Shown here: one piece after another, positions 1 through 47,664 of the stretch
Position numbering within the stretch: position 1 is the first letter of the stretch
How the letters are laid out: every line of letters starts with the position of its first letter
Assembly: GCA_902620425.1 (NCBI GenBank)
Contig: CACNHX010000009.1
Span: 1 to 47,664 of the forward strand
Source of the DNA: an uncultured Alphaproteobacteria bacterium
GTDB lineage: Bacteria; Pseudomonadota; Alphaproteobacteria; HIMB59; GCA-002718135
Direction of reading: 5' to 3'
DNA length: 47,664 nt
Notes under the pieces: generated by a model
The model's input: the letters and a program-made list of their open reading frames with translations, nothing else
What the model was told of the DNA's origin: nothing
The model's database searches: none
Position numbers and translations under genes: made by a program

Positions 1-1
1 A

Positions 2-853
2 GGATTAGTGGGAGAAAGACCAAATGGTTTTTACACATGTGATTATAATGAGTTAGAAATAAAAAATAGACTTAAAACAAATATTAAAAAAATAAGTCTA
101 GATAAATTATTTGCAGAATCAAAAAAAATATTTAAGGGAGAGTTAAATCACACAAAAAATAAAATAGGTAATTATACCTCAGGTTTAGAGAAACTTAACT
201 CAGTTGAACTAAATAAAAGTCTTTCAATTTTTCATGGTTTACAAAATATAAAGAAGGAAAAGGATATTGATTCTTTTGCAATAAGATGTTGGCCAGAAAT
301 GTTTACTAAATTTGGATGTGCTGCGTGCGGTCCTATGGCTATGCTTAATGAAAAAAAAATTAGCTCAGCATGTGAAGCTGATGTATTAGGCAGTATTAGT
401 TGCAGAATTCTAAACCAAATCAACAATAAACCATCATTATTGGTTGATATAGTGGATTTAGATTATAAAAAAAATAATGTTGTTTTTTGGCACTGTGGGC
501 TTGCACCAATTAGTATGTCAAATAAAAAGAAATCTAAAGCCATTCTTCATTCTAATAGAAAAAAACCACTGTTGTTTGATTTTGCATTTAAAAAAGGGAA
601 GATAACGATATTTAGAGTTTCAAAATCCCGTAACAAGCTAAAATTTTTTATTTTAAAAGGAAAAGTTTTGGATGAAAAAAATTCTTTTTCTGGAACATCT
701 GGTGTTGTTTCATTTGGTAAATCTACTACAAGAATTATTGAAGAATTTTTGCTTAGTGGAATGGAACATCATATTGCATTTACTTATGGAGATATATACG
801 AAGATCTATTATCATTAGGTAATAAATTAAAAATACCAGTATACACTTTATGA
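2..853 (+). CDS. L-fucose/L-arabinose isomerase-like protein, C-terminal part (5' truncated by window)
   Basis: The reading frame is open from the first codon of the window, so the true start lies upstream; the GTG at 8 is inside a GLVGERPNGF segment that looks internal. The visible 284 residues match the C-terminal half of the FucI/AraA sugar isomerase fold: a CEADVLGSIS segment carrying the expected metal-binding Glu, a VDLD stretch, WHCG, and a terminal HHIAFTYGD block typical of bacterial FucI-like proteins. Such enzymes interconvert aldoses and ketoses with a divalent metal; the substrate cannot be told. The stop overlaps the start of the next gene (ATGA), so the two are probably translated together. 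Family is fairly sure, substrate unknown. Confidence 0.75.
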   Translation, partial: GLVGERPNGFYTCDYNELEIKNRLKTNIKKISLDKLFAESKKIFKGELNHTKNKIGNYTSGLEKLNSVELNKSLSIFHGLQNIKKEKDIDSFAIRCWPEMFTKFGCAACGPMAMLNEKKISSACEADVLGSISCRILNQINNKPSLLVDIVDLDYKKNNVVFWHCGLAPISMSNKKKSKAILHSNRKKPLLFDFAFKKGKITIFRVSKSRNKLKFFILKGKVLDEKNSFSGTSGVVSFGKSTTRIIEEFLLSGMEHHIAFTYGDIYEDLLSLGNKLKIPVYTL

Positions 854-1941
854 ATCAAAAAATTAAATATGCAATAATTGGTACTGGGGCAATGGGCAGA
901 GAGCATATTAGGAACATTGAAATCATTGAAAATGCAGAAGTTGTTGCTTTGTGCGATACATTTGAGGGTTCAATAAAAGCAAGTTATGAATTGGCTAACA
1001 ATAAAAGTATTAAGTGTTTTAATAATATAGATAGTTTGATTAAAGATGATAGTGCTGATGCTTATGTTATTTCTACACCAAACTTCACACATATAGATGT
1101 AATTAAAAAAGTTTTAGTAGCAAATAAACATCTCCTAATAGAAAAACCAATGTGTACAAATGTTGATGACTGTTTTGAACTACAAAAAATTACTAAAAAT
1201 TATAAAAGTACAATTTGGATAGCTATGGAGTACAGATACATGCTCCCTGTAAGTAAAATGACGGAATATATACATACGAAAAAAATTGGCGATCTGAAAA
1301 TGCTAACTATAAAGGAGCATCGTCAGCCTTTTTTAGAAAAAGTAAGAGATTGGAATAGATTTTCCCGAAATACTGGTGGAACGCTTGTTGAAAAATGTTG
1401 TCATTTTTTTGATTTAATGAGACTCATCATTCAAAGTGAACCAACTAAAATATTTGCAAGTGCTGGACAAGATGTAAATCATTTAGAAGAGAGTTATAAT
1501 AATGAAGTACCAGATATTATAGATAATGCATTTGTAATTGTTGATTTTAAAAATGGTGTAAGGAGCACTTTAGATTTATGTATGTTTGCTGAAAATACAG
1601 ATTTACAAGAGGAATTTTGTGCTGTTGGAAACTTAGGTAAAATAGAGACTGGAGTGCCATCTAATAGGTCTGGTAAAAATTCTTCTACTTTAAGAATTGG
1701 TATGAGAAATCAAAATAGTCCTATTCTTGAAAATATTACAGTAGATAAAAAAATATTTGATGCTGGTCACCACCATGGATCAACATATTATGAACATTTA
1801 GGTTTTATAAATAGTATAAATAATAAGCTGCCTGCGGAAGTTTCAATAAAAGATGGTTTGTATTCTGTTGCTATGGGCCAAGCAGCTGAGATATCGGCAA
1901 AAGAAGGAAGAGTGGTTGAAATGAGTGAATTTAATCTTTAA
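850..1941 (+). CDS. Gfo/Idh/MocA family NAD(P)-dependent oxidoreductase (1)
   Basis: A 363-residue protein of the glucose-fructose oxidoreductase/inositol dehydrogenase family. The N-terminal Rossmann domain opens with a GTGAMGREH nucleotide loop, and the EKP motif (LLIEKPMC, about residue 100) holds the conserved catalytic-region lysine. The later GGTLVEKCCHFFD segment replaces the common D-x-G-x-H pattern but keeps the His and final Asp. Members oxidise or reduce sugar ring hydroxyls, and some act as NAD-dependent glycosidases. The start overlaps the stop of the isomerase-like gene, and the 3' end overlaps the convergent dehydrogenase gene by 11 bases. It is one of three family members in the window; substrate unknown, probably a sugar or cyclitol. 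Confidence 0.88.
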   Translation: MNQKIKYAIIGTGAMGREHIRNIEIIENAEVVALCDTFEGSIKASYELANNKSIKCFNNIDSLIKDDSADAYVISTPNFTHIDVIKKVLVANKHLLIEKPMCTNVDDCFELQKITKNYKSTIWIAMEYRYMLPVSKMTEYIHTKKIGDLKMLTIKEHRQPFLEKVRDWNRFSRNTGGTLVEKCCHFFDLMRLIIQSEPTKIFASAGQDVNHLEESYNNEVPDIIDNAFVIVDFKNGVRSTLDLCMFAENTDLQEEFCAVGNLGKIETGVPSNRSGKNSSTLRIGMRNQNSPILENITVDKKIFDAGHHHGSTYYEHLGFINSINNKLPAEVSIKDGLYSVAMGQAAEISAKEGRVVEMSEFNL

Positions 1942-2866
1942 GGCTTTGAAAAAATTTATTTGTTGTATCAACTATAAAATTACTTACTCTGGTATTTGAC
2001 TCTTCAGTTACTCCAGCTGTATGTGGAGTTAAGATACAATTCATATTTTTAGTGATTTTTTTATAGAATTCTTCGTCAATAGGTTCATTCTCAAAAACAT
2101 CTAACGCAAAACCAGATATGATATTATTTGAGTATGCGTCTAGTAAGTCTCTTTCATTAATTATTCCACCTCTAGAAGAATTAATAATAATAGGTTTTTT
2201 TTCCATTTTGGAGAAAACTTGTTTATTAAACATATATTTAGTTTCTTCACTTAAAGGCACGTGTATTGAAATAATATCTGATAACTTCAAAATCTCATTG
2301 AAAGATACTTTTTTTAAATTGAAACTCTCTATTTGTTCAAAAGAAATAAATGGATCGTAAGTAATAAATGAAACATCAAATGAGTTAGCTAGTTTAAAAA
2401 CTTTTTTTGCAATGTAACCAAAACCTATTAAACCTAATGTCTTCCCTTTCAACTCATTTGTTACAATAGTATTCCTTGGCCAATTTCCTTTTCTAGTCTG
2501 ATCACTCACAATTAAAGTTTTTTTCAATAATATTAGAGAAGAATTAACCACATATTCAGCAACAGAGTCTGCATTCATACCTGTTGCAGGTTGAACAAAT
2601 ATATTATTTTTATTACAGTATTCAGTGTCTATATTATCAAGACCAACTCCTAGTCTTCCGATATATTTTAAATTAACTGCTTTTTCTAAAATACTTCCAT
2701 CTAGATTTGTTTTATTTCTTACAATTATTCCATCAAAATTATGTATTTCTTTTTCTAAGTAATCTCTATTTTGCCAAATTTCCTCATTATAAATTATATT
2801 AAAATCTTTATTTAAATTATTTAAAACTTGCTTATCTAAAAATTCAGTAATTAAAATATTTATCAT
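1931..2866 (-). CDS. D-isomer-specific 2-hydroxyacid dehydrogenase, SlcC ((S)-sulfolactate dehydrogenase)-like
   Basis: A 311-residue NAD-dependent 2-hydroxyacid dehydrogenase. It has the nucleotide fold GLIGFGYIAKKV with an Asp about 18 residues later (TYDPF, pointing to NAD), the catalytic Arg in NSSRGGIINE, Glu in FENEPI and His in LTPHTAG. The N-terminal half (ILITEFLD, IVRNKT, GRLGVGLDNID, PATGMNADSVAEYV) resembles, from memory, the (S)-sulfolactate dehydrogenase SlcC more than SerA. SlcC oxidises sulfolactate to sulfopyruvate, which is the substrate of the ComDE-type decarboxylase encoded just upstream in the same run; that context supports the call. It overlaps the kinase gene by 4 bases (ATGA). 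A phosphoglycerate dehydrogenase-like or glyoxylate-reductase activity is the alternative. Confidence 0.68.
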   Translation of the reverse strand: MINILITEFLDKQVLNNLNKDFNIIYNEEIWQNRDYLEKEIHNFDGIIVRNKTNLDGSILEKAVNLKYIGRLGVGLDNIDTEYCNKNNIFVQPATGMNADSVAEYVVNSSLILLKKTLIVSDQTRKGNWPRNTIVTNELKGKTLGLIGFGYIAKKVFKLANSFDVSFITYDPFISFEQIESFNLKKVSFNEILKLSDIISIHVPLSEETKYMFNKQVFSKMEKKPIIINSSRGGIINERDLLDAYSNNIISGFALDVFENEPIDEEFYKKITKNMNCILTPHTAGVTEESNTRVSNFIVDTTNKFFQSLKD

Positions 2867-3771
2867 TTAATTTTTATTATCTTTATTTTTTTTAAAAATT
2901 TATTTACCATATTTTTTTTTGGTATTGAGTATATTCCTCCCTTTTTCATACATTTTAATGTTGCGGTTGCTGCTGCTAACTGTATACTTTGAGAATTTGA
3001 TTTATTTAATGATAGAGCTGTTGCAAAAGCACCGTGAAAAACATCTCCTGCACAATTTGTTTCAGTTGTTTTTACCTTTGGAACTTTACAATGGTATAAA
3101 GAATCATTTTCAACCCAATAAACACCTTTAGATCCCATAGTAACTGCAACAAATTTATTTGTTTCGTTGAATATTTGAAAAAGAGCTTTTTGCATATTGA
3201 TATTTTTTTTATAAGTTTTCAAACCTTCCTCAGAAAATATAGGGTGAGAAGCTTTGTTAACGATTTGAGAAATTTTATTTGAACTTTTAAAATTATCTAA
3301 ATCTGCAACACATTTAATATTTTTTTTATTAGTATTAATAGCAATATTAAAAGCCATATCTATCCATCTCATATCTACTGCATAAATATCTTGTTTTCTA
3401 AAATTTAATTTCGGTATTTTCTTATAATCAAGTAGCTTTGGATCATTATAAGCAGCTAGTAATCTTTCACCCTTTGTATCCTCAATTACAAAGCTTTGCG
3501 AAGACTGACATTTTTTTATAAAAATTGATTTACTAATATTGATAGAAAATTTTTTTAATTCATTTTTTAAAAAGACTGAAGAATCATCATCTCCAAATTT
3601 TCCAATGAATTTTGATTCAGATCCTAAAATTTTTGCAGTAAATGCTGATACTGCTGCTGACCCGCCTAATCTTTTATCAATACCTCTAGATAAAACTTTA
3701 ATTGGTTTTTTTGGAAATTCATCTATCCTACTTATGTAATCTGTAAATATTGATCCTGCACAAATGATCAT
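2863..3771 (-). CDS. PfkB-family sugar kinase resembling sulfofructose kinase YihV
   Basis: A 302-residue ribokinase-fold kinase. It has the N-terminal RLGGSAAVSAFTA sugar-binding loop and a C-terminal TNCAGDVFHGAF block whose Asp is the catalytic base; the usual TTGAGD is altered to TNCAGD. Several stretches resemble E. coli YihV (6-deoxy-6-sulfofructose kinase) by eye: FIGKFGDDDS, SSQSFVIEDTKGER, DMRW, FSEEGL and LKCMKKGG. The Lys near residue 25 and the Arg of DMRW line up with YihV residues reported to contact the sulfonate; the Asn expected after the TKGER block is Ala here. It lies between the SlcC-like and ComE genes, overlapping the former by 4 bases. Related rhizobial-type sugar kinases share some of these motifs, so the substrate is uncertain. 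Confidence 0.8.
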   Translation of the reverse strand: MIICAGSIFTDYISRIDEFPKKPIKVLSRGIDKRLGGSAAVSAFTAKILGSESKFIGKFGDDDSSVFLKNELKKFSINISKSIFIKKCQSSQSFVIEDTKGERLLAAYNDPKLLDYKKIPKLNFRKQDIYAVDMRWIDMAFNIAINTNKKNIKCVADLDNFKSSNKISQIVNKASHPIFSEEGLKTYKKNINMQKALFQIFNETNKFVAVTMGSKGVYWVENDSLYHCKVPKVKTTETNCAGDVFHGAFATALSLNKSNSQSIQLAAATATLKCMKKGGIYSIPKKNMVNKFLKKIKIIKIK

Positions 3772-3781
3772 AAAATAATAA

Positions 3782-4351
3782 TTAAAGGTATTTAACTATA
3801 CCGATAAATTTTCTAAACCTATCTCTTATAGTTATAGGATTGATTGGAATAGGATCAATTTTAACATTCCCAGAATTGATCTTTGAAATTATTACATATG
3901 AATTATCTTTATCATCAATAGCTTTGTTCAATGCATTTACTGTTTCATCTCCAGAACATTCAACTACATTTTTACAACCAGCACCTATTGCAACATCTTT
4001 TAAAGAAGTATTTTCATCAGTAAAAGTCCTTTGATCTCCTGTTGATCCATATGATCCATTATCAATTATTAATAAAGTATAATTTGATGGTGCTCTATTG
4101 CCAATTGTTGCTAGTGTATTCATATTCATTAAAACAGATCCATCACCATCTATGCTAATAACATTTTTGTTTTGAGATAATGACAAGCCTAAACCAATAG
4201 AAGAGGATAAACCCATACTGCCTAACATATAAAAAAAGTTTGGTTGATCGTTAATTTTATATAATTCTTGAGATGGAAGACCTATATTACAAATAACTAA
4301 GTTATCTTTAAGTATATTTTGTATTTTATTTAATAAGTCAAACCGGTTCAT
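3782..4351 (-). CDS. comE: Sulfopyruvate decarboxylase beta subunit-type TPP enzyme (ComE-like)
   Basis: A 189-residue protein equal to the C-terminal, thiamine-diphosphate-binding domain of a decarboxylase. The TPP/Mg motif is GDGSVLMNMN followed about 28 residues later by IDNGSYGSTGDQRT, the pattern seen in the ComE subunit of sulfopyruvate decarboxylase and in phosphonopyruvate decarboxylases. The partner alpha domain is encoded separately just upstream, overlapping by 4 bases (ATGA), so the pair forms a two-subunit enzyme. ComDE decarboxylates sulfopyruvate to sulfoacetaldehyde, which the Xsc encoded at 41749-43518 can consume. Phosphonopyruvate is the alternative substrate, but those enzymes are usually one fused chain. 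Confidence 0.8.
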   Translation of the reverse strand: MNRFDLLNKIQNILKDNLVICNIGLPSQELYKINDQPNFFYMLGSMGLSSSIGLGLSLSQNKNVISIDGDGSVLMNMNTLATIGNRAPSNYTLLIIDNGSYGSTGDQRTFTDENTSLKDVAIGAGCKNVVECSGDETVNALNKAIDDKDNSYVIISKINSGNVKIDPIPINPITIRDRFRKFIGIVKYL

Positions 4352-4848
4352 TTATCATCTTTCATTAAATTGAAATCACATAATATAGCAACTGGTGACT
4401 CCACAACTTTAGCATGTTTGCTAAATGTTGAAATTTTCTCAAGATCATTTTCTGAAGAACAATGCAACATAGGTATTCTTAAAGTCTGTAAAATATCTTC
4501 AGTTATTTTAGCCATTCCACCTTGTGCTCCTACTGGCTCACCTGGTGTACCTCTGTAACTAATTAGAAAAACAACAGGCATTTGATATAATTGCAATAAA
4601 GAAACAATTGCATTCACTGAATTTCCTATTCCTGTATTCTGCATCATTATACAAGGGAATTTATTTCCTAAATAAGCTCCTGCACAGATACCCATACCTT
4701 CTTCCTCACGTGGTACAGCCGAATAATATACATCATTATCTTTTTCAAGAATATCAATCATGTTAGCTAATAACTTGCAAGGAACACTTAAGTAAAAATC
4801 TACACCACCCTTTTTTAAATTATCGATAATTTTTTTACTGATTTTCAT
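4348..4848 (-). CDS. comD: Sulfopyruvate decarboxylase alpha subunit-type TPP enzyme (ComD-like)
   Basis: A 166-residue protein equal to the N-terminal pyrimidine-binding domain of a thiamine-diphosphate decarboxylase. The Glu that activates TPP is in the PREEEGMGICAGAYLG segment, and the MQNTGIGNSVNAIVSL and ISYRGTPGEPVGAQG segments are typical of ComD and of phosphonopyruvate decarboxylase N-terminal domains. It is split from its catalytic partner ComE, whose start overlaps its stop. No clear Shine-Dalgarno sequence precedes the ATG; only a poly-A stretch is visible. The 47-base spacer to the upstream mutarotase gene is one of the larger gaps in this run, so an internal promoter is possible. 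Split ComD/ComE architecture favours sulfopyruvate as substrate. Confidence 0.8.
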   Translation of the reverse strand: MKISKKIIDNLKKGGVDFYLSVPCKLLANMIDILEKDNDVYYSAVPREEEGMGICAGAYLGNKFPCIMMQNTGIGNSVNAIVSLLQLYQMPVVFLISYRGTPGEPVGAQGGMAKITEDILQTLRIPMLHCSSENDLEKISTFSKHAKVVESPVAILCDFNLMKDDK

Positions 4849-4895
4849 TTTTTTTTGATGTCTATAGATATAAAATGATTAAACAATAAATTAAT

Positions 4896-5948
4896 TTATT
4901 TAAAATCATTTCTTAATTTTATTTTAGTATTTGAAGTATATTTTTCACCTTTTTTTAATATAGTTGATGGAAAATTTGGTTGATTAATAGCATCAGGGAA
5001 GATTTGTGTCTCTAAACACATTCCATATTGTAAACCATAATTTCTATCATGTTTTCCGTTGTATGACTCCTTCATCATGTTACCAGTATAAAATTGTATT
5101 CCAGGTTGATCAGTTGAGTATTCAACTCCCATACCAGTAATGTTACTGTAGATTGCAGCTATGGATTGATCAATAGAATGATCTTTGAGAACATAATTGT
5201 GATCAATACCACCGCCTTCTAAAAAAGATTTATTTATTTCAAATGAATTATTAAGATCATATTTTGTATTAACTACTTCGAATAATTTACCAGTAGGAAT
5301 TGATCCCTCATCAGTTTCGCAAATTTGATTAGATGATATTCTTACAACATGGTCAGTAATATTTTTATAATTATCTTTATGGCCATGGAAATTCCAATAG
5401 TTATGATTAGTCATATTAACAATAGTATCTTGATCTGTAGTAGCATTAAAGGAAATTAGAATTTCGTTATTGTTATTAAGTTCGTAAATAGTTTTACAAT
5501 TTAAGTTGCCTGGATAATTTTCTTCTAAATGTTTAGACTGGTAAGTGAGCTCTACTTTTATACTTTGGCTTGTTTTTTTAATATCGGCTATTTTCCAAAT
5601 CTTTTTATTGAAACCTACCTCTCCACCATGAAGATGATCAGGTTCGGTATTAGAATATAAATTATATTCTTTCCCATTAAGAGTAAATTTACTTTGCCCT
5701 ATTCTATTACAAACTCTTCCAATAATTGAATTGAAATATCCATGAGCTTCCAGACAATCATCTAAATTACCATAACCTAATAAAACATCCTCTGTTTCAG
5801 AAACATTCGATGAAGTTGGAATACAAACTTCACTCATATAACCACCATAAGTATAAAAACTAAAACTATAATTGTTTGAGTTAATAATATTAACTATATC
5901 AATATCTAAACCTTTATCATTTTGAAGTTTGGTAATTTTATATTCCAT
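4896..5948 (-). CDS. galM: Aldose 1-epimerase (galactose mutarotase family)
   Basis: A 350-residue mutarotase that interconverts alpha and beta anomers of a free sugar. Family landmarks are all visible: HGGEVGFNKKIW with the first active-site His, NHNYWNF with the catalytic-acid His, the GGGIDHNYVL stretch, and the C-terminal ETQIFPDAINQPNFPST block whose Glu is the catalytic base. There is no signal peptide, so it acts in the cytoplasm. The start overlaps the stop of the upstream DMT permease by one base. Its place between an importer/oxidoreductase block and a kinase/decarboxylase block implies that the imported compound is, or releases, a cyclic sugar. Sulfoquinovose mutarotases are a more distant epimerase subgroup, so this gene does not prove a sulfosugar substrate. 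Confidence 0.9.
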   Translation of the reverse strand: MEYKITKLQNDKGLDIDIVNIINSNNYSFSFYTYGGYMSEVCIPTSSNVSETEDVLLGYGNLDDCLEAHGYFNSIIGRVCNRIGQSKFTLNGKEYNLYSNTEPDHLHGGEVGFNKKIWKIADIKKTSQSIKVELTYQSKHLEENYPGNLNCKTIYELNNNNEILISFNATTDQDTIVNMTNHNYWNFHGHKDNYKNITDHVVRISSNQICETDEGSIPTGKLFEVVNTKYDLNNSFEINKSFLEGGGIDHNYVLKDHSIDQSIAAIYSNITGMGVEYSTDQPGIQFYTGNMMKESYNGKHDRNYGLQYGMCLETQIFPDAINQPNFPSTILKKGEKYTSNTKIKLRNDFK

Positions 5949-6847
5949 TATGTTTTCCTTAATCTTTGAAAATTATTTTTTCTTTGTTGAAGATAAATGA
6001 TTAATCCACCTAAAACTATGAAAAAAGCGCCTGGGAAGAGTTGATCAACTGGCCATTCTGCAAAAAATATCCAACCTAAAATAAGTGCAAAAAATATCTC
6101 TATATAATCAAATGGCATAATTTTACTAAGTTCTGCATTTCTAGCACCATATATTAAAAGTAAAGTTCCAGACCCTCCTGCAATCCCCATTCCACAAACT
6201 ACTAAGAAATCATTTATAGTTTTAAAATTTTCCCACATACCGAAAAACATCACTAACATACATGCAACTATGATTGTCCCTGTTTGACCATACAAATTGA
6301 TAAGTGGTGAAGGAACATGATCCTCAAAACTTAAGGATGTTACCCTTGCTAATGAATATCCAAAAGCAGCAAGTATAGGAAGTAATAACATATAATTAAA
6401 GTCTGATGACCAAGGTTGCATAATTAAAACTATACCTACAAAACCAGAAATTACTGCACTCATTTTGTACCAACCAAATTTTTCACCTAATAAAGGGATA
6501 GCAAGAAGGGTGACCATCATGGGCCCAGTGTATTCCATGGTAGCGACTAAAGCAAAAGGTAGGTAGGCATAAGAAGTATAGAGACATAATTGAGCCAATG
6601 CTACAAATACTCCGCGGAATAATCCTAACTTCCATTGCGTTATTTTTATTTGTCTACCGTTTCGATGCCAATCATGTGAAAAATATAAAGCAATAACACA
6701 TGGGATCATTCCAAATAAATTTCTAAAAACAGAAAGTTGAGCTGCAGGATATTCGTTTCGTAAAAACTTTATCGCGATCCCCATACAATCCAATAAAAAC
6801 AAACCTGAAAGTGATAATATAACAGCTAAAAATAAATTATTTTTCAT
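5948..6847 (-). CDS. DMT-superfamily permease (EamA family) (1)
   Basis: A 299-residue integral membrane protein with about ten hydrophobic helices arranged as two EamA repeats. The first repeat contains FRNLFGMIPCV and the second GYSLARVTSLSFED; the chain ends in a short basic tail. Drug/metabolite transporters move small metabolites, often outwards; substrates vary too much to predict from sequence. It sits between the Gfo/Idh gene (13-base gap) and the mutarotase (1-base overlap), so it probably handles a substrate, product or by-product of this pathway. Family call sure, role open. Confidence 0.85.
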   Translation of the reverse strand: MKNNLFLAVILSLSGLFLLDCMGIAIKFLRNEYPAAQLSVFRNLFGMIPCVIALYFSHDWHRNGRQIKITQWKLGLFRGVFVALAQLCLYTSYAYLPFALVATMEYTGPMMVTLLAIPLLGEKFGWYKMSAVISGFVGIVLIMQPWSSDFNYMLLLPILAAFGYSLARVTSLSFEDHVPSPLINLYGQTGTIIVACMLVMFFGMWENFKTINDFLVVCGMGIAGGSGTLLLIYGARNAELSKIMPFDYIEIFFALILGWIFFAEWPVDQLFPGAFFIVLGGLIIYLQQRKNNFQRLRKT

Positions 6848-6860
6848 TAATCATAATCTA

Positions 6861-7919
6861 TTATTCTAAAATAATTTCTTTTCCTACTTCTTGACTTTTA
6901 TAAATTCCATCTAAAATTTTCATTACTTGTAGAGAGTGTTCAGCCGGAATAGTAACTGGTTGATGGTTTGCAACAAATTCTGCAAACTCGATACATTCTT
7001 TGGCATGAGGTTCAATAGTATCATTCAAATTTCCTTCAATTTTTTTAGTTATGTGAGTTTGAGAATTGATATCATTTTTTATAATCTCACAATTAGGCCA
7101 ATGCAAACCAGCTTCTCTTCCGTATAACCATACCTGCATATCTTCTATTTTATCTTCTGGTAGTTTATGATGAAGCATCCATGATACTTCAAGCATCAAG
7201 GTTGCACCATTTTTAAACCTAACAAACGCGGCTGCAAAATCTTCAACGTTCATTGCTTCCTTATCGTACTCTCCATTGTAACTAAAAGAATTTGGCTGCT
7301 TTGCTAATTCTGTTTTTGACACACCCGTCACAGAAAGAGGTTCTGGGTTGTTCATAAACCAAAGAGTTAAATCTAATACGTGTACCCCTATATCAATACA
7401 AGGCCCTCCTCCTGAATTTTCTTTTTTTAAAAAACCAAGTGAGACTGGTAAATAATTTCTTCTAAGCATCCAAGAACGTGCATGATATATCGAACCAATT
7501 GATGTGGATTGATCTTTTATTATTTGAGAATCTTTTCTGAATCTAAAGTGTTGAGCACACATTAATTTTTTTTTCGTTTGATCTCTTACTTCAATCATTT
7601 TTTTTATTTGTGAAGCATTTGGAGCTAAGGGTTTTTCACATAAAACATCTTTGCCAGCTTGCATTGCTTTAATTGCTAAATCGCAATGATAGTTATTAGG
7701 TGCACAAATATCTATCACATCTATATCTGGATCATTAATCATGTCTAAGGGATCAAGATATAATTTTTTTATTTGATTAGTATTACCCCAATCTTCTAGA
7801 GTTGATTTGTTTATATCAGAACCTGCTATTAATTCTGCATGTTCTGACATGCGCCAACCAGGTACATGTAACTTTGCAATACCCCCAACGCCAATAATAC
7901 CAACTTTTATTTTACTCAT
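6861..7919 (-). CDS. Gfo/Idh/MocA family oxidoreductase (2)
   Basis: A 352-residue NAD(P)-dependent oxidoreductase. It has the N-terminal Rossmann motif GIIGVGGIAKLH, the EKP motif in DVLCEKPLA (about residue 96) and the substrate-domain motif GGGPCIDIGVHVLDL containing the Asp and His used in catalysis. It is followed 13 bases later by the DMT permease and preceded 16 bases upstream by another Gfo/Idh gene, suggesting two consecutive or paired oxidations of one imported compound. Members include inositol and glucose dehydrogenases and NAD-dependent glycosidases. The exact substrate cannot be read from sequence. Confidence 0.9.
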   Translation of the reverse strand: MSKIKVGIIGVGGIAKLHVPGWRMSEHAELIAGSDINKSTLEDWGNTNQIKKLYLDPLDMINDPDIDVIDICAPNNYHCDLAIKAMQAGKDVLCEKPLAPNASQIKKMIEVRDQTKKKLMCAQHFRFRKDSQIIKDQSTSIGSIYHARSWMLRRNYLPVSLGFLKKENSGGGPCIDIGVHVLDLTLWFMNNPEPLSVTGVSKTELAKQPNSFSYNGEYDKEAMNVEDFAAAFVRFKNGATLMLEVSWMLHHKLPEDKIEDMQVWLYGREAGLHWPNCEIIKNDINSQTHITKKIEGNLNDTIEPHAKECIEFAEFVANHQPVTIPAEHSLQVMKILDGIYKSQEVGKEIILE

Positions 7920-7935
7920 ATTTATATTTTTTAAT

Positions 7936-8925
7936 TTAGATATTTATCCATTTTTTTTCTTTTTCTGATTGGTAAATTGATTCCATTATACTACTTCTCA
8001 ATGCTGCTTCTATAGGAGTAACTAGATTTTTAGTATTGTTATCAATTAATGAATTTAGAAATAAATCAAATGCATGAGGTAATGCTTCTGGTAAATTTTC
8101 TTCTATTCTTTCTGTTTTTTTACCATCCTTATTTTCATTTATAATTAATTGCTCATTCGTTGTTCTTGCGTGAGCTTTTGTTCCACTTACAAAAATAGTA
8201 TATGGCTGCGCTATATCTATCCATCCCGCGGCAATACTAGCTATCAACCCACTTTTAAATTTTATTAATGCTTCTCCACTCTCTTCACAGTCTGGATATT
8301 GATTATATACTTTTGTAAAGGTTGCACTTACTGACTCAACATCAGAAAAAAACCATAAAAGAAGATCTAAAACATGTGTTCCTAAATCACCAAAAGCTCC
8401 AACTCCAGCAACTTTGGGATCTGTCATCCATTGATATTTTTTGAAAATATCCCTCATAATACCATCGTGACAATTAACGAGTCGAATTCTTGAAATTTCG
8501 CCAAAATAATTAGCAGTAATTAATTCTTTAAGTTTTATGTAAACAGGATTGCTTCTCATGAAATAGCCAGTTTGGAAAATAATATTTGAAGACTCAATAA
8601 GATTTGCCATTTCAAAAGAATCTTTTTTTCCTATCCCTAAAGGTTTTTCTATAAAACAGTTTTTTTTATTCTCGGTAATCTGTTTAACTAATTCATAGTG
8701 CAAATTAGTTTCTGAACATACAATAACACCATCTAAATTAGGTTCTTTTAATAAATCAATATAGTTATCATAATTCTTACATTTCAGTTTTTCTGAATCA
8801 CTTTTTGACCTGTTCTTATCTTTGTCCCAAACACCAATACAATTAATTTTAATATTTGAAATTACCTTAGAAATAAAGTTTGGTGTATGAATATGAGAGG
8901 TTCCAATAAATGCTATATTTTTCAT
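7936..8925 (-). CDS. Gfo/Idh/MocA family oxidoreductase (3)
   Basis: A 329-residue oxidoreductase of the same family but clearly diverged from its neighbour. It shows an N-terminal AFIGTSHIHTPN, which departs from the usual GxGxxG loop, then the EKP motif in CFIEKPLG and a catalytic-region GVGAFGDLGTHVLDLLLWFF. The weak dinucleotide loop leaves open whether it binds NAD(P) in the usual way. It follows the ABC transporter ATPase gene by 18 bases and precedes the second Gfo/Idh gene by 16 bases, so it is probably cotranscribed with the importer. It may act on the imported compound or its glycoside. Confidence 0.85.
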   Translation of the reverse strand: MKNIAFIGTSHIHTPNFISKVISNIKINCIGVWDKDKNRSKSDSEKLKCKNYDNYIDLLKEPNLDGVIVCSETNLHYELVKQITENKKNCFIEKPLGIGKKDSFEMANLIESSNIIFQTGYFMRSNPVYIKLKELITANYFGEISRIRLVNCHDGIMRDIFKKYQWMTDPKVAGVGAFGDLGTHVLDLLLWFFSDVESVSATFTKVYNQYPDCEESGEALIKFKSGLIASIAAGWIDIAQPYTIFVSGTKAHARTTNEQLIINENKDGKKTERIEENLPEALPHAFDLFLNSLIDNNTKNLVTPIEAALRSSIMESIYQSEKEKKWINI

Positions 8926-8943
8926 TACAGTTATAAAAACTAC

Positions 8944-9930
8944 TTATAGAGCACAACACTGATCGACCCAGTGACCTGGTTCAACTTCAATAAGACCCAT
9001 TTTTATTTCTCCACCTTTGCAATCTACTCCAGGATTAGGACATCTGGTTCTAAACACACAACCTGGAGGTGGATTTAATGCGCTAGGAATTTCTCCCTTT
9101 AGTTCTATAGCTTCAGATCTTTTCTCTGGATCAATTGATGGAATAGAAGATAATAGTGCCTTTGTGTAAGAATGTTTTGGGTTCTTAAATAATTCTCTTG
9201 AAGGTCCCATTTCAACTATGTGCCCCAAATACATAACTGCAACAACATCACATACATGAGCTACTACACTTAAATCATGACTTATGAATAAGTAAGTTAG
9301 GTTAAGCTCAGTTTGAAGTTGTTTTAAAAGATTTAATATATCTGCTTGTATTGATACATCTAAAGCAGCAACACTTTCGTCTGCTACTATAAATTTTGGA
9401 TTACTTACTAAGGCTCTTGCAATTGATATTCTTTGTCTTTGTCCTCCAGAAAATGCATGAGGAAATCTTCTTAAATGCTCAATATTTAATCTGCATTTAG
9501 CAGCAATATCTCTTACTCTTTCATCAGTTTCTTGTCTTGAGTTTGTTATTCTCATCACTTCTAAAGGCTCTGCAATAATATCCCTCACAGTCATTCTTGG
9601 GCTTAAAGCAGCATAAGGATCTTGAAAAATTAATTGAGCTTTTTTTCTATATTCTTTTAAATCTTGTTTGTTCATATCTGTTAAATCATAATCTCTTTCA
9701 TCGTCATGAAAAATAACATTTCCAGAACTGATTTTATTAGCTCCAAGTATTGCTCTTCCTAAAGTTGTTTTACCAGATCCTGATTCGCCTACTAATCCAA
9801 AGAATGATCCTTTTTTAATTTTGATATTGATATTGTTTACAGCATGTATTTTTTGTTTTTTTGAAATAAAATTTTCTTGATAATCAAAATTTACTGAAAC
9901 ATTATTTACTGAAATTAAATTATCACCCAT
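8944..9930 (-). CDS. Oligopeptide/oligosaccharide ABC transporter ATP-binding protein (OppF/DppF type)
   Basis: A 328-residue ABC ATPase if started at the ATG at 9930, giving MGDNLISVNN. An upstream in-frame ATG at 9984 would add 18 residues with no family resemblance and run deep into the preceding gene, so I reject it; the chosen start overlaps that gene by 8 bases. Walker A GESGSGKT is at about residues 48-55, the signature is FSGGQRQR, Walker B is FIVADES (Ser replaces the usual Pro), and the oligopeptide-transporter C-terminal domain with GCVFRTRCP follows. It pairs with the OppD-type ATPase upstream to energise the importer. Its tail (EVEPGHWVDQC) is nearly identical to that of its partner. 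Confidence 0.92.
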   Translation of the reverse strand: MGDNLISVNNVSVNFDYQENFISKKQKIHAVNNINIKIKKGSFFGLVGESGSGKTTLGRAILGANKISSGNVIFHDDERDYDLTDMNKQDLKEYRKKAQLIFQDPYAALSPRMTVRDIIAEPLEVMRITNSRQETDERVRDIAAKCRLNIEHLRRFPHAFSGGQRQRISIARALVSNPKFIVADESVAALDVSIQADILNLLKQLQTELNLTYLFISHDLSVVAHVCDVVAVMYLGHIVEMGPSRELFKNPKHSYTKALLSSIPSIDPEKRSEAIELKGEIPSALNPPPGCVFRTRCPNPGVDCKGGEIKMGLIEVEPGHWVDQCCAL

Positions 9931-10912
9931 TTTGACCACACTTAATTCCGCACTGATCAACCCAGTGACCTGGTTCAACTTCAATTAATTTCATTTCTAT
10001 TTTACCATCTTTTCCTTCTGGATTATGATGTGGGCATCTAGTTCTAAATACACATCCTGTTGGCCTATCTAATGGACTTGGAATATTTCCAGGTATTGGA
10101 GATAAGGGCGCGTCTAAGTTATTTATGTCAGGTAAAGCTTGTAATAGCCCTTTTGTATAAGGATGTTTTGGATTTTTAAGGATCTCATTCACTGGACCTT
10201 TCTCCACTACACTTCCCAAATACATAACCGCTACATGGTCCGCTACCTGCGCAATAACACCTAGATCGTGAGTAATAAATATTACTCCCATTTGATATTC
10301 TTTAATAATATCTTTAATTAGATTAATTACTTGAGCTTGAATTGTTACGTCTAAAGCAGTTGTTGGCTCATCTGCTAATAAAAGTTTAGGCATAGTAGAT
10401 AATGCCATAGCTATCATTGCTCTTTGACGCATTCCCCCAGACAATTCAAATGCATATTGATTAAACCGTTTTTCTGCATCTGCTATACCTACTCTTTTAA
10501 GCATGTTTATAGATATTGATTTTGCCTCCTCTTTATTAATATTTTTATGAATTAGTAATTGCTCAACCATCTGGGCTCCAATTTTTATTGCTGGAGCAAA
10601 ACTTGCCATAGGCTCTTGAAAAATCATTGATACTTTACCACCTCTAATTTTTTTTAAGTCTTGCTTAGAGGTAAATTGAAGAACATTTTCGTTGTCTAAA
10701 ATTATTTCTGCGTCTTCGTTATAAGAAGTATTACCTGGATTTAACTTCATAATCGATTTAGCAGTCACCGATTTACCTGATCCAGATTCACCAACTATAC
10801 CAAGTACTTCACCTTGATCTACAGAAAGAGAGATATTTTCAACAGCTGTAATTCTACCTTCATCAGTATCAAATTTTACATCTAAATTTTTTACTTCTAA
10901 TAAATGACTCAT
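9923..10912 (-). CDS. Oligopeptide/oligosaccharide ABC transporter ATP-binding protein (OppD/DppD type)
   Basis: A 329-residue ABC ATPase. Walker A GESGSGKS lies at about residues 41-48, the signature is ELSGGMRQR, Walker B is LLLADEP, and the oligopeptide-transporter C-terminal region contains GCVFRTRCPHHNPEG. It follows the OppC-type permease gene with a one-base gap and overlaps the OppF-type gene by 8 bases, a normal translational-coupling layout. Together the two ATPases drive the permease pair and the large periplasmic binding protein encoded upstream. The last 15-20 residues are almost the same as those of the partner ATPase, also at DNA level. Confidence 0.92.
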   Translation of the reverse strand: MSHLLEVKNLDVKFDTDEGRITAVENISLSVDQGEVLGIVGESGSGKSVTAKSIMKLNPGNTSYNEDAEIILDNENVLQFTSKQDLKKIRGGKVSMIFQEPMASFAPAIKIGAQMVEQLLIHKNINKEEAKSISINMLKRVGIADAEKRFNQYAFELSGGMRQRAMIAMALSTMPKLLLADEPTTALDVTIQAQVINLIKDIIKEYQMGVIFITHDLGVIAQVADHVAVMYLGSVVEKGPVNEILKNPKHPYTKGLLQALPDINNLDAPLSPIPGNIPSPLDRPTGCVFRTRCPHHNPEGKDGKIEMKLIEVEPGHWVDQCGIKCGQNG

Positions 10913-10913
10913 A

Positions 10914-12074
10914 TTATTTTACCTTATGAGGATCTGCTGCATCACGTAATCCATCCCCTACATAGACAAATGTTAAAATTAATACGACTAAGAAAAATAC
11001 AGGGATAAAATACCATTGATAGTTTAAAAGTACGTCGGCCTTTGTTGCATTTTGCAAAAGTACACCAAGAGAGTTTACTGGTTCTCTCAAACCAAGTCCT
11101 ATAAAACTTAAAGCAGTTTCGGATAATAACATGTATGGAAAACTAATGACTAAATCGACAATAATATAACTCGTGAAACTTGGTAATAAGTGTCTTACAA
11201 TAATGTGAGTAGATGATGCTCCACAAAGTTTTGCAGCAAGAATATATTCTTGGCTTCTTTCACTAAGTAAATGTGTTCTTACTCTTCTTGCAAGAGTTGG
11301 CCATGAAATTAATCCAAGCAAACAGGAAATAAAAAAGAACCGTAATTCAGAACTCCATTCTAATGGCGCAAAGGCAGCAAGACACATAAACAGAGGTATA
11401 GGTGGAACGGTTCGAATTGCATCAGTAAACATTTGTAATACGCTATCAATCCAACCACCATAGTAACCTGAGATCCCACCTATTATTAAGGATAGAACAA
11501 AAGATATAAATACACCAAGTGTTCCCACAGCCAGTGAAATGTAAATTGCACTTAAGGTTCTACTGAATAAATCTTTTCCTGCCTTATCTGTTCCAAATAT
11601 ATGGATACCACCTTCTTCAACTCCAAATAAATGAGTATTAAATGTAAAACCTGGAATTTTAAAATCTAAAATTTTTCCTGGAAGATTTATATTAAAATCA
11701 AAAACTTTATATTCCCATCCTTCAACAAAAAAATAAACGTATCTTCTTTTTTCAGTATCAACTTTATAAACCCATCTAAAATTTGTATCTGCTCCTCTAT
11801 ATTTTTCTAATGTGTGTAAAAACGGCCTTGCAGAAAATCCATTTTCATCCCAAAACATCGGAATTTGAGGTGCTCCATTTTCATAATCTTTATCTCTTCC
11901 TTTAATTGTTGGATCATAAGGAGATAGAAAATCTGCAAATAGACTACAAATAATCATAAATAATAAAATAGAACCAGCAATCATAGCAGATCTGTTTCCA
12001 AAAAAGCGTGTTCTTACTAACTGCATCTGCGTTGCAGTATAATAAGCTTCTTTTTTTTGATTACTAACCTCCAC
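10914..12074 (-). CDS. Peptide/sugar ABC transporter permease (OppC/YejE type)
   Basis: A 386-residue inner-membrane permease. A first helix near residues 30-50 is followed by an unusually long periplasmic segment of about 110 residues (from SPYDPTIKG to HIFGTDKAGKDLFSRT), as in YejE-like permeases, and then five further helices. The cytoplasmic ATPase-coupling loop is visible as ILAAKLCGASSTHIIVRHLLP. The start overlaps the end of the OppB-type permease by 11 bases. It forms the channel with that permease. The long periplasmic insert is a known feature of the subfamily and says nothing certain about the substrate. Confidence 0.9.
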   Translation of the reverse strand: MEVSNQKKEAYYTATQMQLVRTRFFGNRSAMIAGSILLFMIICSLFADFLSPYDPTIKGRDKDYENGAPQIPMFWDENGFSARPFLHTLEKYRGADTNFRWVYKVDTEKRRYVYFFVEGWEYKVFDFNINLPGKILDFKIPGFTFNTHLFGVEEGGIHIFGTDKAGKDLFSRTLSAIYISLAVGTLGVFISFVLSLIIGGISGYYGGWIDSVLQMFTDAIRTVPPIPLFMCLAAFAPLEWSSELRFFFISCLLGLISWPTLARRVRTHLLSERSQEYILAAKLCGASSTHIIVRHLLPSFTSYIIVDLVISFPYMLLSETALSFIGLGLREPVNSLGVLLQNATKADVLLNYQWYFIPVFFLVVLILTFVYVGDGLRDAADPHKVK

Positions 12075-13077
12075 CCATAACTCCTTTTCTTATTCTTGGA
12101 TCAATTATTGCTAAAATAATATCCGTTATAAAATTTACAAAAACAATTGTTGCCGTTAGAAGAAAAATAATTGCACCTGCTAATTGCTGATCATTTGATC
12201 TTGCTAGAGCTTCAATTAACAATGCCCCAGCTTCTGTAAGAATTAAAATTAAGGCTACAATCGGCAATGCACTAAATATACGATTAAGGTCAAAACCTAT
12301 AGAATTGATTACTGGACCTAAAGAATGTTTTGCGGGATATCTCCACAACAAACTCATTCCTGATATTCCTCTAGCTCTTGCAGCCATTACATATAGTTTA
12401 TCATTTTCATCTAGCATTAGTGCCCTAACTGTTTGAAGAGCAAAGGCAGTTGCATTCCAACCTAAAACAAATATTGGAAGCCAAGCTCTACTTAAAAAAT
12501 CAAATAGTTTTGCTGATGACCAGGGTTCATTTTCATATTCTTGAGAAAACAAACCTGTCATCGTATCTCCATAGTAAACAGTCATAAAAAGCATAATACA
12601 GAGTGCTACTAAAAAATTGGGAAGTGCTATTCCAAGATAACTAATGAATTTTAGAGTATTATCTAATGATGCATATTTTGTCGTGGCCGATATGATCCCA
12701 ACTGGTATGGCAATTAAATATGAAAATATTAGTGCAACCAAACATATTGTTAAAGATAAAGTAAATCTTCCACTTAATAATTCATTAATATTCATTCTTA
12801 AAATACAACTATCACCAAAATCTCCATTAAAAACTATATTGGAAACCCATTTGCCATATCTATACAAAAAAGGTTTATCTAAACCTAAACGAATTTTTTC
12901 TTTTTCTATGTCTTCATAAGTTATTTGTGATCCTTGTGTATTTTTAAATGCTAGATATCTTTCAGCACAAGTTCCAGGAACTAATTCCATTAATGAAAAA
13001 ACAATAAAGCATACAAGAAGTAAAGTTATAATTGCAAGTCCTGCTCTTGTGAGAGTAAATTGTATAAAATTAATCAT
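12064..13077 (-). CDS. Peptide/sugar ABC transporter permease (OppB type)
   Basis: A 337-residue permease with a first helix at about residues 10-30, a periplasmic loop, and five further helices. The coupling loop VMAARARGISGMSLLWRYPAKH near residues 230-250 contacts the ATPases. It is the first gene after the intercistronic terminator hairpin at 13116-13140, so its transcription depends on read-through from the binding-protein gene or on an unseen promoter. No strong Shine-Dalgarno sequence precedes the ATG on this strand. It partners with the OppC-type permease downstream. Confidence 0.92.
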   Translation of the reverse strand: MINFIQFTLTRAGLAIITLLLVCFIVFSLMELVPGTCAERYLAFKNTQGSQITYEDIEKEKIRLGLDKPFLYRYGKWVSNIVFNGDFGDSCILRMNINELLSGRFTLSLTICLVALIFSYLIAIPVGIISATTKYASLDNTLKFISYLGIALPNFLVALCIMLFMTVYYGDTMTGLFSQEYENEPWSSAKLFDFLSRAWLPIFVLGWNATAFALQTVRALMLDENDKLYVMAARARGISGMSLLWRYPAKHSLGPVINSIGFDLNRIFSALPIVALILILTEAGALLIEALARSNDQQLAGAIIFLLTATIVFVNFITDIILAIIDPRIRKGVMGGG

Positions 13078-13115
13078 ATAAAATAATTAGGAGACAAGAA
13101 TAATTAAAAAAAGAA

Positions 13116-13140
13116 AAGCGGCAATATATAATTGCCGCTT
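13116..13140 (-). terminator. Intercistronic rho-independent terminator/attenuator after the binding-protein gene
   Basis: The arms AAGCGGCAAT (13116-13125) and ATTGCCGCTT (13131-13140) pair perfectly over 10 bp around a 5-base loop. On the minus strand the stem is followed by TTCTTTTTTT. A T-run also follows on the plus strand, so it could work both ways. It lies between the binding-protein gene and the first permease gene, where partial termination would give more binding protein than membrane components. Confidence 0.85.
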
Positions 13141-13163
13141 TTTTTATTATTTATTGAGTTAAA

Positions 13164-15218
13164 TTACTCGTCTAACCACCATTGAGTAGCTAGATATGGG
13201 TATGTTCTATAATACTCATACGAAGTAGTTTTAAACTGCGTAAAGTTTTTCAACGCATTTCTATGATAAGTTGGGAAAGGTGCTTTCACCGTACCAATCA
13301 ATAGACTTTGCTCTGTTAACATTGTTGCAATTTTTTCACCCCACTCATTAGACTCAGCAGTACCAAGAGCGTAAGATTGGAATTTATCAATTCCATCACT
13401 TAAGTCATATACCCACTGAGGAGGTTCAGTACCTTCGTCACCATTACTATCAATATATGCTGCCCAATCTAAACCTTGTGTATGGTTAAAGTAGTTACCA
13501 AAAGGAGGTTTAAATGTTTCTGGGTTACCAGCAACAATTGCTAATGGTTGACCTTTATCCCAAACGTGAACATCAAGTTGGTTTGCAGCTTGCGAACCAC
13601 GATATTCATCTGGAGTTACCTCTTTAAAAGTAGTTTTTACTCCTACTTCATTGAAGTATCTAGCAACAAGTTCAACTTCAACACCACCAATACCTTGAGT
13701 AGCGTAGTCAATATTAATAGCTAGAGCATCACCATTTGGTAATTCTCTAAATCCATCACCATCAACGTCTTTTAATCCTACTTCATCAAGAAGAGCATTT
13801 GCTCCATCTGGATCGTATTGAGTCATATGCATTTTTATACTTTCAGGAACGAAGTCAGGTGCAGGAGAAAATCCTACAAACTGCTCAACTTTACCTAAAC
13901 CGTAATATGCAACTTCGTTGATCTCGTCTCTATTCATTGCAATTGACATTGCTTGACGGAAACGAATATCCCCATAGACTTTACGTTTTTCAGGATCAGG
14001 ATGTGTTACATTAAAGCTAAATAATGCAGCACCACAACCTGGATTGATTTGAACTTGATATCCACCAGACTCAGCACCATCAAGTAATTGAGGAGCGGAC
14101 TCTAATTGAACAGACTGTGATTTATAATCAACTTCACCATTAACAAGTTTTAACAATCTTATTTCATTTTCATTGATATATCTTTCATTTTGATAATCAA
14201 TGTATGGTAATTGATTCCCAGCTGTATCAACTTGGAAAAAGTATGGGTTAGCTGCATAGACTCTACCTTCTGTAGTGTCTTCAATAGTCATGTAAGCTTC
14301 TAAAGAAGGATAAGCTGCATAAGGTAATCCAGCAACTAGATCTGGTTTAGCTAGTAAAGGAGTTGGAGTATCAGTCCAACCTGAGTTACCATAATATGCT
14401 GCTAAAGCATCATAACCATCTGCAAATCCTAATGCCTGAGCATTTGCATCAGCATTTGAATCAATTTCCGGATGGAATTGTTCTAGGAAATGTGAAGGCA
14501 TGAAGAACTGGTTATATGACCATGCAATAGTTGCAGTTAAACCAGGGAATGGAGATGGTAAGTTAAATCTTACTGTTTGATCATCAATTACATCAACAGT
14601 CATTGGTTCACCACCAACTAAAAGATATGGATATGGTTTTTCACGAATCTTTGGATTCATCATCAAATCTTCGTACCAAAACTCAACATCTCTAGCTACA
14701 AAAGGTTCACCATTTGACCACTTGTGACCTTTACGTAACATGAATGTTAAAGTAGTAAAATCATCATTCCACTCATAATCTTTAGCAACGTTTGGAACAA
14801 TTGTAGTTAAGTCATCAGCAAAACGTAATAAGTTAACGTGTCTTGTAGATAACATATCAGAAGTTCCCGCTTCAGTTGCGTTCGATAAGAAGTTTATTGT
14901 ATTTCCATATTTACCAATAGACTCATATGGTACTACAACAAGCGGTTCATCAGGTAATCTATCCTCAACTGGAGGTAGACTTCCTGGGTTACCTTGTATT
15001 GTAGCGTTTATGCTAGCAATATTTGGATTATCTGAAAACTTCATAGTACAGCCGGCTGCACTTTCATATTCTGATAACTCATATTGCTGAGGATATTTTC
15101 CGCCTGTCTGTGCATCGTTCATTGTTGTACCTACGCAATGACCACCTGCAAAAGAGCTTCCACTCCAGACAAAGGTTGCGGAAGAAAATACTAACGCTAT
15201 GAATAGTTTTTTTAACAT
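13164..15218 (-). CDS. Periplasmic solute-binding protein, oligopeptide/oligosaccharide family 5 (ABC importer)
   Basis: A 684-residue secreted binding protein. A signal peptide is clear: MLKKL, a hydrophobic core, and a cleavage site around SSFA/GGHC; there is no lipobox, so it should be free in the periplasm. The mature protein has the family-5 pattern, including NFLSNATEAGTSDML, LTFMLRKGHKWSNGEPFVARDVEFWYEDL and FRQAMSIAMNRDEINE. It is longer than the usual 500-550 residues, in the range of homologues that bind sugars and larger conjugates. An AGGAG Shine-Dalgarno sits 7 bases before the ATG. It is the first gene of a 13-gene co-directional run whose enzymes are of sugar and sulfonate type, so a sugar-containing ligand is more likely than a peptide. 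Confidence 0.9.
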   Translation of the reverse strand: MLKKLFIALVFSSATFVWSGSSFAGGHCVGTTMNDAQTGGKYPQQYELSEYESAAGCTMKFSDNPNIASINATIQGNPGSLPPVEDRLPDEPLVVVPYESIGKYGNTINFLSNATEAGTSDMLSTRHVNLLRFADDLTTIVPNVAKDYEWNDDFTTLTFMLRKGHKWSNGEPFVARDVEFWYEDLMMNPKIREKPYPYLLVGGEPMTVDVIDDQTVRFNLPSPFPGLTATIAWSYNQFFMPSHFLEQFHPEIDSNADANAQALGFADGYDALAAYYGNSGWTDTPTPLLAKPDLVAGLPYAAYPSLEAYMTIEDTTEGRVYAANPYFFQVDTAGNQLPYIDYQNERYINENEIRLLKLVNGEVDYKSQSVQLESAPQLLDGAESGGYQVQINPGCGAALFSFNVTHPDPEKRKVYGDIRFRQAMSIAMNRDEINEVAYYGLGKVEQFVGFSPAPDFVPESIKMHMTQYDPDGANALLDEVGLKDVDGDGFRELPNGDALAINIDYATQGIGGVEVELVARYFNEVGVKTTFKEVTPDEYRGSQAANQLDVHVWDKGQPLAIVAGNPETFKPPFGNYFNHTQGLDWAAYIDSNGDEGTEPPQWVYDLSDGIDKFQSYALGTAESNEWGEKIATMLTEQSLLIGTVKAPFPTYHRNALKNFTQFKTTSYEYYRTYPYLATQWWLDE

Positions 15219-15369
15219 ATATTTTCTCCTATAAGATAAATTTATCGTATGATTTTGTTTGTAAACAATTTTGACTTTTTAGCAAAAATATTTGACGTTT
15301 TTATTACAATTTTTTTAAAAAAATTGTGTATTTCTTCTTAATTAATTACTTTAATAATTATTAGTAAAT
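15219..15369. promoter_or_regulatory. Divergent promoter region with two inverted repeats
   Basis: This 151-base spacer separates the importer run (-) from the hydrolase gene (+). It holds TTGTTTGTAAACAA at 15255-15268 (6-bp arms, 2-base centre) and a perfect 22-base palindrome at 15306-15327 made of ACAAT, a T-run, an A-run and ATTGT. Both contain TTGT/ACAA ends and could be operator half-sites for one regulator. TTGACT (15271) and TTGACG (15292) resemble -35 boxes on the plus strand, but I see no convincing -10 at the right distance. AT-rich DNA makes such palindromes fairly easy to get by chance. Confidence 0.45.
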
Positions 15370-16905
15370 ATGGAAAAACCTAAAAAATCTGTTCTTTTTA
15401 TATGTGCTGATCAATGGCGTTTTGACTGCTTTAGCTTCCTAAATCATCCATATGCTCTAACACCAAACTTAGACAAACTTGCTTCACAAAGTATAATTTT
15501 TAAATCACATTTTGCTGGAATTGTCCCTTGTGGTCCATCAAGAACTACTATGCTGACTGGCTTATATCCATTTATACATCGTTCAGTATATAATGGTGCT
15601 CCTCTTGATAAAAGATTTACAAATATAGCTAAAGAAGTTCGTAAACTAAATTATAATCCAAGACTTTACGGATACACTGATACCTCTTGGGATCCGAGAT
15701 ATTTGGATCCAAAAGATAAAAAAAATTTTACCTATGAATCACCAATGGAAGGGTTTGATGATGGTTGTGTTTTACCAGGAGGAAAACCGGAGCCTTGGGC
15801 AAACCATCTTAATCAAAATGGTTTTGAAATTAATAAAGCAGAAGATTTGTACAAAGGAAGAAAGCCTAAAGATGATCAAGCGTATATTTATGAACCATAT
15901 TATATTCCAACTGAATTTTCAGACACCGCATTTTTAGCAGACAAAGTTGTTAAAGACTTAAAAAAGGTTAAAGATTCATTTTTTATGCATGTGTCTTTTT
16001 TAAAACCACACCCACCCTTTCATGTTGCAGATCCATGGTTTAGTAAGTTTAATCCAGATAGTATTAACTTATCTAAAAAAGATATTTCACTGAAAGAGTT
16101 ATCAAAAAAACATCCACTACTTGAAGAGTTATGTAAAAAATTTTTATTAAAAGAAAATTATTCTGAAATTAATTATGATCTTTTAAAAGATCAAGATATC
16201 AAAAATATTATGAGTGTCTATTTTGCTATGTGCGCAGAAGTTGATTTTAATATTGGTAAAATTTTGAATGCTCTTAAAGAATCAGGGCAAGAAGAAAATA
16301 CAATGATAATTTTTACTAGTGATCACGGAGAGATGTTAAATGAAAATAATTTATGGGGGAAATTAGGTTGGTGGGACTCTTCTTATAGAATTCCATTATT
16401 TATTTATCTGCCTCAAAACAATCCAAAAGAAATTAACCATTTAACAGAATCTGTAGATGTTGCTCCTACAATTTTAGAGTGGCTTGGTGGTGACATCCCC
16501 ATTGATTGGAATGGTCAATCACTGATGCACAATATCAATCAAAAATACGAAAAATCACCTAATAAAGAATATGTTGTTTTTGATTATGATTTTAGAGAAA
16601 GTACTTCATTTGTTAAAGATAAAAAATTAGCACCCGAACAATGTAATCTATCGGTCATTAGAAATAATAAATGGAAATATGTTCATTTTCCTTCATTGCC
16701 ATGTTTATTATTTGATTTAGAAAAAGATCCTGAGGAAATAAATGATCTATCAGACTTAAGAGAATTTCAAGATATAAAACATGAACTAGTATCAAAATTG
16801 TTAAGTCACCGCATGATTCATCAGGAGCGACAATTATCAAACACTAAACTTTCCAGCTCAGGTGTTAATACAAATTCTGGACCGTTTAGTAGAAAAATGG
16901 AATAA
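15370..16905 (+). CDS. Sulfatase-superfamily hydrolase, phosphonate monoester hydrolase/arylsulfatase type
   Basis: A 511-residue alkaline-phosphatase-superfamily enzyme. The formylglycine signature CGPSR has its Cys at residue 54, the metal Asp pair is in FICADQWR, and IIFTSDHGEM supplies the second Asp-His metal pair. The course of the sequence (TMLTGLYPFIHRSVYNGAPLD, KPHPPF, DYDFRE, KWKYVHF) resembles, from memory, the phosphonate monoester hydrolases of Rhizobium and Burkholderia more than polysaccharide or choline sulfatases. Those enzymes hydrolyse phosphonate and phosphate esters and some sulfate or sulfonate esters. There is no signal peptide, so it acts in the cytoplasm on an imported ester. 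A maturase for the formylglycine is not in the window. It is followed by a MetE-like gene 7 bases on. Confidence 0.85.
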   Translation: MEKPKKSVLFICADQWRFDCFSFLNHPYALTPNLDKLASQSIIFKSHFAGIVPCGPSRTTMLTGLYPFIHRSVYNGAPLDKRFTNIAKEVRKLNYNPRLYGYTDTSWDPRYLDPKDKKNFTYESPMEGFDDGCVLPGGKPEPWANHLNQNGFEINKAEDLYKGRKPKDDQAYIYEPYYIPTEFSDTAFLADKVVKDLKKVKDSFFMHVSFLKPHPPFHVADPWFSKFNPDSINLSKKDISLKELSKKHPLLEELCKKFLLKENYSEINYDLLKDQDIKNIMSVYFAMCAEVDFNIGKILNALKESGQEENTMIIFTSDHGEMLNENNLWGKLGWWDSSYRIPLFIYLPQNNPKEINHLTESVDVAPTILEWLGGDIPIDWNGQSLMHNINQKYEKSPNKEYVVFDYDFRESTSFVKDKKLAPEQCNLSVIRNNKWKYVHFPSLPCLLFDLEKDPEEINDLSDLREFQDIKHELVSKLLSHRMIHQERQLSNTKLSSSGVNTNSGPFSRKME

Positions 16906-16912
16906 TAAAGAT

Positions 16913-17962
16913 ATGTTAACGACTGTTATAGGCGCCTATCCAAAACCAAGCTACTTAAAAATAACTGATTGGTTTAATGCTTCTGGTGGTACAGATACAG
17001 AATATCCAACTAAATTTTATGAAGATGAAATAAAAAAAATGGGCAATAATGTTGAAGAGTTATTTAATAAAGCTACTAAAGAAATAATTAGTGATCAGGA
17101 AGAATGCGGTATTGATATCCTAACCGATGGTGAAGTTAGAAGAGAAAATTATATTCACTATCATTGTAAATATTTAGAAGGAATTGACTTTGAGAATCTC
17201 ACAGAAAAAGTTGCTAGGACAGGGAATTATAAATGCTGGTTACCAACAATAACTTCAAAAGTTAAAGCAAAAGAATCTTTTTTGGTTGAAGAGTGGAAAA
17301 AAAATCAGAGTTTAACGAATAAAGATTTAAAAATTACTATACCTGGACCAATGACTATAACAGACACCATAGCAAATACATTTTATGATTCAGATGAACA
17401 TATGGGTGAAGACTTAGCTGATGCTATTAATGTAGAAATTAAAAGATTGATTGATGCAGGATGTAAATACATTCAAGTCGATGAACCGTTGTTTGCTAGA
17501 AAACCAGAAAATGCTCTTAATTTTGGAATTAAAAACCTAGAAAGATGTTTTAAGGATATTAATAATCAAAGTATAGAAAAAATTACTCATATTTGTTGCG
17601 GCTATCCTGATAAATTAGATGCAGTAGATTATCCAAAAGCGCCTTTAGATTCTTACAGTAAAATTAGTAAAGCTTTAGATGAGTCAATTATAGACACAGT
17701 TTCTATTGAAGATGCTCATCGATATAATGATTTAAATTTTTTAAAAGATTTTAAACAAACAAAAGTTATTTTTGGTTTAGTAAAAATAGCAAGCTCTCAA
17801 GTTGAGACTAAAGAAGAAATTGTCTCAAGAATAAATGATGCATTAAAGTTTATTGATACGGAACAACTAATTGTTGCTCCTGATTGCGGCCTTGGTCACT
17901 TACCTCGAGATTTAGCAAAAATAAAATTAAAAATAATGGTGGAAGCCGCTGATAGTTTCTAG
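16913..17962 (+). CDS. MetE-core (cobalamin-independent methionine synthase C-terminal-like) methyltransferase (1)
   Basis: A 349-residue single-domain protein matching the catalytic half of MetE. The zinc ligands are all visible: His-x-Cys in HICCGYP, Glu in SIEDAH and Cys in VAPDCGLGHL. The start at ATG 16913 (MLTTVIGAYPKP) is chosen because that block is the family N-terminus; an upstream in-frame TTG at 16862 would overlap the hydrolase gene. It lacks the N-terminal half of full MetE (about 750 residues). Such short homologues transfer methyl or alkyl groups to or from thiols, and include archaeal methionine synthases and epoxyalkane:coenzyme M transferase. Its partner hydrolase suggests a catabolic rather than biosynthetic job. 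The 3' end overlaps the convergent ald gene by 4 bases. Confidence 0.8.
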   Translation: MLTTVIGAYPKPSYLKITDWFNASGGTDTEYPTKFYEDEIKKMGNNVEELFNKATKEIISDQEECGIDILTDGEVRRENYIHYHCKYLEGIDFENLTEKVARTGNYKCWLPTITSKVKAKESFLVEEWKKNQSLTNKDLKITIPGPMTITDTIANTFYDSDEHMGEDLADAINVEIKRLIDAGCKYIQVDEPLFARKPENALNFGIKNLERCFKDINNQSIEKITHICCGYPDKLDAVDYPKAPLDSYSKISKALDESIIDTVSIEDAHRYNDLNFLKDFKQTKVIFGLVKIASSQVETKEEIVSRINDALKFIDTEQLIVAPDCGLGHLPRDLAKIKLKIMVEAADSF

Positions 17963-19074
17963 TGGATTAAAGTTTCTGGATTAGCATAATCATAATTTAA
18001 ATCATCAGCAATAGCTTTATATGTAACGGCACCTTTAAAAATATTTAAACCATTCATAAAATTTTTATCATTTTTTAAAGCATCATTAAAACCGTTAGAA
18101 GCTAAGTTTTGAATAAATGGTAAAGTAACTGCATTTAAAGCAAGTGTAGAAGTTCTAGGAACTCCCCCTGGCATATTTGCAACACAGTAATGAACAACGT
18201 CATCAACAACATATGTAGGGTTTGCATGAGTTGTTGGTTTACTAGTTTCAACACAACCACCTTGATCAATTGCAACATCAACAATTACAGATCCACTTTT
18301 CATCTCTTTTATCATGTCCTTAGTTATAATCTTTGGAGCATTAGAGCCAGGAACAAGCACACCACCAATTAGTAAATCACATTCAGAAATATAATCTTTT
18401 AGATTTATTTTATCACTGTGTAGTGGTTCTATTTTATCACCAAATTTTTCTTGTAATTCTTCTAATCTTTTTTCTGATTTATCAACGATGAAAACTTTTG
18501 CTTGCATACCGGTAGCAATTATTGCTGCATTTTCACCTACAACACCTCCACCTAAAATTAAGACATTTCCAGGTTGAACCCCAGGCGCACCCCCTAAGAG
18601 TAAACCACTTCCACCCTTATGTTTTTCAAGTGAATACGCACCAGCTTGAATCGACATTCTACCGGCTACAGCACTCATAGGTGCAAGAAGTGGTAATTTA
18701 TTATTATGATCACTTACTGTTTCATAAGCTATACAAATTGAATTTGAATCAATTAAACCCTTTGTCAATTCTGGAGCTGCTGAAAGATGTAAGTAAGTAA
18801 ACAAAATTTGGTTTTCTCTTATCATTGATACTTCATTCATTAGAGGTTCTTTTACTTTTACAATCATTTCAGAGTCATTGAAAATATCTTCAGCTGAATT
18901 TACAATTTTTGCACCTGATAATTCATAATCACTATTGGAAAATCCAGCACCAATACCGGCATCTTTTTGAATTAGTATTGTATGTTTATTCTTTACTAAT
19001 TCTTTAACACTTTGCGGAGTAAGCCCAACCCTAGACTCCTGAGCTTTAATCTCAGAGGGAACACCTATTTTCAT
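17959..19074 (-). CDS. ald: Alanine dehydrogenase
   Basis: A 371-residue NAD-dependent L-alanine dehydrogenase of normal length. It shows the family N-terminus (MKIGVPSEIKAQESRVGLTP), the substrate-site Lys in VKVKEPL, the active-site His in FTYLHLSA, and the NAD fold ILGGGVVGENAA with the following VDKS. It converts alanine plus NAD to pyruvate, ammonium and NADH. The start overlaps the end of the aminotransferase gene by one base (TAATG), so the two are translationally coupled. In taurine-degrading bacteria this pairing regenerates pyruvate for taurine:pyruvate aminotransferase, and that is the likely role here. Confidence 0.95.
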   Translation of the reverse strand: MKIGVPSEIKAQESRVGLTPQSVKELVKNKHTILIQKDAGIGAGFSNSDYELSGAKIVNSAEDIFNDSEMIVKVKEPLMNEVSMIRENQILFTYLHLSAAPELTKGLIDSNSICIAYETVSDHNNKLPLLAPMSAVAGRMSIQAGAYSLEKHKGGSGLLLGGAPGVQPGNVLILGGGVVGENAAIIATGMQAKVFIVDKSEKRLEELQEKFGDKIEPLHSDKINLKDYISECDLLIGGVLVPGSNAPKIITKDMIKEMKSGSVIVDVAIDQGGCVETSKPTTHANPTYVVDDVVHYCVANMPGGVPRTSTLALNAVTLPFIQNLASNGFNDALKNDKNFMNGLNIFKGAVTYKAIADDLNYDYANPETLIH

Positions 19075-20414
19075 TATCTGTCATGCATATAGTTTGAGAT
19101 ACCTGTTCTTAATTTTTCAATTATCTCATCAATATGTTTTTTTTCACAAGTAAATGGAGGTGCAACAATTAAACAATCACCTGTTGCTTTCAAGCTTAAA
19201 CCTGCTTCAAATAATTTTTTAAAACAAGCATATCCAGCTTTGCCTAAACGCTCATCCATTTTAATATCAATTCCTCCCATCATTCCATATCCTCTTATAT
19301 CAGTAATGATATCTAAGTCTTTCAAAGTAAATAAACCATCTAAGAAATATGGAGACATATCTTTTGCTCTATTAAATAAATCTTCTTTCTCGATTATATC
19401 TTGCATTGCTAAACCTGCTGCCATTGAAACAGGTATAGCAGAATAAGTATAACCATGAAAAAATTCTATAGCTCCTGTAGGTGAAGCATCAACAATAGTG
19501 TCATAGATATGATCACGTGAAGCTACTGCGCCTAAAGGTACAACACCATTAGTAATTGCTTTAGCCATTGTCATGATATCTGGACATACATCAAAAGCTT
19601 GGGCTGCAAATGGAGCGCCCATTCTTCCCCAACCAGTAATAACTTCATCAAAAATTAAAAGAATTCCGTGTTTATCACAAATTTCTCTTAGTCTTTTTAA
19701 ATATCCTTTTGGCGGAACTAAAGTTCCTGTTGATCCTGCTACTGGCTCAACAATACATGCAGCAATATTTTCAGCACCTATGTTACCGGCAATTCTTTCA
19801 AGATCATCTGCTAAATCAGCACCTGTTTCAGGTTCGCCCTTTACAAATAAATTTTCAGGTAAATGAGTATGTCTTAGATGATGTACATTTGGCATAAGAA
19901 TATTTGAGAAAGTCTTTCTATTAGCAATCATTCCGCCAACAGAAATTCCTCCGATATTCATTCCATGATAACCTCTTTCTCTTCCTACTATGTGAGATCT
20001 ATGACCTTCTCCTTTTGCTTTAAAATATGCTATAGCTGTTTTAATTGCTGTTTCTACAGCTGATGAACCACAAATAGTAAAAAATATTTTATTTAAATCT
20101 TCTGGCGTATGTTTTGAAACTTTTCTAGCTAAATCAAATGAACCGCCAAAACCTTGTTGAAATGGTTGAACATAATCTAATTGCTCTAATTGTTTAGATA
20201 CTGCTTCTCTTATTTCTGGTCTTGAATGACCCGCTGGACTACAAAATAACCCTGAGCTAGCATCAATTAATTTATTTCCATAATGATCAGTATAATAAAC
20301 ACCTTCTGCCTTAACCATTAATCTTGGACTATTTTTATAGTCTCTATTAGATGTAAATGGCATCCAATGTTCTTCTAATGAATTAGGTATTTCAGTTCTT
20401 TTTTCTAAGTCCAT
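19074..20414 (-). CDS. Class III omega-amino acid:pyruvate aminotransferase, probable taurine:pyruvate aminotransferase
   Basis: A 446-residue fold-type I PLP aminotransferase. The PLP Lys is K285 in MTMAKAITNG, preceded by FDEVITGWGR with the Asp that binds the pyridine nitrogen. The N-terminal EEHWMPFTSNRDYKNSPRL and ASSGLFCSPAGH resemble beta-alanine/omega-amino acid:pyruvate transaminases, the group that also contains taurine:pyruvate aminotransferase (Tpa). The tightly coupled alanine dehydrogenase, the divergent Pta gene and the Xsc gene elsewhere in the window match the known Tpa-Ald-Xsc-Pta taurine pathway. Substrates such as beta-alanine or putrescine remain possible from sequence alone. 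Family call sure, taurine as substrate likely. Confidence 0.82.
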   Translation of the reverse strand: MDLEKRTEIPNSLEEHWMPFTSNRDYKNSPRLMVKAEGVYYTDHYGNKLIDASSGLFCSPAGHSRPEIREAVSKQLEQLDYVQPFQQGFGGSFDLARKVSKHTPEDLNKIFFTICGSSAVETAIKTAIAYFKAKGEGHRSHIVGRERGYHGMNIGGISVGGMIANRKTFSNILMPNVHHLRHTHLPENLFVKGEPETGADLADDLERIAGNIGAENIAACIVEPVAGSTGTLVPPKGYLKRLREICDKHGILLIFDEVITGWGRMGAPFAAQAFDVCPDIMTMAKAITNGVVPLGAVASRDHIYDTIVDASPTGAIEFFHGYTYSAIPVSMAAGLAMQDIIEKEDLFNRAKDMSPYFLDGLFTLKDLDIITDIRGYGMMGGIDIKMDERLGKAGYACFKKLFEAGLSLKATGDCLIVAPPFTCEKKHIDEIIEKLRTGISNYMHDR

Positions 20415-20532
20415 TTTTTTCCTTATTAAAGATTGAGTATATGAAATTATCGATAAATCAAAGAATATTTCTTACACAACAAAGAAATATCATAGGAAAA
20501 ATTGTAGCAGTGGTATAGAGAGAATACCAAAT
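20415..20532. promoter_or_regulatory. Divergent promoter region between aminotransferase and pta, with inverted repeats
   Basis: The 118-base spacer contains an inverted repeat with 9-bp arms, ATATTTCTT at 20465-20473 and AAGAAATAT at 20482-20490, separated by 8 bases. The geometry suits a dimeric regulator controlling both directions. A smaller hairpin, TGGTAT (20511-20516) with ATACCA (20524-20529), puts the only purine-rich Shine-Dalgarno candidate (AGAGAGA) in its loop just before the pta ATG. No regulator gene lies next to it, so the controlling protein is unknown. Confidence 0.5.
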
Positions 20533-21432
20533 ATGAGCACATTATCAGCAGATCTTAAAAGTAAAGCTTTAGAGACTCCTAACATACCAGCAGCTGTTGT
20601 GTGCCCCAATCAAGAAAGCATATTATCAGCTGTAATTGAAGGTAAGAATATGAACCTCATCGATCCAACTTTAATTGGAAATAAAAGTTTAATTGCAGAA
20701 ACAGCGAAAAAATTAAGTTTGGATATTTCTAATTTTAATATTGTAGAGGCTAAAGATGAAGAGGATAGTGCTTCAATTGCTTGTCAAATGTCTAATGAAA
20801 ATAAAAGTAAAATTATAATTAAAGGGAATCTTCATACTGATATTTTAATGCGCTCTTATTTAAAAAAAGAATTTAATTTACTTGATGGTAGAAGATTAAG
20901 TCATATTTGGCATATGACTACGCCACAGCTTAAAAAACCCCTTTTTATTACTGATGGCGCCTTAAATGTTTTACCAAGAGTTGATATAAAATTACAAATT
21001 CTTAAAAATGCTGTTCAATTTTGTAATAAATTAAATATTACTAAGCCAAAAGTTGCAATTTTATCAGGTACAGAAGATCCAATTGACAGTATGCCAAGTT
21101 CAGTAGATGCCAAAAAAGTTATGGAACTTGCGTTAGAAGAAAAAATTAATGCTTTTGTTCATGGACCGCTTGCTTTTGATAATGCTGTTTCTAAGGAAGC
21201 AGCTAAAATAAAAGGAATAAATAATGATGTTGCTGGTGATGCTGATGTATTATTAGTACCTAATTTAGAAACTGGAAATTCTTTGTCCAAAATAATGGTT
21301 TATTTTATGAATGCTTGTGCGGCAGGAATAGTAATTGGTGGTAAAGTACCAGTTGTAGTTCCTAGCAGAGCAGATAGTAAAAATTCTAAACTTGCGTCAA
21401 TTATGGCAGCTGTAGTTGCTGCAAATAACTAA
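20533..21432 (+). CDS. pta: Phosphate acetyltransferase (Pta/Ptb family)
   Basis: A 299-residue, single-domain phosphotransacylase, the length of phosphate butyryltransferases and short bacterial Pta forms. Landmarks include TDGALNVLPRVD, FVHGPLAFDNAVS, the GDADVLLVPNLETGN block and the C-terminal VPVVVPSRADS. It swaps phosphate and CoA on an acyl group. Here it most likely converts the acetyl phosphate released by Xsc into acetyl-CoA, because it is divergent from the taurine-type aminotransferase and alanine dehydrogenase genes; no acetate kinase gene is nearby. Butyryl phosphate is the other possible substrate class. It is probably cotranscribed with the DMT permease 23 bases downstream. 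Confidence 0.85.
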   Translation: MSTLSADLKSKALETPNIPAAVVCPNQESILSAVIEGKNMNLIDPTLIGNKSLIAETAKKLSLDISNFNIVEAKDEEDSASIACQMSNENKSKIIIKGNLHTDILMRSYLKKEFNLLDGRRLSHIWHMTTPQLKKPLFITDGALNVLPRVDIKLQILKNAVQFCNKLNITKPKVAILSGTEDPIDSMPSSVDAKKVMELALEEKINAFVHGPLAFDNAVSKEAAKIKGINNDVAGDADVLLVPNLETGNSLSKIMVYFMNACAAGIVIGGKVPVVVPSRADSKNSKLASIMAAVVAANN

Positions 21433-21455
21433 TTAGAAAATAAATTTTAGCTCGA

Positions 21456-22313
21456 ATGCTTTTAAGACATTACTTTCTAATTTTAATAATCACTTTTTTA
21501 TTTGGAAGTGCCTACCCTGTTCAGAAAGTTATTTTTAATGAAAATGTACCCCCATTATTAATGGGAAGTTTAAGAATGTTAGTGGTTTTTATATGTCTTT
21601 TGCCTTTTTGGAGATTTAGAATTCCTGAAAAAAAATACTGGCTACCACTGCTCTTTTTTTCAATCTCTATGGGTTTTTTGGCAAATGTTTTTATGACATT
21701 ATCTTTAAATGAAGCAAACATAGTTTCTCCAATAATAATTGGTTCTCAACTGGCTGTACCATTTGCAATATTATTAAGCTCATTTTTTTTAAAAGAGAAA
21801 GTAAGTATTAAAAAATGGGTACTAATATTTATTTCTTTTTTTGGCATTATTTTGTTAGGCTTTGATCCATTAATAAGAAATGAAATTTTTGCATTATTCT
21901 TAATAACGTTAATGGCATTCTTTTATGCTAGTGCACAAGTATTTTCCAGGTACCTTAAAGATTTAGAAGTTACTCTCACAAATGCGGTAATGGGACTAGT
22001 TGGATTTGTATTACTAATTATTTCATCATCAATTTTTGAAGGACAAACAATAAACGAAATAAAAAATATTAGTTTTCAGTCATGGTTATTAATATTGCAT
22101 TCAGGTATCTTTGTTTCAATAGCTGCACACATGTCGATGTTCTATTTATATAGAATGTATCCTGTTAATAGAGTATTTCCATTTTACGCTTTATTTCCTG
22201 TATTTGGTGTGTTGTTAACATTTATAATTTTTTATGAAATACCAACTTTAATTACTTTTATTGGAGGTGTAATAGTAATCGTTGCGACTTATTTTATTAA
22301 TAAAGAAAATTAA
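21456..22313 (+). CDS. DMT-superfamily permease (EamA family) (2)
   Basis: A 285-residue membrane protein with about ten hydrophobic helices in two EamA repeats; FGSAYPVQKVIFNENVPPLLMGSLRM opens the first, and a YASAQVFSRYLKDLEV segment begins the second. It is not closely similar to the permease at 5948-6847. The start is 23 bases after the pta stop on the same strand, so it may belong to the taurine/acetyl-phosphate unit and could export a product such as sulfite or a C2 compound. That role is a guess from position only. It ends 7 bases before the convergent SDR gene. Confidence 0.83.
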   Translation: MLLRHYFLILIITFLFGSAYPVQKVIFNENVPPLLMGSLRMLVVFICLLPFWRFRIPEKKYWLPLLFFSISMGFLANVFMTLSLNEANIVSPIIIGSQLAVPFAILLSSFFLKEKVSIKKWVLIFISFFGIILLGFDPLIRNEIFALFLITLMAFFYASAQVFSRYLKDLEVTLTNAVMGLVGFVLLIISSSIFEGQTINEIKNISFQSWLLILHSGIFVSIAAHMSMFYLYRMYPVNRVFPFYALFPVFGVLLTFIIFYEIPTLITFIGGVIVIVATYFINKEN

Positions 22314-22320
22314 TTTTTAA

Positions 22321-23088
22321 TTATTTAGCTGTCCATCCTCCATCAATTACTAGTGAAGAGCCGGTCATCATTGATGCAGCATCTGAAGCAAGATAAACTA
22401 CAGCACTAGCGATATCACTTTCTGTTGCTACTTTCCCCAAAGGTATGTTTTTAATAACAGATTTTTTAAAACTTTTATCTTTAAAAAATTTTTTGACCAT
22501 TGGTGTTTCCACAAATGTAGGACAAACAGAGTTAACTCTAATGTTATATTTAGCCAAATCAATAGCCATTCCTCTAGTGAGACCTTCAACACCAAATTTA
22601 GTCATATTATATACGCTTCTAAGAGGAGCTCCTACTTTACCTAACTGAGAAGAGATATTTATTATTGATCCACCGATTTTTTTTCTATTTTTTGATTTAA
22701 GCATAACTTTTGTAGCTAATTGAGCAATATCGAATGATGCTTTAATATTAAGATCAACAACTTCACTCATGTCTTTTCTTTTAATTTTGGTAAAATATTC
22801 AGGTCTGTTTGTGCCAGCATTATTTACTAAAATGTCTAATTTATTGATTTCAGAAAATATTTTTTTTATTTCTTTTAAATTAGTTACATCGCACACATAA
22901 TAACTACATTTCTTTTTGAGTTTTTGAATTTTGTTTTTAACAATCAAAAGATCTTTTTCTGTACGACTAAGAATAATTACATTTGCACCTGCTTCTGCTA
23001 ATGCTATAGCACATGCTTTACCGATGCCTTTGCCTGATCCTGTAACAAGAGCAGTCTTATTTTTTACATTAAAATTTTTTAGAAACAT
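22321..23088 (-). CDS. Short-chain dehydrogenase/reductase (classical SDR)
   Basis: A 255-residue classical SDR. The cofactor loop is TGSGKGIG near residue 17, NNAG lies near residue 89, the catalytic Ser is in INISSQLG and the Tyr-Lys pair is in YNMTKFG; all key residues are intact. The C-terminal ASMMTGSSLVIDGGW is typical of the 3-oxoacyl reductase/gluconate 5-dehydrogenase/glucose dehydrogenase group. It is the last gene of a co-directional run that starts with a sugar ABC importer, so oxidation of a sugar or sugar alcohol is the most reasonable role. The exact substrate is not readable. Confidence 0.9.
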   Translation of the reverse strand: MFLKNFNVKNKTALVTGSGKGIGKACAIALAEAGANVIILSRTEKDLLIVKNKIQKLKKKCSYYVCDVTNLKEIKKIFSEINKLDILVNNAGTNRPEYFTKIKRKDMSEVVDLNIKASFDIAQLATKVMLKSKNRKKIGGSIINISSQLGKVGAPLRSVYNMTKFGVEGLTRGMAIDLAKYNIRVNSVCPTFVETPMVKKFFKDKSFKKSVIKNIPLGKVATESDIASAVVYLASDAASMMTGSSLVIDGGWTAK

Positions 23089-23101
23089 TTGATCTGATTA
23101 T

Positions 23102-23761
23102 TTACAATGAAAAGATAGATTGATCTAATAAATTCATTTTTTTGATGCACATCTGAAAATTATCTTCTAGGTGATAATCTCCTGGAAACCCTATACACTT
23201 AATTCCAGCGTTTACGGCAGAGTTACTACTTTCTTCAGTATCTTCTATTGCAAGACAATCTTCTGGGTGTAAATTTAGTTTATCTAAAGTTACTTTGTAT
23301 ATTTCTGGATGGGGTTTTTCATTTTTAACAAACGATTTATTGCCAATAAAGTCAAAATCTTCTTTAGCAATTTGACTAGAAAGACTTTCAAATACTGCAT
23401 CGACATTATTTAAAGTTGTAGAAGTTGAGAAAGCAAGTTTAATATTGTTATCTTTTGTATACTTAATTATCTCATCAACACTTTTTCTTAATTTTTGTTT
23501 ATTCTTAATAATGAATGAACTAAAAATTTCTGTTTTTCTATTTCTAATTTGTGAAGCATTTACATTAACATTATTTTTTTCAGCAAAATCTTCTACTCTT
23601 TTTGTCCCACCAGATTTTTTTAACAAAATTTTATAATCTTGCTCATCCCAATACCAATCTAGACCAGCTTCTTTAAAAGCTTCATTAAATGAATTACGTT
23701 GAATATTAGAAGATTCAATAAGTGTTCCAATAGATCCAAATAAAAGTGCTTTATAATCCAT
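23102..23761 (-). CDS. HAD-superfamily protein (CbbY/beta-phosphoglucomutase-like) with missing catalytic aspartates
   Basis: A 219-residue HAD protein with a CbbY-like helical cap (NSFNEAFKEAGLDWYWDEQDY). Motif I, normally D-x-D-G-T, reads LLFGSIGTLIES: the nucleophile Asp is Gly and the acid/base Asp is Ile. The other motifs remain, with Ser/Thr in AFSTSTTL, Lys in NEKPHPE and the acidic pair in AIEDTEES. The phosphotransfer chemistry should therefore be lost or altered while phosphate and Mg sites survive. From memory, alphaproteobacterial relatives share the FGSIGTL form, so this looks like an established variant rather than local decay. It sits between the NTF2-like and SDR genes in the sugar-importer run. 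Function unknown. Confidence 0.8.
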   Translation of the reverse strand: MDYKALLFGSIGTLIESSNIQRNSFNEAFKEAGLDWYWDEQDYKILLKKSGGTKRVEDFAEKNNVNVNASQIRNRKTEIFSSFIIKNKQKLRKSVDEIIKYTKDNNIKLAFSTSTTLNNVDAVFESLSSQIAKEDFDFIGNKSFVKNEKPHPEIYKVTLDKLNLHPEDCLAIEDTEESSNSAVNAGIKCIGFPGDYHLEDNFQMCIKKMNLLDQSIFSL

Positions 23762-23803
23762 TTTATCCTTTCAATTTTATGGAACAAGAAATCATATAAC
23801 TTA

Positions 23804-24877
23804 TTATTTTATTGACCCAAGTCCTTTAGAAATATTAATATCTCCATTGTTTCTCGCTTTGTTAAATTCTTTTATTCTATCAAAAACATTAACACCTATT
23901 TGCTGGTAAACATCGAGAAGGTCTACTAAAACCCAATTCTCTCTGATAAGACCATTTTCTAATCTCCAAAAATCTAAACTCCGCATTTCTATAGTTTGAT
24001 TTGATGGAGCAATACCCATCCATCCATCTTGAGAAATTGTAGATCGCATATTTGGCCAACCAGTTTCACAAACATAATCGCCTTCGTATATCCAATGTGT
24101 TTGCATATCCTGCAACCCCTCATTTTTTAAACTATCATTTGATGAGCCTCCCTTTCTATCAGGCATTGCACGCAAAAAAGGTATTTGATGCCAATGGCGA
24201 AATCCTTCGATACCCCTTGCTGTGCCAATTCCAACTGGTCCGTACCAATTAAATCTGGGGTGCCAATATTTATCTAAATTCATAACTTGTGGATTTGGAT
24301 TACTAGGGTGTAAAACCATATCTCGAAGCATATTTATTACAATGTCAAAATTTTTTGATCCATCACCTTCTATCTTTAAACCGTCTCCTGTCATAGGAGA
24401 TGGTGTGCATAAAAAAGATCCTAGCTGAGGACTCATTGGCCATGCATTTGCCTGCATCATCAATTCAGGTAGATCCCAAATTGATTGCATTTCTATAATT
24501 TGATTATTTTCTATTTGGAAAAACTCATGATAACGCATATGAACTAAATTTCCAGTTGGCGGAATATCTAAAAATGATTTTAAAAAAGTTCCCATATAAT
24601 TGCCCATAGTGCCCAACCAATCTTTACCTTCAGGTGTTGTGCCTGCCATAACAATCATATCTCTTCTTTCAAGATCAGGAATGCTATCTAAAAGGGGGTT
24701 TATACAATTAGTTAACAATTTATCTAAACCATTAAATGTTCCAAAAGGATAGCAGAAATGAAACACCGAATTTTCAGAAAAATATTTAACTAGAGAATTT
24801 TTTATTGAATTTTTGTTAAAATTTTGAGTAGCTAATTGATAATTTTCAAAATATTTTTTTAACTCTTCAGGTTTCAT
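23804..24877 (-). CDS. Double SnoaL/NTF2-like protein (1)
   Basis: A 357-residue protein with two consecutive NTF2-like (SnoaL polyketide cyclase-type) domains. The first covers roughly residues 1-140 and includes IPDLERRDMIVMAG, GNYMGTF and WDLPELMMQANAWP. The second covers roughly 195-345 and includes WHPRFNWYGPVGIGTARG, the HHQIPF-like HWHQIPF, and a C-terminal ENGLIRENWVLVDLLD. The same motifs in the same order occur in the protein at 33149-34243, so the two are paralogues. NTF2-fold enzymes are cyclases, hydrolases, isomerases or dehydratases; no specific reaction can be assigned. It lies 5 bases after the MalG-type permease gene of the sugar importer, which implies action on the imported compound. 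Confidence 0.75.
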   Translation of the reverse strand: MKPEELKKYFENYQLATQNFNKNSIKNSLVKYFSENSVFHFCYPFGTFNGLDKLLTNCINPLLDSIPDLERRDMIVMAGTTPEGKDWLGTMGNYMGTFLKSFLDIPPTGNLVHMRYHEFFQIENNQIIEMQSIWDLPELMMQANAWPMSPQLGSFLCTPSPMTGDGLKIEGDGSKNFDIVINMLRDMVLHPSNPNPQVMNLDKYWHPRFNWYGPVGIGTARGIEGFRHWHQIPFLRAMPDRKGGSSNDSLKNEGLQDMQTHWIYEGDYVCETGWPNMRSTISQDGWMGIAPSNQTIEMRSLDFWRLENGLIRENWVLVDLLDVYQQIGVNVFDRIKEFNKARNNGDINISKGLGSIK

Positions 24878-24882
24878 AATTT

Positions 24883-25764
24883 TTAACCTTTAACTGCTCC
24901 AGCTGTTAATCCGCTAACAATCTGTCTTTGAAAAAACATTACAAGAAAGAATAATGGAGCAGTTGCTGAAACAACGGCAGCTACAGCATACATTACTTTA
25001 CCTTCTTCCTGTACGGTACCTAAAAAGCTAGCAATTGCTGGGATCATTGTTTCATTTTCATCTGAAAGCAACATAGATGTAACTGTAAAATCATTGTAAG
25101 CAAGAAGGAAACTAAATAATCCAGTAGTTATTACACCCGGCCACATTATAGGAATGATCACATATCTAAATGCTTGAAATCTATTACAGCCATCGCACAT
25201 AGCGCTTTCATCTAAATCTTTTGGTATATTTAAAAAAAATGAATGTAACATCCACAGAGTAAAAGGCTGATTAATTGCAACAAGTACAATTATTGTTGTA
25301 GGTAAAATTCCCCAAACATTCCAAGCAAAAAAAGGTTGAAGATATCCTGAAACTAAAGTCATATGAGGCATCGCACGAAAAATAAGACCTGCCATTAAAA
25401 TCCAGAAGGCATATCGATAAGTAGACCTTGCAAGAGCATAGCCTCCTAAAGTTCCAAATGTAAGAGAAATTAAAACTGTAAAAAATACTACTATGCTTGT
25501 GTTAATAACAGCGCGCCAAAATTCCTCTTCTATCCAAGAGCCATAATATCCATCAATAGTAAAAAAATTACCAGTTTGTTTTTCAGTATGAAAGCCAAAT
25601 ATTGCATTTGCCCAGTCAGCTTTTGAAAAAAAATCAGCTTGTACTTTAAAAGACCCCCACAATGTCCAGATAAAAGGAAACATAGCAACAATCAACCAAA
25701 GAGCCACGAATACAAAAGCAATAATTCGAACTGGGGTTAATTTATTTTCAATTTTTGTATTCAT
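24883..25764 (-). CDS. Sugar ABC transporter permease (MalG type)
   Basis: A 293-residue permease with six predicted membrane helices. The coupling (EAA) loop reads DESAMCDGCNRFQAFRYVIIPIMWPG, with the family's Glu-Ser-Ala and Gly positions. It follows the MalF-type gene by 6 bases and forms the channel with it. No ATP-binding subunit of the MalK/UgpC kind is present in this operon or elsewhere in the window, so the transporter must borrow one. The substrate is likely a carbohydrate or polyol. Confidence 0.92.
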   Translation of the reverse strand: MNTKIENKLTPVRIIAFVFVALWLIVAMFPFIWTLWGSFKVQADFFSKADWANAIFGFHTEKQTGNFFTIDGYYGSWIEEEFWRAVINTSIVVFFTVLISLTFGTLGGYALARSTYRYAFWILMAGLIFRAMPHMTLVSGYLQPFFAWNVWGILPTTIIVLVAINQPFTLWMLHSFFLNIPKDLDESAMCDGCNRFQAFRYVIIPIMWPGVITTGLFSFLLAYNDFTVTSMLLSDENETMIPAIASFLGTVQEEGKVMYAVAAVVSATAPLFFLVMFFQRQIVSGLTAGAVKG

Positions 25765-25770
25765 AAATTT

Positions 25771-26805
25771 CTAACCCTTATTTTTTTCATTAAAATCTCT
25801 CCATGTTCGAATTAGCACTGGCAAAAGTAAAATTCCTACACAAAAAATAGTAATCATAGATGTTGCGCCTGCTGCATTATATAGAGGGTAAGCACTTTCA
25901 CGCAAATGATTCCATATTAACCAGGATATTGAGGTAGCGTGGGCTTCTGCTCTAAAACTTATTATTGGTTCAAAAACTCTAAAATTATCCATTAAAAGTA
26001 TTAAAGTTATAAAAATAGCAAGTGGCATTAAATGAGGAATAACGACATGGCGTGTTCTTTGAAATTTAGATGCACCATCTATAGTTGCTGCCTCAATTGT
26101 TTCATGAGGAACTGTTTGAAGACCTGCATAAAAAACAATAAAACTAAACGGCATCAAATGCCATATACCATAGACCATCAACATGACCCAGGTAAGCACA
26201 GGTGATGCTTTCAAGCTCAGAGAATTATCATTAAATAATTTTTGGAGTGTGGCTCCAATAACACCATCGCCATCAACCATCCAAAACAATATCAATGAAC
26301 CAACAAGAGGTGTAACTATCATTGGAAGAAGAGATGCAAAAATTGTTGGACCTTTTAACAACTTAGGAAGATTATTGACTCCAAGAGCAACTAAAAAACC
26401 AAGAAATAAAACAAACGGAGTAACTACAAAGGTGTAAGTAAGAGTAAAGCTAAGCGCTCTATATAAGGGAAAATTATATATTTTTTTTACAAAAACTATA
26501 AAACTATCCGAGCTATTCCAAGCCTCTCCTATTTCATCAAATGCAAAATGCATTCTGTTTGAATACGTTTTAAATCCATTAAATTTACCAAGAGGTGCTT
26601 TTTCTTTTAACTTCGCGGAAGCTTCAGTATCCACAGATGTTGTTGTCTCACATCCAAAAGGATCACAATTTTCTGAAACAATTATTACTTGTTTATGTTC
26701 TATATGTAGGGATTGAATAAAAACAGAAACTATAGGTATTGCAATAAATAAAAACATTACACTTAATGAAGGAAGGATGAATAATAAGAATGTGCTGTGC
26801 TTCAT
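25771..26805 (-). CDS. Sugar ABC transporter permease (MalF/UgpA type) with enlarged periplasmic loop
   Basis: A 344-residue permease. The first helix (about residues 5-28) is followed by a periplasmic loop of roughly 90 residues containing ENCDPFGCETTTS, whose two cysteines could form a disulfide; UgpA-type permeases usually have a shorter loop here. Five further helices follow, with the coupling loop HETIEAATIDGASKFQRTRHVVIPHL. It is the first gene after the hairpin at 26836-26863. It pairs with the MalG-type permease 6 bases downstream. Confidence 0.92.
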   Translation of the reverse strand: MKHSTFLLFILPSLSVMFLFIAIPIVSVFIQSLHIEHKQVIIVSENCDPFGCETTTSVDTEASAKLKEKAPLGKFNGFKTYSNRMHFAFDEIGEAWNSSDSFIVFVKKIYNFPLYRALSFTLTYTFVVTPFVLFLGFLVALGVNNLPKLLKGPTIFASLLPMIVTPLVGSLILFWMVDGDGVIGATLQKLFNDNSLSLKASPVLTWVMLMVYGIWHLMPFSFIVFYAGLQTVPHETIEAATIDGASKFQRTRHVVIPHLMPLAIFITLILLMDNFRVFEPIISFRAEAHATSISWLIWNHLRESAYPLYNAAGATSMITIFCVGILLLPVLIRTWRDFNEKNKG

Positions 26806-26835
26806 TATGCTATTTTAAATTACATAGAAAGATAT

Positions 26836-26863
26836 AAGGGGTTTTCAAATTTGAAAACCCCTT
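26836..26863 (-). terminator. Intercistronic hairpin after the sugar-binding-protein gene
   Basis: A perfect inverted repeat has 14-base arms, AAGGGGTTTTCAAA (26836-26849) and TTTGAAAACCCCTT (26850-26863), with no intervening base, so the folded RNA would open a few central pairs. On the minus strand the tract after the stem is only TTATATCTTTC, weaker than a classic U-run; the plus strand has a better T-run. It separates the binding-protein gene from the permeases and probably gives partial termination or protects the upstream message. Confidence 0.8.
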
Positions 26864-26885
26864 TTTATTGATTTATATTTATTGA

Positions 26886-28127
26886 CTACAGATAACCTGC
26901 GTCTTTAGCAGCTGTTTCGTAAACAGCCTCTACATCACTAAGTGCTTGTTCAGCACTTTCTGCTCCCTTTAAAAAATCAACTAGCTCTGCACCTAATGCA
27001 TTGTGCAATAATCCCATTTGAGCAAACATTGGATAAGATTTAGCGCCGCCTTGAGCAGTTGCAGACACTCCTGCTGCAGCTGGACCAGGTTTAAAACCAT
27101 CAATTAACCAAATTGCATCATCATTATTAGCAGCAACCATTTCTGAAGTCATACCACTTACAAGTGCTGCAAACGTTGCTTCTGCTTCACTGTCAGACAC
27201 ATTAGTTGCTATAGTTATTCCATCCCACCATAAAGTTGCTCCTGGTATTGAACCACCAGTAACAGTTGGAGCTGCAGATAGAACAGTATTTGAAGTCACC
27301 TCAGCTGAAGAACCTTCATTATCTAGTATAACTCCTCCACGAGAACCCCACATAAAGCCAATTGCAGCTTGACCAGCTTCCCATAATCCTTGCGTATCAT
27401 CAGATGCCTGTGTTAAATGATCAGGATGAGCATACTCAACTAGAGCTTTCATTGTTTCTAGAGCCGCAATACCTTTAGCGTTATTAATAGATGCTTCTGC
27501 ACTACCTTGCTTAAAGAATTCTCCACCATGTGCTAAGTATATAGTATTAAATACTTCTCCAACATTCCATCCTACTTTAAGATTCATTACAAGTGGATGC
27601 TCCATTATACCAGCTGAACGTATTTTTTCAGCAGCAGAAATTATTTCATCATAAGTTGCTGGCATTCCATCAACTCCAGCTTTATCTAAAATATCTGTTC
27701 TATAATACATGTGCTGAGAATTAGCCATGAATGCTATAGCCATTATTTTACCATCAATAGTTATAAGTTGATTAGATTTTAAGTTGCCACCATATTTTTC
27801 AACTAGGTCATTTAATGGTCTCACTAGTCCATCATTCATTAACTGAACAAGAGTAGAGTTAGCTACAATCACTGATGTATACTCTGCTGGATCTGGTGTT
27901 TGAGCAGCGTTCATTATTTGGCGCGCTTCAGTAGTATGATTTCGAGTGAATTCAGATGCAGATCCTGCACAATTGCTTTCAGCAGAATTTGCTATTGCGT
28001 GAATTGCTGGAAAATCACTTGCTAAAATTCGGATGGATTGTCCATTAGGGCCACAATCAGCCGCAAACAAAGATGAGCTGAAGAATAGTGCTGTTAATCC
28101 ACCTAAAATTAATTTTTTTAAAAACAT
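26886..28127 (-). CDS. Extracellular sugar-binding protein (family 1) of ABC importer
   Basis: A 413-residue secreted binding protein. The signal peptide is MFLKKLILGGLTALFFSSSLFA with cleavage before ADCGPNG; there is no lipobox. The mature sequence has family-1 features: FTRNHTTEARQIMN near the N-terminus, LMNDGLVRPLNDLVEKYG, AFMANSQHMYYRTDILDKAG, and FMWGSRGGVILDNEG. Two cysteines near the mature N-terminus may be bonded. A strong GGAGG Shine-Dalgarno precedes the ATG. The divergent LacI-type regulator very probably controls it. The ligand is likely a carbohydrate or polyol. Confidence 0.92.
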   Translation of the reverse strand: MFLKKLILGGLTALFFSSSLFAADCGPNGQSIRILASDFPAIHAIANSAESNCAGSASEFTRNHTTEARQIMNAAQTPDPAEYTSVIVANSTLVQLMNDGLVRPLNDLVEKYGGNLKSNQLITIDGKIMAIAFMANSQHMYYRTDILDKAGVDGMPATYDEIISAAEKIRSAGIMEHPLVMNLKVGWNVGEVFNTIYLAHGGEFFKQGSAEASINNAKGIAALETMKALVEYAHPDHLTQASDDTQGLWEAGQAAIGFMWGSRGGVILDNEGSSAEVTSNTVLSAAPTVTGGSIPGATLWWDGITIATNVSDSEAEATFAALVSGMTSEMVAANNDDAIWLIDGFKPGPAAAGVSATAQGGAKSYPMFAQMGLLHNALGAELVDFLKGAESAEQALSDVEAVYETAAKDAGYL

Positions 28128-28254
28128 GTTTCCTCCATATATTACGTATAAAAAACAATTTTTTTACGCGTATGTATATTACTATAATTATTAAAATGAT
28201 ATTGCATTACTTTGAATTAATATGCAATGTAATGAATAAATTAATAGTGGATAA
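28128..28254. promoter_or_regulatory. Divergent promoter/operator region for the sugar importer and its LacI regulator
   Basis: In 127 bases there are two CG-centred palindromes, TACGTA near 28144 and TACGCGTA near 28165, close to the binding-protein start; LacI-family operators typically have a central CG. Nearer the regulator, ATTGCAT (about 28201) is repeated inverted as ATGCAAT (about 28222), and CATTAC (about 28205) as GTAATG (about 28229). These are good operator candidates for the adjacent LacI-type protein. Positions may be off by one base. Confidence 0.5.
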
Positions 28255-29259
28255 ATGAACATTCAGAAAGCAAAATTACCAACATCAAGTAGTGTGGCAA
28301 AGCTAGCAGGTGTGTCACAATCGGCTGTTTCACGATGCTTTACAAAAGGAGCAAGCATTTCTAATAGAACAAAATTGAGAGTTATCGAGGCAGCAAAAAA
28401 ACTAGGATATAAACCACAGACCTTTTCAACTAATTCTCTGAGTTTAGATGAGGGAGGTTTAGTTGGTGTTATATTACCATATATTACGAATAGATATTAT
28501 CCTGAAGTTCTTATCGAATTACATGAAGCTCTAAGAGTATCAGGGTATAGAATTTTATTAATTACTACTGATGATGGTGAGGAATTAGATGATAATTTAA
28601 TTCAACCCTACTTAAAAGAAAAGTTAGTTGCAATTGTTTCAGCAACAAAGCCTACTGATGCGTTTGTAGAAAACTGTTTAGCCAAACAAATTCAACTTAT
28701 TGCATTTAATAGAAATTGGAAAATACCTACACTGAGTTCTGTAGCTTGTGATCATAAGTATGGTGGAGAAGCGGCGGCAGAACATTTCGTTAATAACGGG
28801 CATACTAAAATAGGAATGGTTGAAGGACCAGTTGGATCATTTGTGAGTAAAGAAAGATGTAAAGGTTTCAAAAACTATTTAAATAATTTAGACAAAATTA
28901 AACTGTTTCATGAAAGAGGAAATTTTACATATGAAGGAGGTTTAGATTCAGCAAATAAACTTTTAAAAAATAATATTACAGCATTGTTTTGTGCTGATGA
29001 TATTATGGCTTTTGGTTGTGTTGATTATATTAAAAAAAATACAAAACTTAATATACCAGAAGAGATAGAGGTAATTGGATATGATGATATATCTTCAGCA
29101 AATTGGCATTCATATAATTTAACAACAATTAGACAACCAGTAAGACAAATGTCTAAACTTGTAACCCAAATAATAGATGATAACATTAAGGATCCAGAGT
29201 TAGAGCCTATCAATCATTTAATTCAGGGTAAATTTATTTATCGAAATACAACTAGATAG
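28255..29259 (+). CDS. LacI-family transcriptional regulator
   Basis: A 334-residue LacI/GalR-type repressor. The N-terminal helix-turn-helix is visible in SSVAKLAGVSQSAVSRCFTKGASISNRT, followed by the hinge segment AAKKLGYKPQ. The effector-binding core has the family pattern GLVGVILPYITNRYYPEVLIEL, VACDHKYGGEAAAEHFVNNGH, ALFCADDIMAFGCVDYI and VIGYDDISSANW. It is divergent from the sugar-binding-protein gene, so it is probably the local regulator of the importer run 22321-28127, responding to the imported sugar or a derivative. Confidence 0.93.
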   Translation: MNIQKAKLPTSSSVAKLAGVSQSAVSRCFTKGASISNRTKLRVIEAAKKLGYKPQTFSTNSLSLDEGGLVGVILPYITNRYYPEVLIELHEALRVSGYRILLITTDDGEELDDNLIQPYLKEKLVAIVSATKPTDAFVENCLAKQIQLIAFNRNWKIPTLSSVACDHKYGGEAAAEHFVNNGHTKIGMVEGPVGSFVSKERCKGFKNYLNNLDKIKLFHERGNFTYEGGLDSANKLLKNNITALFCADDIMAFGCVDYIKKNTKLNIPEEIEVIGYDDISSANWHSYNLTTIRQPVRQMSKLVTQIIDDNIKDPELEPINHLIQGKFIYRNTTR

Positions 29260-29262
29260 AAA

Positions 29263-29954
29263 TTGTCTAAAATAATTTTGATTCCAGGATATATGTGTAC
29301 CAATAGCATTTGGGATGCACAAATATCTATTCTAAAAAAAAAATATAATGTTTCCATTCCTTCTCTAAAGAATATTGCTACAGTTGATGATGCTGTACAA
29401 AAAATCATAAACAAAAATAAAAAAAAATTTCTGTTATTGGTTTTTCAATGGGAGGATTTATTGCAATAAAATTAGCAATCGATTATCCAGAAATATTAGA
29501 TAAATTAGTTTTAATAGGAACTAATGCAAGAAATATTTCACAAAAAAGAAAGTTGCTTTTAGAAAAGTCATTAACAACATTAAATAAAAATAACTTCGCA
29601 AAATTATTTTATCAAAAAAACTATAGTTCCTATTTTTCTAATAAAGATTTGAAAAATACATCATACCAAAATACTGTTTATTCAATGGCTAAACAATTAG
29701 GATATAAAACTTTTTTAGACCAAACGAATTTGACTCTAAAAAGACCTAATCAATTAAATAAACTAGATAAGATTATATCAAAAACTCTTATTATTCGTGG
29801 CAAAAACGATAAACTATCCTCTAATATTATGAACAATGAATTAAATAAGAAAATAAAATATTCAGTTTATACAGAAATTAAAAATTCTTCTCATTTTGTA
29901 ATGCTAGAGAAGCCAAAAACTTTTAATAAAATTATTACTAATTTTTTATTTTAA
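29263..29954 (+). pseudogene. Alpha/beta-hydrolase fold protein, reading frame broken at an A9 run
   Basis: Two overlapping frames together encode one alpha/beta hydrolase. The first (TTG start at 29263, to 29469) gives MSKIILIPGYMCTNSIWDAQ, the usual strand and oxyanion region. The second frame continues upstream of its ATG at 29448 as SVIGFSMGGF, the nucleophile elbow with Ser, then YPEILDKLVLIGTNA, LIIRGKNDKLSS with the acid Asp, and NSSHFVMLEKP with the His. The switch falls at nine A residues (29419-29427); adding one base there would join the frames into about 230 residues. Nothing else is decayed, so a sequencing indel, a fresh mutation or polymerase/ribosome slippage are all possible. 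It starts 4 bases after the LacI gene stop. Confidence 0.75.
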
Positions 29955-29955
29955 A

Positions 29956-31086
29956 TCAAATCGTTTTAGATGCTATTTGAGTGCCCTTAACTAACGAAAT
30001 TAATTTCTCATAACAAATTTTTTCATCAACTTTTCCAAATCCAGCAAAAGTACTAAAACCACAATCTGTACCAGCCATAATTTGCTCCTTTGGTACAAAA
30101 GTAGAAAATTGTTTTAACCGATCAGCAACAACTTCCGGGTGTTCAACAAAATTTGAAGTAGAATCAATAACACCAGGCACAATAACTTTATCTCGTGGCA
30201 ATTTGATCTTTTCAAAAACTTTCCATTCATGAGCATGTCTTGGATTAGAAGACTCAATTAATAAATATTTACTTTTTGCCTTAAGTACTATTGGTAAAAT
30301 TTTTTCCAAACCAATATCAAAGGTATGAGGTCCTTCATAATTTCCCCAGCAGATATGCATTCTAATTTTGTCTTGTGGAACTGATGCCAGTGAAAGATTA
30401 AGAGCTTCAATTTGTTTTTCTGCTCGCAGCAAAAAACTTTTTTCATCTAATTCTTTAAAATTCATATGCCTTGCTAGGGCTAAATCTGGACAATCAACTT
30501 GCAAGAATAAATTATTATAAGTAATTTGTTGATATTCTTCTGCCATAATCACGCTAAGCTTACTTAGGTACTCGTCATCATTTTTGTAAAATTTATTTGG
30601 TAAAAAAACATTTATGACTCCTGGTGAAGCAGCATTCATAAAGCCCTTAGTATGATTATTAGCATTTAATGCAGAAGATAGATTATTTATATCTTTTAAA
30701 AGATCATAATTATTTTTAATAGAGAGTTCTCCAGTACAACAGGGTCGGGTATAAGTAGGTGTTCCCCCACTTTTAGCAATTTTATCTTTATATTCAGGAA
30801 ATGCATCTAAGTCAGCTGGCGCTCTTCTTTCACTTTCACCGGAAAAACCATTAATTCTATCTTTAACATATGTAGCATAACTGATTTTACTCATTTCACC
30901 ATCACTGACAAAATCAATACCTGTATCAAGTTGTTTTTTGACAATGTCACTTACATTTTGTTTTACAACATCATCAAATTCATTTTCACTAAAACTATCT
31001 CCCTTATCTTTTGCAAAAAGTAATTCTGATAAAGCTTTAGAACGAGGTAAACTTCCTACATGTGTTGTTAAAATTTTCGTGTTCAA
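29956..31086 (-). CDS. MetE-core (cobalamin-independent methionine synthase-like) protein (2)
   Basis: A 376-residue single-domain homologue of the MetE catalytic half. It starts with TTHVGSLPRS, and the zinc ligands are present: His-x-Cys in RMHICWGN, Glu in LIESSNPRHAHE and Cys in AGTDCGFSTF. It is a different subgroup from the gene at 16913-17962; the ESSNPRH and GFGKVDE stretches are typical of the short homologues found in catabolic clusters. It lies 7 bases downstream of an NTF2-like gene and belongs to a cluster with a cupin and a HisD-family gene, so transfer or cleavage of a methyl/alkyl-thiol bond during breakdown of an unknown compound is plausible. Methionine synthesis is the less likely alternative. 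Confidence 0.8.
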   Translation of the reverse strand: MNTKILTTHVGSLPRSKALSELLFAKDKGDSFSENEFDDVVKQNVSDIVKKQLDTGIDFVSDGEMSKISYATYVKDRINGFSGESERRAPADLDAFPEYKDKIAKSGGTPTYTRPCCTGELSIKNNYDLLKDINNLSSALNANNHTKGFMNAASPGVINVFLPNKFYKNDDEYLSKLSVIMAEEYQQITYNNLFLQVDCPDLALARHMNFKELDEKSFLLRAEKQIEALNLSLASVPQDKIRMHICWGNYEGPHTFDIGLEKILPIVLKAKSKYLLIESSNPRHAHEWKVFEKIKLPRDKVIVPGVIDSTSNFVEHPEVVADRLKQFSTFVPKEQIMAGTDCGFSTFAGFGKVDEKICYEKLISLVKGTQIASKTI

Positions 31087-31093
31087 TCTTTAG

Positions 31094-32065
31094 CTATCCT
31101 GTTTTCATCAAAATTTGTTTCCAAATTTCAGTTTCATCAAACAAAATCCATTCATTTTTAATACCTCGTGGTCCAAATTCAACATGTGATATAGCCATGA
31201 CATGAACTGCTGCTTGACTAGGTACTCCAAAATATCCCGAACCCGAATGAACACCATTAAGTGACCATCTAATAGCTGCCTTTCTGTACTGATTTGGTTC
31301 TTCTAAATAGCTAACATGATCAATTGAAAATGTTGCATCAGGAAATGATGACAATAGAGAAGTCCAAAAAGTTTTTACTTCTTCAACTCCGTAAGCTTTC
31401 AATCCGCCTGGTAATTCTTGATTTATTGCTCTATCATATTTTTTATCAACTATATTAATATCTTTATTAAATATAGATTTTAGGACTTCTGCATATTCAT
31501 AACCTGAATTTTTTTCCGGTAAATTTAATTGTGAATATTTTAAATCCAAAGGCGTATTTTTGTTAAAAGGAACTGCGCAATTTTCAACACCCCCTTGATT
31601 ATCAATTATTTGTTTTGCATATTTTTTTGGATCTAAATTAAGTTGTCTTACGATTGCGCCCTGATCTCTAACAAGCCATTCATCATACACTTGATTATCC
31701 TTGCATGCACAATCTGCAATTACTCTATAAATAAGTTTTTTTCCTGTTGCTTTTCCATAAACACCATCATTTAAGTGGGTTGCTCTAGTTAAAATTCGGT
31801 GCGAAGATAAATACCCATCATGTTCATTACCTATCCATATGACATCTTCACCTAAAAGTTGACGGTCAGGAAATTCTTCTAAAGTTGCATAAGTTGCTTT
31901 CACAACTGCATCAGGTCCATACACAACTCCAGCAGGGGACCTAACTGGAATTCCTTTTGCATAATATTCTCTTATTGACTCAACATCCTTGTCTTCCCAA
32001 ATTTGATGTGTAATTTTTAGTATATAATCGGGTAGATCTCTAAATTTTTTATCAAAACCCTTCAT
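31094..32065 (-). CDS. Double SnoaL/NTF2-like protein (2)
   Basis: A 323-residue protein with two NTF2-like domains, roughly residues 10-150 and 175-320. The first contains IWEDKDVESIREYYAKGI and CKDNQVYDEWLVRDQGA; the second contains LPGGLKAYGVEEVKTFWTSL, FPDATFSIDHVSY and NEWILFDETEIWKQ. It is only distantly related to the other two double NTF2-like proteins of the window. Gene order is cupin, this gene, MetE-like, with gaps of 3 and 7 bases, so they are probably one transcript. Reaction unknown; the fold suggests a cyclase, isomerase or hydrolase. Confidence 0.72.
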   Translation of the reverse strand: MKGFDKKFRDLPDYILKITHQIWEDKDVESIREYYAKGIPVRSPAGVVYGPDAVVKATYATLEEFPDRQLLGEDVIWIGNEHDGYLSSHRILTRATHLNDGVYGKATGKKLIYRVIADCACKDNQVYDEWLVRDQGAIVRQLNLDPKKYAKQIIDNQGGVENCAVPFNKNTPLDLKYSQLNLPEKNSGYEYAEVLKSIFNKDINIVDKKYDRAINQELPGGLKAYGVEEVKTFWTSLLSSFPDATFSIDHVSYLEEPNQYRKAAIRWSLNGVHSGSGYFGVPSQAAVHVMAISHVEFGPRGIKNEWILFDETEIWKQILMKTG

Positions 32066-32068
32066 CTT

Positions 32069-33040
32069 TTAATTTTTTTGGCGAACTATATAAATGCTAC
32101 CTTTATCGCTACTTATATTTTTAAGGCTTCTTGTAGAGTTTTTTGGAGGGGAGAAGGCATCTCTAGGGCCAATTAACACCTTTTTATCATTACATGTAAT
32201 TTCCCATTCTCCCTCCAAACATAAATAAACTTCAGATTTTGATGAGGTGTAAGAATGTATATGAGCATTATTACCTTCAAGAAGAGTAAGTCCAAATCCA
32301 GTTTTATGACTAATATATGGTTTAAATTCTTTATTATGAATAGTGAAATCATCTAGATAATTTAAAATAGAATTTGAATTATAATGTTCGTCATCTAGAA
32401 AATAATTTTTTTGATCTGCATAACGAATTACAAATTTTTCAATTTCTTCAGAAGTGTAATGATCAAATTGTGTTAATTCATTATCTGTGATTGGCTCTAT
32501 TGCTTTTTTACCATCAGGTATTTGATTTTTTTCTAAATCAATAAGAGAGTTATCATTTAAAAGAACCATTCCAGTTTCTTTTGCTTTTTTTAACAATGAA
32601 GGAGTCCATGTAATTACTCCAGGATCATTTTCACCTAAAACTACAAACATTAATGCTTGTTGATCACTAACATTTTGAAATCCTCTAAACATATTAGTAG
32701 GAAATGAAGCGACATCTCCTTTATGTAAAATAACCTCACCCTCTTTTCCATCTGGTCCCCAATAAAAACGCCATGAACCAGAAAAGATAATAAACACCTC
32801 AGCTGTTGTATGACTATGAAGCCCAGAACCATTCATCGGTGCAGCACTTACTGCCCCAATATTAAACCCATGCTCCTCAGCAATTTTTACATTTTGTTTA
32901 GAATCTTCACTTACGCCAGGACCCACTAATGAGTAATTCAATCTATCTTGATGTCCTTTTAATTTACCCTCAACAAAAGGAACCTTACTTGGTATTAAAT
33001 CATTAAATCTCGCAAGACGACTTTCTATATTTATTGACAT
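32069..33040 (-). CDS. Bicupin protein
   Basis: A 323-residue protein with two cupin domains. The first holds SGLHSHTTAEVFIIFSG and PTNMFRGFQNV, carrying the His-x-His...Glu metal-binding pattern. The second holds NAHIHSYTSSKSEVYLCLEG and PPKNSTRSLKN, with a similar His and Glu set. Bicupins include dioxygenases, isomerases and sugar-binding or regulatory proteins. This one is the first gene of the minus-strand arm of the cluster and faces a divergent double NTF2-like gene across an inverted repeat. Metal-dependent oxidation or isomerisation of the cluster substrate is plausible but not shown. Confidence 0.8.
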   Translation of the reverse strand: MSINIESRLARFNDLIPSKVPFVEGKLKGHQDRLNYSLVGPGVSEDSKQNVKIAEEHGFNIGAVSAAPMNGSGLHSHTTAEVFIIFSGSWRFYWGPDGKEGEVILHKGDVASFPTNMFRGFQNVSDQQALMFVVLGENDPGVITWTPSLLKKAKETGMVLLNDNSLIDLEKNQIPDGKKAIEPITDNELTQFDHYTSEEIEKFVIRYADQKNYFLDDEHYNSNSILNYLDDFTIHNKEFKPYISHKTGFGLTLLEGNNAHIHSYTSSKSEVYLCLEGEWEITCNDKKVLIGPRDAFSPPKNSTRSLKNISSDKGSIYIVRQKN

Positions 33041-33148
33041 ATTAAGAAAAATTATATTTTATGCATTTTTAATGAATATTATTCAAAATATTGAATAAAT
33101 CAATTAAATATTGAGCCTAAACTGTGAGTAACTGAAACTAAGTAAATT
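33041..33148. promoter_or_regulatory. Divergent promoter region with an 8-bp-arm palindrome
   Basis: In the 108-base spacer, TTATTCAA (33079-33086) and TTGAATAA (33091-33098) form a perfect inverted repeat around AATA. Its central place between the cupin arm (-) and the NTF2/HisD arm (+) makes it a candidate operator for both. No regulator gene is adjacent. The AT-only arms lower the weight of the match. Confidence 0.45.
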
Positions 33149-34243
33149 ATGACAGAAATTGAAAATTTTAATACTGGAATAAAAAAAGAAGGAAGCACTG
33201 AAGTAATTAATTTAAATCCAAAGATAAATATAGCAAATAAAAAAAAAATCAGAATTCTTTTAAAAAATATAGCTGAATCCAATTCAGAAAATATTAATAA
33301 AAATATTAGTGATGCGTATCATGATGATGCAGAAATAAGAACCTTCCATCCACTTAATGACTTAAAAGGCATTTCTGAAATAACAGAAAAATTATGGAAA
33401 CCGCTTTTAAATGCATTTCCTGATCTTGAGAGAAGGGATAACCTAATTCTTGGGGGTTCTTTTCAAAACTCAGTTTTTGTTTCAACAATAGCTCATTTAA
33501 CTGGGACTTTTGTTAATCCATGGCTTAATGTTCCTGCTCATGGCAAAACTATACATTTAAGAATATGTGAAGCGCATCAAATTAAAGATAATAAAATTAT
33601 TCAATCACATATTTTGATTGATACTCTAGATTTTATTCGTCAGGCAGGATTTTGGCCAATAAATAAATCATTAGGAGTAGAAGGAATGTGGCCTGGTCCT
33701 ATAACCGGTGATGGTACAACATTTGAAAATATGGATGATGAGTTGTCCATCAATTCGATGAATCAAGCTTTAACAATGCAGAGAAGTTTAAATATTAAAC
33801 CAGAAACAGATCCTGGATCAACGCATGAATACGTTAGAGATAAATTACTAAATCATCCTCAAAAAGAATTCTGGCATCCTAAAATGATGTGGTACGGACC
33901 TTGCGGTATTGGTACAGCAAGAGGTTTAAAAGGATATGTTGATCATCATCAATTACCTTTTAGGTTTACATTTAAAGAGAGAGATTATTGGAAAATTGGT
34001 CATTATATAGAGATAGCTGATGGTAATTATTCAATGACATCAGGCTGGCAAAGTATTGAGTGTATACATGGTTCTAATGAGTGGCTAGGCTACCAAGGTA
34101 CTGGTAAAGCTGTCACAATAAGAGTTATGGATTTTTATTTACATCATGAAGGGCGAATTAGAGAAAATTGGGTACCAATCGACATAGCACACATACTCGA
34201 TCAAATAGGCATTGATATCTTTAAATTAATTCATAAAAAATAA
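33149..34243 (+). CDS. Double SnoaL/NTF2-like protein (3)
   Basis: A 364-residue protein with two NTF2-like domains. The motif set [54 protein letters not shown] and [15 protein letters not shown] follows the same order as the protein at 23804-24877, showing a shared origin. The first 35 residues are polar and not clearly part of the fold. It is separated by 2 bases from the HisD-family gene and is probably cotranscribed with it. The paired presence of such proteins in two catabolic-looking operons hints at the same chemistry on two substrates; the reaction is unknown. Confidence 0.75.
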
Positions 34244-34245
34244 TT

Positions 34246-35568
34246 ATGGCAATTGAATATTTAAAAAAAGGTTTAGATGAAAAACAAAGAATTGAAGATA
34301 ATGATAAAGTAAAAAAAATTGTTGAGGAAACATTAAGTAAAATTGAATCAGAAGGTGATAAACATATTAGAGAGTTATCTCAAAAATTTGATAACTATTC
34401 ACCAGATAGTTTTCGATTAAGTGAAGATCAAATAAATCAATTAATGAGTGAAGTCTCTGACGAAGACAAAGAAGATATTAAATTTGCTCAAAAACAAGTG
34501 CGATCATTTGCAGAAGCACAACTTAAAACTTTAAGTGAATTAGAAGTAGAAACGCATCCAGGTGTGATTCTAGGTCATAAGAATATACCTGTACAAGCAG
34601 TAGGTTGCTATGTACCTGCCGGAAAATTCCCAATGGTAGCTTCTGCTCATATGTCAGTTGTTACTGCCTCTGTTGCTGGGGTTCCAAGAATTGTTGCTAC
34701 TACACCACCTTTTAAAGGTAAGCCAAATCCAGCTGTCGTTACTGCAATGAAAATGGGTGGTGCTCACGAAATTTATGTTTTGGGAGGAATGCAAGGAGTT
34801 GGTGCTATGGCTATTGGTACAGAAACTATTAGACCTGTCGATATGCTTGTTGGACCTGGCAATGCATTTGTTGCTGAAGCAAAAAGACAATTGTATGGCA
34901 AAGTTGGTATCGATTTATTTGCTGGTCCAACTGAAACAATGGTTATTGCAGATGAAACCGTTGATGGTGAAATATGTGCAACAGACTTATTAGGACAAGC
35001 AGAACATGGATATAATTCTCCTGCTGTGATGATAACAAACTCAAGAAAACTTGCAGAAGAAACATTTAAAGAAATTGATAGAATTTTAGAAATCTTACCT
35101 ACTAAAGAAACAGCAAGTACTAGCTGGAGAGATTATGGGGAAATGATTTTATGTGATACCTATGAAGAGATTTTATCTAAAGCAAATGAAATAGCATCAG
35201 AGCATGTTCAGGTTATGACAAAAAAAGATGATTGGTTTTTAGAAAATATGAAATCTTATGGAGCGCTATTTTTGGGTGCTAGAACTAATGTTGCTAATGG
35301 CGATAAAGTCATAGGCACTAATCATACTCTTCCTACTAAAAAAGCTGGCAGATATACTGGTGGTTTGTGGGTTGGTAAGTTTATTAAAACCCATACTTAT
35401 CAAAAAATTATGACAGATGAAGCAGCTACACTTATTGGGGAATATGGGTCAAGACTTTCACACCTTGAGGGATTTATTGGTCACGCTGAACAATGTAATG
35501 TTAGAGTTAGAAGATATGGTGGTCTTAATATTGAGTATGGAAAACCAGCTTCAAAATTAAAAAATTAA
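34246..35568 (+). CDS. HisD-family NAD-dependent dehydrogenase, HpsN (sulfopropanediol 3-dehydrogenase)-like
   Basis: A 440-residue member of the histidinol dehydrogenase family. Zinc and catalytic residues are in place: Gln and His in [10 protein letters not shown], the Glu-His pair in [10 protein letters not shown], Asp and His in [14 protein letters not shown] and the final His in [10 protein letters not shown]. It departs from biosynthetic HisD in [15 protein letters not shown], in [18 protein letters not shown] and in lacking any his-gene neighbours. HpsN, which oxidises 2,3-dihydroxypropane-1-sulfonate to sulfolactate, is a HisD homologue with, from memory, similar [12 protein letters not shown] and YTGGL segments; the sulfonate genes in this window favour that idea. 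Oxidation of another primary alcohol to an acid is the alternative. Confidence 0.78.
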
Positions 35569-37442
35569 ATTTTATTATATTGTTTTAAATAAAGAATGAC
35601 CTCATCTGCTAATTCTTCTGCAGATTTTATTTTTGTTTCCAAAATGATTTCAGGTGATGACGGTATTTCATAATTAGAGTCAATCCCTGTAAAATTTTTT
35701 AATTTGCCAGATCTAGCTTTTTTGTACAATCCTTTTGGATCTCTTTTTTCACACTCCTCAATTGAAGTATTAACATATATTTCTATAAATTCATCACTGT
35801 CTACTAATTCACGAGCCATTTTTCTTTCAGATTTAAAAGGTGAAATAAAAGAAACAATTGTTATTAGTCCTGCATCAACCATTAATCTTGATACTTCTGA
35901 AATTCTCCGAATATTTTCAACACGATCTACATCAGTAAACCCTAAATCTTTATTTAATCCATGTCTAACATTGTCACCGTCTAATAAGTAAGTATGCTTT
36001 CCTAGTTTGTGCAACTTTTGCTCGATTATATTAGCTATAGTAGATTTTCCTGAACCTGATAATCCCGTAAACCATAAAACACATGGCTTTTGTCCATTTA
36101 TAGAGGATCGTAAATTTTTATTTATTGACATTTGATGCCATGAAATATTTGATGCTCTTCTCAGCTCATACTCAATAACGCCTGCTCCTACAGTTTGATT
36201 ATTGAATTGGTCAATTATGACAAAACTTCCTAATTTTTTATTATTTTTATAGGGATTAAAAATTGTATTTTTATTTAATGCAACTTTGGTGTATCCAATT
36301 TCATTTAAGTTTAAAAATTTTGAAGCAATTTTTTCGAATGAATTAATATTTATTTTATGAACTAGATCTGTAATTTTGCCTATTGTTTGAAAGTTTATAA
36401 ATTTAAAGATATAATTTCTCTCAGGTATCATTTGTTCTTTATTCATCCAAATAATATGAGATGCAAATTGATCAGATAAAAAATAATTATGGTTTTTAAC
36501 AGAGCATAATAAATCACCTCTAGAAATATCAACTTCTTTATCCAATGTTAGTGTTACCGCTTGCCCTTTAACGGCAAAGTCACTCTCTCCTTTCGGAGTT
36601 AATATTTTAATAATTTTAATTTTCTCTTTGCTTGAAAAGACCTGAACCTCATCATTAACTTTTATTTTTCCCGAAGTGATTGTACCGCTATATCCTCTAA
36701 AATCAGAGCTCAATCTATTAACAAATTGTACTGGTAATGAAAAAATTTCTTCTTCTAAAGGCTCCTTTAAGCTAATTTCTTCAAGCTCATCAATTAAAGA
36801 TTTTCCATTGTACCAAGATATGTTTTTATTTTTTTGAAATACATTATCACCAACTAAAGCAGATATTGGAATAAACTTTTGTAAATTAAAATTAAATTCT
36901 CTCGCAAAGTTTTTAAAAGAAGCAATTATGTCTTTAAATTTTTTTTCATCATAATTGATTAAATCCATTTTATTTACTGCAACTATAATATTTTCAATTC
37001 CAAGCAGAGATAAAATAAATGTGTGTCTTTTTGTTTGATCAAGAATACCTTTAGTTGCGTCAACTAATATAATTCCAACATCTGAGTTCGATGCTCCTGT
37101 AACCATATTGCGTGTGTATTCCTCATGACCAGGAGTATCAGCAATAATAAATTTACATTTTTCAGTCTCAAAATAACGATAAGCAACATCTATAGTTATT
37201 CCCTGTTCTCTTTCAGCTTGTAAACCATCAATTAATAATGCTAAATCAATTTGCTTACCTTGTGTGCCATACTTTTCACTTTCAATCTTAGTTTGACTTA
37301 ACTGATCACTGTAAATATTTTTTGAATCAAATAATAGTCTGCCAATAAGTGTTGATTTACCATCATCTACAGAACCACAAGTTAAAATTTTTAATTGTTT
37401 TTTATTATTTTGATTTTGAAAAAAAGTTTCTATGTCCATCAA
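35565..37442 (-). CDS. cysNC: Bifunctional sulfate adenylyltransferase large subunit/adenylylsulfate kinase (CysNC)
   Basis: A 625-residue fusion. The N-terminal GTPase CysN has a P-loop GSVDDGKS at residues 23-30, [11 protein letters not shown] and NKMD, followed by translation-factor-like beta-barrel domains. The C-terminal 180 residues are CysC, APS kinase, with [18 protein letters not shown] and FISPFKSER. The GTPase drives ATP sulfurylase (with CysD) to form APS, and the kinase makes PAPS. The start overlaps the cysD stop by 4 bases, and the 3' end overlaps the convergent HisD-family gene by 4 bases. PAPS can feed sulfate reduction or sulfotransferases; no cysH or cysIJ is in the window. 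Confidence 0.97.
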
Positions 37443-38338
37443 AAATAACCTTCTTGTTTTTTTTTCTCCATAGATCCAATTTGATCATTATCAATAAGTC
37501 TTCCTTGTCTTTCTGAATATTTTGACTCTAGTAATTCAATAATAATTTCTTCAACAGTAGTTGCATCAGACTCCACAGCAGCAGTTAATGGATAGCAACC
37601 CAATGTTCTAAATCTTACTTTTTTTTGTTCTATTTTTTCATTTTCTTTAATTTTTAAACGATCATCATCAACCATAATCATCATATCATTTCTTCTAATA
37701 ATTGGTCTTATTTTGGAAAAATATAGTGGAACTAGTGGAATGTTTTCCTGATAAATGTATTGCCAAATATCTATTTCAGTCCAATTAGATAATGGAAAAA
37801 CTCTAACACTTTCACCTTGATCTATTTTAGTATTGAACAAATTCCAAAGCTCTGGTTTTTGATTTTTTGGATCCCAACGATGTTTTTTATCTCTAAATGA
37901 AAAAATTCTTTCTTTTGCTCGTGATTTTTCTTCATCCCTTCTAGCACCTCCAAATGCAGCGTCGAATTTATATTTATCTAATGCTTGTATTAATGACTGT
38001 GTTTTCATTACATCTGTATGAATTTTTGAGCCACTAGAAATAGGATTTATATTATTACGCACTCCTTCTTGGTTGATATGAACTAATAAGTCCAAATTAT
38101 ACTTCTTAGAAATCTCATCTCTAAAGTTTATCATTTCTTTGAACTTCCATGTTGTATCAATATGCATAAACTTGAAAGGAATTTTATTTGGATAAAATGC
38201 TTTTTGAGCTAAGTGAAGCATTACAGATGAGTCTTTTCCTATTGAATAAAGCATTACAGGATTGACAAATTCTGAAGCAACCTCTCTTATTATGTGTATA
38301 CTTTCAGACTCTAATTTATCTATATGTGATAATTTCAT
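37439..38338 (-). CDS. cysD: Sulfate adenylyltransferase small subunit
   Basis: A 299-residue PP-loop ATP sulfurylase subunit of normal length. [18 protein letters not shown] carries the PP-loop, [15 protein letters not shown] follows, the [15 protein letters not shown] block is complete and the protein ends KKKQEGYF as in other CysD proteins. It adenylates sulfate with the GTPase CysN encoded by the next gene, which overlaps by 4 bases. The cysQ stop is one base upstream, so cysQ-cysD-cysNC form one operon. Confidence 0.97.
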
Positions 38339-38339
38339 A

Positions 38340-39143
38340 TTAATTTAGTTTAGCAACATTCCCATAAGCTAAGAAATTTGGATTAATAATATTCTCCTTA
38401 GTATTGTACAAAATTTCTGTATTATCAAATGATTTTAATTTACCACCAGCTTCCTCTAAGATAACATGTCCTGCTGCAATATCCCATTCAGAAGTTGGCC
38501 CTAATCTAGGATAAATATCTGCAGTTCCTTCTGCTAACAAACAAAACTTTAATGAACTTCCTATTGAAATAAGCTCATACTGTGAAAAATTTTTTTCAAT
38601 CCACGTTTGAAAATCTTTATTTGAATGAGAACGACTTCCAATAATTTTAATTTTAGAAGGAATATTCTTATTTATATTTATTTTTTTAAATTCGGTTAGT
38701 GTATTTATATTATCCTGAGTAATTAATTTGTAGGAACCATTATTTTTTATTCCATAATACAATAAAGATTTCTCTGGCGCATAGATAACTCCAAAAATGG
38801 GTAAATTATTTTCAATTAATGAAATATTTACGGTAAATTCACCATTTCTATTTACAAATTCTTTAGTTCCATCAAGTGGATCAATTAGCCAATATTTGTT
38901 CCATGCTCTTCTTGTCTCCCAATTGACTAAACTCTCTTCAGTTAAAATTGGAATATTTTTTTCTATTTCTATCAATCTTTTTTTAATGAGATTATTAGAA
39001 TTAATGTCTGCTTCTGTGATTGGTGAATTATCTGCTTTTAAAGCTACATTAAAAAAATTTTTGTATATTTTTAATATTTCTTTACCTGCATCTATTGCAA
39101 TATTTAAAATATCTAAAACAACTTCTTGGTTATTTAAATTCAT
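38340..39143 (-). CDS. cysQ: 3'(2'),5'-bisphosphate nucleotidase
   Basis: A 267-residue inositol-monophosphatase-fold phosphatase. The metal site is formed by the Glu pair of LTEES, the Asp residues of [25 protein letters not shown] and the Asp of [16 protein letters not shown]. That DGTKEF block is the CysQ signature rather than the inositol phosphatase one. It removes the 3'-phosphate from PAP, the product left after PAPS is used, which fits its place before cysD and cysNC. It starts 6 bases after the exchanger gene. Confidence 0.95.
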
Positions 39144-39149
39144 ATTTTG

Positions 39150-40061
39150 TTAGATAAAAATATAATAGATATAGGCTAAATATAACGTTATACCCACACT
39201 TCCGTATAACCTACCAAGCTTTTTGAAAATTAACATAAAAACTAAAATAACAAAGGTAATCAACAGCATAAAATATAAATCCTGTCTTGCTAAAATTTCT
39301 GGCATTCCAAAATTTCCAAAAAACGAACTTATACCTAAAACACCAAGAACGTTATAAATGTTTGAACCTAAAATATTTCCTAATGCAAAATCTACTTTTC
39401 TTTTTAATGCAGACATTATGCCAATAACCAACTCAGGTAGAGAAGTTCCAAAAGCTATTAAAGAGAGTCCTATTACTGCTTCTGATACTTGCAATTTTTT
39501 AGCCAAATTGATTGCAGAGTTTACAAATAAATCTGAACCATAAATTAAAAATATAATTCCAAAAATTATTAATATTAATGAAATAAATATTGAATATTCA
39601 TCCTTATCTATATCATCAACAATTATAGATCCTTTTTTAATTTGAAAATACATTATCAAAGTCAAAGCTATTAGAGATATAATTCCAAATAAATAATTAA
39701 AATAAAAATAACACATAATTATCAAACAAATACCCAGAGCTATATTAATCCATGCCTGATTAATTTGATTATTGTTAATGTTTGTTATAGGTACAATAAT
39801 CGTTGTTGCTGCCATGACTAGAATTAAATTTGCTATGTTACTTCCCACAACAGCACCTAAAGCTAAATCTGAATGATTATTTAGAACTGCATTAATGCTA
39901 CTTGCAAGTTCGGGAAGAGAAGTACCTGCTGCAACTATTACAACACCTATAGCAAAAAGAGAAATATTTAGTTTTTTTCCAAAACTAACCGAACCTCTTA
40001 TTAAGATTTCAGCTCCGACAACTAAAATTGCTAAGCCCAGTATTAAGATTAATATATCCAC
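39150..40061 (-). CDS. Calcium/sodium antiporter (YrbG/CaxA family)
   Basis: A 303-residue membrane exchanger with two inverted halves. Each half carries the alpha-repeat signature: GTSLPELASSI and GAVVGSNIANL in the first, GTSLPELVIGIMSAL and GNILGSNIYNV in the second. About ten hydrophobic helices are visible. The family swaps Ca2+ against Na+ across the inner membrane. It is the first gene of the run leading into cysQ-cysD-cysNC with a 6-base gap, which may only reflect streamlining rather than a shared function. Confidence 0.92.
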   Translation of the reverse strand: MDILILILGLAILVVGAEILIRGSVSFGKKLNISLFAIGVVIVAAGTSLPELASSINAVLNNHSDLALGAVVGSNIANLILVMAATTIIVPITNINNNQINQAWINIALGICLIIMCYFYFNYLFGIISLIALTLIMYFQIKKGSIIVDDIDKDEYSIFISLILIIFGIIFLIYGSDLFVNSAINLAKKLQVSEAVIGLSLIAFGTSLPELVIGIMSALKRKVDFALGNILGSNIYNVLGVLGISSFFGNFGMPEILARQDLYFMLLITFVILVFMLIFKKLGRLYGSVGITLYLAYIYYIFI

Positions 40062-40143
40062 TAATGAAATTATAATTGTTTAAAGTTAGTTACATAATAA
40101 TTTAACAAATATATACTTAAATAATTAAAATTTCTTGCAAACT

Positions 40144-41748
40144 ATGAATGAAAGCTTTGATTATATTATTATTGGTGCTGGAACAGCTGGTTGTATATTA
40201 GCAAATAGACTAACTGAAAATGAAAACATTAAAGTACTTTTAATTGAAGCTGGAGGAAAAGACACTAATCCTTGGATACATATTCCAGGTGGTTATTTTA
40301 AAACAATGCATAATCCAAAAACTGATTGGTGCTTCACAACTGAAGAGGAAAAATTTTGTAATAATAGAAAAATGCTTATTCCAAGAGGAAAAACATTGGG
40401 AGGCAGTTCATCAATTAACGGAATGCTATATATAAGAGGACACGCAAATGACTACAATTACTGGAGGCAATTAGGTAACATTGGTTGGTCATGGGAGGAC
40501 GTATTACCTTATTTCAAAAAATCAGAAGATTATAGAATCTCTAAGAGTGAATTTCATGGTACTGATGGACCTATCAAAGTAGAAAAAATAAGATCAAATT
40601 TTAAATTATTAGATTTATTTTTGGAAGCGTCTCAAGAGTTTGGTTATAAGAAAAATAATGACTTCAATGATGGTGATAACGAAGGAATGGGTTATTTTCC
40701 TATGACAATTGATAAAGGGTATAGATGTAGTGCTGCAGTTGCTTTCTTAAATCCTATCAAAAATAGAAAAAATTTAAAAATTATAACTAGGGCACATGTT
40801 AAAAATTTAACCTTTGAAAATTTAAAAGTAAAAAATGTAAATTTATGGAAACAAAGTGAAGAATTTTCATATTCTGTAAATAAAGAAGTTTTATTATCTG
40901 CAGGAACAATTGGATCTCCTCACATATTACAAGCTTCAGGTATTGGTCCAGGTAAACTGTTAAATGAACATAATATTAGTATTGTAAAAGAAATTAATGG
41001 TGTTGGGAGAAATTTAACTGATCATTTAATGTTAAGACCAGTTTACAAAATTAAAAACTTAGAAACATTAAATGACATATATCATAGTTTTACAAAAAAA
41101 TTTTTAACAGGTTTAAATTATTTAATTTATAAAAAAGGACCCTTAACAGTTGGAGCAAGTTATTTGTGTGGCTTCATTAAAAGTGATTCGTATTTAGAAA
41201 ACCCTAATCTACAATTTCATATCTCACCAGCTAGTACTGATTTATTAGGAAAAGCAGGCCTACATAAATTTCCAGCATTCACTCCTACTATAACAAATAT
41301 TCGTCCGACAAGTAGAGGTTCAATAGAAATTAAATCTTCAGATACTAGAATTTATCCTCAAATTAAAATGAACTACTTATCTACTGATGAAGATAGGGAA
41401 ATTGCAGGTAAGTCTATTAAAATTGTAAGAAGAGTTGTTTTAGAATCAAAGGCATTTAAAGACTATACACCTGAAGAATATAGACCTGGAACACAATTTA
41501 AAGATAATGAATCTCTCGCTAGGGAAGCAGGTAAATTTGCAAATACTATTTTTCATCCAGTAAGTACATGTAAAATGGGCAATGATGAAAATTCAGTTGT
41601 AAGTCATAATCTTAAAGTAAAAGGAATAAAAAACTTAAGAGTTGTTGATGCATCTGTGATGCCAACTATAACATCAGGTAATACTAATGCCCCTACTATG
41701 ATGATTGCTGAAAAAGCATCAGACTTAATTATTAACGATCAGAAATAA
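40144..41748 (+). CDS. GMC-family FAD-dependent alcohol dehydrogenase (choline dehydrogenase-like; possible isethionate dehydrogenase)
   Basis: A 534-residue flavoprotein. The FAD fold is DYIIIGAGTAGCILANRL near the N-terminus, with GKTLGGSSSINGMLYIRG next, GVGRNLTDHLMLRP in the middle, and the catalytic His in NTIFHPVSTCKMG with the partner Asn in SGNTNAPTMMIAE. ATG 40144 is preferred over a TTG at 40135 because MNESFDYIIIG is the natural family start. Relatives oxidise choline and other primary alcohols. It ends one base before the convergent xsc stop. In Cupriavidus an isethionate dehydrogenase (IseJ) of this family, as I recall, makes sulfoacetaldehyde for Xsc, so isethionate is a candidate substrate; choline or another alcohol is equally possible from sequence alone. 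Confidence 0.88.
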   Translation: MNESFDYIIIGAGTAGCILANRLTENENIKVLLIEAGGKDTNPWIHIPGGYFKTMHNPKTDWCFTTEEEKFCNNRKMLIPRGKTLGGSSSINGMLYIRGHANDYNYWRQLGNIGWSWEDVLPYFKKSEDYRISKSEFHGTDGPIKVEKIRSNFKLLDLFLEASQEFGYKKNNDFNDGDNEGMGYFPMTIDKGYRCSAAVAFLNPIKNRKNLKIITRAHVKNLTFENLKVKNVNLWKQSEEFSYSVNKEVLLSAGTIGSPHILQASGIGPGKLLNEHNISIVKEINGVGRNLTDHLMLRPVYKIKNLETLNDIYHSFTKKFLTGLNYLIYKKGPLTVGASYLCGFIKSDSYLENPNLQFHISPASTDLLGKAGLHKFPAFTPTITNIRPTSRGSIEIKSSDTRIYPQIKMNYLSTDEDREIAGKSIKIVRRVVLESKAFKDYTPEEYRPGTQFKDNESLAREAGKFANTIFHPVSTCKMGNDENSVVSHNLKVKGIKNLRVVDASVMPTITSGNTNAPTMMIAEKASDLIINDQK

Positions 41749-43518
41749 TTATTGAACTACTGTATCTTTTGGATCAATTCCAGCAACTTCAACTGGCGCC
41801 TTCATAGCATCTCGTCTAAAAGGTTCTCCTAGTTCTTGATTTAACATTACTTCTATAAAAGTAGTGACGCCTTCCATTTGATCTTTACAAGATTGTTGTA
41901 AAACTTCAGTAAGCTCCTCTTGAGTATGAACCTTAACACCTTTAAATCCACATGCTTCTGCAATTTTTGCATAGCTTAATTTAGGATCAAGTTCAGTTCC
42001 AACAAAATTATTATTATACCAAAGTGTAGTGTTTCTTTTTTCCGCTCCCCATTGATAATTTCTAAAAATTATCATAGTAATATTTGGCCATCCATCTCTA
42101 TTGCAAGAAGTCATTTCACTCATGCTAATTCCAAATGCACCATCACCTGCAAAGCCTACAACGGGTGTATTAGGACAACCTATTTTTGCTCCAATTACAG
42201 ATGGAAAACCATAACCGCATGGTCCAAATAAACCAGGCGCTAAATACTTTCTACCGTTCTCAAATGTTGGGTAGGCGTTACCGATAGCACAATTGTTTCC
42301 TATATCACTTGATATAATTGCGTCTTCGGGAAGTCCTGCTTGAATACCTCTCCATGCCATTCTTGGTGACATTTTCTCAGGTTCTCTATCTCGTGAGTCT
42401 TTGTTCCAAGATGTACCAGGATCATCTTCTTCATGATCAAGGCCAGTTAATGTTTGTAGCCAAGCTGACTTTGTCTTATGAATTAACTCTTCTCGTTCTT
42501 TTCTATTTTTATCGCCTGCATTTGTTGTGAGGTTTTCTAAAATTTGTTCTGCTACCAGTTTTGCATCTCCACAAATACCAACGCTAATTTTTTTAGTTAA
42601 ACCAATACGATCAGAATTGATATCAACTTGAATGACATCTGCATTTTTTGGCCAATAATCTATTCCATAACCTGGTAAGGTTGAGAAAGGGTTTAACCTT
42701 GTGCCAAGAGCTAGAACCACATCTGCCTTTGATATTATTTCCATTGCTGCTTTAGATCCATTGTATCCTAAAGGACCAACAGCAAGAGGATGTTTGCCTG
42801 GAAAACTATCATTATGTTGATATCCGCATGCAACTGGAGCACTTAATTTTTCTGCAAGTTTTTTACAATCATCAATAGCGTCAGCTAAAATCACTCCAGC
42901 ACCAGATAAAATTACTGGAAATTTTGCATTAGATAAAAGATTTGCAGCTTCTTTAATTGCTTCTGTTCCACCTGAAGGTCTTTCAAATTTAATTATAGGT
43001 GGCAGATCAATATCAACAACTTGAGTCCAAAAATCTCTTGGTATATTTAATTGAGCAGGAGCAGATCCTTTAATAGCTTTTGAAATAACTCGATTTAAAA
43101 CTTCTGCAACTCTGGAGGGATCTCTTACTTCTTCTTGATAGCACACCATATCTTTAAATAAATTCATTTGCTCAACTTCTTGGAAACCTCCTTGACCAAT
43201 AGTTTTATTCGCTGCTTGAGGAGTAACTAAGAGCATTGGGGTATGATTCCAAAAAGCAGTTTTTATAGGTGTAACCAGGCCAGTTATGCCAGGTCCATTT
43301 TGAGCAATACACATTGCGATTTTACCAGTTGATCTTGTATAGCCATCAGCCATAATTCCGCCGTTTGACTCATGCGCAACATCCCAAAATGTTATTCCAG
43401 CTTTAGGGAAAAGATCTGAAATAGGCATAAATGCAGATCCAATTATTCCAAAAGCGTGTTGAATACCGTGTTTTTGTAAAACTTTTACGAAAGCCTCTTC
43501 AGTTGTCATTTTTGCCAT
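41749..43518 (-). CDS. xsc: Sulfoacetaldehyde acetyltransferase
   Basis: A 589-residue thiamine-diphosphate enzyme. The N-terminus (MTTEEAFVKVLQKHGIQHAF, GSAFMPISDLFPKAGITFWD, AHESNGGIMADGYTR) and TPQAANKTIGQGGFQEVEQM, FNPF-type RLNPFSTLPGYGIDYWPK and FRNYQWGAEKRN are characteristic of Xsc and distinguish it from acetolactate synthase. The TPP motif starts at GDGAFGIS, and the activating Glu is in AHES. Xsc splits sulfoacetaldehyde with phosphate into acetyl phosphate and sulfite in the cytoplasm. A TAAGGATTTA Shine-Dalgarno lies just before the ATG. It stands alone on its strand, convergent with a GMC gene; its metabolic partners (pta, aminotransferase/ald, comDE) are elsewhere in the window. 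Confidence 0.95.
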   Translation of the reverse strand: MAKMTTEEAFVKVLQKHGIQHAFGIIGSAFMPISDLFPKAGITFWDVAHESNGGIMADGYTRSTGKIAMCIAQNGPGITGLVTPIKTAFWNHTPMLLVTPQAANKTIGQGGFQEVEQMNLFKDMVCYQEEVRDPSRVAEVLNRVISKAIKGSAPAQLNIPRDFWTQVVDIDLPPIIKFERPSGGTEAIKEAANLLSNAKFPVILSGAGVILADAIDDCKKLAEKLSAPVACGYQHNDSFPGKHPLAVGPLGYNGSKAAMEIISKADVVLALGTRLNPFSTLPGYGIDYWPKNADVIQVDINSDRIGLTKKISVGICGDAKLVAEQILENLTTNAGDKNRKEREELIHKTKSAWLQTLTGLDHEEDDPGTSWNKDSRDREPEKMSPRMAWRGIQAGLPEDAIISSDIGNNCAIGNAYPTFENGRKYLAPGLFGPCGYGFPSVIGAKIGCPNTPVVGFAGDGAFGISMSEMTSCNRDGWPNITMIIFRNYQWGAEKRNTTLWYNNNFVGTELDPKLSYAKIAEACGFKGVKVHTQEELTEVLQQSCKDQMEGVTTFIEVMLNQELGEPFRRDAMKAPVEVAGIDPKDTVVQ

Positions 43519-43650
43519 ACTAAATCCTTAATATATTATTCTTTCCTACATTAAATTAATTATTAAATGAACTACAATAATCTTGTTAGTTATTTATTAA
43601 TTTTATAAAATTCCTATTTAATGAAAAAATAATTATTTACTATTGATAAA
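43519..43650. promoter_or_regulatory. Divergent intergenic region xsc/uvrC
   Basis: A 132-base AT-rich spacer must hold the promoters of xsc (-) and the uvrC run (+). The xsc Shine-Dalgarno is clear; a 14-base palindrome AATTTTATAAAATT lies at 43599-43612 but is of low complexity. I see no convincing -35/-10 pair. Confidence 0.35.
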
Positions 43651-45483
43651 ATGACGCTTCCTGGACAAGAGATTATTAAAGCTACATCTAAAACTTTGCC
43701 TAATCAACCTGGTGTATACCAAATGCAAGATGAAAAGGGTAACATTCTATATATTGGAAAAGCAAAAGTATTATCTAATAGAGTAAAGAATTATCTATCT
43801 TTAAATAACTTAACCAGAAGAATTCAAAGAATGGTTAGTCTAACTAAATCAATGAACTTCTTTGTCACAAATACAGAGTTAGAAGCAATCATACTTGAAT
43901 GTAATTTAATTAAAAGACATAAACCTCGATTTAATGTTCTGTTAAGAGACGATAAATCATTCCCTTATATATTTATTTCATCAGAACATGATTTTCCTAG
44001 AATTGAGAAACATCGTGGTCCTCAAAAGAAAAAAGGTAGATATTATGGACCATTTGCAAGTCCAGATGCAGTAAATAGAACTATTAATACAATACAACGA
44101 ATATTTCTTTTAAGATCATGCACAGACAAAGAGGTAAGTGCAGGAAATAAACTGTGTTTCAATTATTATCTTAAAAGATGTTCTGGTCCTTGCGGAGGAA
44201 AAATAACGAAAGAAGCCTATTCAAAATTAATAGAGGCAGCAGATGATTTTCTAAGTAGTGGCAATTCTCAAAAAATACAAAAAAATTTCACAGATCAAAT
44301 GTATAAAGCATCAAAAAAAAATAATTTTGAATTAGCAGCATCTTTAAGAGATAGACTTAAAGCTTTAAAACATATTGAACAAAATAATTCAATTAAGATT
44401 AAGGATATAAAAAATGCTGACATTTTTGCAATAACATCAAATGAAGGAAAAACATGTATTTATGGAAGTTTTTTTAGAAATAATACATCTTATGGTGGCA
44501 AAGCTTTCTTTCCAGATCATGACAACTTATTAGATCACGAGGAAATAATGTTAGGTTTCCTAAATATATTTTATGCAGAAAAAGATATTCCTGACACAAT
44601 TATTACTAACATTACTATTGATAAAAATAATAATTCACAAATTTTAGGAAAAAATTTTGATAAAACAAAATTCATTAAACCAATAAAAGGACCTAAAAAA
44701 AATTTACTTAAATTTGCAGAAAAAAATTCTAAAATAAATTTAGACATCAAATTAAATAAACTTAAATCTTTTGATAATTTTAATGCAGAAATAAAAAAAA
44801 TATTCAAACTCAAAGATGAAATTATAAAAATAGAAGCTTACGATAATAGCCATACATTTGGAAAACATCCTATAGGTGTAATGGTCGCCTATAATCAAAA
44901 TGGATTTATAAAATCAAATTATAGAAAATTTAATATTCGATTTGATCTTGAAGAAAACAAAAATAAAGTTGATGATTATTATATGATGAAAGAAATGCTT
45001 ACTAGGAGATTTAATAATTCAAAATTTCAAGACGAATTAGATTTGCCAAGTTTATTGCTTATAGATGGGGGCAAAGGACAATATAATTCTGCAAAAAAAG
45101 TATTAGATAGTTTAAAAATAGATATACCAATTATCTCTATGGCAAAAGGTGAGGAAAGAGATGCGGGTAGAGAAATTCTGATACATGATAAATTTACACA
45201 TAGATTAAATGAAAATAATCCTCTTCTCCACTTTTTACAAAATATTAGAGATGAAGTGCACAGATTTGCAATAACAACACATCGATCAAAAAGAGCGAAA
45301 ATGAGTGTCAGATCTGTGTTTGATGAAATAGAAGGAGTAGGTCCTGAAAGAAAGAAAATTTTAAAAAAACACTTTGGTACAGTGGAAAAATTAAAATTAG
45401 CTAGTTTAGATGAATTAAAAGAGATTAAATCTATACCTGAGTCAATTCTAACAAAAATTTATGAATATTTTCATAGCGTTTAA
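43651..45483 (+). CDS. uvrC: Excinuclease ABC subunit C
   Basis: A 610-residue nucleotide-excision-repair nuclease of normal length. The GIY-YIG nuclease domain is at the N-terminus (GVYQMQDEKGNILYIGKAKVLSNRVKNYL), followed by a cysteine cluster (LRSCTDKEVSAGNKLCFNYYLKRCSGPCGG), a UvrB-binding UVR motif (AASLRDRLKALKHIE), the RNase H-like nuclease core (KIEAYDNSHTFG, LLIDGGKGQYNSA) and C-terminal helix-hairpin-helix repeats (EGVGPERKKILKKHFGTVEKL). It makes both cuts around DNA lesions with UvrA and UvrB. It starts a four-gene plus-strand run with pgsA, moaD and moaE. Confidence 0.98.
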   Translation: MTLPGQEIIKATSKTLPNQPGVYQMQDEKGNILYIGKAKVLSNRVKNYLSLNNLTRRIQRMVSLTKSMNFFVTNTELEAIILECNLIKRHKPRFNVLLRDDKSFPYIFISSEHDFPRIEKHRGPQKKKGRYYGPFASPDAVNRTINTIQRIFLLRSCTDKEVSAGNKLCFNYYLKRCSGPCGGKITKEAYSKLIEAADDFLSSGNSQKIQKNFTDQMYKASKKNNFELAASLRDRLKALKHIEQNNSIKIKDIKNADIFAITSNEGKTCIYGSFFRNNTSYGGKAFFPDHDNLLDHEEIMLGFLNIFYAEKDIPDTIITNITIDKNNNSQILGKNFDKTKFIKPIKGPKKNLLKFAEKNSKINLDIKLNKLKSFDNFNAEIKKIFKLKDEIIKIEAYDNSHTFGKHPIGVMVAYNQNGFIKSNYRKFNIRFDLEENKNKVDDYYMMKEMLTRRFNNSKFQDELDLPSLLLIDGGKGQYNSAKKVLDSLKIDIPIISMAKGEERDAGREILIHDKFTHRLNENNPLLHFLQNIRDEVHRFAITTHRSKRAKMSVRSVFDEIEGVGPERKKILKKHFGTVEKLKLASLDELKEIKSIPESILTKIYEYFHSV

Positions 45484-45510
45484 AAAATTCTTAATCTACA
45501 AAGAATAGAA

Positions 45511-46053
45511 ATGAATATATCAAATATTCTAACAATAATTAGAATAGCTATAATCCCAATTATAGTTCTTTGTATTTATCTTACAAATCCATACTTTGGC
45601 TGGATTGCCTTTATATTATTTTGTTTAGCTGGAATAACAGATTACTTTGATGGTTATTTAGCAAGACTAAGAAATGAAGTGACAAATTTTGGTACATTTT
45701 TAGATCCAATTGCAGATAAATTATTAGTAGCAGCAGTTATTCTTATTTTAACTTCTAAGGGTGTAATAAGAGACTGGGATACTATTCCAGCACTAATAAT
45801 ATTATTAAGAGAAATTACAGTATCAGGTTTAAGAGAATACTTAGCTGGGATAAAAATTAGCATACCGGTTTCAAGAATTGCAAAAGCAAAAACCTTCCTT
45901 CAACTAGCAGCACTTGGATTACTTATATTATCCGAGAGTAATCTAAATATATTATTTATTATTTATCTAGGTAAGACTTTTCTATGGATTGCTGGAATTC
46001 TAACTCTCTATACAGCTTATGATTATGTTAAAGGATCGATAAAACATTTTTGA
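45511..46053 (+). CDS. pgsA: CDP-diacylglycerol-glycerol-3-phosphate 3-phosphatidyltransferase
   Basis: A 180-residue membrane enzyme of phosphatidylglycerol synthesis. The CDP-alcohol phosphatidyltransferase signature is complete: DYFDGYLARLR, then GTFLDPIADK, giving the Asp-Gly, Ala-Arg, Gly and two Asp positions that bind metal and substrate. About five hydrophobic helices follow the family pattern. It transfers the phosphatidyl group from CDP-diacylglycerol to glycerol 3-phosphate. It lies 27 bases after uvrC and 1 base before moaD, an order common in alphaproteobacteria. Confidence 0.96.
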   Translation: MNISNILTIIRIAIIPIIVLCIYLTNPYFGWIAFILFCLAGITDYFDGYLARLRNEVTNFGTFLDPIADKLLVAAVILILTSKGVIRDWDTIPALIILLREITVSGLREYLAGIKISIPVSRIAKAKTFLQLAALGLLILSESNLNILFIIYLGKTFLWIAGILTLYTAYDYVKGSIKHF

Positions 46054-46054
46054 A

Positions 46055-46300
46055 ATGAGAATTAGATATTTTGCTTGGGTCAAAGACATAACAAAAAAAG
46101 ATGATGAGATTATTGATATTAATCATCCTAAAACTGTAGAAGAATTAAAAGAGTATTTAGAAAATATATATCCAGAATTAAAAAAACATTTTTTACAAGA
46201 TGTTTTAAGATTTGCAGTTAATAAGGAATATGTTTCAGAAAATTTGAATTTAAAACCAATTGATGAAATTGCAATATTTCCACCAGTTAGTGGTGGGTAA
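46055..46300 (+). CDS. moaD: Molybdopterin synthase sulfur-carrier subunit
   Basis: An 81-residue ubiquitin-like protein ending in FPPVSGG, the C-terminal Gly-Gly that is thiocarboxylated to deliver sulfur to the molybdopterin precursor. RYFAWVKDITKKDDE at the start and VNKEYVSENLNLKPIDEIAIFPPVSGG at the end (two overlapping halves of the beta-grasp) are typical. It overlaps the moaE start by one base, so the two subunits of the synthase are coupled. Presence of moaD/E implies molybdenum enzymes elsewhere in the genome. Confidence 0.96.
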   Translation: MRIRYFAWVKDITKKDDEIIDINHPKTVEELKEYLENIYPELKKHFLQDVLRFAVNKEYVSENLNLKPIDEIAIFPPVSGG

Positions 46301-46716
46301 TGATAAAAATTCAAAAAAAAAATTTTAATCTAGAAGAAGAAATTGAGAAAATTAAAAATAAACATTCAGATATTGGTGCTCTCACTTCTTTTGTTGGTTA
46401 TGTAAGAGATTTAAATAACAATAAAGATGTTAAATATTTAAATTTAGATGTTTATGAAGAAATGGCGTTTAAAGAATTATCAAAAATTGAAAATGTAGCG
46501 ACTAAAAAATGGGGTTTAATTGATACTTTGATAATTCATAGATATGGAAAATTAAGTGTTAATGAAAAAATTGTTCTAGTTTCTTGTTTTTCACAACATA
46601 GAAAAAATAGTTTTGAAGCTTGTGAGTATATTATGGATTATTTAAAAAAAGACGCTCCATTCTGGAAAAATGAATTTTATTATAAAGATAATGAATGGTT
46701 AGAAAATTCTAGCTAG
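46300..46716 (+). CDS. moaE: Molybdopterin synthase catalytic subunit
   Basis: A 138-residue MoaE. The family landmarks FVGYVRD, YEEMAFKELS, HRYGKLSVNE and the catalytic-lysine segment LKKDAPFWKNEFY are all present. With MoaD it converts cyclic pyranopterin monophosphate into molybdopterin. Its last 8 bases overlap the end of the convergent ilvE gene. Confidence 0.96.
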   Translation: MIKIQKKNFNLEEEIEKIKNKHSDIGALTSFVGYVRDLNNNKDVKYLNLDVYEEMAFKELSKIENVATKKWGLIDTLIIHRYGKLSVNEKIVLVSCFSQHRKNSFEACEYIMDYLKKDAPFWKNEFYYKDNEWLENSS

Positions 46717-47593
46717 CGTTTTTAACCATATCGCTAAAATCATTCATAAATTTAAAAGTAGTGGTATTATCACCGGTATTATATTTAAAATCATCAATTG
46801 ACTTAATAGGCGTAATTTCTGCGGCTGTTCCTGTTAAAAAAGCTTCATCATAATTTCCAATTTCATCAGGCATTAAATGCTTTTCTGTTATTTCAAAACC
46901 TTGATTAGTTGCCATTTCAATAACTGTCTGACGTGTAATCCCATTAAGAAAACAATCTGGAATAGGGGTATGGATGTTGTTATCTTTAATAAAAAAAATG
47001 TTTGCTCCTGTACCTTCAGCTACATAACCTCTGTAATCTAGCATCAAAGCATCGTGATAGCCTTTTTTTTCTGCAAATTCTTTTGAGAGAGTGCAAATAA
47101 TGTAGGGTCCAGAAGCTTTTGCTTCATATGGAGCAGTATCTGGTGCAGGTCTTTTCCAAGGAGATGTAATTAATCTCAAACCTGCTTTTTGATCTTCAAT
47201 TTTAAAATAAGTTGCCCAATCATCCCAAACTGCAATAGCTACATTGATATTCGATTTGCCTGTTGATAAACCCATTTGATCTCCACCTCTCCAAGCAAGT
47301 GGTCTTACATAACAATTTTTATAATTCATTTTATCAATTAGTTCATATTTTGCTTTATTAATTTGATCATGAGTGAAAGGAATTTCCATTCCAATTATTT
47401 CAGCAGATTTAAAAAACCTTTTAGTATGCTCCTCTGATTTAAAAATCTTACCATTGTAGGCTCTTTCCCCTTCAAAAACAGCACTTGCATAATGAAGACC
47501 TTGGGAAATTACATGGGAATTTGCATCCCGCCATGGAATTATTTTACCGTTCATCCAAATCCATCCATCTCTATTTTCAAATGATTTAAGCAT
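46709..47593 (-). CDS. ilvE: Branched-chain amino acid aminotransferase
   Basis: A 294-residue fold-type IV PLP aminotransferase of normal length. WMNGKIIPWRDANSHVISQGLHYASAVFEG is the family N-terminus, the PLP Lys is K159 in YEAKASGPY, and GYVAEGTGANIFF with LNGITRQTV forms the cofactor phosphate site. It makes leucine, isoleucine and valine from their 2-oxo acids. It is convergent with moaE, overlapping by 8 bases, and is transcribed from the right end of the window. Confidence 0.95.
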   Translation of the reverse strand: MLKSFENRDGWIWMNGKIIPWRDANSHVISQGLHYASAVFEGERAYNGKIFKSEEHTKRFFKSAEIIGMEIPFTHDQINKAKYELIDKMNYKNCYVRPLAWRGGDQMGLSTGKSNINVAIAVWDDWATYFKIEDQKAGLRLITSPWKRPAPDTAPYEAKASGPYIICTLSKEFAEKKGYHDALMLDYRGYVAEGTGANIFFIKDNNIHTPIPDCFLNGITRQTVIEMATNQGFEITEKHLMPDEIGNYDEAFLTGTAAEITPIKSIDDFKYNTGDNTTTFKFMNDFSDMVKNAS

Positions 47594-47652
47594 GCTATTT
47601 ATTAATTTTTTTTAATGACAATTGACTATCAGTGATGCATAATTAAGTCAAT

Positions 47653-47664
47653 ATGGCTGACCTA
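47653..47664 (+). other. Possible start of a divergent gene cut by the window end
   Basis: An ATG at 47653 opens four codons (Met-Ala-Asp-Leu) to the window edge, divergent from ilvE across 59 bases. No clear Shine-Dalgarno sequence is seen. With so few codons this is only a possibility. Confidence 0.2.

Follow-up and report, generated by a model that had tools for sequence, protein, structure and literature searches.

The DNA analysed here, referred to as the window (47,664 nucleotides at its full length), comes from a member of the HIMB59 group (AEGEAN-169). Thirteen ORFs between 1931 and 15218 all lie on the minus strand in the window ORF list. The 12 junctions between them measure 86, -11, 1, -62, 18, 16, 13, -1, 47, -4, 10 and -4 bases, and ten of the 12 are overlaps or gaps of less than 20 bases, bearing out the tightly spaced 13-gene run reported in the preliminary description of this DNA. 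The run is real, but it is not the whole unit, which continues to the left with two genes on the plus strand, an isomerase gene (8-853) and the gene for SqgA (850-1941). SqgA converges on the minus-strand gene for an SlcC-type dehydrogenase and overlaps it by 11 bases. The decisive sulfosugar genes adjoin the run rather than sit in it. The family assignments made earlier within the run also hold, namely a D-2-hydroxyacid dehydrogenase, a PfkB kinase, ComE, ComD, an aldose 1-epimerase, an EamA/DMT permease, two Gfo/Idh proteins and an SBP_bac_5 binding protein. Rfam and tRNA scans of the whole window gave no match.

The product of 850-1941, a protein with the Gfo/Idh fold, belongs to glycoside hydrolase family GH188, the NAD+-dependent sulfoquinovosidases (SqgA). 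It matched PDB entries 8qc2 (1.7e-103) and 8qc3 (2e-100) and scored 349.6 bits against FlSqgA (350 bits to PDB 8QC2). Eight published GH188 residues were checked and all were kept in each of 48 SqgA sequences. The sulfonate triad Arg166/Leu170/Lys172 corresponds to R158, L162 and K164 in the window protein, and Lys107, Tyr136, Glu189 and His193 of ArSqgA to K99, Y128, E181 and H185 (48/48 in both cases). His321 was aligned to position 308, part of an HH pair (308/309) in which both histidines are invariant (48/48); the ArSqgA numbering of these five residues follows the available text of PMC10755693. Release of sulfoquinovose (SQ) with NAD+ is predicted from this family membership. The two Gfo/Idh genes of the run, both on the minus strand, were also considered for this role. 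GfoA (6861-7919), which resembles DgpA (PDB 9m3d, 181 bits; 7xr9, 174 bits), was rejected at only 32 bits to 8qc2, leaving the plus-strand Gfo/Idh protein as the candidate enzyme. For GfoB (7936-8925; PF01408/PF22725), the best PDB match reached only 61.5 bits and 8qc2 was absent among the 60 best PDB matches.

The isomerase ORF (8-853, plus strand) is cut by the contig start, so that the window holds the C-terminal 281 residues alone. These matched NCBIfam model NF048012 (1.3e-65) over profile positions 162-440 of 443. A full-length relative in locus L092, 95% identical to the window's protein, scored 326 bits against the NCBIfam model, far under its cut-off of 700, matched PF02952 and shared 35% identity with the isomerase of a Zymomonas plasmid. 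The predicted isomerase structure was of low confidence (pLDDT 63) and matched arabinose and fucose isomerases at low TM-scores. The protein is assigned to the SqvD/SftI type within the L-fucose/arabinose isomerase family and is a candidate for the conversion of SQ to sulfofructose. SftI-type isomerases of at least 60% identity and SqgA occurred in an identical set of 36 of 101 genomes, the window's own genome included.

At the left end of the run, the PfkB-family kinase (2863-3771, minus strand) found its best PDB match in the sulfofructose kinase 7ag6 (156.3 bits), followed by 102.4 bits for the next entry and 60.4 bits for the best ribokinase. By similarity it fits a YihV-type sulfofructose kinase. 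The neighbouring dehydrogenase (1931-2866, minus strand; PF02826) was 35-39% identical to plasmid enzymes. It scored 219-264 bits against the hydroxyacid dehydrogenases of sulfolactate-type clusters and at most 173 bits against the four full-length paralogues from the same genome that entered the comparison. Six regions around relatives of this dehydrogenase were fetched, one of them without annotation; in four of the five annotated regions there was an adjoining Ldh-family (ComC-like) gene with a sulfate/sulfite exporter close by, and three of the regions held a UxaA pair (SuyAB-like). The preliminary description had set SlcC against SerA for this gene. The pairwise scores favour sulfolactate-type enzymes, but a small tree, which included no certain SerA and from which a partial D-2-hydroxyacid dehydrogenase (C17) was left out, did not settle the SlcC fork. 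The enzyme is likely of the SlcC type, and would oxidize (S)-sulfolactate to sulfopyruvate.

ComD (4348-4848, minus strand) scored 161.3 bits against TIGR03845, over the cut-off of 147.95, and ComE (3782-4351, minus strand) 221.4 bits against TIGR03846, 0.1 bit short of the cut-off of 221.5. Phosphonopyruvate decarboxylase was rejected as the identity of the pair, as ComD and ComE reached 99.3 and 132.3 bits against that model (cut-off 312.5). By these model scores, rather than by a tree, the pair comes out as sulfopyruvate decarboxylase alpha and beta, in agreement with the earlier reading. Two plasmid ComE relatives that were inspected (59% and 55% identity) lay within Roseobacter clusters with TRAP, hisD-type, SDR, ADH and ComDE genes, which look like DHPS degradation clusters. 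These share with the window a ComDE that can be read as sulfopyruvate decarboxylase but, unlike the window locus, show no genes for sulfosugars over the parts inspected.

Further along the window, 41749-43518 (minus strand) encodes Xsc, sulfoacetaldehyde acetyltransferase (TIGR03457, 950.7 bits; cut-off 676.4), which would cleave the C-S bond. A phosphotransacetylase-type enzyme (20533-21432, plus strand; PRK08190, 307.5 bits; cut-off 282) may take acetyl phosphate to acetyl-CoA. An alanine dehydrogenase (17959-19074; TIGR00518, 481.7 bits) and an omega-aminotransferase (19074-20414; NF052567 AptA, 585.5 bits), both on the minus strand, possibly provide an entry of taurine into Xsc. When 37 genomes of the genus were searched, full-length Xsc was present in 14 of 19 genomes with SqgA and in 14 of 18 without it. 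The five SqgA-bearing genomes that had no full-length Xsc were 59-88% complete. Xsc is not coupled to SqgA across the genus.

We also considered an ordinary operon for a neutral or uronic sugar, in which ComDE would act on another oxoacid, the dehydrogenase would be a relative of SerA or hydroxypyruvate reductase, and the kinase a ribokinase. The top PDB matches of the dehydrogenase are indeed phosphoglycerate dehydrogenases, and among NCBIfam models PGDH fits it best (245 bits, cut-off 454). Close relatives also carry, several kb beyond SftI, genes that we take to be of the uronate type. Because four signals point to a sulfonate (the SqgA triad, the affinity of the kinase to sulfofructose kinase, the ComDE models and Xsc), the SerA/neutral-sugar reading was rejected, and we regard it as extremely improbable.

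The observation that no aldolase is visible held within the window, where no aldolase for sulfofructose-1-phosphate (SFP), either YihT class I or SqiA class II, was found anywhere. It did not hold more widely. An intact LacD/YihT-type aldolase gene lies directly before SftI in five relatives; in G060 it is a relic of 39 residues, and no aldolase was found upstream of SftI in two relatives of 95% identity. No such dedicated gene was found in the window genome, whose single PF01791 match adjoins ribokinase and ALDH genes and was read as deoC. The genome has two class II aldolases, a 354-aa one (C2) and a 276-aa one (C7). The two are about equally distant from the Zymomonas class II aldolase (identities of 34% and 33%), and one of them adjoins IolC/IolB-like genes. 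Similarity to the Zymomonas aldolase gave no choice between the two, and the presence of class II aldolases across the genus, read by eye, did not tell genomes with SftI from those without it. In the window genome, SFP cleavage may fall to a general class II aldolase. No sulfolactaldehyde (SLA) reductase or dehydrogenase was seen in the window or in the clusters of relatives. When ten of the 13 PF00171 matches of the host genome were compared with the succinate semialdehyde dehydrogenase (SSADH) of the Zymomonas cluster, a GabD-like aldehyde dehydrogenase (C1:174026; 46% identity) emerged as the candidate SLA dehydrogenase. The host genome also has one transaldolase match (PF00923, 227 aa).

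The LacD-type aldolase of the relatives scored best against PRK12858, tagatose-1,6-bisphosphate aldolase, and the isomerase model, though poor, matched arabinose and fucose isomerases. Both would suit another sulfohexose such as sulfofucose, taken by the isomerase to sulfotagatose and then by the kinase and a tagatose-bisphosphate-type aldolase. However, SqgA keeps the equivalent of Glu189, which holds the C4 hydroxyl of SQ, together with the sulfonate triad, the kinase is nearest to sulfofructose kinase, and the sulfofucose route described in the accessible part of PMC12421959 is of the ED type. We therefore consider this substrate very improbable.

Conservation was assessed in 53 loci from a GTDB scan, chosen by the kinase, many of which end inside the cluster. 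ComD, ComE and the kinase were present in all 53, GalM in 52, SlcC in 48, SqgA in 47 and SftI in 45, whereas GfoA and GfoB were found in 31 and 32 and are optional. The recurrence of ComD-ComE-kinase in these kinase-chosen loci shows that the conservation of the run is not due to chance. The importer consists of the SBP_bac_5 binding protein (13164-15218; PF00496), two permeases (10914-12074 and 12064-13077) and two ATPases (8944-9984 and 9923-10912) of the dipeptide/oligosaccharide type, all on the minus strand. The permeases and ATPases were assigned from ORF translations, with no family-library scan behind the names, and the gene order from 8944 to 13077 is kept in relatives. The binding protein matched PDB entry 5ipw at 250.6 bits, SPH1118 (7ver) at 208.9 bits and an alpha-galactoside-binding protein (6epy) at 102.6 bits. 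Between importer and ComD lie an EamA/DMT permease (5948-6847, minus strand; PF00892), a possible exporter, and the aldose 1-epimerase GalM (4896-5948, minus strand; PF01263, 235 bits), which scored 257.5 bits against the galM model (cut-off 397.65) and is a probable SQ mutarotase.

Importer, DMT permease, GalM and ComDE also occur together without kinase, SlcC, SqgA and SftI in five relatives (G001, G011, G024, G035 and G110), and no remnant of SQ genes was found beside this lone module by tblastn. There it is followed by a gene that we take to be agmatinase-like, UxuA-like or aldo/keto-reductase-like. The importer, GalM and ComDE therefore have a use apart from SQ, and a sulfosugar can only be suggested as the cargo of the importer. 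These genes could accordingly be a module of their own that serves a C3 sulfonate or a different sugar, either sulfonated or acidic, with kinase, SlcC, SqgA and SftI inserted beside it and SQ entering through another sugar importer near SftI. Binding protein and permeases have a median protein identity to the window of 99% and ComE one of 94%; the value drops to 71% for SlcC and 62% for SqgA. In relatives, importers resembling MalEFGK are encoded beyond SftI, Xsc is as frequent without SqgA as with it, and in G060 the importer of the run is replaced by another, presumably PotABCD-like. On the other hand, SlcC would supply ComDE with its substrate and belongs to the same co-directional run, with the kinase alone between SlcC and ComE. 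The kinase adjoins ComE in 53/53 kinase-chosen loci and in the 30 best ComE loci of the order (30/30), and G105, which belongs to a different genus within the family, has ComD-ComE-SlcC linked to SqgA with that importer absent. We consider a separate module unlikely, though worth weighing.

In our judgement, the locus quite probably serves SQ catabolism and unites the two tiers of SQ degradation within a single cell. The preliminary description had proposed that a sulfosugar is taken towards a C3 sulfonate and from there to a C2 sulfonate. That course is probably right and gains support from SqgA, the SQ-type isomerase and Xsc, but the route has to be recast as a hybrid sulfo-EMP pathway leading into SlcC-ComDE-Xsc. 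An SQ glycoside, e.g. sulfoquinovosyl glycerol, or free SQ would enter through the ABC importer; SqgA would free SQ with NAD+, and GalM would equilibrate the anomers. The isomerase would yield sulfofructose and the kinase SFP, which an aldolase would split into DHAP and sulfolactaldehyde, the dedicated LacD/YihT-type enzyme in five relatives and most likely one of the two class II aldolases in the window genome. The GabD-like enzyme on contig C1 may then form (S)-sulfolactate, SlcC sulfopyruvate and ComDE sulfoacetaldehyde, from which Xsc would release sulfite and acetyl phosphate, and Pta would give acetyl-CoA. More tentatively, with a confidence a little short of even, we propose that in a streamlined, uncultured open-ocean lineage SQ is mineralised to sulfite inside single cells, with sulfo-EMP followed by SlcC-ComDE-Xsc. 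On this view, most members seen no longer have the dedicated SFP aldolase because the general class II enzyme, a fructose-bisphosphate (or IolJ-like) aldolase, can also use the sulfonate that mimics fructose-1,6-bisphosphate.

The available text of PMC10755693 and PMC12890257 estimates annual SQ production at about 10 billion tons. According to the consulted part of a 2022 review, full degradation via C-C cleaving routes needs other bacteria (PMC9594981), and both tiers in a single bacterium are termed unusual in the available text of PMC12421959. From their sequences, the window genes look able to take SQ, a sulfur sugar of plants and algae, to sulfite in one cell, a job usually split between two kinds of bacteria. 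The lineage's reference genomospecies is described as widely distributed in Tara Oceans samples in the part of PMC10734472 at hand, and both tiers in an oligotrophic ocean lineage would change the fate of SQ sulfur and carbon. In the literature searched, with subscription papers mostly outside its scope, we found neither a ComDE-Xsc-coupled SQ pathway nor SQ genes in HIMB59/AEGEAN-169. A survey from 2026, which covered 21,845 genomes from aquatic habitats, required in the text available that every core enzyme be encoded within a span of 10 ORFs (PMC13372026); this rule would miss the present locus because it has no aldolase or SLA dehydrogenase.

Hybrid sulfo-EMP clusters (SqvD-type isomerase with YihV-type kinase; Arthrobacter sulfo-EMP with SqgA; the pZZM402 type) likewise combine SqgA, an epimerase, an isomerase and a PfkB sulfofructose kinase, and the same intermediates would be expected from the accessible parts of PMC9594981 and PMC10755693. 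Unlike them, the window locus has no SFP aldolase or SLA dehydrogenase, and it would go on via SlcC-ComDE-Xsc where those excrete sulfolactate or DHPS. Zymomonas plasmid pZZM402, which unites a class II aldolase, an epimerase, a fucose-type isomerase, SqgA, a PfkB kinase and SSADH, is an independent parallel. The GH188 Tyr-variant clusters (e.g. Actinobacteria bacterium IMCC26103) share GH188, a sulfofructose kinase, a fucose isomerase, a D-3-phosphoglycerate-dehydrogenase-like gene and an ABC importer, and an aldolase is likewise missing from the Y158 cluster; however, they have sulfolactate sulfolyase (SuyAB) where the window has ComDE and Xsc, and the GH188 residue in the window is the common Leu (PMC11465081). 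Paracoccus wurundjeri, in the text available for its tandem sulfofucose-SuyAB pathway, is likewise a single bacterium that degrades a sulfonated hexose as far as sulfite and uses SlcC, but the upper part of its route is of the ED type, SlcC and ComC bring about a racemisation, SuyAB follows, and the hexose is sulfofucose instead of SQ (PMC12421959). Marine Roseobacter clusters of the sulfo-SMO type, as far as PMC10755693 describes them in its accessible part, share the SqgA gateway and free sulfite in one cell, but a monooxygenase cuts the C-S bond first, whereas C-C cleavage would come first at the window locus. Such sulfo-SMO-type clusters with SqgA were found on Paracoccus and Ruegeria plasmids.

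The co-directional run of the preliminary description was real: 13 minus-strand ORFs begin with the binding-protein gene (15218) and end with that of a D-2-hydroxyacid dehydrogenase (1931), with overlaps or gaps of less than 20 bases at 10 of the 12 junctions. Its left extent had been drawn too short, as two plus-strand genes converging on the run were omitted. These are an SqgA-type ORF at 850-1941 and an isomerase ORF at 8-853, which overlaps the start of the former and runs off the contig, the window beginning at the first base of contig C9. Judged from sequence, these two left-hand genes decide the predicted substrate.

The nearest solved structures for ORF 850-1941 were 8qc2 (1.7e-103), 8qc3 and 8zn9, and the following match scored 75.6 bits. 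Kaur et al. 2023 (PMC10755693), the depositors, identify 8QC2 as FlSqgA and 8QC3 as ArSqgA, both NAD+-dependent sulfoquinovosidases, and this family is designated GH188 (PMC11465081). When aligned with residues named in PMC10755693, the ArSqgA sulfonate contacts Arg166, Leu170 and Lys172 corresponded to window R158, L162 and K164, and Lys107, Tyr136, Glu189 and His193 to K99, Y128, E181 and H185, while His321 aligned with H308, part of an HH pair. All 48 aligned sequences keep these residues, including both histidines of the pair; the set comprises the window, 45 of the 53 GTDB-scan loci fetched with the kinase, the relative G105 and Zymomonas.

ORF 8-853 matched the second half of the NCBIfam model for sulfoquinovose (SQ) isomerase SftI. 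Its full-length 95% relative scored 326 bits, well below the model cut-off of 700, and contained PF02952, the family given for the SQ isomerase SqvD in a 2022 review (PMC9594981). The AlphaFold model of the isomerase was poor (pLDDT 63), its first fold matches being arabinose and fucose isomerases with low TM-scores. The isomerase (at least 60% identity) and SqgA occurred in exactly the same 36 of 101 genomes (own plus 100 relatives).

The best solved relative of the kinase was sulfofructose kinase 7ag6 (156.3 bits), followed by a match of 102.4 bits; the best ribokinase scored 60.4. ComD exceeded the sulfopyruvate model cut-off and ComE was 0.1 bit short of its own. A grouping of ComDE with phosphonopyruvate decarboxylases, the alternative named beforehand, was not borne out by model scores, both proteins falling far below that cut-off. 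Among annotated plasmids the best identity of ComE was 59%, to a Roseobacter comE. In the two plasmid ComE regions examined (59% and 55% identity), TRAP permeases, a hisD-type gene, an SDR and an ADH lay alongside; we take these neighbours to be HpsKLM-HpsN-HpsO-HpsP. The Hps names are those used in PMC11131964. A histidinol-dehydrogenase-family protein of the window (34246-35568) shared 44.7% identity with the hisD-type gene product from one Roseobacter ComDE cluster and could be an HpsN-like dehydrogenase of the C3 sulfonate DHPS, supplying the same ComDE.

The best plasmid relatives of the dehydrogenase at 1931 were 'hydroxyacid dehydrogenases' of Sinorhizobium, Paracoccus and Methylobacterium. 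Six regions were inspected (three Paracoccus and one each of Methylobacterium, Pantoea and Sinorhizobium, the last a record without annotation). An Ldh-family (ComC-like) gene adjoined the relative in the three Paracoccus and the Methylobacterium regions, all four of which held sulfate/sulfite exporters and three a UxaA pair (SuyAB-like); the Pantoea region had no Ldh-family neighbour, sulfate/sulfite exporter or UxaA pair. In pairwise comparison the window protein gave 219-264 bits with the Sinorhizobium, Paracoccus and Methylobacterium relatives and 167 with that of Pantoea; the four full own-genome paralogues compared reached no more than 173. A 16-row tree left the choice between one clade and several without resolution, so that the label SlcC, (S)-sulfolactate dehydrogenase, rests on context and score.

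Sulfoacetaldehyde acetyltransferase (Xsc) was located at 41749-43518 (950.7 bits, cut-off 676.4) and phosphotransacetylase at 20533-21432. An alanine dehydrogenase and AptA-type aminotransferase (17959-20414) are a possible taurine entry. Xsc was surveyed in 61 genomes including the own one, 37 of the genus and 24 of another family. Among the matches listed, it was full-length (at least 84% identity) in 28 of the 37, split or partial in G001 and G036 and not found in seven, and in the other family the best match by E-value had 25% identity. Full-length Xsc was listed for 14 of 19 genus genomes with SqgA and 14 of 18 without, indicating a genus trait with no linkage to the SQ genes; the five with SqgA for which no Xsc was among the matches listed were 59-88% complete. 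Near the sulfite-releasing Xsc lie what appear, from their translations, to be CysNC-, CysD- and CysQ-like genes of sulfate activation (35565-39143). Likewise, one block at 23804-34243 presumably holds three SnoaL-like genes, a cupin, a MetE-like gene, a regulator of LacI type and another ABC importer of sugar type in addition to that of the run, and 16862-17962 a second MetE-like protein. A PehA-like sulfatase/phosphoester hydrolase (15370-16905; 408.9 bits, cut-off 900) is divergent from the binding protein and adjoins it in at least 15 of the 53 loci, many of which stop short of that position.

As stated beforehand, no aldolase was present in the window. A class I aldolase of the LacD/DeoC family (339-354 aa) lay on the same strand directly before SftI in G057, G059, G020, G026 and G051, i.e. 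in 5 of the 29 SftI loci (L010-L038) that include at least part of the upstream region; two of the five were scanned and gave 317 and 323 bits with PRK12858 (cut-off 184). The G060 spacer held only an aldolase relic (39 residues, 59% identity, E 7e-8), and neither aldolase nor relic preceded SftI in 23 of the 29. No LacD-type aldolase was found in any of the 53 GTDB-scan loci, 38 of which extend past SftI to the next gene block. In two 95% relatives of the window a weakly abhydrolase-like gene occupied the aldolase position. Because G060 keeps its relic while isomerase, SqgA, kinase, SlcC and ComDE are open, the dedicated aldolase was lost at least once, and on the simplest reading another aldolase would have taken over its step. 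Sulfofructose-1-phosphate mimics fructose-1,6-bisphosphate. The window genome (90.8% complete) encoded two class II aldolases of 354 and 276 aa, the latter adjoining IolC- and IolB-like genes, and one PF01791 match, read as deoC. The sulfolactaldehyde dehydrogenase may be the ALDH at C1:174026, which had 46% identity to the Zymomonas-cluster SSADH, compared with 27-34% for nine other ALDHs. Upstream of aldolase-SftI, L120 (17145-19121) and L121 (2342-4316) held genes for a sulfatase, a formylglycine-generating-enzyme-like protein and an ABC importer, the families being scanned in L120 only.

In five relatives (G001, G011, G024, G035 and G110) the order importer-DMT-GalM-ComD-ComE was intact and kinase, SlcC, SqgA and SftI were absent, with no remnant of the four detected by tblastn. 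The gene after ComE, judging from the translations, is presumably agmatinase-like, UxuA-like or, in G011, aldo/keto-reductase-like; in G015 only ComE was seen, adjoining a presumably agmatinase-like gene at a contig end. SqgA and SftI were absent genome-wide from four of the five (72-84% complete), G110 lying outside the searched set. Median identity to the window, over the 43-53 loci holding each gene, dropped along the run from 99% (binding protein and permeases) through 97 (ComD), 94 (ComE), 88 (kinase) and 71 (SlcC) to 62 (SqgA). Since importer-GalM-ComDE stands alone in five relatives and identity falls along the run, we see two apparent modules, importer-GalM-ComDE and kinase-SlcC/SqgA-SftI(-aldolase), joined between ComE and the kinase. 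When window 8944-15218 was compared with L039-L091, a sharp mosaic boundary was visible near the kinase (medians of 99% for binding protein and permeases where SqgA has 62%). In G105, from genus g5 of the same family, one stretch (L182, 6872-16906) held a GH31 glycosidase, ComD-ComE-SlcC, SqgA and a class I FBA; the importer of the run, kinase and SftI were not in the 19.9 kb seen. This linkage favours a functional tie of ComDE, SlcC and SqgA and says nothing on the importer substrate. The binding protein was nearest to 5ipw and SPH1118, then to an alpha-galactoside-binding protein, so peptides are not the sole candidate ligands.

Zymomonas plasmid pZZM402 carries a row of class II aldolase, epimerase, fucose/arabinose-type isomerase, SqgA, transporters and SSADH; a PfkB kinase lies immediately on the other side of the start of the sequence record. 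Identities to the window set were 35% (isomerase, to the full-length relative), 46% (SqgA), 34% (kinase) and 33% (epimerase); no ComDE was annotated in the two stretches seen. On gene content, pZZM402 is an independent parallel. Because two pathway genes are missing from the cluster, the locus was not classed as a complete sulfo-EMP cluster; the predicted pathway works like a hybrid sulfo-EMP. Two features are new: the junction with SlcC-ComDE-Xsc in a single genome, and the loss of the aldolase. The closest published cases found cut the C-S bond with SuyAB (PMC11465081; PMC12421959), where ComDE-Xsc would act here, and no ComDE-Xsc version of the SQ pathway was found in the literature searched, whose coverage leaves out most subscription papers.

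The GTDB-scan loci came mostly from uncultured Alphaproteobacteria genomes labelled single-cell or metagenome. One locus (L042) is from AG-891-K05, which serves as reference for genomospecies GCA002718135-1.A within the HIMB59 group (PMC10734472). The title of PMC10308909 equates HIMB59 with the AEGEAN-169 clade; 'sulfo', 'taurine' and 'aldolase' are absent from the main text of that paper.

A second cluster was observed in a relative (G048, locus L124, 7257-16171), comprising a distant SftI-like isomerase (28%), DhaK-type (PF02733) and DhaL-like genes, a LacD-type aldolase, a reductase and an importer. The top model of the reductase was sulfolactaldehyde 3-reductase (299.5 bits, cut-off 348). 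Perhaps this cluster encodes a further (sulfo)sugar route that uses a kinase of the Dha type. Isomerase and aldolase matches were also paired about 7 kb apart in G008, G022, G040, G044 and G059, gene content being read in G048 only.
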